From positions 32,472,029-32,536,028 of the forward strand of contig OZ025261.1 in the NCBI GenBank assembly GCA_964019135.1: a stretch of 64,000 nt of DNA, given 5' to 3'. The stretch is from Arenicola marina. Lineage: Eukaryota > Annelida > Polychaeta > Arenicolidae. The notes beneath the pieces are model-generated. The model saw only the letters and a program-made list of their open reading frames with translations. It did no database searches and was not told where the DNA came from. Shown piece by piece: positions 1-64,000 of the stretch (its first letter is position 1; every line of letters starts with the position of its first letter). Both the position numbers and the translations under genes were made by a program.

Positions 1-619
1 AACCAAAGGGTCAAGAAAGTAAGATATATTTCAAAAGATAAATTAATGGTTGATACAAGGTTTACAAATAAACGTTTGCAAGTTGGAAAACAAAAAATTA
101 ATGCTAGAAAGACGTTTAGAAAAAACACCTAAGGTCGCAGCCGAAAAGTGATCGAATTTTTAAACATATTGAGAAATAAAGTAAAATTAAATTCAATAAT
201 AGTTTGTCGAATAAAAGTTTGGGGGTTAGAAGTCGCATAAAATTAAGTATGCCTCTCTATTAATTGGAAACATTTGATACAGGTCTTAATATAAACCCGG
301 CTTTATCCCCCTAGTCCTAAGACTTCCACTACCACACTGGTGTCAAATACGCAGTGACACAGAGTGTACAGCGGCAGAAAGGCCGACTTTTGGCGATAGC
401 TACCGTTAGATATTTGTTTAAAATGGTTTACTGTTAAGGACGAGAGCACGTCACCCTGTGGCGACCAATGGTGAAACATTAAATATTCGTCCCTTTGTAT
501 CTAAAAATTTAGTACGATGAGGTATGTTTTTTTTCTATAAGCTATAATAATAACAATCAATCTCTAAAACGGTTAGAAAAATCTATCGAAGATTATTTTT
601 GGGGCTAGGTGTAGCACTT
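1..619. other. Non-coding left flank
   Basis: I see no gene here. The stretch is AT-rich, contains one arm (243-360) of a perfect inverted duplication, and ends at the target duplication of the hAT-like element. The first 240 bases show no motif I can assign. Confidence 0.6.
243..360 (+). repeat. Left arm of 118-bp perfect inverted duplication
   Basis: By eye these 118 bases are the exact reverse complement of 1295-1412. The outer end of each arm is TTAA (243-246 and 1409-1412), which could be a target duplication of a TTAA-using element such as Kolobok or piggyBac, but the sequence inside TTAA does not match a terminus I know. This arm lies outside the hAT-like element while its partner lies inside it. 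Perfect identity implies a recent origin. Confidence 0.9.
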
Positions 620-639
620 GTCCTTAACAGGCATGGGGT

Positions 640-745
640 GATTACATTGTAAATGTAGTCGATTACGATTACGATTACTTGGGAATTTCATGATTACGAT
701 TACGATTACATTCAATGTAATCATGATTACAATCGTGATTACATG
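640..745. repeat. GATTAC-rich left subterminal repeats of the hAT-like element
   Basis: Repeated CGATTACGATTAC blocks with reverse-complement GTAATC motifs. A longer matching block lies at 1570-1718 near the other end. Such subterminal repeats often serve as transposase binding sites in non-autonomous hAT elements; that role is inferred here. Confidence 0.75.
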
Positions 746-1080
746 GACTGTTTTTCCACGTAATTGAAATAAAAAACACAATACTGACAGATAATCGCAC
801 CTCTATCTTGCTGGATTCATTTAAACTTTAGAACTTTAGGATTCTCGCCGGAGAGGGTGGTGTCCCGCGTAAAAACTTAACGCGTAAAAAAAATTACCTC
901 TATGTTAAATACCATTGAACTAAAGGAAGCCACACCGTTATATGACACAAGGGAATCTAGTCCAGCCACCACACCATACATCGCCGTGCACCAGTCCTGA
1001 ACGATTCGAGTTCGTTTTATAACAACACCTCTACCAATCAATCTATATAGAGAACAATAACACAAGCATCTACCACCCTC

Positions 1081-1165
1081 CCATCACAGCCCCCACCTAC
1101 CTACCTACCCATCACATCCCCCACCTACCTACCTACCCATCGCAGCCCCCACCCACCTACCTGCT
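1081..1165 (+). repeat. 28-bp tandem repeat, 3 copies
   Basis: Three C-rich units beginning CCATCRCA and ending CCTACCTAC, starting at 1081, 1109 and 1137, exactly 28 bases apart. It is a short minisatellite inside the hAT-like element. Confidence 0.8.
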
Positions 1166-1294
1166 CCCAACATATAGACCCCTATATCGCTCTGGACTAT
1201 TTCTAGCTATCCAATGCAAACAAGATAATGAGGGGATTAGAATGCGGCACCCCCAGCCAGCTTAATTGGTTATGTCTGGTTATTTGTCGGGTGG

Positions 1295-1412
1295 GTGTCA
1301 CTGCGTATTTGACACCAGTGTGGTAGTGGAAGTCTTAGGACTAGGGGGATAAAGCCGGGTTTATATTAAGACCTGTATCAAATGTTTCCAATTAATAGAG
1401 AGGCATACTTAA
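1295..1412 (-). repeat. Right arm of 118-bp perfect inverted duplication
   Basis: Exact reverse complement of 243-360, separated from it by 934 bases. It sits inside the hAT-like element. The similarity stops sharply at both ends, so this is a discrete unit and not the edge of a longer palindrome. Confidence 0.9.
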
Positions 1413-1569
1413 CGAACGAAGGAAGGGCCAGGGTGGTTTCGAGGGGGGTCGGATCTCTACAGTAAGACTGCAGTGGCGAGTTTCCATATATGATACAGGC
1501 GACATGGAAAGTATGACGATCAATTGGAGATCCAACAGCCCGAGTGAACATAGCAAAGTAATCATCAAA

Positions 1570-1718
1570 AGTAATCATGATTACGATTACATTAGCAATG
1601 TAATCGATTACGATTACGATTACATTGCCTTGAAAACCAATGTAATCGATTACGATTACGATTACTTGAAAAATGTAATCAATTACAATCGATTACGATT
1701 ACTGATTATGATTACCCC
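1570..1718. repeat. GATTAC-rich right subterminal repeats of the hAT-like element
   Basis: Several copies of GTAATCGATTACGATTAC in near-tandem, including the palindrome GTAATCGATTAC. TAATCGATTA has the TAAT-NN-ATTA layout of a paired-homeodomain dimer site, but here it is better explained as transposon structure. Confidence 0.75.
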
Positions 1719-1869
1719 ATGTCTGGTCCTTAACGATCAAATGCATTTGGAAATGTATATATATCTCTTAACAATTAAAATGATATGGTTTCGCAGTTTT
1801 GTGCTAAATTTTCAAAAACGACATTTGGTCCAGTTAAATCAATATTAAGATAACGAGCCGTCAAGCACA

Positions 1870-2554
1870 CTATAGCTCAGTCCATACAGATTTTACTACA
1901 GGACACTCACAGAAGAAATGTAAAATGGTCTCAGGTTCATCAACGCAAAATGTACAAGAATCATTAATTTTGTGAATATTACATTTGCTAAGCCCTAGTT
2001 GCGATATCAGTGTTCTAGTCAGTATGTGATATTAAAAACTCCTCAACTTACTTTTTATTTAACATAAACACGGCAGTTTATACATTGTATACTGACATTA
2101 TTGCACTTGAATCGAGTAGTTCGTATACGGTGTTGGTACTCGAAAGCCCATACTTATGGCACCCTCATAATTGACTTTAATCACAACGTTGGTTATTGCT
2201 TTTAAACCTACTGGCAGAGGTACATTTCGTATGAGAGTTTCGTAATCTACGATATTCATAAATATTACAGTCTCTTTGGAACTGTGATCAAATTTGGAAC
2301 GTACCCTTGTCATTTAATAAGTCGTTAACATATAACACACCATGTTCGATAAATATACGTTTTCGTGACACAATAAGCGAAGATGCAACAAAACTAGAAT
2401 TCCATAGTAGATATTCAGGCACGGTTTGCTTTGATACTACATGCATAAACGGGTTTTGGGTTTTGTCACTCTTGTGTTTCAGGGAGATTTCGTCCAATTC
2501 CCAACATAATTTTGTTTCCGTGCAGACTGCAGAACAGTTGTTGCCATTTCCCAT
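1870..2554 (-). pseudogene. LINE relic, 3' end of the reverse-transcriptase ORF (L1/Tx1-like)
   Basis: Two stretches of minus-strand coding similarity sit in the order expected at the end of a LINE ORF2. The first (about 2554-2288) contains LLWNSSF...GVLYVNDLLNDKGTF, matching the LW-N...GI-YV-DLL-G-F block downstream of reverse transcriptase in L1/Tx1-like elements. The weaker 2313-2098 frame plausibly continues it. The second (about 2030-1870) reads CTFCVDEPETILHFFCECPVV...W, the classic C-terminal zinc-binding motif (C-x2-C, then H-x-F-x3-C) of LINE ORF2, and ends at a TAG at 1870-1872. The three pieces lie in different frames and everything upstream (endonuclease, RT fingers and palm) is missing, as in a 5'-truncated, decayed copy. 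The clade is a guess from motif style. Confidence 0.82.
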
Positions 2555-2810
2555 TACCTTCGTTTAAGCGCTTTATCTGTATCAATATATGTATCAAAGC
2601 CAATTGGGAGCCCGTACAGCGTTTATTAATTTCGATATAAGCTTGTTTACGATTTATATCATTTTTATCACTTGCATGTACATGGATTATCTATAGCGAA
2701 AAATAGATGGATGTTTTTTACAATTAATATTATTTATTAGTATTAATGTATCAAGCATTATTTATATACTAGGTATAATTATTAATACATTTATTCTTAT
2801 TCATATGTAA
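2555..2810. other. AT-rich non-coding DNA
   Basis: No gene seen. Strongly AT-rich sequence leading into the 24-bp tandem repeat. Confidence 0.6.
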
Positions 2811-2906
2811 ATTATTATTAAGATATAATCATTCATTATTATTAGGATACAATCATTGATTATTATTAAAATATAATTATCAATTATTATTAATCTAATA
2901 ATTATT
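2811..2906 (+). repeat. AT-rich 24-bp tandem repeat, 4 copies
   Basis: Each unit begins ATTATTATTA, at 2811, 2835, 2859 and 2883, exactly 24 bases apart, followed by a variable segment such as AGATATAATCATTC. Confidence 0.85.
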
Positions 2907-2912
2907 GTTAAC

Positions 2913-2993
2913 GTATTATTACGAGTTGATGGTAGTGTAAACTAGTAGAGTAGCATTAAATCTGAAAGCAGCTAAAATCCTGTAATCTGACCC
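2913..2993 (+). repeat. Dispersed 81-bp repeat, copy 1
   Basis: Clearly similar to 4733-4813 in the same orientation. Shared blocks are GTATTATTA, AGTTGATGGT and GCGGCTAAAATC (here GCAGCTAAAATC). Similarity fades beyond, so this is probably a fragment of an interspersed element of unknown class. Confidence 0.65.
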
Positions 2994-3341
2994 AAACCGT
3001 CCTTCGGCCCTTTCAATAGGCAATCGTTGCCGTAGTTACATGGCGTAGAACAATGAAACATGACGTCTCACACAAAAGAATTGTGGTTATTGTTAAAACA
3101 TTTTACTTCGAACGTTGCATGTAAATTAAAGTAAAGAAGCAAGGAGACATGTTAACGCCCAGCACATATGTGAGGTAAACTGGAAATTAAATTCAACTCG
3201 TAATAATAGTAGCGCCCGAGGCAGCCATAATGAAATTTGGCTGCTACAGCTCAATATCGGGCCAATAAAATTGCCCAAAGCCCTGCAAGCTCGCGCTATT
3301 GTTCTGTTCATTTCTTATTCATGAATACATTATTAATAATG
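2994..3341. other. Non-coding, within or beside P450 intron 1
   Basis: No gene recognised. If the P450 model is right, this lies inside its first intron. Confidence 0.5.
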
Positions 3342-3392
3342 AAAAGAATGGGCAGGTCGTGCGTACCTGGGATCTGATACAGATTGGGCGAG
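3342..3392 (-). repeat. Diverged partial duplicate of the P450 hinge segment in intron 1
   Basis: Just past the exon 1 donor, the minus strand carries a second version of the hinge coding: PNLYQIPGTHDLPIL, against PNLDHIPGPLGLPIL in the exon. DNA similarity is obvious (CAGATTGGGCGAGG at 3380 and 3457, offset 77). It looks like a local tandem duplication that has decayed, not a functional alternative exon, because key hinge residues differ. Confidence 0.75.
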
Positions 3393-3405
3393 GTTGTGGA
3401 CTTAC

Positions 3406-3594
3406 CTCTAGACTGTTGCCCAGGATGGGCAGGCCGAGTGGACCCGGGATGTGATCCAGATTGGGCGAGGCACCGCGGAAGGCCCTGTTGAAGACCCAGA
3501 AGAGGGTCGGAGCGAGGATCGCCACGATGGCCAGAAGCACGAAGGGTTCCGGGGCCGCTGCCATGGCCGCCATGTTGGCTAATATCTCAGACAT
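3406..3594 (-). CDS. Cytochrome P450, first coding exon (63 codons)
   Basis: The minus strand encodes 63 residues from ATG at 3594. Residues about 18-36 form a hydrophobic N-terminal membrane anchor (FVLLAIVAILAPTLFWVF). A short basic linker follows (residues 37-40), then the proline-rich hinge HIPGPLGLPILGN (48-60), the hallmark of microsomal P450s. The exon ends GAG|GTAAGT, a perfect donor, in phase 0. Two more in-frame ATGs (codons 8 and 11) have stronger start contexts (AACATGG, GCCATGG), so the start could be internal. Heme-binding and oxygen-binding regions must be in later exons to the left, outside the window. P450s oxidise small molecules at the endoplasmic reticulum; the CYP family cannot be named from this exon. 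Confidence 0.87.
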
Positions 3595-3643
3595 GATCAG
3601 GTCGACTTTCTGCTAGTGACTGGAAACTTGAGCTGTTGGCTGT

Positions 3644-3826
3644 CTTTGGTCACTGCCGTGTCGTGTGTCGCTGCAGTGTCGTACGTTGATCTACCGTGTC
3701 GTTCGTCACTCTCCCGTGTCTTTTGTCACTGCGGTGCCGCACATCGATCTGCCGTGTCGTGCGTCGCTCTACCGTGTCTTGCGTCACTCAGAGGTGTCGT
3801 GCGTCAATCAACCGGCTTCCTCAGCT
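3644..3826. repeat. Imperfect GTGTCGTNCGTC-type tandem repeats upstream of the P450
   Basis: About nine degenerate units of 20-24 bases built on GTGTCGTGCGTCNCTCTACC. Read on the minus strand they lie between the TATA-like box and the P450 start codon, so they would form most of its 5' UTR. Open frames here come from the repeat and are not taken as genes. Confidence 0.7.
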
Positions 3827-3843
3827 GTGGTCAGCCGTGACTG

Positions 3844-3851
3844 CTTATATA
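3844..3851 (-). promoter_or_regulatory. TATA box candidate for the P450
   Basis: The minus strand reads GATATATAAGCAG, a good TATA match, about 250 bases upstream of the P450 ATG. Transcription would start near 3815-3820. Spacing and orientation fit; function is inferred. Confidence 0.5.
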
Positions 3852-5242
3852 TCTGCGTCTTGCGAAGAGGGAAGCTGCATAGATCTTGATAAGGGCGAGA
3901 TAATATTCCAGGTGAGATAACATCGCTAAAAATCGTCAACCCATACCTAGGGAAATGTTTCCTGGGTCCTGCAAGCGTGTGGTAAGGGTGCCTAACCAGC
4001 TCATGTCACTTACTAGGGGATACAGTGACATGTCAGGGGTGGAGGGGATGTGTGTGTGTGTGGGGGGGGGGGGGTCGCCAATCTCCAAGAATGATGGAAA
4101 GCAATATCGAATCTCCAAGATTAGGGCATTTTAAAGTTGGCGCGAAAAACAACGCCTTAATGGTGATATCGCAAATATCAAGGAATTCGCGGACCTGTAT
4201 AACAGATTAAAGAGAGAAATTATCTTCGCGTTAAAACAAGGATCGTACAGATAGCGATCCCCCAAATTTGCCAACAGCTTATCACCAATCTCTAAGAATT
4301 CCTGGATGCTAATCGCGGGTGATCGCAAAAGGTATTCCCCCACCCCCTTATTTCTGACCCCTGGAGCGCTACCGGCGTGGCATGTTAGATTGTACCGTGG
4401 GCCGCTAATGTCAGCGCACATAAATCATATAGAACAGCTGATTACACTGATAATAACGCGTTATGCGTCAATCTCATTGTCAACATCATGTGAACAATAA
4501 CGATTGTCTGAGATCTACATAAATATTTTAATCTCAATTCTTAGAACTGACATGTTTCCTAAACTGGTGCTTATCTCTATCCTAACAATTTTACCCAGGT
4601 GCGCCACGCGCTACGTGCCAGATGATAAGGGCCTAACAGAATTTGAACATGACAGTAAATCCTAACTGAAATGGAGTATATATAGGAGATAAATACTAAT
4701 GCATGTTAAGTTGCTTGAATGCATATTACTGTGTATTATTATAAGTTGATGGTCGTGTTAACTACTAAATTAGCGTTCGACTTGAAAGCGGCTAAAATCA
4801 CGTAACATGACCTGAACCTGGTGTGAACCTGACATAAAATAGAGAAAAAAACAGTTATGTGCAAATTCACGCTAACAGGACCCTCCCAGCTAACACACAA
4901 CGTTCGCACACGTTGGGTTTTGGTTGTGATCACGTCATCTCAAAGTTAACACGAGGACAACGTTGTTACAACATTCGTCATTGAAGTAATATTTTCTGTC
5001 CTTGAGCCCGTAAAAATAAAACCTGTGCTATGTGTAGTGACTAATAAAACTTGGCCGCATGTAGCAGTTGCTATAAATACAAAAAGGTGAGAAGTCGAAA
5101 ATGGACGTTTTCCCAGAGCTAGGACAATGTTACGTGAATAATTAGACATGAAAACAATATGTAATGGATTGTATTTGGCAATCATGCCTCTGACTTGTTT
5201 CTCACAGCCGGCACAATTTTAATACTGGACTGGATGTCGAAC
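3852..5242. other. Non-coding DNA with small low-complexity tracts
   Basis: No supportable gene. Holds a (TG)n tract followed by about 12 G (4048-4074), short related motifs (GCCAATCTCCAAGAA near 4076 and ACCAATCTCTAAGAA near 4284) and one copy of the dispersed 81-bp repeat. Confidence 0.55.
4733..4813 (+). repeat. Dispersed 81-bp repeat, copy 2
   Basis: Second diverged copy of the sequence at 2913-2993, of equal length. No coding content and no visible terminal repeats. Confidence 0.65.
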
Positions 5243-5667
5243 AACGTTATCTAAATATGTTCGGGCAACGTAAAAAAACATGCATTTTCATGTTATCTCA
5301 ACCAAAACGCAAATAGGGTAAGACTATTCTAATCAAGAAGTTGTAGGCATAGGGTTATCAGTGACCCTGTTAACAGCTTCACTGAAGTGGTGATTTATAA
5401 TTGGGTTTGGCTGAGGCTTCGCCCAAGGAGTGATGTATAAATGTGTTCGTCGGAAAACTATTCTTAGAAATTTAGAATTTTTAGGCATAGTGTTCTCAGT
5501 GACTGTGTTAAAATCTTCGCTGAAGTGGTGATGTATAATTGTGGTTGGCTGGAGACTTCGCCGTAGCAGCGGTGCATAATTGTGTTCATCATAAAACGTT
5601 ATCTGAAAACGTGCGGGCAACGTAAAAAAACCCATACCTTTTCACGTTATTTCCCATTGCCAACGCC
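5243..5667 (+). repeat. Compound direct-repeat block (A-B1-B2-A')
   Basis: A about 70-bp sequence starting AACGTTATCT and containing CGGGCAACGTAAAAAAA occurs at 5243-5310 and again at 5595-5667. Between them are two tandem copies of a about 120-bp unit, 5344-5463 and 5482-5602 (offset 138), sharing CACTGAAGTGGTGAT/CGCTGAAGTGGTGAT and GGCT..AG.CTTCGCC. No coding capacity is visible. Confidence 0.75.
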
Positions 5668-5809
5668 AAACAAAAAAAACATTGTCATGACGTTAATTGT
5701 GTTTGTGTTTGTCAGGAGGCAAGAAAATGTAAAATTATAGAAAATTATAGACTCCTTATAATGGTACATAATCAATTTCAAGGATCCTACATGACGTTCC
5801 TTGACTTAA

Positions 5810-5947
5810 GCCCAGTACACACCTAAAACGTTTCGGAGACTTTGTGTCCGAAACTTTGTTTCCGAAACGTTGTTTCCGAAACTTTGTGCCCGAAACCGAC
5901 CCGTACACATCAAAAAGTGTCTGCGAAACAAAGTTTCCGAAACTTTT
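5810..5947. repeat. Cluster of GTTTCCGAAAC near-palindromes
   Basis: About six copies of CCGAAACTTTG or GTTTCCGAAAC in both orientations, bracketed by AGTACACAC (about 5813) and GTACACATC (about 5902). The layout resembles the repeat-rich end of a DNA transposon, but I find no second terminus or target duplication. Confidence 0.55.
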
Positions 5948-6796
5948 CTTTGAGTTGTAATTATCTCCATTTTTTTGTCCGGGTGTTGTTTGGGACTTTG
6001 TCCATTTACTGGATTTCTGCGACACAAAGTATCAGCATTTTTATTTAGGTCACCGATTCATCAATCCGCTTAAATGTGGCAGACGTCGGATCGGCAACTT
6101 TTGGTTTTGCCACTTGCATAATGCAAACCCAAATGACGTTGGCGTTAAAGTGGCTGGACGTTGAAGGAGGCAAGAGTAGATGTAGGGGTGAGAGGGGGCG
6201 GGGTGTAATCCAATTCGCTCACATATCCTCTTACATATATTAAACATTAATATAATAATAATGAACTTAATCACGTTTTTGCTCTCATGTGCATTTCGAT
6301 TGAAATATCCCATTCAATATCATTTGCAGTGGTATGATAATCTCCATTGGTGAAATGCTGTCTCTGTTGCCGGCTATTTCCTCAATGCATTCACACCCTG
6401 GCCCGCCAGGCATCAGACAAATGCGACGTTTGTAAATCCGTACTATGGAACAAGCCTAGGCCGAATCACGCACGGTACCAGGCAAATCCAGGAAACAGCT
6501 TTAAATCATAATTGTTTTTTTCAGAATGACACACAGTGGAAACTTTCGCTGATCGTTGTTTTTATGCATTATTTTTGAAAATAATTATTTCGCCAGAAAT
6601 TATAACTGGTTCGAAAGTTAGTCTAGAATTTTGAAATTTGCTTCTGGCCGACGGCAACCGTCTGAGCAGATGAACCGAACGGAATTAACTATAATTGGCC
6701 ATCTATTCCAAAACAGAGCCAGAGATGCGTGCGTCTGGCCTCACCAGGCCAGATGTCATTAATGACGTGCGTGGCACAGAGTTCCAGCTCTAATTT
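5948..6796. other. Non-coding DNA, nothing recognised
   Basis: Several short open frames exist on both strands but none shows a recognisable domain, splice context or compositional bias. Confidence 0.5.
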
Positions 6797-6990
6797 AGCT
6801 AATCTTATTGAATGGTGGATCGCTGGTGGTTCGAATCTCACTGTGGCCACGTCTGTGTGGTAGCAAGATGCAGATCCCATGTCTTTCTTCACAAAGAGTT
6901 TGGGGTTACCCCCTTGGACATGGCCCCACTCTCCCTTCCTTCTTCCATTGACGCGATATGACCAACAGTGGTAACAGCGTCCTGAAGATA
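6797..6990 (+). mobile_element. tRNA-derived SINE-like sequence
   Basis: A perfect polymerase III B-box-like GGTTCGAATCT lies at 6828-6838, with a weak A-box-like TAGCTAATCTTATTG about 31 bases upstream. The spacing suits a tRNA-derived promoter. The downstream body, with GTGGCCACG and TCTTCACAAAGAG, has no genic look. I see neither a poly(A) tail nor target duplications, so the ends are approximate. The cloverleaf is not intact enough for a real tRNA. Confidence 0.4.
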
Positions 6991-7227
6991 CAAGCAATCT
7001 AATGGAATGTAATTGCTCATGCGTGTATCACGTGCCATGCGTTCCATAGTAACGGCCAGAGAGGATTTTCCTCTTGTTATGAAAGTTCAGCTAAGACCGA
7101 AGAAGCCAGGTCATTACTGGTCAGGTTTGCAAATGTGTTTGTGTATTTGTGACTTGTTATTCGGGGAGTGTCGGATATCTATCACTTTGAAACACATAGC
7201 TGTTGACTTGAGATCGTGAGAGCTTTA

Positions 7228-7306
7228 ACACACAAACAAACCAACAAACAAACCCTATGTCTGATTTGTAAATTCGTGTGTGGGTTCGTTTGTTTGTTGG
7301 TTGGTT
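7228..7306. repeat. Short hairpin of (ACAA)n/(TTGT)n arms
   Basis: Left arm 7228-7254 (CACACAAACAAACCAACAA) is nearly the reverse complement of 7276-7306 (TTGTTTGTTGGTTGGTT), with a loop of about 20 bases. Confidence 0.7.
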
Positions 7307-7559
7307 CAGCATGGTACTCCGTGTAATTCGAGCTAGAAATGACGTTACAGGAATTGTTCAAAATTTGTCCAATAGTGAAATATACAGATTTGTTGGTGGT
7401 TGCAGGGGATCCCACGGTGGTCCTTTTGAGGCCATTACTCAGTACTTACAGTTTTGGATTGATAATACTGAGGTGAGCCGACCTGATTACAAAACCATGA
7501 AAAACGAAGCACTTGACCTAATGATAAATAAGATTCTTGCCATTTCAAAAAAAAAATAG
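7278..7559 (+). other. Unidentified open frame, possibly a coding relic
   Basis: A 93-codon plus-strand frame whose C-terminal two thirds has balanced, protein-like composition (for example GGPFEAITQYLQFW near residues 47-60). It ends at a TAG next to a run of A. I recognise no domain. Its start falls in the hairpin repeat, so the true beginning is unknown. It could be a remnant of a mobile element or chance. Confidence 0.22.
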
Positions 7560-7693
7560 TCAAAAATCAGATAAAGGTCCTAGAGCTGTGGTCTTAGTGC
7601 CAAATGCTAGAGAACATTCATCTCCAGATAATACATGACGTTATGGTGCATTGACTTCCAGCAATGGTGTTAGAACGCTCAAAAGAGGGGCTG

Positions 7694-7926
7694 TTGAGCC
7701 CTCAAATGTAACAATTTCTCACTAATGTAATAACCCGCAAATGTAACAACTTTTTCCCTCTAATGTAACAAAACCCACAAATGTAGTAACTTTTTCCCGC
7801 AAATGTAACATCACCTTCAAATGTAACAACAAATTTCCCTTAAATGTAATAAAACCTCAACCGCAAGTGTAACAATTGTTTTCCCTCTAATGTAGTCAAC
7901 TTTGTCAACCACAATTGTAACAACCA
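7694..7926 (+). repeat. Left terminal inverted repeat of the foldback element
   Basis: Built from about ten irregular subrepeats of AAATGTAACAACTTTTTCCCTC, each with an (A/T)ATGTAACAA core. Such internally repetitive ends are typical of foldback elements. Confidence 0.8.
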
Positions 7927-8394
7927 TTTTTCCCTCTAATGTAACAATTTCCAAAGTGTCGCTAAAATGCGGTGGACGTTGGATGGTGGACCAGCGTTTT
8001 ACGATGTTTTGAACCTGTAAATGGGCCAAAATTTCCCAAAGAAGCAAAGGTTTTTGTCCATTAGAGTAATACGAAAACCGAAAATAGAACTTCAAATATA
8101 ATGCAAGGTTTGGAGGCCTTTGTGCATGGTGATTTCAACGATGAACCCACGCGTCTGTAATCCATGATAGTGAGTGACCACACCCTTTCTTAAGTTTTCT
8201 CCAAGATACATACGCCAAGGACTTTTCTGGTATGGTTTTTAGTTTGATGGTGCCCTCGCCAATGCTTCAATTGGCTGCAAATGTCGTTAATCGTTTCAAC
8301 CAACTATAGCATGTGGTGGCATATTTGTGCCGATCTCGCGTTCTGGCCCCCGCGTTCTCGCTTGCTATGGCTCCGGGCGTAGTTCTCCTAGTCC

Positions 8395-8840
8395 ACGCCC
8401 AGAGCCATATCCCGGCGACCGGAGCCATAGTCCAGTGCACAGAGCCATATCCCCTAACCGGAGTTATAACCTGGAGCCATAGTCCGCGCCCGGAGTCATA
8501 GCCCAGTGCAAGGAGCCATAGCCCCCAACCGCAGCCATGGCCTCCAACCGCATACAGAGCCCGGAGCCAAAGTCCAGCGCACGGAGCTATAGTCCCGCGC
8601 AGGGAGCCATAGTCCAGTGCACGGAGCCATATCCACCATCCGGAGTTATAGCCTGGAGCCATAGTCCGCGCCCAGAGTCATAGTCCAGTGCAAGGAGCCA
8701 TAGCCCCCAACCGCAGCCATGGCCCCCGACCGCATACAGAGCCAGGAGCCATAGCCCATCGCACGGAGCCATATCCACCATCCGGACTTATAGCCTGGAG
8801 CCATATTTCGCGCCCAGAGTCATAGCCCAGTGCTTGGAGC
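8395..8840 (+). repeat. GGAGCCATAGTCC tandem array, plus orientation
   Basis: More than 20 degenerate units of about 18-22 bases with core GGAGCCATAGYCC, separated by segments such as AGTGCAC or CGCGCCC. Larger groups recur: GGAGCCATATCC...CCGGA.TTATA appears three times. The opposite-oriented array lies at 8905-9080. Confidence 0.85.
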
Positions 8841-8904
8841 AATCACTGCACTGTTTATTGTAGGAAAAAATGTTGTAGTTCACGGCGCAGGCCACGACTC
8901 CGGA

Positions 8905-9080
8905 CACCGGCTATGGCTCCGTATGTTGAACTTGTGCTCTAGGCTCCGAGCACGGGCTATGGATCTGGGCTATGGTTCTGGGCTATGGCTCTGGCTATGG
9001 CTTATTGCCCCGGGCTATGACTCCGAGCGCGAGCTAAAGATCCTGGCTATGTCTCCGAGCGCGAGCTATGGCTCTCTGTG
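8905..9080 (-). repeat. CTATGGCTCC array, inverted partner
   Basis: Units of GGGCTATGGCTCYG are the reverse complement of the array at 8395-8840. The two could pair into a large hairpin at the centre of the foldback element. Confidence 0.8.
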
Positions 9081-9084
9081 GCTC

Positions 9085-9385
9085 GCACTCGCCTTCTCGC
9101 GTCCTCGCCCTTGCGTTCCCGCGCGCGCGCCCTTTTTTTGCCAGGGGAGAATGCGAGATAGCGAGTGGCACGAACGCGAGCACCAGAAGGCTAGGGGGAG
9201 AACGCGAGGGCAAGAACGCGGGGGCGAGAATGCGAGGGCGAGGTCAATCTCGCGTTCTCTCCTTCTCGTTCTTGCCCCCACGTTCTCCTCCTCGCGTTCT
9301 CCTCCTCGCGTTTCTACTCTTCGCGTTCTCACGTTTTTGCTCGTGTGCGCGCCCTTTTTGTGCCAGGCGAGAATGCGAGATCCTA
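9085..9385. repeat. CTCGCGTTCTC / GAGAACGCGAG palindromic array
   Basis: CpG-rich units in both orientations (CTCGCGTTCTC and GAGAACGCGAG) with two copies of CGCGCGCCCTTTTT plus GCCAGG.GAGAATGCGAGAT (near 9124 and 9347). A short related stretch is at 8327-8370. Both strands stay open in several frames because of composition; I do not call a gene. Confidence 0.8.
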
Positions 9386-9829
9386 CCGTGGATTACTTTC
9401 TCTCTTAACGGTGAAAGTTAATTCCCCAAACTAAACTATCAAGCAAATGTCATAACTTCATGTCATATGGAGAGTCCATGCATTTGAAAGTGGACCAAAT
9501 GACGCGAGAAGGTCACTTTCATACCACCAGCCCACTCAGGAACCTCTGACCCCCAATGAAACGTTTTCTAATGTATGCAATTGTCCAATGACGCACGATT
9601 AAGATTAAATCATCGATTAGGACCCGTCAGATATCTTAACATGTCTTTCTTAAGGCAGAATCGGGGGCTCCCTTCTCGGGTCCTTGCAACTGCAAACACC
9701 GGTCTATCAAGTAACGACAATCATAATTAGAATCAAAGATCAGACATTCGAAATCATTCGAAAAGAATTTGCCAGTGCCTGAGAGTAAACAAACGAATAC
9801 ACCTGATTCGGATTTGGAAATTGTTACAG

Positions 9830-10063
9830 TGGTTGTTACAATTGTGGTTGACTAAGTTTACTACATTAGAGGGAAAAAAGTTTTACATTTGCGGTTGAGG
9901 TTTTATTACATTTGAGGGAAATTTGTTGTTACATTTGAAGGCGATGTTACATTTGCGGGGAAAAAGTTACTGCATTTCTGGGTTTTGCTACATTAGAGGG
10001 AAAAAAGTTGTTGGATTTACGGGTTATTACATTAGTGGGAAATTATTATACTTGAGGCCTCAA
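9830..10063 (-). repeat. Right terminal inverted repeat of the foldback element
   Basis: Reverse-complement partner of 7694-7926, with the same subrepeat order (TTACATTTGNGGG cores). It ends in the 14-bp perfect palindrome CTTGAGGCCTCAAG (10051-10064). Confidence 0.8.
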
Positions 10064-10289
10064 GAGGGGCACCCACCCCTGCCTGGTATATCCATGGAAA
10101 ATCAATAAGGAAAACTGGATCTTCAGCATGTATTTCACGGGTGGATCCTGTGCTTTGGGGCCGCTTTTGAGCATGTATTTCGTGTATTTTATGGGGTCGA
10201 TGCGTATAGATGTCTGACATTTTAAAATGTACATTTTAACGGACCATCTATTTTCACCCGGTTACCGACGATAAGTCTATGCGGAAATA

Positions 10290-10620
10290 TCATGGACGGC
10301 CTTGAGCGATGGTTTGGTTATCGATGCCATGGTTTGTGGTTCGGATCCCCGTGGGTGAAAGACGGTGTAGAGAGCTGTACGATATGGGTGGAGCTTCTGT
10401 CAGTGCAGCTTGCAGCTTTCTTGCTTGTTGTTCTAGGCCCGGGTGAGCAGGCGCATTTTCCCCGTAGTCAGCAGCTCTCGGAAGATGACATGTGGGACCA
10501 GGCACATACATGAAGATGCCGCGCGGTTTTTGGCGTAACTCGGCAGGGCGATCAGCCTTGTATAACTGTTCATTGCCCCCCTTGTCCGGTGGATAGGGTA
10601 CACATCCACGCACCTAACCA
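10290..10620 (+). mobile_element. Second tRNA-SINE-like sequence
   Basis: A-box-like GATGGTTTGGTTATC at 10308-10322 and B-box-like GGTTCGGATCCCC at 10338-10350 form a tRNA-type promoter head. The roughly 270-base tail contains no recognisable protein. Its body differs from the copy at 6797. No target duplication was found, so the borders are approximate. Confidence 0.4.
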
Positions 10621-10665
10621 TTGCATTTTTACCTTTTTTCCAACAAGGATATTGGTCTTAATGTC

Positions 10666-10695
10666 AAGAGAGAGGGAGAGAGAGAGAGAGAGAGA
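10666..10695 (+). repeat. (GA)n simple repeat
   Basis: About 15 GA dinucleotides with a single interruption. Confidence 0.95.
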
Positions 10696-11100
10696 TAATT
10701 ATTTGGGGTAAATCCTTAAGCGCGGTACCCAACATCTTTGCTATTCGACGTATTATCGTACTTGTACTTTGGGACTTGATTGGGACTTGATTTGATTGGC
10801 TAATAAAATACCTTTATTTGGATAGTTTTGATACTTGTTTATAGGTGTGCTGTTGTCAAGTTCCTCACAAAGTGTCGGACGTCAACCGGAACCCCTTAAA
10901 TAAGAAAGAGGAGCTAGACCGATTCGATCCGAAGAGTTTTTAGGGACATATACGTTAACTTGCGCAAGATTTTCCGACGACCAATGTTCTCACGAGTATC
11001 ACAGAAACACTTAAAACAAATGTCATGTCTCAATCATTTAATAATATTGTTACAAATTGAGTTACAGGAGAAATGATGTGAGTTGAAGTCTGGAGTGTAA
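10696..11100. other. Intergenic DNA
   Basis: No gene or repeat recognised. On the minus strand this lies just past the predicted poly(A) site of the homeobox gene. Confidence 0.5.
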
Positions 11101-11124
11101 CTAGCAGAGGAGCCTAGCTGAAGT

Positions 11125-11130
11125 TTTATT
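11125..11130 (-). terminator. Poly(A) signal AATAAA
   Basis: The minus strand reads GGAAATAAAACTTC. It is 174 bases past the TGA of the last (left-edge) satellite unit, a normal 3' UTR length. The consensus 56-bp unit contains no AATAAA, so this is a natural terminator for a transcript crossing the array in the homeobox direction. Confidence 0.5.
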
Positions 11131-11234
11131 TCCATAAATAGGTCGTTGCGCAGCTTGTGAATACCAAGGTCGACAAGCTTTCTTTGGAGCTGCAGGCAAA
11201 GTGACAACTGAACACTTGTCCCTTCCTAAACAGC

Positions 11235-11290
11235 GACAAATGTCGCGATGACAAATGTCGCGATGAAAAATGTCGCGATGACAAATGACG
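11235..11290 (-). repeat. 15-bp tandem repeat at the array edge
   Basis: Nearly four copies of GACAAATGTCGCGAT (each containing the near-palindrome ACAAATGTCGCGA) directly abut the left end of the 56-bp array, inside the presumed 3' UTR. It is unrelated in sequence to the 56-bp unit. Confidence 0.85.
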
Positions 11291-11303
11291 TGTTCCCATG
11301 CTT

Positions 11304-11366
11304 TCACAATAAGTGGGTGACGTCCATCAGGGCCAGTGAGGCGGCGTGTTGCTTGGCTTTCACAAT
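11304..11366 (-). other. Left-edge satellite unit encoding an OAR-like C-terminus and stop
   Basis: The minus strand reads IVKAKQHAASLALMDVTHLL and then TGA (11304-11306). VKAKQHAASL matches the OAR consensus LR-KA-(K/R)-(E/Q)-H-A-A of paired-class homeodomain proteins, a motif normally found near the protein end. The unit carries changes absent from the array consensus (DVTHLL instead of DVTNSL), as expected of an edge copy that escaped homogenisation. It may be the closest surviving version of the original gene end. A bona fide 3' UTR appears to follow to the left. Confidence 0.5.
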
Positions 11367-14300
11367 GAGTTGGTGACGTCTATCAGGGCCAGTGAGGCGG
11401 CGTGTTGCCAGGCTTTCACAATGAGTTGGTGACGTCTATCAGGGCCAGTGAGGCGGCGTGTTGCCTGACTTTCACAATGAGTTGGTGACGTCTATCAGGG
11501 CCAGTGAGGCGGCGTGTTGCCTGGCTTTCACAATGCGTTGGTGACGTCTATCAGGGCCAGTGAGGCGGCGTGTTGCCTGGCTTTCACAATGAGTTGGTGA
11601 CGTCTATCAGGGCCAGTGAGGCGGCGTGTTGCCTGGCTTTCACAATGAGTTGGTGACGTCTATCACGGCCAGTGAGGCGGCGTGTTGCCTGGCTTTCACA
11701 ATGAGTTGGTGACGTCTATCAGGGCCAGTGAGGCGGCGTGTTGCCTGGCTTTCACAATGAGTTGGTGACGTCCATCAGGGCCAGTGAGGCGGCGTGTTGC
11801 CTGGCTTTCACAATGAGTTGATGACGTCTATCAGGGCCAGTGAGGCGGCGTGTTGCCTGGCTTTCACAATGAGTTGGTGACGTCCATCAGGGCCAGTGAG
11901 GCGGCGTGTTGCCTGGCTTTCACAATGAGTTGGTGACGTCCATCAGGGCCAGTGGGGCGGCGTGTTGCCAGGCTTTCACAATGAGTTGGTGACGTCCATC
12001 AGGGCCAGTGAGGCGGCGTGTTGCCTGGCTTTCACAATGAGTTGGTGACGTCCATCAGGGCCAGTGAGGCGGCGTGTTGCCAGGCTTTCACAATGAGTTG
12101 GTGACGTCTATCAGGGCCAGTGAGGCGGCGTGTTGCCTGGTTTTCACAATGAGTTGGTGACGTCCATCAGGGCCAGTGAGGCGGCGTGTTGCTTGGCTTT
12201 CACAATGAGTTGGTGACGTCTATCAGGGCCAGTGAGGCGGCGTGTTCCCTGGCTTTCACAATGAGTTGGTGACGTCCATCAGGGCCAGTGAGGCGGCGAG
12301 TTGCTTGGCTTTCACAATGAGTTGGTGACGTCCATCAGGGCCAGTGAGGCGGCGTGTTCCCTGGCTTTCACAATGAGTTGGTGACGTCTATCAGGGCCAG
12401 TGAGGCGGCGTGTTGCCTGGCTTTCACAATGAGTTGGTGACGTCCATCAGGGCCAGTGAGGCGGCGTGTTGCCTGGTTTTCACAATGAGTTGGTGAGGTC
12501 CATCAGGGCCAGTGAGGCGGCGTGTTGCCTGGCTTTCACAATGAGTTGGTGACGTCTATTAGGGCCAGTGAGGCGGCGTGTTGCCTGGCTTTCACAATGA
12601 GTTGGTGACGTCTATCAGGGCCAGTGAGGCGGCGTGTTGCCAGGCTTTCACAATGAGTTGGTGACGTCGATCAGGGCCAGTGAGGCGGCGTGTTGCCTGG
12701 CTTTCACAATGAGTGGTTGACGTCTATCAGGGCCAGTGAAGCGGCGTGTTGCCTGGCTTTTACAATGACTTGGTGACGTCTATCAGGGCCAGTGAGGCGG
12801 CGTGTTGCCTGGCTTTCACAGTGAGTTGGTGACGTCCATCAGGGCCAGTGAGGCGGCGTGTTGCCTGGCTTTTACAATGAGTTGGTGACGTCCATCAGGG
12901 CCAGTGAGGCGGAGTGTTGACTGGCTTTCACAATGAGTTGGTGACGTCCATCAGGGCCAGTGAGGCGGAGTGTTGACTGGCTTTCACAATGAGTTGGTGA
13001 CGTCCATCAGGGCCAGTGAGGCGGAGTGTTGACTGGCTTTCACAATGAGTTGGTGACGTCCATCAGGGCCAGTGAGGCAGCGTATTCCCTGGCTTTCACA
13101 ATGAGTTGGTGACGTCCATCAGGGCCAGTGAGGCGGCGTGTTGCTTGGCTTTCACAATGAGTTGGTGACGTCCATCAGGGCCAGTGAGGCGGCGTGTTGC
13201 CTGGCTTTCACAATGAGTTGGTGACGTCCATCAGGGCCAGTGAGGCGGCGTGTTGCTTGGCTTTCACAATGAGTTGGTGACGTCCATCAGGACCAGTGAG
13301 GCGGAGTGTTGACTGGCTTTCACAATGAGTTGGTGACGTCCATCAGGGCCAGTGAGGCGGAGTGTTGACTGGCTTTCACAATGAGTTGGTGACGTCCATC
13401 AGGGCCAGTGAGGCAGCGTATTCCCTGGCTTTCACAATGAGTTGGTGACGTCCATCAGGGCCAGTGAGGCGGCGTGTTGCTTGGCTTTCACAATGAGTTG
13501 GTGACGTCCATCAGGGCCAGTGAGGCAGCGTATTCCCTGGCTTTCACAATGAGTTGGTGACGTCCATCAGGGCCAGTGAGGCGGCGTGTTCCCTGGCTTT
13601 CACAATGAGTTGGTGACGTCTATCAGGGCCAGTGAGGCGGAGTGTTGACTGGCTTTCACAATGCGTTGGTGACGTCCATCAGGGCCAGTGAGGCAGCGTA
13701 TTCCCTGGCTTTCACAGTGAGTTGGTGACGTCCATCAGGGCCAGTGAGGCGGCGTGTTGCTTGGCTTTCACAATGAGTTGGTGACGTCCATCAGGGCCAG
13801 TGAGGCGGCGTGTTCCCAGGCTTTCACAATGAGTTGGTGACGTCCATCAGGGCCAGTGAGGCGGCGTGTTCCCTGGCTTTCACAATGAGTTGGTGACGTC
13901 TATCAGGGCCAGTGAGGCGGAGTGTTGACTGGCTTTCACAATGAGTTGGTGACGTCCATCAGGGCCAGTGAGGCGGCGTATTCCCTGGCCTTCACAATGA
14001 GTTGGTGACGTCCATCAGGGCCAGTGAGGCGGCGTGTTGCTTGGCTTTCACAATGAGTTGGTGACGTCTATCAGGGCCAGTGAGGCGGCGTGTTCCCTGG
14101 CTTTCACAATGAGTGGTTGACGTCCATCAGGGCCAGTGAGGCGGCGTGTTGCCTGGCTTTCACAGTGAGTTGGTGACGTCTATCAGGGCCAGTGAGGCGG
14201 CGTGTTGCCTGGCTTTCACAATGAGTTGGTGACGTCTATCAGGGCCAGTGAGGCGGCGTGTTGCCTGGCTTTCACAATGAGTTGGCGACCTCCATCAGGG

Positions 14301-17300
14301 CCAGTGAGGCGGCGTGTTGCTTGGCTTTCACAATGAGTTGGTGACGTCTATCAGGGCCAGTGAGGCGGCGTGTTGCTTGGCTTTCACAATGAGTTGGTGA
14401 CGTCCATCAGGGCCAGTGAGGCGGAGTGTTGACTGGCTTTCGCAATGAGTTGGTGACGTCCATCAGGGCCAGTGAGGCAGCGTATTCCCTGGCTTTCACA
14501 ATGAGTTGGTGACGTCCATCAGGGCCAGTGAGGCGGCGTGTTGCTTGGCTTTCACAATGAGTTGGTGACGTCTATCAGGGCCAGTGAGGCGGCGTGTTCC
14601 CTGGCTTTCACAATGAGTTGGTGACGTCCATCAGGGCCAGTGAGGCGGAGTGTTGACTGGCTTTCACAATGAGTTGGTGACGTCCATCAGGGCCAGTGAG
14701 GCAGCGTATTCCCTGGCTTTCACAATGAGTTGGTGACGTCCATCAGGGCCAGTGAGGCGGCGTGTTGCTTGGCTTTCACAATGAGTTGGTGACGTCCATC
14801 AGGGCCAGTGAGGCGGCGTGTTGCTTGGCTTTCACAATGAGTTGGTGACGTCTATCAGGGCCAGTGAGGCGGCGTGTTCCCTGGCTTTCACAATGAGTTG
14901 GTGACGTCCATCAGGGCCAGTGAGGCGGAGTGTTGACTGGCTTTCACAATGAGTTGGTGACGTCCATCAGGGCCAGTGAGGCAGCGTATTCCCTGGCTTT
15001 CACAATGAGTTGGTGACGTCCATCAGGGCCAGTGAGGCGGCGTGTTGCTTGGCTTTCACAATGAGTTGGTGACGTCTATCAGGGCCAGTGAGGCGGCGTG
15101 TTCCCTGGCTTTCACAATGAGTGGTTGACGTCCATCAGGGCCAGTGAGGCGGCGTGTTGCCTGGCTTTCACAGTGAGTTGGTGACGTCTATCAGGGCCAG
15201 AGAGGCGGCGTGTTGCCTGGCTTTCACAATGAGTGGTTGACGTCTATCAGGGCCAGTGAGGCGGCGTGTTGCCTGGCTTTCACAATGAGTTGGCGACGTC
15301 CATCAGGGCCAGTGAGGCGGCGTGTTCCTTGGCTTTCACAATGAGTTGGTGACTTTTATCAGGGCCAGTGAGGCGGCGTGTTGCTTGGCTTTCACAATGA
15401 GTTGGTGACGTCCATCAGGGCCAGTGAGGCGGAGTGTTGACTGGCTTTCACAATGAGTTGGTGACTTCTATCACGGCCAGTGAGGCGGCGTGTTGCTTGG
15501 CTTTCACAATGAGTTGGTGACGTCCATCAGGGCCAGTGAGGCGGAGTGTTGACTGGCTTTCACAATGAGTTGGTGACGACTATCAGGGCCAGTGAGGCGG
15601 CGTGTTGCTTGGCTTTCACAATGAGTTGGTGACGTCTATCAGAGCCAGTGAGGCGGCGTGTCGCCTGGCTTTCACAATGAGTTGGTGACGTCCATCAGGG
15701 CCAGTGAGGCAGCGTATTCCCTGGCTTTCACAATGAGTTGGTGACGTCCATCAGGGCCAGTGAGGCGGCGTGTTGCTTGGCTTTCACAATGAGTTGGTGA
15801 CGTCCATCAGGGCCAGTGAGGCGGAGTGTTGACTGGCTTTCACAATGAGTTGGTGACGTCTATCAGGGCCAGTGAGGCGGCGTGTTGCTTGGCTTTCACA
15901 ATGAGTTGGTGACGTCCATCAGGGCCAGTGAGGCGGAGTGTTCCCTGGCTTTCACAATGAGTTGGTGACGTCTATCAGGGCCAGTGAGGCGGCGTGTTGC
16001 TTGGCTTTCACAATGAGTTGGTGACGTCTATCAGGGCCAGTGAGGCGGCGTGTTCCCTGGCTTTCACAATGAGTTGGTGACGTCCATCAGGGCCAGTGAG
16101 GCGGCGTGTTGCTTGGCTTTCACAATGAGTTGGTGACGTCCATCAGGGCCAGTGAGGCGGCGTGTTGCTTGGCTTTCACAATGAGTTGGTGACGTCCATC
16201 AGGGCCAGTGATGCGGCGTGTTGCCTGGCTTTTACAATGACTTGGTGACGTCCATCAGGGCCAGTGAGGCGGAGTGTTGACTGGCTTTCACAATGAGTTG
16301 GTGACGTCCATCAGGGCCAGTGAGGCGGAGTTTTGACTGGCTTTCACAATGAGTTGGTGACGTCCATCAGGGCCAGTGAGGCGGAGTGTTGACTGGCTTT
16401 CACAATGAGTTGGTGACGTCCATCAGGGCCAGTGAGGCGGAGTGTTGACTGGCTTTCACAATGAGTTGGTGACGTCCATCAGGGCCAGTGAGGCAGCGTA
16501 TTCCCTGGCTTTCACAATGAGTTGGTGACGTCCATCAGGGCCAGTGAGGCGGCGTGTTGCTTGGCTTTCACAATGAGTTGGTGACGTCCATCAGGGCCAG
16601 TGAGGCGGCGTGTTCCCTGGCTTTCACAATGAGTTTGTGACGTCTATCAGGGCCAGTGAGGCGGCGTGTTGCCTGACTTTCACAATGAGTTGGTGACGTC
16701 TATCAGGGCCAGTAAGGCGGCGTGTTGCCTGGCTTTCACAATGAGTTGGTGACGTCCATCAGGGCCAGTGAGGCGGCGTGTTCCCTGGCTTTCACAATGA
16801 GTTGGTGACGTCTATCAGGGCCAATGAGGCGGAGTGTTGACTGGCTTTCACAATGAGTTGGTGACGTCCATCAGGGCCAGTGAGGCAGCGTATTCCCTGG
16901 CTTTCACAGTGAGTTGGTGACGTCCATCAGGGCCAGTGAGGCGGCGTGTTGCTTGGCTTTCACAATGAGTTGGTGACGTCCATCAGGGCCAGTGAGGCGG
17001 CGTGTTCCCTGGCTTTCACAATGAGTTGGTGACGTCCATCAGGGCCAGTGAGGCGGCGTGTTCCCTGGCTTTCACAATGAGTTGGTGACGTCTATCAGGG
17101 CCAGTGAGGCGGCGTGTTCCCTGGCTTTCACAATGAGTTGGTGACGTCCATCAGGGCCAGTGAGGCGGCGTGTTCCCAGGCTTTCACAATGAGTTGGTGA
17201 CGTCCATCAGGGCCAGTGAGGCGGCGTGTTCCCTGGCTTTCACAATGAGTTGGTGACGTCCATCAGGGCCAGTGAGGCGGCGTGTTCCCTGGCTTTCACA

Positions 17301-20300
17301 ATGAGTTGGTGACGTCCATCAGGGCCAGTGAGGCGGCGTGTTCCCTGGCTTTCACAATGAGTTGGTGACGTCCATCAGGGCCAGTGAGGCGGCGTGTTCC
17401 CTGGCTTTCACAATGAGTTGGTGACGTCCATCAGGGCCAGTGAGGCGGCGTGTTCCCTGGCTTTCACAATGAGTTGGTGACGTCCATCAGGGCCAGTGAG
17501 GCGGCGTGTTCCCTGGCTTTCACAATGAGTTGGTGACGTCCATCAGGGCCAGTGAGGCGGCGTGTTCCCTGGCTTTCACAATGAGTTGGTGACGTCTATC
17601 AGGGCCAGTGAGGCGGCGTGTTCCCTGGCTTTCACAATGAGTTGGTGACGTCCATCAGGGCCAGTGAGGCGGCGTGTTCCCAGGCTTTCACAATGAGTTG
17701 GTGACGTCCATCAGGGCCAGTGAGGCGGCGTGTTCCCTGGCTTTCACAATGAGTTGGTGACGTCCATCAGGGCCAGTGAGGCGGCGTGTTCCCTGGCTTT
17801 CACAATGAGTTGGTGACGTCCATCAGGGCCAGTGAGGCGGCGTGTTCCCTGGCTTTCACAATGAGTTGGTGACGTCCATCAGGGCCAGTGAGGCGGCGTG
17901 TTGCCTGGCTTTCACAATGAGTTGGTGACGTCTATCAGGGCCAGTGAGGCGGAGTGTTGACTGGCTTTCACAATGAGTTGGTGACGTCCATCAGGGCCAG
18001 TGAGGCAGCGTATTCCCTGGCTTTCACAATGAGTTGGTGACGTCCATCAGGGCCAGTGAGGCGGCGTGTTGCTTGGCTTTCACAATGAGTTGGTGACGTC
18101 TATCAGGGCCAGTGAGGCGGCGTGTTCCCTGGCTTTCACAATGAGTGGTTGACGTCCATCAGGGCCAGTGAGGCGGCGTGTTGCTTGGCTTTCACAGTGA
18201 GTTGGTGACGTCTATCAGGGCCAGTGAGGCGGCGTGTTGCCTGGCTTTCACAATGAGTTGGTGACGTCCATCAGGGCCAGTGAGGCGGAGTGTTGACTGG
18301 CTTTCACAATGAGTTGGTGACGTCCATCAGGGCCAGTGAGGCAGCGTATTCCCTGGCTTTCACAATGAGTTGGTGACGTCCATCAGGGCCAGTGAGGCGG
18401 CGTGTTGCTTGGCTTTCACAATGAGTTGGTGACGTCCATCAGGGCCAGTGAGGCGGCGTGTTGCTTGGCTTTCACAATGAGTTGGTGACGTCTATCAGGG
18501 CCAGTGAGGCGGCGTGTTCCCTGGCTTTCACAATGAGTTGGTGACGTCCATCAGGGCCAGTGAGGCGGAGTGTTGACTGGCTTTCACAATGAGTTGGTGA
18601 CGTCCATCAGGGCCAGTGAGGCAGCGTATTCCCTGGCTTTCACAATGAGTTGGTGACGTCCATCAGGGCCAGTGAGGCGGCGTGTTGCTTGGCTTTCACA
18701 ATGAGTTGGTGACGTCTATCAGGGCCAGTGAGGCGGCGTGTTCCCTGGCTTTCACAATGAGTTGTTGACGTCCATCAGGGCCAGTGAGGCGGCGTGTTGC
18801 CTGGCTTTCACAGTGAGTTGGTGACGTCTATCAGGGCCAGTGAGGCGGCGTGTTGCCTGGCTTTCACAATGACTTGGTGACGTCCATCAGGGCCGGTGAG
18901 GCGGCGTGTTCCCTGGCTTTCACAATGAGTGGTTGACGTCCATCAGGGCCAGTGAGGCGGCGTGTTACCTGGCTTTCACAATGAGTTGGTGACGTCTATC
19001 AGGGCCAGTGAGGCGGCGTGTTGCTTGGCTTTCACAATGAGTTGGTGACGTCTATCAGGGCCAGTGAGGCGGCGTGTTGCCTGGCTTTCACAATGAGTTG
19101 GTGACGTCCATCAGGGCCAGTGAGGCAGCGTATTCCCTGGCTTTCACAATGAGTTGGTGACGTCCATCAGGGCCAGTGAGGCGGCGTGTTGCTTGGCTTT
19201 CACAATGAGTTGGTGACGTCCATCAGGGCCAGTGAGGCGGAGTGTTGACTGGCTTTCACAATGAGTTGGTGACGTCTATCAGGGCCAGTGAGGCGGCGTG
19301 TTGCTTGGCTTTCACAATGAGTTGGTGACGTCCATCAGGGCCAGTGAGGCGGAGTGTTCCCTGGCTTTCACAATGAGTTGGTGACGTCTATCAGGGCCAG
19401 TGAGGCGGCGTGTTGCTTGGCTTTCACAATGAGTTGGTGACGTCTATCAGGGTCAGTGAGGCGGCGTGTTGCCTGGCTTTCACAATGAGTTGGTGACGTC
19501 TATCAGGGCCAGTGAGGCGGCGTGTTGCTTGGCTTTTACAATGAGTTGGTGACGTCCATCAGGGCCAGTGAGGTGGAGTGTTCCCTGGCTTTCACAATGA
19601 GTTGGTGACGTCTATCAGGGCCAGTGAGGCGGCGTGTTGCTTGGCTTTCACAATGAGTTGGTGATGTCTATCAGGGCCAGTTAGGCGGCGTGTTGCCTGG
19701 CTTTCACAATGAGTTGGTGACGTCCATCAGGGCCAGTGAGGCGGCGTGTTGCCTGGCTTTCACAATGAGTTGGTGACGTCTATCAGGGCCAGTGAGGCGG
19801 CGTGTTGCCTGGCTTTCACAATGAGTTGGTGACGTCTATCAGGGCCAGTGAGGCGGCGTGTTGCCTGGCTTTCACAATGAGTTGGTGACGTCCATCAGGG
19901 CCAGTGAGGCGGCGTGTTGCCTGGCTTTCACAATGAGTTGGTGACGTCCATCAGGGCCAGTGAGGCGGCGTGTTGCCTGGCTTTCACAATGAGTTGGTGA
20001 CGTCTATCAGGGCCAGTGAGGCGGAGTGTTGCCTGGCTTTCACAATGAGTTGGTGACGTCTATCAGGGCCAGTGAGGCGGCGTGTTGCCTGGCTTTCACA
20101 ATGAGTTGGTGACGTCCATCAGGGCCAGTGAGGCGGCGTGTTGCCTGGCTTTCACAATGAGTGGTTGACGTCCATCAGGGCCAGTGAGGCGGCGTGTTGC
20201 CTGGCTTTCACAATGAGTTGGTGACGTCCATCAGGGCCAGTGAGGCGGCGTGTTGCCTGGCTTTCACAATGAGTTGGTGAGGTCTATCAGGGCCAGTGAG

Positions 20301-22299
20301 GCGGCCTGTTGCCTGGCTTTCACAGTGAGTTGGTGACGTCTATCAGGGCCAGTGAGGCGGCGTGTTGCCTGGCTTTCACAATGAGTTAGTGAGGTCCATC
20401 AGGGCCAGTGAGGCGGCGTGTTGCCTGGCTTTCACAATGAGTTGGTGACGTCTATCAGGGCCAGTGAGGCGGCGTGTTGCTTGGCTTTCACAATGAGTTG
20501 GTGACGTCTATCAGGGCCAGTGAGGCGGCGTGTTCCCTGGCTTTCACAATGAGTGGTTGACGTCCATCAGGGCCAGTGAGGGGGCGTGTTGCTTGGCTTT
20601 CACAATGAGTTGGTGAGGTCCATCAGGGCCAGTGAGGCGGCGTGTTGCCTGGCTTTCACAATGACTTGGTGACGTCCATCAGGGCCAGTGAGGCGGCGTT
20701 TTGCTTGGCTTTCACAATGAGTGGTTGACGTCCATCAGGGCCAGTGAGGCGGCGTGTTACCTGGCTTTCACAATGAGTTGGTGACGTCTATCAGGGCCAG
20801 TGAGGCGGCGTGTTGCCAGGCTTTCACAATGAGTTGGTGACGTCTATCAGGGCCAGTGAGGCGGCGTGTTGCCTGGCTTTCACAATGAGTTGGTGACGTC
20901 TATCAGGGCCAGTGGGGCGGCGTGTTGCCTGACTTTCACAATGAGTTGGTGACGTCCATCAGGGCCAGTGAGGCGGCGTGTTGCTTGGCTTTCACAATGA
21001 GTTGGTGACGTCTATCAGGGCCAGTGAGGCGGCGTGTTGCCTGGCTTTCACAATGAGGGGTTGACGTCCATCAGGGCCAGTGAGGCGGCGTGTTGCCTGG
21101 CTTTCACAGTGAGTTGGTGACGTCTATCAGGGCCAGTGAGGCGGCGTGTTGCCTGGCTTTCACAATGAGTTGGTGACGTCTATCAGGGCCAGTGAAGCGG
21201 CGTGTTGCTTGGCTTTCACAATGAGTTGGTGACGTATATCAGGGCCAGTGAGGCGGCGTGTTGCCTGGCTTTCACAATGAGTTGGTGACGTCCATCAGGA
21301 CCAGTGAGGCGGCGTGTTGCTTGGCTTTCACAATGAGTTGGTGACGTCCATCAGGGCCAGTGAGGCGGCGTGTTGCCTGGCTTTCACAATGAGTGGTTGA
21401 CGTCCATCAGGGCCAGTGAGGCGGCGTGTTGCCTGGCTTTCACAGTGAGTTGGTGACGTCTATCAGGGCCAGTGAGGCGGCGTGTTGCCTGGCTTTCACA
21501 ATGAGTTGGTGAGGTCCATCAGGGCCAGTGAGGCGGCGTGTTGCTTGGCTTTCACAATGAGTTGGTGACGTCCATCAGGGCCAGTGAGGCGGCGTGTTGC
21601 CTGGCTTTCACAATGAGTGGTTGACGTCCATCAGGGCCAGTGAGGCGGCGTGTTGCCTGGCTTTCACAGTGAGTTGGTGACGTCTATCAGGGCCAGTGAG
21701 GCGGCGTGTTGCCTGGCTTTCACAATGAGTTGGTGACGTCTATCAGGGCCAGTGAGGCGGCGTGTTCCCTGGCTTTCACAATGAGTTGGTGACGTCCATC
21801 AGGGCCAGTGAGGCGGCGTGTTGCTTGGCTTTCACAATGAGTTGGTGACGTCCATCAGGGCCAGTGAGGCGGCGTGTTGCCTGGCTTTCACAATGAGTGG
21901 TTGACGTCCATCAGGGCCAGTGAGGCGGCGTGTTGCCTGGCTTTTACAGTGAGTTGGTGACGTCTATTAGGGCCAGTGAGGCGGCGTGTTGCCTGGCTTT
22001 CACAATGAGTTGGTGACGTCCATCAGGGCCAGTGAGGCGGCGTGTTGCTTGGCTTTCACAATGAGTTGGTGACGTCCATCAGGGCCAGTGAGGCGGCGTG
22101 TTGCCTGGCTTTCACAATGAGTGGTTGACGTCCATCAGGGCCAGTGAGGCGGCGTGTTGCCTGGCTTTCACAGTGAGTTGGTGACGTCTATCAGGGCCAG
22201 TGAGGCGGCGTGTTGCCTGGCTTTCACAATGAGTTGGTGACGTCTATCAGGGCCAGTGAGGCGGCGTGTTGCCTGGCTTTCACAATGAGTTGGTGACGT

Positions 22300-25200
22300 C
22301 CATCAGGGCCAGTGAGGCGGCGTGTTGCCTGGCTTTCACAATGAGTTGGTGACGTCTATCAGGGCCAGTGGGGCGGCGTGTTGCCTGGCTTTCATAATGA
22401 GTTGGTGACGTCCATCAGGGCCAGTGAGGCGGCGTGTTGCCTGGCTTTCACAATGAGTTGGTGACGTCCATCAGGGCCAGTGAGGCGGCGTGTTGCCTGG
22501 CTTTCACAATGAGTTGGTGACGTCTATCAGGGCCAGTGAGGCGGCGTGTTCCCTGGCTTTCACAGTGAGTTGGTGACGTCTATCAGGGCCAGTGAGGCGG
22601 CGTGTTGCCTGGCTTTCACAATGAGTTGGTGACGTCTATCAGGGCCAGTGAGGCGGCGTGTTGCTTGGCTTGCACAATGAGTTGGTGACGTCTATCAGGG
22701 CCAGTGAGGCGGCGTGTTCCCTGGCTTTCACAATGAGTGGTTGACGTCCATCAGGGCCAGTGAGGCGGCGTGTTGCCTGGCTTTCACAGTGAGTTGGTGA
22801 CGTCTATCAGGGCCAGTGAGGCGGCGTGTTGCCTGGCTTTCACAATGAGTGGTTGACGTCCATCAGGGCCAGTGAGGCGGCGTGTTGCCTGGCTTTCACA
22901 GTGAGTTGCTGACGTCCATCAGGGCCAGTGAGGCGGCGTGTTGCCTGGTTTTCACAATGAGTTGGTGACGTCCATCAGGGCCAGTGAGGCGGCGTGTTGC
23001 CTGGCTTTCACAATGACTTGGTGACGTCGATCAGGGCCAGTGAGGCGGCGTGTTGCCTGGCTTTCACAATGAGTTGGTGACGTCTATCAGTGCCGGTGAG
23101 GCGGCGTGTTGCTTGGCTTTCACAATGAGTTAGTGACGTCTATCAGGGCCAGTGAGGCGGCGTGTTGCTTGGCTTTCACAATGAGTTGGTGACGTCTATC
23201 AGGGCCAGTGAGGCGGCGTGTTGCCTGGCTTTCACAATGAGTTTGTGACGTCCATCAGGGCCAGTGAGGCGGCGTGTTGCCTGGCTTTCACAATGAGTTG
23301 GTGACGTCCATCAGGGCCAGTGAGGCGGAGTGTTCCCTGGCTTTCACAATGAGTTGGTGACGTCTATCAGGGCCAGTGAGGCGGCGTGTTGCTTGGCTTT
23401 CACAATGAGTTGGTGACGTCTATCAGAGCCAGTGAGGCGGCGTGTTGCCTGGCTTTCACAATGAGTTGGTGACGTCCATCAGGGCCAGTGAGGCAGCGTA
23501 TTCCCTGGCTTTCACAATGAGTTGGTGACGTCCATCAGGGCCAGTGAGGCGGCGTGTTGCTTGGCTTTCACAATGAGTTGGTGACGTCCATCAGGGCCAG
23601 TGAGGCGGAGTTTTGACTGGCTTTCACAATGAGTTGGTGACGTCTATCAGGGCCAGTGAGGCGGCGTGTTGCTTGGCTTTCACAATGAGTTGGTGACGTC
23701 CATCAGGGCCAGTGAGGCGGAGTGTTCCCTGGCTTTCACAATGAGTTGGTGACGTCTATCAGGGCCAGTGAGGCGGCGTGTTGCTTGGCTTTTACAATGA
23801 GTTGGTGACGTCTATCAGGGCCAGTGAGGCGGCGTGTTGCCTGGCTTTCACAATGAGTTGGTGACGTCCATCAGGGCCAGTGAGGCAGCGTATTCCCTGG
23901 CTTTCACAATGAGTTGGTGACGTCTATCAGGGCCAGTGAGGCGGCGTGTTGCCTGGCTTTCACAATGAGTGGTTGACGTCCATCAGGGCCAGTGAAGCGG
24001 CGTGTTGCCTGGCTTTCACAGTGAGTTGGTGACGTCTATCAGGGCCAGTGAGGCGGCGTGTTGCCTGGCTTTCACAATGAGTTAGTGAGGTCCATCAGGG
24101 CCAGTGAGGCGGCGTGTTGCCTGGCTTTCACAATGAGTTGGTGACGTCCATCAGGGCCAGTGAGGCGGCGTGTTGCTTGGCTTTCACAATGAGTTGGTGA
24201 CGTCTATCAGGGCCAGTGAGGCGGCGTGTTGCCTGGCTTTCACAATGAGTGGTTGACGTCTATCAGGGCCAGTGAGGCGGCGTGTTGCTTGGCTTTCACA
24301 ATGACTTGGTGACGTCTATCAGGGCCAGTGAGGCGGCGTGTTGCCTGGCTTTCACAGTGAGTGGTTGACGTCTATCAGGGCCAGTGAGGCGGCGTGTTGC
24401 TTGGCTTTCACAATGAGTTGGTGAGGTCCATCAGGGCCAGTGAGGCGGCGTGTTGCCTGGCTTTCACAATGAGTTGGTGACGTCCATCAGGGCCAGTGAG
24501 GCGGCGTGTTGCCTGGCTTTCACAATGAGTTGGTGACGTCCATCAGGGCCAGTGAGGCGGCGTGTTCCCTGGCTTTCACAATGAGTGGTTGACGTCCATC
24601 AGGGCCAGTGAGGCGGCGTGTTGCTTGGCTTTCACAATGAGTTGGTGACGTCTATCAGGGCCAGTGAGGCGGCGTGTTCCCTGGCTTTCACAATGAGTTG
24701 GTGACGTCCATCAGGGCCAGTGAGGCGGCGTGTTGCTTGGCTTTCACAATGAGTTGGTGACGTCCATCAGGGCCAGTGAGGCGGCGTGTTGCTTGGCTTT
24801 CACAATGAGTTGGTGACGTCCATCAGGGCCAGTGATGCGGCGTGTTGCCTGGCTTTTACAATGACTTGGTGACGTCCATCAGGGCCAGTGAGGCGGAGTG
24901 TTGACTGGCTTTCACAATGAGTTGGTGACGTCCATCAGGGCCAGTGAGGCGGAGTTTTGACTGGCTTTCACAATGAGTTGGTGACGTCCATCAGGGCCAG
25001 TGAGGCGGAGTGTTGACTGGCTTTCACAATGAGTTGGTGACGTCCATCAGGGCCAGTGAGGCGGAGTGTTGACTGGCTTTCACAATGAGTTGGTGACGTC
25101 CATCAGGGCCAGTGAGGCAGCGTATTCCCTGGCTTTCACAATGAGTTGGTGACGTCCATCAGGGCCAGTGAGGCGGCGTGTTGCTTGGCTTTCACAATGA

Positions 25201-28200
25201 GTTGGTGACGTCCATCAGGGCCAGTGAGGCGGCGTGTTCAATGGCTTTCACAATGAGTTTGTGACGTCTATCAGGGCCAGTGAGGCGGCGTGTTGCCTGA
25301 CTTTCACAATGAGTTGGTGACGTCTATCAGGGCCAGTGAGGCGGCGTGTTGCCTGGCTTTCACAATGAGTTGGTGACGTCCATCAGGGCCAGTGAGGCGG
25401 CGTGTTCCCTGGCTTTCACAATGAGTTGGTGACGTCTATCAGGGCCAATGAGGCGGAGTGTTGACTGGCTTTCACAATGAGTTGGTGACGTCCATCAGGG
25501 CCAGTGAGGCAGCGTATTCCCTGGCTTTCACAGTGAGTTGGTGACGTCCATCAGGGCCAGTGAGGCGGCGTGTTGCTTGGCTTTCACAATGAGTTGGTGA
25601 CGTCCATCAGGGCCAGTGAGGCGGCGTGTTCCCTGGCTTTCACAATGAGTTGGTGACGTCCATCAGGGCCAGTGAGGCGGCGTGTTCCCTGGCTTTCACA
25701 ATGAGTTGGTGACGTCTATCAGGGCCAGTGAGGCGGCGTGTTGCCTGGCTTTCACAATGAGTTGGTGACGTCCATCAGGGCCAGTGAGGCGGCGTGTTGC
25801 CTGGCTTTCACAATGAGTTGGTGACGTCTATCAGGGCCAGTGGGGCGGCGTGTTGCCTGGCTTTCATAATGAGTTGGTGACGTCCATCAGGGCCAGTGAG
25901 GCGGCGTGTTGCCTGGCTTTCACAATGAGTTGGTGACGTCCATCAGGGCCAGTGAGGCGGCGTGTTGCCTGGCTTTCACAATGAGTTGGTGACGTCTATC
26001 AGGGCCAGTGAGGCGGCGTGTTCCCTGGCTTTCACAGTGAGTTGGTGACGTCTATCAGGGCCAGTGAGGCGGCGTGTTGCCTGGCTTTCACAATGAGTTG
26101 GTGACGTCTATCAGGGCCAGTGAGGCGGCGTGTTGCTTGGCTTGCACAATGAGTTGGTGACGTCTATCAGGGCCAGTGAGGCGGCGTGTTCCCTGGCTTT
26201 CACAATGAGTGGTTGACGTCCATCAGGGCCAGTGAGGCGGCGTGTTGCCTGGCTTTCACAGTGAGTTGGTGACGTCTATCAGGGCCAGTGAGGCGGCGTG
26301 TTGCCTGGCTTTCACAATGAGTGGTTGACGTCCATCAGGGCCAGTGAGGCGGCGTGTTGCCTGGCTTTCACAGTGAGTTGCTGACGTCCATCAGGGCCAG
26401 TGAGACGGCGTGTTGCCTGGCTTTCACAATGAGTTGGTGACGTCCATCAGGGCCAGTGAGGCGGCGTGTTGCCTGGCTTTCACAATGACTTGGTGACGTC
26501 GATCAGGGCCAGTGAGGCGGCGTGTTGCCTGGCTTTCACAATGAGTTGGTGACGTCTATCAGTGCCAGTGAGGCGGCGTGTTGCTTGGCTTTCACAATGA
26601 GTTAGTGACGTCTATCAGGGCCAGTGAGGCGGCGTGTTGCTTGGCTTTCACAATGAGTTGGTGACGTCCATCAGGGCCAGTGAGGCGGCGTGTTGCCTGG
26701 CTTTCACAATGAGTTTGTGACGTCCATCAGGGCCAGTGAGGCGGCGTGTTGCCTGGCTTTCACAATGAGTTGGTGACGTCCATCAGGGCCAGTGAGGCGG
26801 AGTGTTCCCTGGCTTTCACAATGAGTTGGTGACGTCTATCAGGGCCAGTGAGGCGGCGTGTTGCTTGGCTTTCACAATGAGTTGGTGACGTCTATCAGAG
26901 CCAGTGAGGCGGCGTGTTGCCTGGATTTCACAATGAGTTGGTGACGTCCATCAGGGCCAGTGAGGCAGCGTATTCCCTGGCTTTCACAATGAGTTGGTGA
27001 CGTCCATCAGGGCCAGTGAGGCGGCGTGTTGCTTGGCTTTCACAATGAGTTGGTGACGTCCATCAGGGCCAGTGAGGCGGAGTTTTGACTGGCTTTCACA
27101 ATGAGTTGGTGACGTCTATCAGGGCCAGTGAGGCGGCGTGTTGCTTGGCTTTCACAATGAGTTGGTGACGTCCATCAGGGCCAGTGAGGCGGAGTGTTCC
27201 CTGGCTTTCACAATGAGTTGGTGACGTCTATCAGGGCCAGTGAGGCGGCGTGTTGCTTGGCTTTCACAATGAGTTGGTGACGTCTATCAGGGCCAGTGAG
27301 GCGGCGTGTTGCCTGGCTTTCACAATGAGTTGGTGACGTCCATCAGGGCCAGTGAGGCAGCGTATTCCCTGGCTTTCACAATGAGTTGGTGACGTCTATC
27401 AGGGCCAGTGAGGCGGCGTGTTGCTTGGCTTTCACAATGAGTTGGTGACGTCTATCAGGGCCAGTGAGGCGGCGTGTTGCCTGGCTTTCACAATGAGTGG
27501 TTGACGTCCATCAGGGCCAGTGAGGCGGCGTGTTGCCTGGCTTTCACAGTGAGTTGGTGACGTCTATCAGGGCCAGTGAGGCGGCGTGTTGCCTGGCTTT
27601 CACAATGAGTTAGTGAGGTCCATCAGGGCCAGTGAAGCGGCGTGTTGCCTGGCTTTCACAATGAGTTGGTGACGTCCATCAGGGCCAGTGAGGCGGCGTG
27701 TTGCTTGGCTTTCACAATGAGTTGGTGACGTCTATCAGGGCCAGTGAGGCGGCGTGTTGCCTGGCTTTCACAATGAGTGGTTGACGTCTATCAGGGCCAG
27801 TGAGGCGGCGTGTTGCTTGGCTTTCACAATGACTTGGTGACGTCTATCAGGGCCAGTGAGGCGGCGTGTTGCCTGGCTTTCACAGTGAGTGGTTGACGTC
27901 TATCAGGGCCAGTGAGGCGGCGTGTTGCTTGGCTTTCACAATGAGTTGGTGAGGTCCATCAGGGCCAGTGAGGCGGCGTGTTGCCTGGCTTTCACAATGA
28001 GTTGGTGACGTCCATCAGGGCCAGTGAGGCGGCGTGTTGCCTGGCTTTCACAATGAGTTGGTGACGTCCATCAGGGCCAGTGAGGCGGCGTGTTCCCTGG
28101 CTTTCACAATGAGTGGTTGACGTCCATCAGGGCCAGTGAGGCGGCGTGTTGCTTGGCTTTCACAATGAGTTGGTGACGTCTATCAGGGCCAGTGAGGCGG

Positions 28201-31200
28201 CGTGTTCCCTGGCTTTCACAATGAGTTGGTGACGTCCATCAGGGCCAGTGAGGCGGCGTGTTGCTTGGCTTTCACAATGAGTTGGTGACGTCCATCAGGG
28301 CCAGTGAGGCGGCGTGTTGCTTGGCTTTCACAATGAGTTGGTGACGTCCATCAGGGCCAGTGATGCGGCGTGTTGCCTGGCTTTTACAATGACTTGGTGA
28401 CGTCCATCAGGGCCAGTGAGGCGGAGTGTTGACTGGCTTTCACAATGAGTTGGTGACGTCCATCAGGGCCAGTGAGGCGGAGTTTTGACTGGCTTTCACA
28501 ATGAGTTGGTGACGTCCATCAGGGCCAGTGAGGCGGAGTGTTGACTGGCTTTCACAATGAGTTGGTGACGTCCATCAGGGCCAGTGAGGCGGAGTGTTGA
28601 CTGGCTTTCACAATGAGTTGGTGACGTCCATCAGGGCCAGTGAGGCAGCGTATTCCCTGGCTTTCACAATGAGTTGGTGACGTCCATCAGGGCCAGTGAG
28701 GCGGCGTGTTGCTTGGCTTTCACAATGAGTTGGTGACGTCCATCAGGGCCAGTGAGGCGGCGTGTTCAATGGCTTTCACAATGAGTTTGTGACGTCTATC
28801 AGGGCCAGTGAGGCGGCGTGTTGCCTGACTTTCACAATGAGTTGGTGACGTCTATCAGGGCCAGTGAGGCGGCGTGTTGCCTGGCTTTCACAATGAGTTG
28901 GTGACGTCCATCAGGGCCAGTGAGGCGGCGTGTTCCCTGGCTTTCACAATGAGTTGGTGACGTCTATCAGGGCCAATGAGGCGGAGTGTTGACTGGCTTT
29001 CACAATGAGTTGGTGACGTCCATCAGGGCCAGTGAGGTCACGTATTCCCTGGCTTTCACAGTGAGTTGGTGACGTCCATCAGGGCCAGTGAGGCGGCGTG
29101 TTGCTTGGCTTTCACAATGAGTTGGTGACGTCCATCAGGGCCAGTGAGGCGGCGTGTTCCCTGGCTTTCACAATGAGTTGGTGACGTCCATCAGGGCCAG
29201 TGAGGCGGCGTGTTCCCTGGCTTTCACAATGAGTTGGTGACGTCTATCAGGGCCAGTGAGGCGGCGTGTTGCTTGGCTTTCACAATGAGTTGGTGACGAC
29301 CATCAGGGCCAGTGAGGCGGCGTGTTCCCAGGCTTTCACAATGAGTTGGTGACGTCCATCAGGGCCAGTGAGGCGGCGTGTTCCCTGGCTTTCACAATGA
29401 GTTGGTGACGTCCATCAGGGCCAGTGAGGCAGCGTATTCCCTGGCTTTCACAATGAGTTGGTGACGTCCATCAGGGCCAGTGAGGCGGCGTGTTGCTTGG
29501 CTTTCACAATGAGTTGGTGACGTCTATCAGGGCCAGTGAGGCGGCGTGTTCCCTGGCTTTCACAATGAGTGGTTGACGTCCATCAGGGCCAGTGAGGCGG
29601 CGTGTTGCTTGGCTTTCACAGTGAGTTGGTGACGTCTATCAGGGCCAGTGAGGCGGCGTGTTGCCTGGCTTTCACATCGAGTTGGTGACGTCTATCAGGG
29701 CCAGTGAGGCGGCGTGTTGCCTAGCTTTCACAATGAGTTGGCGACCTCCATCAGGGCCAGTGAGGCGGCGTGTTGCTTGGCTTTCACAATGAGTTGGTGA
29801 CGTCTATCAGGGCCAGTGAGGCGGCGTGTTGCTTGGCTTTCACAATGAGTTGGTGACGTCCATCAGGGCCAGTGAGGCGGAGTGTTGACTGGCTTTCACA
29901 ATGAGTTGGTGACGTCCATCAGGGCCAGTGAGGCAGCGTATTCCCTGGCTTTCACAATGAGTTGGTGACGTCCATCAGGGCCAGTGAGGCAGCGTATTCC
30001 CTGGCTTTCACAATGAGTTGGTGACGTCTATCAGGGCCAGTGAGGCGGCGTGTTCCCTGGCTTTCACAATGAGTTGGTGACGTCCATCAGGGCCAGTGAG
30101 GCGGAGTGTTGACTGGCTTTCACAATGAGTTGGTGACGTCCATCAGGGCCAGTGAGGCAGCGTATTCCCTGGCCTTCACAATGAGTTGGTGACGTCCATC
30201 AGGGCCAGTGAGGCGGCGTGTTGCTTGGCTTTCACAATGAGTTGGTGACGTCCATCAGGGCCAGTGAGGCGGCGTGTTGCTTGGCTTTCACAATGAGTTG
30301 GTGACGTCTATCAGGGCCAGTGAGGCGGCGTGTTGCCTGGCTTTCACAGTGAGTTGGTGACGTCTATCAGGGCCAGTGAGGCGGCGTGTTGCCTGGCTTT
30401 CACAATGAGTGGTTGACGTCCATCAGGGCCAGTGAGGCGGCGTGTTGCCTGGCTTTCACGGTGAGTTGCTGACGTCCATCAGGGCCAGTGAGGCGGCGTG
30501 TTGCCTGGCTTTCACAATGAGTTGGTGACGTCCATCAGGGCCAGTGAGGCGGCGTGTTGCCTGGCTTTCACAGTGAGTTGGTGACGTCTATCAGGGCCAG
30601 TGAGGCGGCGTGTTGCCTGGCTTTCACAATGAGTGGTTGACGTCCATCAGGGCCAGTGAGGCGGCGTGTTGCCTGGCTTTCACAGTGAGTTGCTGACGTC
30701 CATCAGGGCCAGTGAGACGGCGTGTTGCCTGGCTTTCACAATGAGTTGGTGACGTCCATCAGGGCCAGTGAGGCGGCGTGTTGCCTGGCTTTCACAATGA
30801 CTTGGTGACGTCGATCAGGGCCAGTGAGGCGGCGTGTTGCCTGGCTTTCACAATGAGTTGGTGACGTCTATCAGTGCCAGTGAGGCGGCGTGTTGCTTGG
30901 CTTTCACAATGAGTTAGTGACGTCTATCAGGGCCAGTGAGGCGGCGTGTTGCTTGGCTTTCACAATGAGTTGGTGACGTCCATCAGGGCCAGTGAGGCGG
31001 CGTGTTGCCTGGCTTTCACAATGAGTTTGTGACGTCCATCAGGGCCAGTGAGGCGGCGTGTTGCCTGGCTTTCACAATGAGTTGGTGACGTCCATCAGGG
31101 CCAGTGAGGCGGAGTGTTCCCTGGCTTTCACAATGAGTTGGTGACGTCTATCAGGGCCAGTGAGGCGGCGTGTTGCTTGGCTTTCACAATGAGTTGGTGA

Positions 31201-34100
31201 CGTCTATCAGAGCCAGTGAGGCGGCGTGTTGCCTGGATTTCACAATGAGTTGGTGACGTCCATCAGGGCCAGTGAGGCAGCGTATTCCCTGGCTTTCACA
31301 ATGAGTTGGTGACGTCCATCAGGGCCAGTGAGGCGGCGTTTTGCTTGGCTTTCACAATGAGTTGGTGACGTCCATCAGGGCCAGTGAGGCGGAGTTTTGA
31401 CTGGCTTTCACAATGAGTTGGTGACGTCTATCAGGGCCAGTGAGGCGGCGTGTTGCTTGGCTTTCACAATGAGTTGGTGACGTCCATCAGGGCCAGTGAG
31501 GCGGAGTGTTCCCTGGCTTTCACAATGAGTTGGTGACGTCTATCAGGGCCAGTGAGGCGGCGTGTTGCTTGGCTTTCACAATGAGTTGGTGACGTCTATC
31601 AGGGCCAGTGAGGCGGCGTGTTGCCTGGCTTTCACAATGAGTTGGTGACGTCCATCAGGGCCAGTGAGGCAGCGTATTCCCTGGCTTTCACAATGAGTTG
31701 GTGACGTCTATCAGGGCCAGTGAGGCGGCGTGTTGCTTGGCTTTCACAATGAGTTGGTGACGTCTATCAGGGCCAGTGAGGCGGCGTGTTGCCTGGCTTT
31801 CACAATGAGTGGTTGACGTCCATCAGGGCCAGTGAGGCGGCGTGTTGCCTGGCTTTCACAGTGAGTTGGTGACGTCTATCAGGGCCAGTGAGGCGGCGTG
31901 TTGCCTGGCTTTCACAATGAGTTAGTGAGGTCCATCAGGGCCAGTGAAGCGGCGTGTTGCCTGGCTTTCACAATGAGTTGGTGACGTCCATCAGGGCCAG
32001 TGAGGCGGCGTGTTGCTTGGCTTTCACAATGAGTTGGTGACGTCTATCAGGGCCAGTGAGGCGGCGTGTTGCCTGGCTTTCACAATGAGTGGTTGACGTC
32101 TATCAGGGCCAGTGAGGCGGCGTGTTGCTTGGCTTTCACAATGACTTGGTGACGTCTATCAGGGCCAGTGAGGCGGCGTGTTGCCTGGCTTTCACAGTGA
32201 GTGGTTGACGTCTATCAGGGCCAGTGAGGCGGCGTGTTGCTTGGCTTTCACAATGAGTTGGTGAGGTCCATCAGGGCCAGTGAGGCGGCGTGTTGCCTGG
32301 CTTTCACAATGAGTTGGTGACGTCCATCAGGGCCAGTGAGGCGGCGTGTTGCCTGGCTTTCACAATGAGTTGGTGACGTCCATCAGGGCCAGTGAGGCGG
32401 CGTGTTCCCTGGCTTTTACAATGAGTGGTTGACGTCCATCAGGGCCAGTGAGGCGGCGTGTTGCTTGGCTTTCACAATGAGTTGGTGACGTCTATCAGGG
32501 CCAGTGAGGCGGCGTGTTGCCTGGCTTTCACAATGAGTTGGTGACGTCCATCAGGGCCAGTGAGGCGGCGTGTTGCTTGGCTTTCACAATGAGTTGGTGA
32601 CGTCCATCAGGGCCAGTGAGGCGGCGTGTTGCTTGGCTTTCACAATGAGTTGGTGACGTCCATCAGGGCCAGTGATGCGGCGTGTTGCCTGGCTTTTACA
32701 ATGACTTGGTGACGTCCATCAGGGCCAGTGAGGCGGAGTGTTGACTGGCTTTCACAATGAGTTGGTGACGTCCATCAGGGCCAGTGAGGCGGAGTTTTGA
32801 CTGGCTTTCACAATGAGTTGGTGACGTCCATCAGGGCCAGTGAGGCGGAGTGTTGACTGGCTTTCACAATGAGTTGGTGACGTCCATCAGGGCCAGTGAG
32901 GCGGCGTGTTGCTTGGCTTTCACAATGAGTTGGTGACGTCCATCAGGGCCAGTGAGGCAGCGTATTCCCTGGCTTTCACAATGAGTTGGTGACGTCCATC
33001 AGGGCCAGTGAGGCGGCGTGTTGCTTGGCTTTCACAATGAGTTGGTGACGTCCATCAGGGCCAGTGAGGCGGCGTGTTCAATGGCTTTCACAATGAGTTT
33101 GTGACGTCTATCAGGGCCAGTGAGGCGGCGTGTTGCCTGACTTTCACAATGAGTTGGTGACGTCTATCAGGGCCAGTGAGGCGGCGTGTTGCCTGGCTTT
33201 CACAATGAGTTGGTGACGTCCATCAGGGCCAGTGAGGCGGCGTGTTCCCTGGCTTTCACAATGAGTTGGTGACGTCTATCAGGGCCAATGAGGCGGAGTG
33301 TTGACTGGCTTTCACAATGAGTTGGTGACGTCCATCAGGGCCAGTGAGGCAACGTATTCCCTGGCTTTCACAGTGAGTTGGTGACGTCCATCAGGGCCAG
33401 TGAGGCGGCGTGTTGCTTGGCTTTCACAATGAGTTGGTGACGTCCATCAGGGCCAGTGAGGCGGCGTGTTCCCTGGCTTTCACAATGAGTTGGTGACGTC
33501 CATCAGGGCCAGTGAGGCGGCGTGTTCCCTGGCTTTCACAATGAGTTGGTGACGTCTATCAGGGCCAGTGAGGCGGCGTGTTGCTTGGCTTTCACAATGA
33601 GTTGGTGACGACCATCAGGGCCAGTGAGGCGGCGTGTTCCCAGGCTTTCACAATGAGTTGGTGACGTCCATCAGGGCCAGTGAGGCGGCGTGTTCCCTGG
33701 CTTTCACAATGAGTTGGTGACGTCCATCAGGGCCAGTGAGGCAGCGTATTCCCTGGCTTTCACAATGAGTTGGTGACGTCCATCAGGGCCAGTGAGGCGG
33801 CGTGTTGCTTGGCTTTCACAATGAGTTGGTGACGTCTATCAGGGCCAGTGAGGCGGCGTGTTCCCTGGCTTTCACAATGAGTGGTTGACGTCCATCAGGG
33901 CCAGTGAGGCGGCGTGTTGCTTGGCTTTCACAGTGAGTTGGTGACGTCTATCAGGGCCAGTGAGGCGGCGTGTTGCCTGGCTTTCACATCGAGTTGGTGA
34001 CGTCTATCAGGGTTAGTGAGGCGGCGTGTTGCCTAGCTTTCACAATGAGTTGGCGACCTCCATCAGGGCCAGTGAGGCGGCGTGTTGCTTGGCTTTCACA
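22300..34100. repeat. Older higher-order duplications within the satellite
   Basis: TTTCATAATGAG recurs 62 units apart (22393, 25865); GTTCAATGG recurs 63 units apart (25237, 28765) and then 77 units (33077). ACATCGAGTTGG at 29675 and 33987 again gives 77 units. These are segmental duplications of 3.5-4.3 kb. Confidence 0.8.
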
Positions 34101-37100
34101 ATGAGTTGGTGACGTCTATCAGGGCCAGTGAGGCGGCGTGTTGCTTGGCTTTCACAATGAGTTGGTGACGTCCATCAGGGCCAGTGAGGCGGAGTGTTGA
34201 CTGGCTTTCACAATGAGTTGGTGACGTCCATCAGGGCCAGTGAGGCAGCGTATTCCCTGGCTTTCACAATGAGTTGGTGACGTCCATCAGGGCCAGTGAG
34301 GCAGCGTATTCCCTGGCTTTCACAATGAGTTGGTGACGTCTATCAGGGCCAGTGAGGCGGCGTGTTCCCTGGCTTTCACAATGAGTTGGTGACGTCCATC
34401 AGGGCCAGTGAGGCGGAGTGTTGACTGGCTTTCACAATGAGTTGGTGACGTCCATCAGGGCCAGTGAGGCAGCGTATTCCCTGGCCTTCACAATGAGTTG
34501 GTGACGTCCATCAGGGCCAGTGAGGCGGCGTGTTGCTTGGCTTTCACAATGAGTTGGTGACGTCCATCAGGGCCAGTGAGGCGGCGTGTTGCTTGGCTTT
34601 CACAATGAGTTGGTGACGTCTATCAGGGCCAGTGAGGCGGCGTGTTGCCTGGCTTTCACAGTGAGTTGGTGACGTCTATCAGGGCCAGTGAGGCGGCGTG
34701 TTGCCTGGCTTTCACAATGAGTGGTTGACGTCCATCAGGGCCAGTGAGGCGGCGTGTTGCCTGGCTTTCACGGTGAGTTGCTGACGTCCATCAGGGCCAG
34801 TGAGGCGGCGTGTTGCCTGGCTTTCACAATGAGTTGGTGACGTCCATCAGGGCCAGTGAGGCGGCGTGTTGCCTGGCTTTCACAATGACTTGGTGACGTC
34901 GATCAGGGCCAGTGAGGCGGCGTGTTGCCTGGCTTTCACAATGAGTTGGTGACGTCTATCAGGGCCAGTGAGGCGGCGTGTTGCTTGGCTTTCACAATGA
35001 GTTGGTGACGTCTATCAGAGCCAGTGAGGCGGCGTGTTGCCTGGCTTTCACAATGAGTTGGTGACGTCCATCAGGGCCAGTGAGGCAGCGTATTCCCTGG
35101 CTTTCACAATGAGTTGGTGACGTCCATCAGGGCCAGTGAGGCGGCGTGTTGCTTGGCTTTCACAATGAGTTGGTGACGTCCATCAGGGCCAGTGAGGCGG
35201 AGTGTTGACTGGCTTTCACAATGAGTTGGTGACGTCTATCAGGGCCAGTGAGGCGGCGTGTTGCTTGGCTTTCACAATGAGTTGGTGACGTCCATCAGGG
35301 CCAGTGAGGCGGAGTGTTCCCTGGCTTTCACAATGAGTTGGTGACGTCTATCAGGGCCAGTGAGGCGGCGTGTTGCTTGGCTTTCACAATGAGTTGGTGA
35401 CGTCTATCAGGGCCAGTGAGGCGGCGTGTTGCCTGGCTTTCACAATGAGTTGGTGACGTCCATCAGGGCCAGTGAGGCAGCGTATTCCCTGGCTTTCACA
35501 ATGAGTTGGTGACGTCTATCAGGGCCAGTGAGGCGGCCTGTTGCTTGGCTTTCACAATGAGTTGGTGACGTCTATCAGGGCCAGTGAGGCGGCGTGTTGC
35601 CTGGCTTTCACAATGAGTGGTTGACGTCCATCAGGGCCAGTGAGGCGGCGTGTTGCCTGGCTTTCACAGTGAGTTGGTGACGTCTATCAGGGCCAGTGGG
35701 GCGGCGTGTTGCCTGGCTTTCACAATGAGTTAGTGAGGTCCATCAGGGCCAGTGAGGCGGCGTGTTGCCTGGCTTTCACAATGAGTTGGTGACGTCTATC
35801 AGGGCCAGTGAGGCGGCGTGTTGCTTGGCTTTCACAATGAGTTGGTGACGTCTATCAGGGCCAGTGAGGCGGCGTGTTGCCTGGCTTTCACAATGAGTGG
35901 TTGACGTCTATCAGGGCCAGTGAGGCGGCGTGTTGCTTGGCTTTCACAATGACTTGGTGACGTCTATCAGGGCCAGTGAGGCGGCGTGTTGCCTGGCTTT
36001 CACAGTGAGTGGTTGACGTCTATCAGGGCCAGTGAGGCGGCGTGTTGCTTGGCTTTCACAATGAGTTGGTGAGGTCCATCAGGGCCAGTGAGGCGGCGTG
36101 TTGCCTGGCTTTCACAATGAGTTGGTGACGTCCATCAGGGCCAGTGAGGCGGCGTGTTGCCTGGCTTTCACAATGAGTTGGTGACGTCCATCAGGGCCAG
36201 TGAGGCGGCGTGTTCCCTGGCTTTCACAATGAGTGGTTGACGTCCATCAGGGCCAGTGAGGCGGCGTGTTGCTTGGCTTTCACAATGAGTTGGTGACGTC
36301 TATCAGGGCCAGTGAGGCGGCGTGTTCCCTGGCTTTCACAATGAGTTGGTGACGTCCATCAGGGCCAGTGAGGCGGCGTGTTGCTTGGCTTTCACAATGA
36401 GTTGGTGACGTCCATCAGGGCCAGTGAGGCGGCGTGTTGCTTGGCTTTCACAATGAGTTGGTGACGTCCATCAGGGCCAGTGATGCGGCGTGTTGCCTGG
36501 CTTTTACAATGACTTGGTGACGTCCATCAGGGCCAGTGAGGCGGAGTGTTGACTGGCTTTCACAATGAGTTGGTGACGTCCATCAGGGCCAGTGAGGCGG
36601 AGTTTTGACTGGCTTTCACAATGAGTTGGTGACGTCCATCAGGGCCAGTGAGGCGGAGTGTTGACTGGCTTTCACAATGAGTTGGTGACGTCCATCAGGG
36701 CCAGTGAGGCGGAGTGTTGACTGGCTTTCACAATGAGTTGGTGACGTCCATCAGGGCCAGTGAGGCAGCGTATTCCCTGGCTTTCACAATGAGTTGGTGA
36801 CGTCCATCAGGGCCAGTGAGGCGGCGTGTTGCTTGGCTTTCACAATGAGTTGGTGACGTCCATCAGGGCCAGTGAGGCGGCGTGTTCCCTGGCTTTCACA
36901 ATGAGTTTGTGACGTCTATCAGGGCCAGTGAGGCGGCGTGTTGCCTGACTTTCACAATGAGTTGGTGACGTCTATCAGGGCCAGTGAGGCGGCGTGTTGC
37001 CTGGCTTTCACAATGAGTTGGTGACGTCCATCAGGGCCAGTGAGGCGGCGTGTTCCCTGGCTTTCACAATGAGTTGGTGACGTCTATCAGGGCCAATGAG

Positions 37101-38299
37101 GCGGAGTGTTGACTGGCTTTCACAATGAGTTGGTGACGTCCATCAGGGCCAGTGAGGCAGCGTATTCCCTGGCTTTCACAGTGAGTTGGTGACGTCCATC
37201 AGGGCCAGTGAGGCGGCGTGTTGCTTGGCTTTCACAATGAGTTGGTGACGTCCATCAGGGCCAGTGAGGCGGCGTGTTGCCTGGCTTTCACAATGAGTTG
37301 GTGACGTCCATCAGGGCCAGTGAGGCGGCGTGTTCCCTGGCTTTCACAATGAGTTGGTGACGTCTATCAGGGCCAGTGAGGCGGCGTGTTGCTTGGCTTT
37401 CACAATGAGTTGGTGACGTCCATCAGGGCCAGTGAGGCGGCGTGTTCCCAGGCTTTCACAATGAGTTGGTGACGTCCATCAGGGCCAGTCAGGCGGCGTG
37501 TTCCCTGGCTTTCACAATGAGTTGGTGACGTCCATCAGGGCCAGTGAGGCGGCGTGTTCCCTGGCTTTCACAATGAGTTGGTGACGTCTATCAGGGCCAG
37601 TGAGGCGGAGTGTTGACTGGCTTTCACAATGAGTTGGTGACGTCCATCAGGGCCAGTGAGGCAGCGTATTCCCTGGCTTTCACAATGAGTTGGTGACGTC
37701 CATCAGGGCCAGTGAGGCGGCGTGTTGCTTGGCTTTCACAATGAGTTGGTGACGTCTATCAGGGCCAGTGAGGCGGCGTGTTCCCTGGCTTTTACAATGA
37801 GTGGTTGACGTCCATCAGGGCCAGTGAGGCGGCGTGTTGCTTGGCTTTCACAGTGAGTTGGTGACGTCTATCAGGGCCAGTGAGGCGGCGTGTTGCCTGG
37901 CTTTCACAATGAGTTGGTGACGTCTATCAGGGCCAGTGAGGCGGCGTGTTGCCTGGCTTTCACAATGAGTTGGCGACCTCCATCAGGGCCAGTGAGGCGG
38001 CGTGTTGCTTGGCTTTCACAATGAGTTGGTGACGTCTATCAGGGCCAGTGAGGCGGCGTGTTGCTTGGCTTTCACAATGAGTTGGTGACGTCCATCAGGG
38101 CCAGTGAGGCGGAGTGTTGACTGGCTTTCACAATGAGTTGGTGACGTCCATCAGGGCCAGTGAGGCAGCGTATTCCCTGGCTTTCACAATGAGTTGGTGA
38201 CGTCTATCAGGGCCAGTGAGGCGGCGTGTTCCCTGGCTTTCACAATGAGTTGGTGACGTCCATCAGGGCCAGTGAGGCGGCGTGTTCCCTGGCTTTCAC

Positions 38300-41200
38300 A
38301 ATGAGTTGGTGACGTCCATCAGGGCCAGTGAGGCGGAGTGTTGACTGGCTTTCACAATGAGTTGGTGACGTCCATCAGGGCCAGTGAGGCAGCGTATTCC
38401 CTGGCTTTCACAATGAGTTGGTGACGTCCATCAGGGCCAGTGAGGCGGCGTGTTGCTTGGCTTTCACAATGAGTTGGTGACGTCCATCAGGGCCAGTGAG
38501 GCGGCGTGTTGCTTGGCTTTCACAATGAGTTGGTGACGTCTATCAGGGCCAGTGAGGCGGCGTGTTCCCTGGCTTTCACAATGAGTTGGTGACGTCCATC
38601 AGGGCCAGTGAAACGGAGTGTTGACTGGCTTTCACAATGAGTTGGTGACGTCCATCAGGGCCAGTGAAGCAGCGTATTCCCTGGCTTTCACAATGAGTTG
38701 GTGACGTCCATCAGGGCCAGTGAGGCGGCGTGTTGCTTGGCTTTCACAATGAGTTGGTGACGTCTATCAGGGCCAGTGAGGCGGCGTGTTCCCTGGCTTT
38801 CACAATGAGTTGTTGACGTCCATCAGGGCCAGTGAGGCGGCGTGTTGCCTGGCTTTCACAGTGAGTTGGTGACGTCTATCAGGGCCAGTGAGGCGGCGTG
38901 TTGCCTGGCTTTCACAATGACTTGGTGACGTCCATCAGGGCCGGTGGGGCGGCGTGTTCCCTGGCTTTCACAATGAGTGGTTGACGTCCATCAGGGCCAG
39001 TGAGGCGGCGTGTTACCTGGCTTTCACAATGAGTTGGTGACGTCTATCAGGGCCAGTGGGGCGGCGTGTTGCTTGGCTTTCACAATGAGTTGGTGACGTC
39101 TATCAGGGCCAGTGAGGCGGCGTGTTGCCTGGCTTTCACAATGAGTTGGTGACGTCCATCAGGGCCAGTGAGGCAGCGTATTCCCTGGCTTTCACAATGA
39201 GTTGGTGACGTCCATCAGGGCCAGTGAGGCGGCGTGTTGACTGGCTTTCACAATGAGTTGGTGACGTCCATCAGGGCCAGTGAGGCGGAGTGTTGACTGG
39301 CTTTCACAATGAGTTGGTGACGTCTATCAGGGCCAGTGAGGCGGCGTGTTGCTTGGCTTTCACAATGAGTTGGTGACGTCCATCAGGGCCAGTGAGGCGG
39401 AGTGTTCCCTGGCTTTCACAATGAGTTGGTGACGTCTATCAGGGCCAGTGAGGCGGCGTGTTGCTTGGCTTTCACAATGAGTTGGTGACGTCTATCAGGG
39501 CCAGTGAGGCGGCGTGTTGCCTGGCTTTCACAATGAGTTGGTGACGTCTATCAGGGCCAGTGAGGCGGCGTGTTGCTTGGCTTTCACAATGAGTTGGTGA
39601 CGTCCATCAGGGCCAGTGAGGCGGAGTGTTTCCTGGCTTTCACAATGAGTTGGTGACGTCTATCAGGGCCAGTGAGGCGGCGTGTTGCTTGGCTTTCACA
39701 ATGAGTTGGTGACGTCTATCAGGGCCAGTTAGGCGGCGTGTTGCCTGGCTTTCACAATGAGTTGGTGACGTCCATCAGGGCCAGTGAGGCGGCGTGTTGC
39801 CTGGCTTTCACAATGAGTTGGTGACGTCTATCAGGGCCAGTGAGGCGGCGTGTTGCCTGGCTTTCACAATGAGTTGGTGACGTCTATCAGGGCCAGTGAG
39901 GCGGCGTGTTGCCTGGCTTTCACAATGAGTTGGTGACGTCCATCAGGGCCAGTGAGGCGGCGTGTTGCCTGGCTTTCACAATGAGTTGGTGACGTCCATC
40001 AGGGCCAATGAGGCGGCGTGTTGCCTGGCTTTTACAATGAGTTGGTGACGTCTATCAGGGCCAGTGAGGCGGAGTGTTGCCTGGCTTTCACAATGAGTTG
40101 GTGACGTCTATCAGGGCCAGTGAGGCGGCGTGTTGCCTGGCTTTCACAATGAGTTGGTGACGTCCATCAGGGCCAGTGAGGCGGCGTGTTGCCTGGCTTT
40201 CACAATGAGTGGTTGACGTCCATCAGGGCCAGTGAGGCGGCGTGTTGCCTGGCTTTCACAATGAGTTGGTGACGTCCATCAGGGCCAGTGAGGCGGCGTG
40301 TTGCCTGGCTTTCACAATGAGTTGGTGAGGTCTATCAGGGCCAGTGAGGCGGCCTGTTGCCTGGCTTTCACAGTGAGTTGGTGACGTCTATCAGGGCCAG
40401 TGAGGCGGCGTGTTGCCTGGCTTTCACAATGAGTTAGTGAGGTCCATCAGGGCCAGTGAGGCGGCGTGTTGCCTGGCTTTCACAATGAGTTGGTGACGTC
40501 TATCAGGGCCAGTGAGGCGGCGTGTTGCTTGGCTTTCACAATGAGTTGGTGACGTCTATCAGGGCCAGTGAGGCGGCGTGTTCCCTGGCTTTCACAATGA
40601 GTGGTTGACGTCCATCAGGGCCAGTGAGGGGGCGTGTTGCTTGGCTTTCACAATGAGTTGGTGAGGTCCATCAGGGCCAGTGAGGCGGCGTGTTGCCTGG
40701 CTTTCACAATGACTTGGTGACGTCCATCAGGGCCAGTGAGGCGGCGTGTTGCTTGGCTTTCACAATGAGTGGTTGACGTCCATCAGGGCCAGTGAGGCGG
40801 CGTGTTACCTGGCTTTCACAATGAGTTGGTGACGTCTATCAGGGCCAGTGAGGCGGCGTGTTGCCAGGCTTTCACAATGAGTTGGTGACGTCTATCAGGG
40901 CCAGTGAGGCGGCGTGTTGCCTGGCTTTCACAATGAGTTGGTGACGTCTATCAGGGCCAGTGAGGCGGCGTGTTGCCTGACTTTCACAATGAGTTGGTGA
41001 CGTCCATCAGGGCCAGTGAGGCGGCGTGTTGCTTGGCTTTCACAATGAGTTGGTGACGTCTATCAGGGCCAGTGAGGCGGCGTGTTGCCTGGCTTTCACA
41101 ATGAGGGGTTGACGTCCATCAGGGCCAGTGAGGCGGCGTGTTGCCTGGCTTTCACAGTGAGTTGGTGACGTCTATCAGGGCCAGTGAGGCGGCGTGTTGC

Positions 41201-43350
41201 CTGGCTTTCACAATGAGTTGGTGACGTCTATCAGGGCCAGTGAGGCGGCGTGTTGCTTGGCTTTCACAATGAGTTGGTGACGTATATCAGGGCCAGTGAG
41301 GCGGCGTGTTGCCTGGCTTTCACAATGAGTTGGTGACGTCCATCAGGGCCAGTGAGGCGGCGTGTTGCCTGGCTTTCACAATGAGTTGGTGACGTCCATC
41401 AGGGCCAGTGAGGCGGCGTGTTGCCTGGCTTTCACAATGAGTGGTTGACGTCCATCAGGGCCAGTGAGGCGGCGTGTTGCCTGGCTTTCACAGTGAGTTG
41501 GTGACGTCTATCAGGGCCAGTGAGGCGGCGTGTTGCCTGGCTTTCACAATGAGTTGGTGAGGTCCATCAGGGCCAGTGAGGCGGCGTGTTGCTTGGCTTT
41601 CACAATGAGTTGGTGACGTCCATCAGGGCCAGTGAGGCGGCGTGTTGCCTGGCTTTCACAATGAGTGGTTGACGTCCATCAGGGCCAGTGAGGCGGCGTG
41701 TTGCCTGGCTTTCACAGTGAGTTGGTGACGTCTATCAGGGCCAGTGAGGCGGCGTGTTGCCTGGCTTTCACAATGAGTTGGTGACGTCTATCAGGGCCAG
41801 TGAGGCGGCGTGTTCCCTGGCTTTCACAATGAGTTGGTGACGTCCATCAAGGCCAGTGAGGCGGCGTGTTGCTTGGCTTTCACAATGAGTTGGTGACGTC
41901 CATCAGGGCCAGTGAGGCGGCGTGTTGCCTGGCTTTCACAATGAGTGGTTGACGTCCATCAGGGCCAGTGAGGCGGCGTGTTGCCTGGCTTTCACAGTGA
42001 GTTGGTGACGTCTATCAGGGCCAGTGAGGCGGCGTGTTGCCTGGCTTTCACAATGAGTTGGTGAGGTCCATCAGGGCCAGTGAGGCGGCGTGTTGCTTGG
42101 CTTTCACAATGAGTTGGTGACGTCCATCAGGGCCAGTGAGGCGGCGTGTTGCCTGGCTTTCACAATGAGTGGTTGACGTCCATCAGGGCCAGTGAGGCGG
42201 CGTGTTGCCTGGCTTTCACAGTGAGTTGGTGACGTCTATCAGGGCCAGTGAGGCGGCGTGTTGCCTGGCTTTCACAATGAGTTGGTGACGTCTATCAGGG
42301 CCAGTGAGGCGGCGTGTTGCCTGGCTTTCACAATGAGTTGGTGACGTCCATCAGGGCCAGTGAGGCGGCGTGTTGCCTGGCTTTCACAATGAGTTGGTGA
42401 CGTCTATCAGGGCCAGTGGGGCGGCGTGTTGCCTGGCTATCATAATGAGTTGGTGACGTCCATCAGGGCCAGTGAGGCGGCGTGTTGCCTGGCTTTCACA
42501 ATGAGTTGGTGACGTCCATCAGGGCCAGTGAGGCGGCGTGTTGCCTGGCTTTCACAATGAGTTGGTGACGTCTATCAGGGCCAGTGAGGCGGCGTGTTCC
42601 CTGGCTTTCACAGTGAGTTGGTGACGTCTATCAGGGCCAGTGAGGCGGCGTGTTGCCTGGCTTTCACAATGAGTTGGTGACGTCTATCAGGGCCAGTGAG
42701 GCGGCGTGTTGCTTGGCTTGCACAATGAGTTGGTGACGTCTATCAGGGCCAGTGAGGCGGCGTGTTCCCTGGCTTTCACAATGAGTGGTTGACGTCCATC
42801 AGGGCCAGTGAGGCCGCGTGTTGCCTGGCTTTCACAGTGAGTTGCTGACGTCTATCAGGGCCAGTGAGGCGGCGTGTTGCCTGGCTTTCACAATGAGTGG
42901 TTGACGTCCATCAGGGCCAGTGAAGCGGCGTGTTGCCTGGCTTTCACAGTGAGTTGCTGACGTCCATCAGGGCCAGTGAGGCGGCGTGTTGCCTGGCTTT
43001 CACAATGAGTTGGTGACGTCCATCAGGGCCAGTGAGGCGGCGTGTTGCCTGGCTTTCACAATGACTTGGTGACGTCGATCAGGGCCAGTGAGGCGGCTTG
43101 TTGCCTGGCTTTCACAATTTGTTGGTGACGTCTATCAGTGCCAGTGAGGCGGCGTGTTGCTTGGCTTTCACAATGAGTTGGTGACGTCTATCAGGGCCAG
43201 TGAGGCGGCGTGTTGCTTGGCTTTCACAATGCGTTGGTGACGTCCATCAGGGCCAGTGAGGCGGCGTGTTGCTTGGCTTTCACAATGAGTTGGTGACGTC
43301 CATCAGGGCCAGTGAGGCGGCGTGTTGCTTGGCTTTCACAATGAGTTGGT
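38300..43350. repeat. Third copy of the roughly 5-kb higher-order block
   Basis: The same rare variants in the same order (TGAAACGG 38611, ATGAGGGG 41101, ATCATAATGAG 42441) lie exactly 220 units (12,320 bases) before the 53421 and 54761 copies for the latter two. The spacing from the first marker differs by one unit, so whole units were gained or lost since duplication. Confidence 0.8.
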
Positions 43351-46300
43351 GACGTCCATCAGGGCCAGTGAGGCGGCGTGTTCCCTGGCTTTCACAATGA
43401 GTTGGTGACGTCCATCAGGGCCAGTGAGGCGGAGTGTTGACTGGCTTTCACAATGAGTTGGTGACGTCCATCAGGGCCAGTGAGGCAGCGTATTCCCTGG
43501 CTTTCACAATGAGTTGGTGACGTCCATCAGGGCCAGTGAGGCGGCGTGTTGCTTGGCTTTCACAATGAGTTGGTGACGTCCATCAGGGCCAGTGAGGCGG
43601 CGTGTTGCTTGGCTTTCACAATGAGTTGGTGACGTCTATCAGGGCCAGTGAGGCGGCGTGTTCCCTGGCTTTCACAATGAGTTGGTGACGTCCATCAGGG
43701 CCAGTGAAACGGAGTGTTGACTGGCTTTCACAATGAGTTGGTGACGTCCATCAGGGCCAGTGAAGCAGCGTATTCCCTGGCTTTCACAATGAGTTGGTGA
43801 CGTCCATCAGGGCCAGTGAGGCGGCGTGTTGCTTGGCTTTCACAATGAGTTGGTGACGTCTATCAGGGCCAGTGAGGCGGCGTGTTCCCTGGCTTTCACA
43901 ATGAGTTGTTGACGTCCATCAGGGCCAGTGAGGCGGCGTGTTGCCTGGCTTTCACAGTGAGTTGGTGACGTCTATCAGGGCCAGTGAGGCGGCGTGTTGC
44001 CTGGCTTTCACAATGACTTGGTGACGTCCATCAGGGCCGGTGAGGCGGCGTGTTCCCTGGCTTTCACAATGAGTGGTTGACGTCCATCAGGGCCAGTGAG
44101 GCGGCGTGTTACCTGGCTTTCACAATGAGTTGGTGACGTCTATCAGGGCCAGTGAGGCGGCGTGTTGCTTGGCTTTCACAATGAGTTGGTGACGTCTATC
44201 AGGGCCAGTGAGGCGGCGTGTTGCCTGGCTTTCACAATGAGTTGGTGACGTCCATCAGGGCCAGTGAGGCAGCGTATTCCCTGGCTTTCACAATGAGTTG
44301 GTGACGTCCATCAGGGCCAGTGAGGCGGCGTGTTGACTGGCTTTCACAATGAGTTGGTGACGTCCATCAGGGCCAGTGAGGCGGAGTGTTGACTGGCTTT
44401 CACAATGAGTTGGTGACGTCTATCAGGGCCAGTGAGGCGGCGTGTTGCTTGGCTTTCACAATGAGTTGGTGACGTCCATCAGGGCCAGTGAGGCGGAGTG
44501 TTCCCTGGCTTTCACAATGAGTTGGTGACGTCTATCAGGGCCAGTGAGGCGGCGTGTTGCTTGGCTTTCACAATGAGTTGGTGACGTCTATCAGGGCCAG
44601 TGAGGCGGCGTGTTGCCTGGCTTTCACAATGAGTTGGTGACGTCTATCAGGGCCAGTGAGGCGGCGTGTTGCTTGGCTTTCACAATGAGTTGGTGACGTC
44701 CATCAGGGCCAGTGAGGCGGAGTGTTCCCTGGCTTTCACAATGAGTTGGTGACGTCTATCAGGGCCAGTGAGGCGGCGTGTTGCTTGGCTTTCACAATGA
44801 GTTGGTGACGTCTATCAGGGCCAGTTAGGCGGCGTGTTGCCTGGCTTTCACAATGAGTTGGTGACGTCCATCAGGGCCAGTGAGGCGGCGTGTTGCCTGG
44901 CTTTCACAATGAGTTGGTGACGTCTATCAGGGCCAGTGAGGCGGCGTGTTGCCTGGCTTTCACAATGAGTTGGTGACGTCTATCAGGGCCAGTGAGGCGG
45001 CGTGTTGCCTGGCTTTCACAATGAGTTGGTGACGTCCATCAGGGCCAGTGAGGCGGCGTGTTGCCTGGCTTTCACAATGAGTTGGTGACGTCCATCAGGG
45101 CCAATGAGGCGGCGTGTTGCCTGGCTTTTACAATGAGTTGGTGACGTCTATCAGGGCCAGTGAGGCGGAGTGTTGCCTGGCTTTCACAATGAGTTGGTGA
45201 CGTCTATCAGGGCCAGTGAGGCGGCGTGTTGCCTGGCTTTCACAATGAGTTGGTGACGTCCATCAGGGCCAGTGAGGCGGCGTGTTCCCTGGCTTTCACA
45301 ATGAGTTGGTGACGTCTATCAGGGCCAATGAGGCGGAGTGTTGACTGGCTTTCACAATGAGTTGGTGACGTCCATCAGGGCCAGTGAGGCAGCGTATTCC
45401 CTGGCTTTCACAGTGAGTTGGTGACGTCCATCAGGGCCAGTGAGGCGGCGTGTTGCTTGGCTTTCACAATGAGTTGGTGACGTCCATCAGGGCCAGTGAG
45501 GCGGCGTGTTGCCTGGCTTTCACAATGAGTTGGTGACGTCCATCAGGGCCAGTGAGGCGGCGTGTTCCCTGGCTTTCACAATGAGTTGGTGACGTCTATC
45601 AGGGCCAGTGAGGCGGCGTGTTGCTTGGCTTTCACAATGAGTTGGTGACGTCCATCAGGGCCAGTGAGGCGGCGTGTTCCCAGGCTTTCACAATGAGTTG
45701 GTGACGTCCATCAGGGCCAGTGAGGCGGCGTGTTCCCTGGCTTTCACAATGAGTTGGTGACGTCCATCAGGGCCAGTGAGGCGGCGTGTTCCCTGGCTTT
45801 CACAATGAGTTGGTGACGTCTATCAGGGCCAGTGAGGCGGAGTGTTGACTGGCTTTCACAATGAGTTGGTGACGTCCATCAGGGCCAGTGAGGCAGCGTA
45901 TTCCCTGGCTTTCACAATGAGTTGGTGACGTCCATCAGGGCCAGTGAGGCGGCGTGTTGTCTGGCTTTCACAATGAGTTGGTGACGTCTATCAGGGCCAG
46001 TGAGGCGGCGTGTTCCCTGGCTTTCACAATGAGTGGTTGACGTCCATCAGGGCCAGTGAGGCGGCGTGTTGCTTGGCTTTCACAGTGAGTTGGTGACGTC
46101 TATCAGGGCCAGTGAGGCGGCGTGTTGCCTGGCTTTCACAATGAGTTGGTGACGTCTATCAGGGCCAGTGAGGCGGCGTGTTGCCTGGCTTTCACAATGA
46201 GTTGGCGACCTCCATCAGGGCCAGTGAGGCGGCGTGTTGCTTGGCTTTCACAATGAGTTGGTGACGTCTATCAGGGCCAGTGAGGCGGCGTGTTGCTTGG

Positions 46301-49300
46301 CTTTCACAATGAGTTGGTGACGTCCATCAGGGCCAGTGAGGCGGAGTGTTGACTGGCTTTCACAATGAGTTGGTGACGTCCATCAGGGCCAGTGAGGCAG
46401 CGTATTCCCTGGCTTTCACAATGAGTTGGTGACGTCTATCAGGGCCAGTGAGGCGGCGTGTTCCCTGGCTTTCACAATGAGTTGGTGACGTCCATCAGGG
46501 CCAGTGAGGCGGCGTGTTCCCTGGCTTTCACAATGAGTTGGTGACGTCCATCAGGGCCAGTGAGGCGGAGTGTTGACTGGCTTTCACAATGAGTTGGTGA
46601 CGTCCATCAGGGCCAGTGAGGCAGCGTATTCCCTGGCTTTCACAATGAGTTGGTGACGTCCATCAGGGCCAGTGAGGCGGCGTGTTGCTTGGCTTTCACA
46701 ATGAGTTGGTGACGTCCATCAGGGCCAGTGAGGCGGCGTGTTGCTTGGCTTTCACAATGAGTTGGTGACGTCTATCAGGGCCAGTGAGGCGGCGTGTTCC
46801 CTGGCTTTCACAATGAGTTGGTGACGTCCATCAGGGCCAGTGAAACGGAGTGTTGACTGGCTTTCACAATGAGTTGGTGACGTCCATCAGGGCCAGTGAA
46901 GCAGCGTATTCCCTGGCTTTCACAATGAGTTGGTGACGTCCATCAGGGCCAGTGAGGCGGCGTGTTGCTTGGCTTTCACAATGAGTTGGTGACGTCTATC
47001 AGGGCCAGTGAGGCGGCGTGTTCCCTGGCTTTCACAATGAGTTGTTGACGTCCATCAGGGCCAGTGAGGCGGCGTGTTGCCTGGCTTTCACAGTGAGTTG
47101 GTGACGTCTATCAGGGCCAGTGAGGCGGCGTGTTGCCTGGCTTTCACAATGACTTGGTGACGTCCATCAGGGCCGGTGAGGCGGCGTGTTCCCTGGCTTT
47201 CACAATGAGTGGTTGACGTCCATCAGGGCCAGTGAGGCGGCGTGTTACCTGGCTTTCACAAGGAGTTGGTGACGTCCATCAGGGCCAGTGAGGCGGCGTG
47301 TTGACTGGCTTTCACAATGAGTTGGTGACGTCCATCAGGGCCAGTGAGGCGGAGTGTTGACTGGCTTTCACAATGAGTTGGTGACGTCTATCAGGGCCAG
47401 TGAGGCGGCGTGTTGCTTGGCTTTCACAATGAGTTGGTGACGTCCATCAGGGCCAGTGAGGCGGAGTGTTCCCTGGCTTTCACAATGAGTTGGTGACGTC
47501 TATCAGGGCCAGTGAGGCGGCGTGTTGCTTGGCTTTCACAATGAGTTGGTGACGTCTATCAGGGCCAGTGAGGCGGCGTGTTGCTTGGCTTTCACAATGA
47601 GTTGGTGACGTCCATCAGGGCCAGTGAGGCAGCGTATTCCCTGGCTTTCACAATGAGTTGGTGACGTCCATCAGGGCCAGTGAGGCGGCGTGTTGCTTGG
47701 CTTTCACAATGAGTTGGTGACGTCCATCAGGGCCAGTGAGGCGGCGTGTTGCTTGGCTTTCACAATGAGTTGGTGACGTCTATCAGGGCCAGTGAGGCGG
47801 CGTGTTCCCTGGCTTTCACAATGAGTTGGTGACGTCCATCAGGGCCAGTGAAACGGAGTGTTGACTGGCTTTCACAATGAGTTGGTGACGTCCATCAGGG
47901 CCAGTGAAGCAGCGTATTCCCTGGCTTTCACAATGAGTTGGTGACGTCCATCAGGGCCAGTGAGGCGGCGTGTTGCTTGGCTTTCACAATGAGTTGGTGA
48001 CGTCTATCAGGGCCAGTGAGGCGGCGTGTTCCCTGGCTTTCACAATGAGTTGTTGACGTCCATCAGGGCCAGTGAGGCGGCGTGTTGCCTGGCTTTCACA
48101 GTGAGTTGGTGACGTCTATCAGGGCCAGTGAGGCGGCGTGTTGCCTGGCTTTCACAATGACTTGGTGACGTCCATCAGGGCCGGTGAGGCGGCGTGTTCC
48201 CTGGCTTTCACAATGAGTGGTTGACGTCCATCAGGGCCAGTGAGGCGGCGTGTTACCTGGCTTTCACAATGAGTTGGTGACGTCTATCAGGGCCAGTGAG
48301 GCGGCGTGTTGCTTGGCTTTCACAATGAGTTGGTGACGTCTATCAGGGCCAGTGAGGCGGCGTGTTGCCTGGCTTTCACAATGAGTTGGTGACGTCCATC
48401 AGGGCCAGTGAGGCAGCGTATTCCCTGGCTTTCACAATGAGTTGGTGACGTCCATCAGGGCCAGTGAGGCGGCGTGTTGACTGGCTTTCACAATGAGTTG
48501 GTGACGTCCATCAGGGCCAGTGAGGCGGAGTGTTGACTGGCTTTCACAATGAGTTGGTGACGTCTATCAGGGCCAGTGAGGCGGCGTGTTGCTTGGCTTT
48601 CACAATGAGTTGGTGACGTCCATCAGGGCCAGTGAGGCGGAGTGTTCCCTGGCTTTCACAATGAGTTGGTGACGTCTATCAGGGCCAGTGAGGCGGCGTG
48701 TTGCTTGGCTTTCACAATGAGTTGGTGACGTCTATCAGGGCCAGTGAGGCGGCGTGTTGCCTGGCTTTCACAATGAGTTGGTGACGTCTATCAGGGCCAG
48801 TGAGGCGGCGTGTTGCTTGGCTTTCACAATGAGTTGGTGACGTCCATCAGGGCCAGTGAGGCGGAGTGTTCCCTGGCTTTCACAATGAGTTGGTGACGTC
48901 TATCAGGGCCAGTGAGGCGGCGTGTTGCTTGGCTTTCACAATGAGTTGGTGACGTCTATCAGGGCCAGTTAGGCGGCGTGTTGCCTGGCTTTCACAATGA
49001 GTTGGTGACGTCCATCAGGGCCAGTGAGGCGGCGTGTTGCCTGGCTTTCACAATGAGTTGGTGACGTCTATCAGGGCCAGTGAGGCGGCGTGTTGCCTGG
49101 CTTTCACAATGAGTTGGTGACGTCTATCAGGGCCAGTGAGGCGGCGTGTTGCCTGGCTTTCACAATGAGTTGGTGACGTCCATCAGGGCCAGTGAGGCGG
49201 CGTGTTGCCTGGCTTTCACAATGAGTTGGTGACGTCCATCAGGGCCAATGAGGCGGCGTGTTGCCTGGCTTTTACAATGAGTTGGTGACGTCTATCAGGG

Positions 49301-50649
49301 CCAGTGAGGCGGAGTGTTGCCTGGCTTTCACAATGAGTTGGTGACGTCTATCAGGGCCAGTGAGGCGGCGTGTTGCCTGGCTTTCACAATGAGTTGGTGA
49401 CGTCCATCAGGGCCAGTGAGGCGGCGTGTTCCCTGGCTTTCACAATGAGTTGGTGACGTCTATCAGGGCCAATGAGGCGGAGTGTTGACTGGCTTTCACA
49501 ATGAGTTGGTGACGTCCATCAGGGCCAGTGAGGCAGCGTATTCCCTGGCTTTCACAGTGAGTTGGTGACGTCCATCAGGGCCAGTGAGGCGGCGTGTTGC
49601 TTGGCTTTCACAATGAGTTGGTGACGTCCATCAGGGCCAGTGAGGCGGCGTGTTGCCTGGCTTTCACAATGAGTTGGTGACGTCCATCAGGGCCAGTGAG
49701 GCGGCGTGTTCCCTGGCTTTCACAATGAGTTGGTGACGTCTATCAGGGCCAGTGAGGCGGCGTGTTGCTTGGCTTTCACAATGAGTTGGTGACGTCCATC
49801 AGGGCCAGTGAGGCGGCGTGTTCCCAGGCTTTCACAATGAGTTGGTGACGTCCATCAGGGCCAGTGAGGCGGCGTGTTCCCTGGCTTTCACAATGAGTTG
49901 GTGACGTCCATCAGGGCCAGTGAGGCGGCGTGTTCCCTGGCTTTCACAATGAGTTGGTGACGTCTATCAGGGCCAGTGAGGCGGAGTGTTGACTGGCTTT
50001 CACAATGAGTTGGTGACGTCCATCAGGGCCAGTGAGGCAGCGTATTCCCTGGCTTTCACAATGAGTTGGTGACGTCCATCAGGGCCAGTGAGGCGGCGTG
50101 TTGCTTGGCTTTCACAATGAGTTGGTGACGTCTATCAGGGCCAGTGAGGCGGCGTGTTCCCTGGCTTTCACAATGAGTGGTTGACGTCCATCAGGGCCAG
50201 TGAGGCGGCGTGTTGCTTGGCTTTCACAGTGAGTTGGTGACGTCTATCAGGGCCAGTGAGGCGGCGTGTTGCCTGGCTTTCACAATGAGTTGGTGACGTC
50301 TATCAGGGCCAGTGAGGCGGCGTGTTGCCTGGCTTTCACAATGAGTTGGCGACCTCCATCAGGGCCAGTGAGGCGGCGTGTTGCTTGGCTTTCACAATGA
50401 GTTGGTGACGTCTATCAGGGCCAGTGAGGCGGCGTGTTGCTTGGCTTTCACAATGAGTTGGTGACGTCCATCAGGGCCAGTGAGGCGGAGTGTTGACTGG
50501 CTTTCACAATGAGTTGGTGACGTCCATCAGGGCCAGTGAGGCAGCGTATTCCCTGGCTTTCACAATGAGTTGGTGACGTCTATCAGGGCCAGTGAGGCGG
50601 CGTGTTCCCTGGCTTTCACAATGAGTTGGTGACGTCCATCAGGGCCAGT

Positions 50650-53600
50650 GAGGCGGCGTGTTCCCTGGCTTTCACAATGAGTTGGTGACGTCCATCAGGG
50701 CCAGTGAGGCGGAGTGTTGACTGGCTTTCACAATGAGTTGGTGACGTCCATCAGGGCCAGTGAGGCAGCGTATTCCCTGGCTTTCACAATGAGTTGGTGA
50801 CGTCCATCAGGGCCAGTGAGGCGGCGTGTTGCTTGGCTTTCACAATGAGTTGGTGACGTCCATCAGGGCCAGTGAGGCGGCGTGTTGCTTGGCTTTCACA
50901 ATGAGTTGGTGACGTCTATCAGGGCCAGTGAGGCGGCGTGTTCCCTGGCTTTCACAATGAGTTGGTGACGTCCATCAGGGCCAGTGAAACGGAGTGTTGA
51001 CTGGCTTTCACAATGAGTTGGTGACGTCCATCAGGGCCAGTGAAGCAGCGTATTCCCTGGCTTTCACAATGAGTTGGTGACGTCCATCAGGGCCAGTGAG
51101 GCGGCGTGTTGCTTGGCTTTCACAATGAGTTGGTGACGTCTATCAGGGCCAGTGAGGCGGCGTGTTCCCTGGCTTTCACAGTGAGTTGGTGACGTCTATC
51201 AGGGCCAGTGAGGCGGCGTGTTGCCTGGCTTTCACAATGACTTGGTGACGTCCATCAGGGCCGGTGAGGCGGCGTGTTCCCTGGCTTTCACAATGAGTGG
51301 TTGACGTCCATCAGGGCCAGTGAGGCGGCGTGTTACCTGGCTTTCACAATGAGTTGGTGACGTCTATCAGGGCCAGTGAGGCGGCGTGTTGCTTGGCTTT
51401 CACAATGAGTTGGTGACGTCTATCAGGGCCAGTGAGGCGGCGTGTTGCCTGGCTTTCACAATGAGTTGGTGACGTCCATCAGGGCCAGTGAGGCAGCGTA
51501 TTCCCTGGCTTTCACAATGAGTTGGTGACGTCCATCAGGGCCAGTGAGGCGGCGTGTTGACTGGCTTTCACAATGAGTTGGTGACGTCCATCAGGGCCAG
51601 TGAGGCGGAGTGTTGACTGGCTTTCACAATGAGTTGGTGACGTCTATCAGGGCCAGTGAGGCGGCGTGTTGCTTGGCTTTCACAATGAGTTGGTGACGTC
51701 CATCAGGGCCAGTGAGGCGGAGTGTTCCCTGGCTTTCACAATGAGTTGGTGACGTCTATCAGGGCCAGTGAGGCGGCGTGTTGCTTGGCTTTCACAATGA
51801 GTTGGTGACGTCTATCAGGGCCAGTGAGGCGGCGTGTTGCCTGGCTTTCACAATGAGTTGGTGACGTCTATCAGGGCCAGTGAGGCGGCGTGTTGCTTGG
51901 CTTTCACAATGAGTTGGTGACGTCCATCAGGGCCAGTGAGGCGGAGTGTTCCCTGGCTTTCACAATGAGTTGGTGACGTCTATCAGGGCCAGTGAGGCGG
52001 CGTGTTGCTTGGCTTTCACAATGAGTTGGTGACGTCTATCAGGGCCAGTTAGGCGGCGTGTTGCCTGGCTTTCACAATGAGTTGGTGACGTCCATCAGGG
52101 CCAGTGAGGCGGCGTGTTGCCTGGCTTTCACAATGAGTTGGTGACGTCTATCAGGGCCAGTGAGGCGGCGTGTTGCCTGGCTTTCACAATGAGTTGGTGA
52201 CGTCTATCAGGGCCAGTGAGGCGGCGTGTTGCCTGGCTTTCACAATGAGTTGGTGACGTCCATCAGGGCCAGTGAGGCGGCGTGTTGCCTGGCTTTCACA
52301 ATGAGTTGGTGACGTCCATCAGGGCCAATGAGGCGGCGTGTTGCCTGGCTTTTACAATGAGTTGGTGACGTCTATCAGGGCCAGTGAGGCGGAGTGTTGC
52401 CTGGCTTTCACAATGAGTTGGTGACGTCTATCAGGGCCAGTGAGGCGGCGTGTTGCCTGGCTTTCACAATGAGTTGGTGACGTCCATCAGGGCCAGTGAG
52501 GCGGCGTGTTCCCTGGCTTTCACAATGAGTGGTTGACGTCCATCAGGGCCAGTGAGGCGGCGTGTTGCCTGGCTTTCACAATGAGTTGGTGACGTCCATC
52601 AGGGCCAGTGAGGCGGCGTGTTGCCTGGCTTTCACAATGAGTTGGTGAGGTCTATCAGGGCCAGTGAGGCGGCCTGTTGCCTGGCTTTCACAGTGAGTTG
52701 GTGACGTCTATCAGGGCCAGTGAGGCGGCGTGTTGCCTGGCTTTCACAATGAGTTAGTGAGGTCCATCAGGGCCAGTGAGGCGGCGTGTTGCCTGGCTTT
52801 CACAATGAGTTGGTGACGTCTATCAGGGCCAGTGAGGCGGCGTGTTGCTTGGCTTTCACAATGAGTTGGTGACGTCTATCAGGGCCAGTGAGGCGGCGTG
52901 TTCCCTGGCTTTCACAATGAGTGGTTGACGTCCATCAGGGCCAGTGAGGCGGCGTGTTGCTTGGCTTTCACAATGAGTTGGTGAGGTCCATCAGGGCCAG
53001 TGAGGCGGCGTGTTGCCTGGCTTTCACAATGACTTGGTGACGTCCATCAGGGCCAGTGAGGCGGCGTGTTGCTTGGCTTTCACAATGAGTGGTTGACGTC
53101 CATCAGGGCCAGTGAGGCGGCGTCTTACCTGGCTTTCACAATGAGTTGGTGACGTCTATCAGGGCCAGTGAGGCGGCGTGTTGCCAGGCTTTCACAATGA
53201 GTTGGTGACGTCTATCAGGGCCAGTGAGGCGGCGTGTTGCCTGGCTTTCACAATGAGTTGGTGACGTCTATCAGGGCCAGTGAGGCGGCGTGTTGCCTGA
53301 CTTTCACAATGAGTTGGTGACGTCCATCAGGGCCAGTGAGGCGGCGTGTTGCTTGGCTTTCACAATGAGTTGGTGACGTCTATCAGGGCCAGTGAGGCGG
53401 CGTGTTGCCTGGCTTTCACAATGAGGGGTTGACGTCCATCAGGGCCAGTGAGGCGGCGTGTTGCCTGGCTTTCACAGTGAGTTGGTGACGTCTATCAGGG
53501 CCAGTGAGGCGGCGTGTTGCCTGGCTTTCACAATGAGTTGGTGACGTCTATCAGGGCCAGTGAGGCGGCGTGTTGCTTGGCTTTCACAATGAGTTGGTGA

Positions 53601-56600
53601 CGTATATCAGGGCCAGTGAGGCGGCGTGTTGCCTGGCTTTCACAATGAGTTGGTGACGTCCATCAGGGCCAGTGAGGCGGCGTGTTGCCTGGCTTTCACA
53701 ATGAGTTGGTGACGTCCATCAGGGCCAGTGAGGCGGCGTGTTGCCTGGCTTTCACAATGAGTGGTTGACGTCCATCAGGGCCAGTGAGGCGGCGTGTTGC
53801 CTGGCTTTCACAGTGAGTTGGTGACGTCTATCAGGGCCAGTGAGGCGGCGTGTTGCCTGGCTTTCACAATGAGTTGGTGAGGTCCATCAGGGCCAGTGAG
53901 GCGGCGTGTTGCTTGGCTTTCACAATGAGTTGGTGACGTCCATCAGGGCCAGTGAGGCGGCGTGTTGCCTGGCTTTCACAATGAGTGGTTGACGTCCATC
54001 AGGGCCAGTGAGGCGGCGTGTTGCCTGGCTTTCACAGTGAGTTGGTGACGTCTATCAGGGCCAGTGAGGCGGCGTGTTGCCTGGCTTTCACAATGAGTTG
54101 GTGACGTCTATCAGGGCCAGCGAGGCGGCGTGTTCCCTGGCTTTCACAATGAGTTGGTGACGTCCATCAAGGCCAGTGAGGCGGCGTGTTGCTTGGCTTT
54201 CACAATGAGTTGGTGACGTCCATCAGGGCCAGTGAGGCGGCGTGTTGCCTGGCTTTCACAATGAGTGGTTGACGTCCATCAGGGCCAGTGAGGCGGCGTG
54301 TTGCCTGGCTTTCACAGTGAGTTGGTGACGTCTATCAGGGCCAGTGAGGCGGCGTGTTGCCTGGCTTTCACAATGAGTTGGTGAGGTCCATCAGGGCCAG
54401 TGAGGCGGCGTGTTGCTTGGCTTTCACAATGAGTTGGTGACGTCCATCAGGGCCAGTGAGGCGGCGTGTTGCCTGGCTTTCACAATGAGTGGTTGACGTC
54501 CATCAGGGCCAGTGAGGCGGCGTGTTGCCTGGCTTTCACAGTGAGTTGGTGACGTCTATCAGGGCCAGTGAGGCGGCGTGTTGCCTGGCTTTCACAATGA
54601 GTTGGTGACGTCTATCAGGGCCAGTGAGGCGGCGTGTTGCCTGGCTTTCACAATGAGTTGGTGACGTCCATCAGGGCCAGTGAGGCGGCGTGTTGCCTGG
54701 CTTTCACAATGAGTTGGTGACGTCTATCAGGGCCAGTGGGGCGGCGTGTTGCCTGGCTATCATAATGAGTTGGTGACGTCCATCAGGGCCAGTGAGGCGG
54801 CGTGTTGCCTGGCTTTCACAATGAGTTGGTGACGTCCATCAGGGCCAGTGAGGCGGCGTGTTGCCTGGCTTTCACAATGAGTTGGTGACGTCTATCAGGG
54901 CCAGTGAGGCGGCGTGTTCCCTGGCTTTCACAGTGAGTTGGTGACGTCTATCAGGGCCAGTGAGGCGGCGTGTTGCCTGGCTTTCACAATGAGTTGGTGA
55001 CGTCTATCAGGGCCAGTGAGGCGGCGTGTTGCTTGGCTTGCACAATGAGTTGGTGACGTCTATCAGGGCCAGTGAGGCGGCGTGTTCCCTGGCTTTCACA
55101 ATGAGTGGTTGACGTCCATCAGGGCCAGTGAGGCGGCGTGTTGCCTGGCTTTCACAGTGAGTTGCTGACGTCTATCAGGGCCAGTGAGGCGGCGTGTTGC
55201 CTGGCTTTCACAATGAGTGGTTGACGTCCATCAGGGCCAATGAGGCGGCGTGTTGCCTGGCTTTCACAGTGAGTTGCTGACGTCCATCAGGGCCAGTGAG
55301 GCGGCGTGTTGCCTGGCTTTCACAATGAGTTGGTGACGTCCATCAGGGCCAGTGAGGCGGCGTGTTGCCTGGCTTTCACAATGACTTGGTGACGTCGATC
55401 AGGGCCAGTGAGGCGGCTTGTTGCCTGGCTTTCACAATTTGTTGGTGACGTCTATCAGTGCCAGTGAGGCGGCGTGTTGCTTGGCTTTCACAATGAGTTG
55501 GTGACGTCTATCAGGGCCAGTGAGGCGGCGTGTTGCTTGGCTTTCACAATGAGTTGGTGACGTCCATCAGGGCCAGTGAGGCGGCGTGTTGCTTGGCTTT
55601 CACAATGAGTTGGTGACGTCCATCAGGGCCAGTGAGGCGGCGTGTTGCTTGGCTTTCACAATGAGTTGGTGACGTCCATCAGGGCCAGTGAGGCGGCGTG
55701 TTCCCTGGCTTTCACAATGAGTTGATGACGTCCATCAGGGCCAGTGAGGCGGAGTGTTGACTGGCTTTCACAATGAGTTGGTGACGTCCATCAGGGCCAG
55801 TGAGGCAGCGTATTCCCTGGCTTTCACAATGAGTTGGTGACGTCCATCAGGGCCAGTGAGGCGGCGTGTTGCTTGGCTTTCACAATGAGTTGGTGACGTC
55901 CATCAGGGCCAGTGAGGCGGCGTGTTGCTTGGCTTTCACAATGAGTTGGTGACGTCTATCAGGGCCAGTGAGGCGGCGTGTTCCCTGGCTTTCACAATGA
56001 GTTGGTGACGTCCATCAGGGCCAGTGAAACGGAGTGTTGACTGGCTTTCACAATGAGTTGGTGACGTCCATCAGGGCCAGTGAAGCAGCGTATTCCCTGG
56101 CTTTCACAATGAGTTGGTGACGTCCATCAGGGCCAGTGAGGCGGCGTGTTGCTTGGCTTTCACAATGAGTTGGTGACGTCTATCAGGGCCAGTGAGGCGG
56201 CGTGTTCCCTGGCTTTCACAATGAGTTGTTGACGTCCATCAGGGCCAGTGAGGCGGCGTGTTGCCTGGCTTTCACAGTGAGTTGGTGACGTCTATCAGGG
56301 CCAGTGAGGCGGCGTGTTGCCTGGCTTTCACAATGAGTGGTTGACGTCCATCAGGGCCAGTGAGGCGGCGTGTTACCTGGCTTTCACAATGAGTTGGTGA
56401 CGTCTATCAGGGCCAGTGAGGCGGCGTGTTGCTTGGCTTTCACAATGAGTTGGTGACGTCTATCAGGGCCAGTGAGGCGGCGTGTTGCCTGGCTTTCACA
56501 ATGAGTTGGTGACGTCCATCAGGGCCAGTGAGGCAGCGTATTCCCTGGCTTTCACAATGAGTTGGTGACGTCCATCAGGGCCAGTGAGGCGGCGTGTTGA

Positions 56601-59600
56601 CTGGCTTTCACAATGAGTTGGTGACGTCCATCAGGGCCAGTGAGGCGGAGTGTTGACTGGCTTTCACAATGAGTTGGTGACGTCTATCAGGGCCAGTGAG
56701 GCGGCGTGTTGCTTGGCTTTCACAATGAGTTGGTGACGTCCATCAGGGCCAGTGAGGCGGAGTGTTCCCTGGCTTTCACAATGAGTTGGTGACGTCTATC
56801 AGGGCCAGTGAGGCGGCGTGTTGCTTGGCTTTCACAATGAGTTGGTGACGTCTATCAGGGCCAGTGAGGCGGCGTGTTGCCTGGCTTTCACAATGAGTTG
56901 GTGACGTCTATCAGGGCCAGTGAGGCGGCGTGTTGCTTGGCTTTCACAATGAGTTGGTGACGTCCATCAGGGCCAGTGAGGCGGAGTGTTCCCTGGCTTT
57001 CACAATGAGTTGGTGACGTCTATCAGGGCCAGTGAGGCGGCGTGTTGCTTGGCTTTCACAATGAGTTGGTGACGTCTATCAGGGCCAGTTAGGCGGCGTG
57101 TTGCCTGGCTTTCACAATGAGTTGGTGACGTCCATCAGGGCCAGTGAGGCGGCGTGTTGCCTGGCTTTCACAATGAGTTGGTGACGTCTATCAGGGCCAG
57201 TGAGGCGGCGTGTTGCCTGGCTTTCACAATGAGTTGGTGACGTCTATCAGGGCCAGTGAGGCGGCGTGTTGCCTGGCTTTCACAATGAGTTGGTGACGTC
57301 CATCAGGGCCAGTGAGGCGGCGTGTTGCCTGGCTTTCACAATGAGTTGGTGACGTCCATCAGGGCCAATGAGGCGGCGTGTTGCCTGGCTTTTACAATGA
57401 GTTGGTGACGTCTATCAGGGCCAGTGAGGCGGAGTGTTGCCTGGCTTTTACAATGAGTTGGTGACGTCTATCAGGGCCAGTGAGGCGGCGTGTTGCCTGG
57501 CTTTCACAATGAGTTGGTGACGTCCATCAGGGCCAGTGAGGCGGCGTGTTGCCTGGCTTTCACAATGAGTGGTTGACGTCCATCAGGGCCAGTGAGGCGG
57601 CGTGTTGCCTGGCTTTCACAATGAGTTGGTGACGTCCATCAGGGCCAGTGAGGCGGCGTGTTGCCTGGCTTTCACAATGAGTTGGTGAGGTCTATCAGGG
57701 CCAGTGAGGCGGCCTGTTGCCTGGCTTTCACAGTGAGTTGGTGACGTCTATCAGGGCCAGTGAGGCGGCGTGTTGCCTGGCTTTCACAATGAGTTAGTGA
57801 GGTCCATCAGGGCCAGTGAGGCGGCGTGTTGCCTGGCTTTCACAATGAGTTGGTGACGTCTATCAGGGCCAGTGAGGCGGCGTGTTGCTTGGCTTTCACA
57901 ATGAGTTGGTGACGTCTATCAGGGCCAGTGAGGCGGCGTGTTCCCTGGCTTTCACAATGAGTGGTTGACGTCCATCAGGGCCAGTGAGGGGGCGTGTTGC
58001 TTGGCTTTCACAATGAGTTGGTGAGGTCCATCAGGGCCAGTGAGGCGGCGTGTTGCCTGGCTTTCACAATGACTTGGTGACGTCCATCAGGGCCAGTGAG
58101 GCGGCGTGTTGCTTGGCTTTCACAATGAGTGGTTGACGTCCATCAGGGCCAGTGAGGCGGCGTGTTACCTGGCTTTCACAATGAGTTGGTGACGTCTATC
58201 AGGGCCAGTGAGGCGGCGTGTTGCCAGGCTTTCACAATGAGTTGGTGACGTCTATCAGGGCCAGTGAGGCGGCGTGTTGCCTGGCTTTCACAATGAGTTG
58301 GTGACGTCTATCAGGGCCAGTGAGGCGGCGTGTTGCCTGACTTTCACAATGAGTTGGTGACGTCCATCAGGGCCAGTGAGGCGGCGTGTTGCTTGGCTTT
58401 CACAATGAGTTGGTGACGTCTATCAGGGCCAGTGAGGCGGCGTGTTGCCTGGCTTTCACAATGAGGGGTTGACGTCCATCAGGGCCAGTGAGGCGGCGTG
58501 TTGCCTGGCTTTCACAGTGAGTTGGTGACGTCTATCAGGGCCAGTGAGGCGGCGTGTTGCCTGGCTTTCACAATGAGTTGGTGACGTCTATCAGGGCCAG
58601 TGAGGCGGCGTGTTGCTTGGCTTTCACAATGAGTTGGTGACGTATATCAGGGCCAGTGAGGCGGCGTGTTGCCTGGCTTTCACAATGAGTTGGTGACGTC
58701 CATCAGGGCCAGTGAGGCGGCGTGTTGCCTGGCTTTCACAATGAGTTGGTGACGTCCATCAGGGCCAGTGAGGCGGCGTGTTGCCTGGCTTTCACAATGA
58801 GTGGTTGACGTCCATCAGGGCCAGTGAGGCGGCGTGTTGCCTGGCTTTCACAGTGAGTTGGTGACGTCTATCAGGGCCAGTGAGGCGGCGTGTTGCCTGG
58901 CTTTCACAATGAGTTGGTGAGGTCCATCAGGGCCAGTGAGGCGGCGTGTTGCTTGGCTTTCACAATGAGTTGGTGACGTCCATCAGGGCCAGTGAGGCGG
59001 CGTGTTGCCTGGCTTTCACAATGAGTGGTTGACGTCCATCAGGGCCAGTGAGGCGGCGTGTTGCCTGGCTTTCACAGTGAGTTGGTGACGTCTATCAGGG
59101 CCAGTGAGGCGGCGTGTTGCCTGGCTTTCACAATGAGTTGGTGACGTCTATCAGGGCCAGTGAGGCGGCGTGTTCCCTGGCTTTCACAATGAGTTGGTGA
59201 CGTCCATCAAGGCCAGTGAGGCGGCGTGTTGCTTGGCTTTCACAATGAGTTGGTGACGTCCATCAGGGCCAGTGAGGCGGCGTGTTGCCTGGCTTTCACA
59301 ATGAGTGGTTGACGTCCATCAGGGCCAGTGAGGCGGCGTGTTGCCTGGCTTTCACAGTGAGTTGGTGACGTCTATCAGGGCCAGTGAGGCGGCGTGTTGC
59401 CTGGCTTTCACAATGAGTTGGTGAGGTCCATCAGGGCCAGTGAGGCGGCGTGTTGCTTGGCTTTCACAATGAGTTGGTGACGTCCATCAGGGCCAGTGAG
59501 GCGGCGTGTTGCCTGGCTTTCACAATGAGTGGTTGACGTCCATCAGGGCCAGTGAGGCGGCGTGTTGCCTGGCTTTCACAGTGAGTTGGTGACGTCTATC

Positions 59601-60690
59601 AGGGCCAGTGAGGCGGCGTGTTGCCTGGCTTTCACAATGAGTTGGTGACGTCTATCAGGGCCAGTGAGGCGGCGTGTTGCCTGGCTTTCACAATGAGTTG
59701 GTGACGTCCATCAGGGCCAATGAGGCGGCGTGTTGCCTGGCTTTCACAATGAGTTGGTGACGTCTATCAGGGCCAGTGGGGCGGCGTGTTGCCTGGCTAT
59801 CATAATGAGTTGGTGACGTCCATCAGGGCCAGTGAGGCGGCGTGTTGCCTGGCTTTCACAATGAGTTGGTGACGTCCATCAGGGCCAGTGAGGCGGCGTG
59901 TTGCCTGGCTTTCACAATGAGTTGGTGACGTCTATCAGGGCCAGTGAGGCGGCGTGTTCCCTGGCTTTCACAGTGAGTTGGTGACGTCTATCAGGGCCAG
60001 TGAGGCGGCGTGTTGCCTGGCTTTCACAATGAGTTGGTGACGTCTATCAGGGCCAGTGAGGCGGCGTGTTGCTTGGCTTGCACAATGAGTTGGTGACGTC
60101 TATCAGGGCCAGTGAGGCGGCGTGTTCCCTGGCTTTCACAATGAGTGGTTGACGTCCATCAGGGCCAGTGAGGCGGCGTGTTGCCTGGCTTTCACAGTGA
60201 GTTGCTGACGTCTATCAGGGCCAGTGAGGCGGCGTGTTGCCTGGCTTTCACAATGAGTGGTTGACGTCCATCAGGGCCAGTGAGGCGGCGTGTTGCCTGG
60301 CTTTCACAGTGAGTTGCTGACGTCCATCAGGGCCAGTGAGGCGGCGTGTTGCCTGGCTTTCACAATGAGTTGGTGACGTCCATCAGGGCCAGTGAGGCGG
60401 CGTGTTGCCTGGCTTTCACAATGACTTGGTGACGTCGATCAGGGCCAGTGAGGCGGCTTGTTGCCTGGCTTTCACAATTTGTTGGTGACGTCTATCAGTG
60501 CCAGTGAGGCGGCGTGTTGCTTGGCTTTCACAATGAGTTGGTGACGTCTATCAGGGCCAGTGAGGCGGCGTGTTGCTTGGCTTTCACAATGAGTTGGTGA
60601 CGTCCATCAGGGCCAGTGAGGCGGCGTGTTGCTTGGCTTTCACAATGAGTTTGTGACGTCCATCAGGGCCAGTAAGGCGGCGTGTTGCTT
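50650..60690. repeat. Two adjacent 90-unit (5,040-bp) higher-order blocks
   Basis: Rare variants recur exactly 5,040 bases apart: TGAAACGG at 50987 and 56027, ATGAGGGG at 53421 and 58461, ATCATAATGAG at 54761 and 59801. The blocks are about 50.65-55.65 and 55.69-60.69 kb. They differ at a few sites and by compensating gain and loss of whole units near 51.2/56.3 kb. This is a recent tandem duplication of a large array segment. Confidence 0.85.
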
Positions 60691-60919
60691 GGCTTTCACA
60701 ATGAGTTGGTGACGTCCATCAGGGCCAGTGAGGCGGCGTGTTGCCTGGCTTTCACAATGAGTTTGTGACGTCCATCAGGGCCAGTGAGGCGGCGTGTTGC
60801 TTGGCTTTCACAATGAGTTGGTGACGTCCATCAGGGCCAGTGAGGCGGCGTGTTGCTTGGCTTTCACAATGAGTTTGTGACGTCCATCAGAGCCAGTGAG
60901 GCGGCGTGTTGCTTGGCTT

Positions 60920-61059
60920 TCACAATGAGTTGGTGACGTCTATCTCGTAGGCCTGGAGCGGAAGCAGCGCCTGTGAGGACGAGGCCAGCGTCGACGATGC
61001 CGTTGCCAGGGTAGTTGGGGACGTCACGTTGCGATGTTCTGGTACAAACTCCCCGATGC
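60920..61059 (-). CDS. Paired-class homeobox gene, predicted terminal coding exon
   Basis: On the minus strand a good acceptor (TTTTACATATTTCAG) precedes 61059. Read in phase 1 the exon gives 45 residues: IGEFVPEHRNVTSP, a Ser/Thr/Ala-rich stretch (TTLATASSTLASSSQ), then ALLPLQAYEIDVTNSL and TGA at 60920-60922. That composition is typical of homeodomain protein tails, and GC at third positions is about 71%, higher than in the neighbouring open frame. The final six codons and stop lie inside the first, partial satellite unit, which is in the same frame as DVTNSL-stop in the unit consensus. The second open frame runs on into KAKQHAASLALM, so an OAR-containing reading is possible with a phase-2 donor. 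The order to the homeodomain exon is right; the splice pair is inferred. Confidence 0.5.
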
Positions 61060-61154
61060 CTGAAATATGTAAAATATACATATAAAGGTGTGAAAAATAT
61101 GGAGTGATGACGAATTATGTAAGCGCGCATTAAATAAAGTAACAGTCCCGTTGT
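61060..61154 (-). other. Intron 3' end with acceptor
   Basis: AT-rich segment between the 69-bp array and the terminal exon, ending in TTTTACATATTTCAG on the minus strand. The T-rich run and AG make it a credible acceptor. Confidence 0.5.
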
Positions 61155-63134
61155 TGCTACTGTCTTGTTGGGAGACCCACTGCTTTACTTCCGCCCCCAC
61201 AAAGATAGCTCCACCTACCAACAGTCCGCTGTGCTGTCGTGACTTCCAATGCTGTAACCCCGCCCCCACAAAGATAGCTCCACCTACCAATAGTTCACTG
61301 TGCTGTTGGGAGGTCCACTGCTGTAACCCCGCCCCCACAAAGATAGCTCCACCTACCAATAGTTCACTGTGCTGTTGGGAGGTCCACTGCTGTCGCCCCG
61401 CCCCCACAGAGATAGCTCCACCTACCAATAGTCCGCTGTGCTGTCGGGACTTCCACTGCTGTAACCCCGCCCCCACAAAGATAGCTCCACCTACCAACAG
61501 TCCGCTGTGCTGTCGGGACTTCCACTGCTGTAGCCCCGCCCCCACAAAGATAGCTCCACCTACCAATAGTCCGCTGTGCTGTCGGGACTTCCACTGCTGT
61601 AACCCCGCCCCCACAAAGATAGCTCCACCTACCAACAGTCCGCTGTGCTGTCGGGACTTCCACTGCTGTAGCCCCGCCCCCACAAAGATAGCTCCACCTA
61701 CCAATAGTCCGCTGTGCTGTCGGGACTTCCACTGCTGTAACCCCGCCCCCACAAAGATAGCTCCACCTACCAACAGTCCGCTGTGCTGTCGGGACTTCCA
61801 CTGCTGTAACCCCGCCCCCACAAAGATAGCTCCACCTACCAATAGTTCACTGTGCTGTTGGGAGGTCCACTGCTGTAACCCCGCCCCCACAAAGATACCT
61901 CCACCTACCAATAGTTCACTGTGCTGTTGGGAGGTCCACTGCTGTCGCCCCGCCCCCACAGAGATAGCTCCACCTACCAATAGTCCGCTGTGCTGTTGGG
62001 AGGTCCACTGCTGTAACCCCACCCCCACAAAGATAGCTCCACCTACCAATAGTCCGCTGTGCTGTTGGGAGGTCCACTGCTGTAACCCCGCCCCCACAAA
62101 GATAGCTCCACCTACCAACAGTCCGCTGTGCTGTCGGGACTTCCACTGCTGTAACCCCGCCCCCACAAAGGTAGCTCCACCTACCAATAGTTCACTGTGC
62201 TGTTGGAAGGTCCACTGCTGTAACCCCGCCCCCACAAAGATAGCTCCACCTACCAATAGTTCACTGTGCTGTTGGGAGGTCCACTGCTGTCGCCCCGCCC
62301 CCACAGAGATAGCTCCACCTACCAATAGTCCGCTGTGCTGTTGGGAGGTCCACTGCTGTAACCCCACCCCCACAAAGATAGCTCCACCTACCTATAGTCC
62401 GCTGTGCTGTTGGGAGGTCCACTGCTGTAACCCCACCCCCACAAAGATAGCTCCACCTACCAATAGTCCGCTGTGCTGTTGGGAGGTCCACTGCTGTAAC
62501 CCCACCCCCACAAAGATAGCTCCACCTACCAATAGTCCGCTGTGCTGTTGGGAGGTCCACTGCTGTAACCCCGCCCGCACAAAGATAGCTCCACCTACCA
62601 ATAGTTCGCTGTGCTGTCGGGACTTCCACTGCTGTAGCCCCGCCCCCACAGAGATAGCTCCACCTACCAATAGTCCGCTGTGCTGTTGGGAGGTCCACTG
62701 CTGTAGCCCCGCCCCCACAAAGATAGCTCCACCTACCAATAGTCCGCTGTGCTGTTGGGAGGTCTACTGCTGTAACCCCGCCCCCACAAAGATAGCTCCA
62801 CCTACCAATAGTCCGCTGTGCTGTTGGGAGGTCCACTGCTGTAGCCCCGCCCCCACAAAGATAGCTCCACCTACCAATAGTCCGCTGTGCTGTCGGGACT
62901 TCCACTGCTGTAGTACCGCCCCCACAGAGATAGCTCCACCTACCAATAGTCCGCTGTGCTGTTGGGAGGTCCACTGCTGTAACCCCGCCCCCACAAAGAT
63001 AGCTCCACCTACCAATAGTCCGCTGTGCTGTTGGGAGGTCCACTGCTGTAACCCCGCCCCCACAAAGATAACCTCCACCTACCAATAGTCCGCTGTGCTG
63101 TCGGGACTTCCACTGCTGTAGCCCCGCCCCCACG
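61155..63134. repeat. 69-bp minisatellite, about 28 copies, inside the homeobox gene
   Basis: Plus-strand unit: CTCCACCTACCAATAGTCCG, CTGTGCTGTTGGGAGGTCCA, CTGCTGTAACCCCGCCCCCA, CAAAGATAG. The 69-bp period is visible from 61209 to 61278. Two unit types alternate (TGTTGGGAGGTCC and TGTCGGGACTTCC) in a mosaic. The left edge unit (61155-61208) is degenerate; the right edge unit has an extra base near 63071. Because 69 is 23 codons and stops are rare, several frames on both strands stay open for hundreds of codons. One is a 645-codon plus-strand frame of Cys- and Pro-rich repeats, which I attribute to the period and not to a real protein. On the minus strand each unit carries GGTAG|GTGGAG, a good donor-like site. 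Confidence 0.97.
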
Positions 63135-63235
63135 GTCTGTAGTGGGGACCCGCCGTACAGGGTAGCGTACGTCATAAACGGCTGAAGATGCTTCTCTCGT
63201 TTCCGCCATTTCGCACGACGATTTTGAAACCAGAC
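63079..63235 (-). CDS. Paired-class homeobox gene, exon with end of homeodomain
   Basis: After an ATTACAG acceptor the minus strand encodes VWFQNRRAKWRKREK, homeodomain recognition helix residues 47-61, with Gln at position 50 and the DNA-contacting Asn at 51. It continues HLQPFMTYATLYGGSPLQT. The intron between residues 46 and 47 is the standard position for paired-class genes. WRKREK plus Q50 excludes Otx/Pitx/Dmbx (Lys50) and points to the Arx/Alx/Vsx/Homeobrain-type group; I cannot choose a subfamily. The residues after PLQT run straight into the 69-bp repeat. A donor TAG|GTGGAG at 63079 (phase 1) fits the terminal exon. GTAGGT at 63083 (phase 0) is the alternative but leads to an early stop. 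Homeodomain helices 1-2 must be upstream, beyond the window. Confidence 0.85.
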
Positions 63236-64000
63236 CTGTAATGGAAAATTCAGTCCAAGTCTTAATGAGAAAGCACCGATACTTCTTTCTTCGTCCATCA
63301 AGTTCCATTGATTGTCCTTTTCTTTTTAGCTTATGCAAGACAAGTAAAATATCTATTGAAATGATCAAAATTGAATATAAAAAAACTGTAAGTAAAAAGT
63401 TACGAAGTTTTTTTGTTGCGCAAAAAAACAAAATTGGCTTGAAAGTTTGTTTTTCAAGGATCGCGTGCGAAAACGACCTTGACCTTGGCTCCGAGTCGTT
63501 GTTAGCTGTTTCCGATCTCCCGGCAGAGGGCATTACGCTGGCGCTATAGTGATGTACGCCGCCCTGGAGTTGTTATAATACTCTTGTGCAACCTCATACA
63601 GGTGGCGCTAGTAGCTGCATATGAGATATGTTAATAGTGACGATGCAGGTTGTTGTATAATGTGTAGAATGCGGAAATGGCCATTGTGTAGTGTTGAGTC
63701 ACAGGAAGACTCATGAGTTAGTATGTTGGAAATTTCACGTGCCGTTCGAAGGAGAGTAGGCCTATGAAAGAATTTTGAACTTAGGTGGCAAGTGGCAGGG
63801 GCGTATATAGTTAGGGGGGGGGGACTTAAAAAAGTCAGGCTTTGCGACGAAACACATCCTAAAGTGACATTTTGTACATGCAAGGCAGAGACGGATCCAA
63901 GAAGGGCGGGGTGGGGGGGGGGGAGGGGGGTTAATGGGATGCAAGGGGGTGTCAAGGACTGGTAAAGTCGAAATGTGTGTGTGGGCTCGGGTGTACCCTA
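63236..64000. other. Upstream intron of the homeobox gene, with G-rich tracts
   Basis: No exon recognised. Two guanine-rich tracts, 63814-63823 and 63901-63930, follow GGGGCGTATATAG and GACGGATCCAAG, a layout seen in decayed marine-invertebrate transposons. They could fold as G-quadruplexes. Confidence 0.55.

What the first reader, a model, noticed from the sequence alone, without database searches (positions are those of the whole stretch)
11284..60944. 49.6-kb satellite whose 56-bp unit encodes a homeobox OAR motif
Seen: every consensus unit, on the minus strand, reads KAKQHAASLAL(M/I)DVTNSL-stop. Common variants change K to R or Q to E, giving AREHAASL, also close to the OAR consensus. Known: OAR motifs lie near the C-terminus of paired-class homeodomain proteins. 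Inferred: a satellite directly beside a paired-class homeobox exon that encodes this motif is unlikely by chance, so the unit probably derives from the gene's own last codons. A coding-exon end amplified several hundred-fold into a satellite would be highly unusual.
Basis: partly seen in the sequence, partly recalled or inferred. Interest (0 to 1): 0.93.

Follow-up and report, generated by a model that had tools for sequence, protein, structure and literature searches.

The report
Homeobox gene tail amplified into satellite
In an unidentified animal, what looks like the last stretch of a developmental control gene, including its stop signal, has been copied about 886 times head to tail into a 50-kb block at the gene's own end; origin from the gene's own OAR motif is likely, but relatives could not be checked.

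Summary
The array is real. It holds 886 full 56-bp units plus 40 bp (about 11289-60944), with no indels. On the minus strand the units read KA[K/R][Q/E]HAASLAL[M/I]DVTNSL-stop; 885 of 886 end in the stop. It abuts the apparent last coding exon (first base 61059) of a minus-strand paired-class homeobox gene, whose third-helix exon begins at 63235. That exon reads into the array in the same frame, ending ...LQAYE-IDVTNSL-stop. None of five poly(A) hexamers scanned lies inside the array; the first AATAAA is 159 bp beyond it.

Only the second half of an OAR motif is present. The conserved first half (SSIAxLR) was not found outside the array, and Pfam OAR does not hit.

Best reading: the gene's own last codons were tandemly duplicated in place, probably between two TGA triplets 56 bp apart, and the gene has since lost its intact OAR. 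Unit variation shows no protein constraint. Orthologues could not be checked; no genome is held for this window.

The parts
63083..63235 (-). Homeobox exon: homeodomain from residue 47 (VWFQNRRAKWRKREK) followed by HLQPFMTYATLYGGSPLQT..., up to the first GTAGGT donor-like site at 63082; acceptor ...TTTTCCATTACAG just before 63235
   Evidence: Pfam Homeodomain 22.6 bits, E 9.4e-05, just under the 22.9 cut-off, profile 45-57/57; best PDB relative ALX4, then aristaless and PITX2 among others
61166..63133 (-). 69-bp minisatellite, 28.5 copies, between the homeobox exon and the last exon, probably intronic; 28 GTAGGT donor-like sites at 69-bp spacing (first spacing 70)
   Evidence: TRF; donor positions and phases
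60945..61059 (-). Unique part of the apparent last coding exon; acceptor TTTTACATATTTCAG before 61059; open frame IGEFVPEHRNVTSPTTLATASSTLASSSQALLPLQAYE
   Evidence: splice sites judged by eye, no transcript data
60921..60944 (-). Partial first unit (24 nt), read in the exon's frame as IDVTNSL; predicted stop codon at 60920-60922
11305..60920 (-). 886 full 56-bp units, KA[K/R][Q/E]HAASLAL[M/I]DVTNSL-stop, no indels, with large exact internal duplications
11289..11304 (-). Diverged partial unit at the far end (16 nt, 13 of 16 matching the unit, counted by eye)
   Evidence: Sequence
11235..11287 (.). Short 15-bp tandem repeat directly after the array
   Evidence: TRF
11125..11130 (-). AATAAA, the first AATAAA downstream of the predicted stop codon on the gene strand, 159 bp past the array
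   Evidence: of five hexamers scanned, none occurs inside the array on the gene strand

Best explanation
The satellite arose in place from the end of the coding sequence of the adjoining paired-class homeobox gene. The ancestral last exon probably ended ...(L/M)-KA(K/R)(Q/E)HAASLAL(I/M)DVTNSL-stop: the second half of an OAR motif, a short tail and the stop. A tandem duplication between the TGA formed by (C/T/A)TG-AAA, the Leu/Met-Lys codons of the OAR, and the TGA stop gives a period of exactly 56 bp and accounts for the Val that now precedes Lys. Unequal exchange and segmental duplication then amplified the unit to 886 copies. During this the gene-proximal edge was eroded, so the gene lost its intact OAR and now most likely ends ...LQAYE-IDVTNSL-stop. 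The array lies between stop codon and poly(A) signal and would be carried as a roughly 50-kb 3' UTR if the gene is transcribed to that signal. Shown: array, location, frame agreement, absence of the scanned poly(A) hexamers, unconstrained variation, half-OAR similarity. Inferred: splicing, the ancestral sequence, the TGA breakpoint, loss of the first OAR half, and transcription.
For: Half-OAR score of the consensus unit reached by 36 of 2e6 mononucleotide shuffles and 53 of 2e6 first-order Markov sequences (six frames), by 0 of 14,213 flank 56-mers, and, for the KAKQ unit, by 0-3 of 100,000 shuffles with each of the ten recalled OARs left out in turn. The match lies in the reading frame in which the last exon enters the array. 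11 of the 12 GTAGGT sites inside the homeobox open frame have phase 1, which leads into exactly that frame; the other, donor 1, has phase 0 and leads to an early stop. OAR-like peptide, tail and stop take 57 nt of a 56-bp unit that overlaps itself by one base. None of the scanned poly(A) hexamers in the array; AATAAA 159 bp after it. Variation fits neutral repeat evolution: 22 synonymous, 51 nonsynonymous, 4 stop among 77 variants, against 42, 119, 7 of 168 possible. Exact duplicate blocks of 8 or more units cover 617 of 886 units.
Against: The diagnostic first OAR half was not found outside the array: 0 hits to the strict pattern and 4 to a relaxed one, none followed by KA, so an extra deletion must be assumed. 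Pfam OAR gives no hit to the unit, alone or as 12-fold concatenations; controls show these tests to be weak, but they do not support the claim. The OAR profile rests on ten motifs recalled from memory. The finding was picked from a scan, so the shuffle frequencies overstate the surprise. The array is 886 units plus 40 bp, so at least one edge has been altered under any simple model. AATAAA occurs about once per 1.6 kb outside the array on this strand (9 in the window), so one within 159 bp is only a roughly 10% coincidence. No orthologue, transcript or second copy of the locus was available.
Confidence: 0.7

Rival explanations
1. The unit comes from the gene's end, but not from an OAR: the ancestral protein ended ...LQAYEIDVTNSL-stop as it does now, and the unit is six or seven last codons, the stop and about 32-35 bp of 3' UTR. 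The OAR-like reading of the UTR part is chance.
For: The exon reads straight into IDVTNSL-stop with no OAR before it; no deletion at the gene-proximal edge is needed; no Pfam OAR hit.
Against: Half-OAR score reached by about 2 in 100,000 randomised units over six frames, and the match also falls in the one frame that runs stop-free into DVTNSL. The far edge is cut at a different unit position from the near edge, so this model too needs an edge change.
Confidence: 0.17
2. An ordinary satellite or transposon-borne repeat that inserted or expanded beside the gene; frame continuity and OAR likeness are both chance.
For: The flanks are rich in other tandem and inverted repeats and hold a LINE-like fragment. 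One review says that a significant proportion of satellite source sequences are transposons and other repeats (passages of PMC12692304).
Against: It needs the half-OAR match, the frame agreement and the position between last codon and poly(A) signal all to be coincidence. The unit matches nothing else in the flanks (one 13-base hit at E 3.3), and no Rfam family reached its gathering score in the window.
Confidence: 0.1
3. The array is kept for a function, for example as a long structured or protein-binding 3' UTR, or for repeated OAR-like peptides.
For: No indel in 886 units with 77 distinct substitution variants is striking.
Against: Variation is not clearly constrained in any of six frames: 14-22 of 77 variants synonymous against 36-43 of 168 possible; each unit ends in a stop and 56 is not a multiple of three; unit RNA folds no better than shuffles (z 0.69, 0.50, -0.01). 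Recent segmental amplification can explain uniformity in part.
Confidence: 0.03

Closest known systems
OAR motif (Pfam PF03826) of paired-class homeodomain proteins such as ARX, SHOX, PITX and ALX
   Same: VKA[KR][QE]HAA matches OAR positions 12-19; C-terminal position in the apparent last coding exon; neighbouring paired-class homeodomain exon
   Different: First half SSIAxLR absent; below Pfam detection; present as 886 stop-separated copies instead of one
Genic minisatellites (VNTRs) in coding exons or 3' UTRs (recalled, no call)
   Same: Tandem array inside a gene, formed in place from gene sequence
   Different: Longer than the cases I recall (49.7 kb here); unit spans last codons plus stop and is not a multiple of three, so the array cannot be translated through
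D4Z4 / DUX4 macrosatellite (listed; opening lines of abstracts seen)
   Same: Long tandem array associated with a homeobox gene
   Different: Each D4Z4 unit carries a whole double-homeobox gene; here only 18 codons and the stop
Gene-derived satellite DNAs such as the 5S rDNA-derived PcP190 (listings and abstract openings, references)
   Same: Satellite that can be traced to a gene
   Different: Those come from RNA genes that are already tandem; here a protein-coding exon end, presumed single-copy

Membership tests
OAR motif (PF03826) | Pfam OAR profile match above the 20.1-bit gathering score | tested here: not met
   No OAR hit to unit peptides or array frames or to 12-fold concatenations of 3 unit peptides. 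Three intact recalled OARs scored 34.5-38.6 bits; their truncated forms were missed in 2 of 3 cases and the third scored 10.1
OAR motif (PF03826) | Conserved first half S-[IL]-A-x-L-R | tested here: not met
   Six-frame scan of the window outside 11284-60800: 0 hits to the strict pattern, 4 to a relaxed one, none followed by KA; the 17-column profile gives the unit only 6-8 bits
OAR motif (PF03826) | Second half [LM]-K-A-[KR]-[EQ]-H-[AS]-x | tested here: met
   VKA[KR][QE]HAA scores 17.2-19.1 bits for three unit types, within the leave-one-out range 12.9-24.1 of ten recalled OARs; reached by 6-53 of 2e6 random units, depending on unit type and null. Position 12 is Val, not Leu or Met
OAR motif (PF03826) | Lies near the C-terminus of a paired-class homeodomain protein | tested here: inconclusive
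   Array starts at the end of the apparent exon that follows a homeodomain exon with Gln50 and WRKREK; splicing is inferred, and the predicted protein itself ends before any OAR-like stretch
Satellite DNA | Long array of head-to-tail units | tested here: met
   886 full units, 49.7 kb
Satellite DNA | Copies at further loci in the genome | not testable with these tools
   No genome is held for this window
Exon-derived satellite | Single-copy source in orthologous genes | not testable with these tools
   None of the collections on hand is of animal genomes, and no genome is held for this window

The most novel reading that the evidence does not exclude
A working developmental regulator turned its own C-terminal regulatory motif and stop codon into a 49.7-kb satellite that remains inside its terminal exon. 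The gene thereby lost its OAR and now makes a transcript with a 3' UTR of about 50 kb, made of 886 fossil copies of the lost motif's second half.
Probability: 0.3. Interest if true: 0.78.

Novelty: new variant of a known kind. Interest (0 to 1): 0.5.

Why it matters
Satellites are often traced to transposons or to other repeats. One that can be traced to the last codons of a regulatory gene would show satellite birth at its point of origin, give a likely breakpoint (TGA to TGA), and offer a natural case in which a conserved C-terminal motif was lost. It also raises a direct question: can a homeobox gene be expressed with 50 kb of satellite between its stop codon and its poly(A) signal?

Tried and rejected
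Pfam on unit peptides and on the gene's frames: no OAR. As a more sensitive Pfam test I scanned 12-fold concatenations of three unit peptides, five shuffles and one reversed peptide: OAR in 0 of 3 units and 0 of 6 controls. The matching positive controls with recalled half-OARs gave OAR in 2 of 4 (PITX2, PRRX1; not SHOX, ARX), and a hypothetical Leu version of the unit gave 10.3 bits, below the cut-off. Concatenation also produced many spurious families, shuffles included, so I call this test uninformative and do not count it for the claim.

Looking for amino-acid strings of OARs and of the homeobox exon in papers gave 0 papers. Literature searches for exon-derived satellites and terminal-exon minisatellites (51, 0, 1, 20 and 4 papers, of which 20, 0, 1, 20 and 4 were listed) showed nothing that I recognised as like this locus; I saw listings and openings of abstracts only, plus passages of three papers, the first and third of these found through the OAR search. 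Exact 27-base scans of the viral and prokaryote collections gave 0 matches, as expected for an animal sequence and not informative. Search of the window's own genome was not possible. An RNA-structure explanation was dropped (Rfam 0 matches; no tRNA). The idea of selection on the repeated peptide was dropped.
Full report
What is there. TRF reports one array at 11289-60944. Cut into units on the minus strand, it holds 886 full 56-bp units (11305-60920), every step exactly 56 bp, plus 24 nt of a unit at the gene end and 16 diverged nt at the far end. There are 127 distinct units; 71 of 886 match the consensus exactly and the most diverged differs at 6 positions. 885 of 886 have the terminal stop and 18 of 886 an internal one. 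Exact duplicate blocks of 8 or more units, the longest 44 units, cover 617 of 886, so much of the array grew by recent segmental duplication.

The gene. Read on the minus strand, an exon begins at 63235 after a good acceptor and encodes the homeodomain from residue 47 (VWFQNRRAKWRKREK; numbering recalled). Pfam Homeodomain gives 22.6 bits over positions 45-57, just under its 22.9 cut-off, and the best-scoring solved structures are ALX4, aristaless and PITX2. Gln50 and WRKREK suit the paired-like class (family knowledge). A 69-bp minisatellite follows (61166-63133) with 28 GTAGGT donor-like sites. A second acceptor precedes 61059. The exon from there to the array is open in two frames. One reads IGEFVPEH...LQAYE and runs into the array as IDVTNSL-stop, in the same frame as the unit's OAR-like peptide. 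The other reads HRGVC...DRRHQLIVKAKQHAASLALMDVTNSL-stop and would keep the half-OAR, but needs a phase-2 donor; of the 28 GTAGGT sites one has phase 0 and 27 have phase 1. Donor 1 (phase 0) would lead to an early stop (...LYQNIAT); donors 2-12, which lie before the stop of the homeobox open frame, lead into the IGEFVPEH frame. This agreement is suggestive, not proof, since no transcript is available.

The far side. None of five poly(A) hexamers scanned occurs within the array on the gene strand. The first AATAAA is at 11130, 159 bp past the array. With 9 AATAAA on this strand in the window, all in the roughly 14 kb outside the array, such closeness has a chance of roughly 10%. The array thus appears to sit between stop codon and poly(A) signal.

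Is it an OAR? In the Pfam match of a truncated recalled OAR (ARX) model positions 12-19 are LKAKEHAA; the unit has VKA[KR][QE]HAA. The first half, SSIAxLR, is missing: upstream of Val the unit's own frame reads HQLI, and a six-frame scan outside the array gave 0 hits to the strict pattern and 4 to a relaxed S[ILV]xx[LI]R pattern, none followed by KA. A 17-column profile gives the unit 6-8 bits against 27.8-45.5 for recalled OARs left out in turn. The half profile gives 17.2, 18.0 and 19.1 bits for the KARQ-M, KAKQ-M and KARE-I units, inside the leave-one-out range of 12.9-24.1. Among 2,000,000 mononucleotide shuffles 36, 22 and 6 reach those scores; among 2,000,000 Markov sequences 53, 25 and 12; among 14,213 flank 56-mers none; among 10,000 dinucleotide shuffles none reached the KARQ or KARE score. 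Leaving out any one of the ten recalled OARs leaves 0-3 of 100,000 for the KAKQ unit. The profile was built from motifs recalled from memory, and the finding was chosen from a large scan, so I discount these numbers. Pfam itself does not call the unit an OAR, and its controls with halved OARs are mixed: one of three found, below cut-off, when single, two of four when concatenated.

How it may have formed. In 9 of the 10 recalled OARs the residue before Lys is Leu or Met; codons CTG, TTG or ATG before AAA create a TGA. The distance from that TGA to a TGA stop after DVTNSL is exactly 56 bp. A duplication joining the two would produce the present period, replace Leu or Met by the GTG codon now seen, and make OAR-half, tail and stop fill one unit. 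This is inference. It predicts an intact first half before the first unit; that is not found, so a later deletion at the gene-proximal edge must be added. The array's 40-bp excess over whole units suggests independently that at least one edge has changed.

Selection and function. Variants in the OAR frame are 22 synonymous, 51 nonsynonymous and 4 stop of 77, against 42, 119 and 7 of 168 possible; in the other five frames 14-22 of 77 are synonymous against 36-43 of 168 possible. Unit RNA folds no better than shuffles. Transitions occur at 3 of 6 CpG sites and 35 of 50 others, so CpG decay is not evident. I see no sign that the copies act as protein or RNA elements. Loss of the OAR need not kill the gene: its removal from sea urchin Alx1 did not markedly affect embryonic rescue (passages of PMC5758115), while other work treats it as a regulatory switch (passages of PMC6425703).

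Judgement. I put 0.7 on origin from the gene's own OAR end, 0.17 on origin from the gene's end with a chance OAR likeness, 0.1 on an unrelated satellite and 0.03 on a maintained function.

Noticed in passing
window 61166-63133: A 69-bp minisatellite between the homeobox exon and the last exon repeats a GTAGGT splice-donor-like site 28 times; donors 2-12 all keep the same phase, so choosing another of them would add 23 residues per unit without a frame shift.
   Followed up: partly
window 11289-60944: No indel in 886 units despite 77 distinct substitution variants, which is fewer indels than I would expect from ordinary neutral change; unexplained and not tested against a null.
   Followed up: partly
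window 7691-7955 and 9813-10066: Inverted repeats of about 240-265 bp, 87-91% alike and 2.4 kb end to end, built of TTACATTTGAGGGAAAAAAG-like subrepeats; may be the ends of a mobile element.
   Followed up: no
window 243-360 and 1295-1412: A perfect 118-bp inverted repeat.
   Followed up: no
window 1870-2031 (-): Fragment with a Pfam zf-RVT match (E 1.1e-06), probably the remnant of a LINE-like element.
   Followed up: partly
window 3319-3612 (-): Open frame with a hydrophobic start and HIPGPLGLPILGNSL, which reminds me of a cytochrome P450 N-terminus (recalled; Pfam gave no match).
   Followed up: partly
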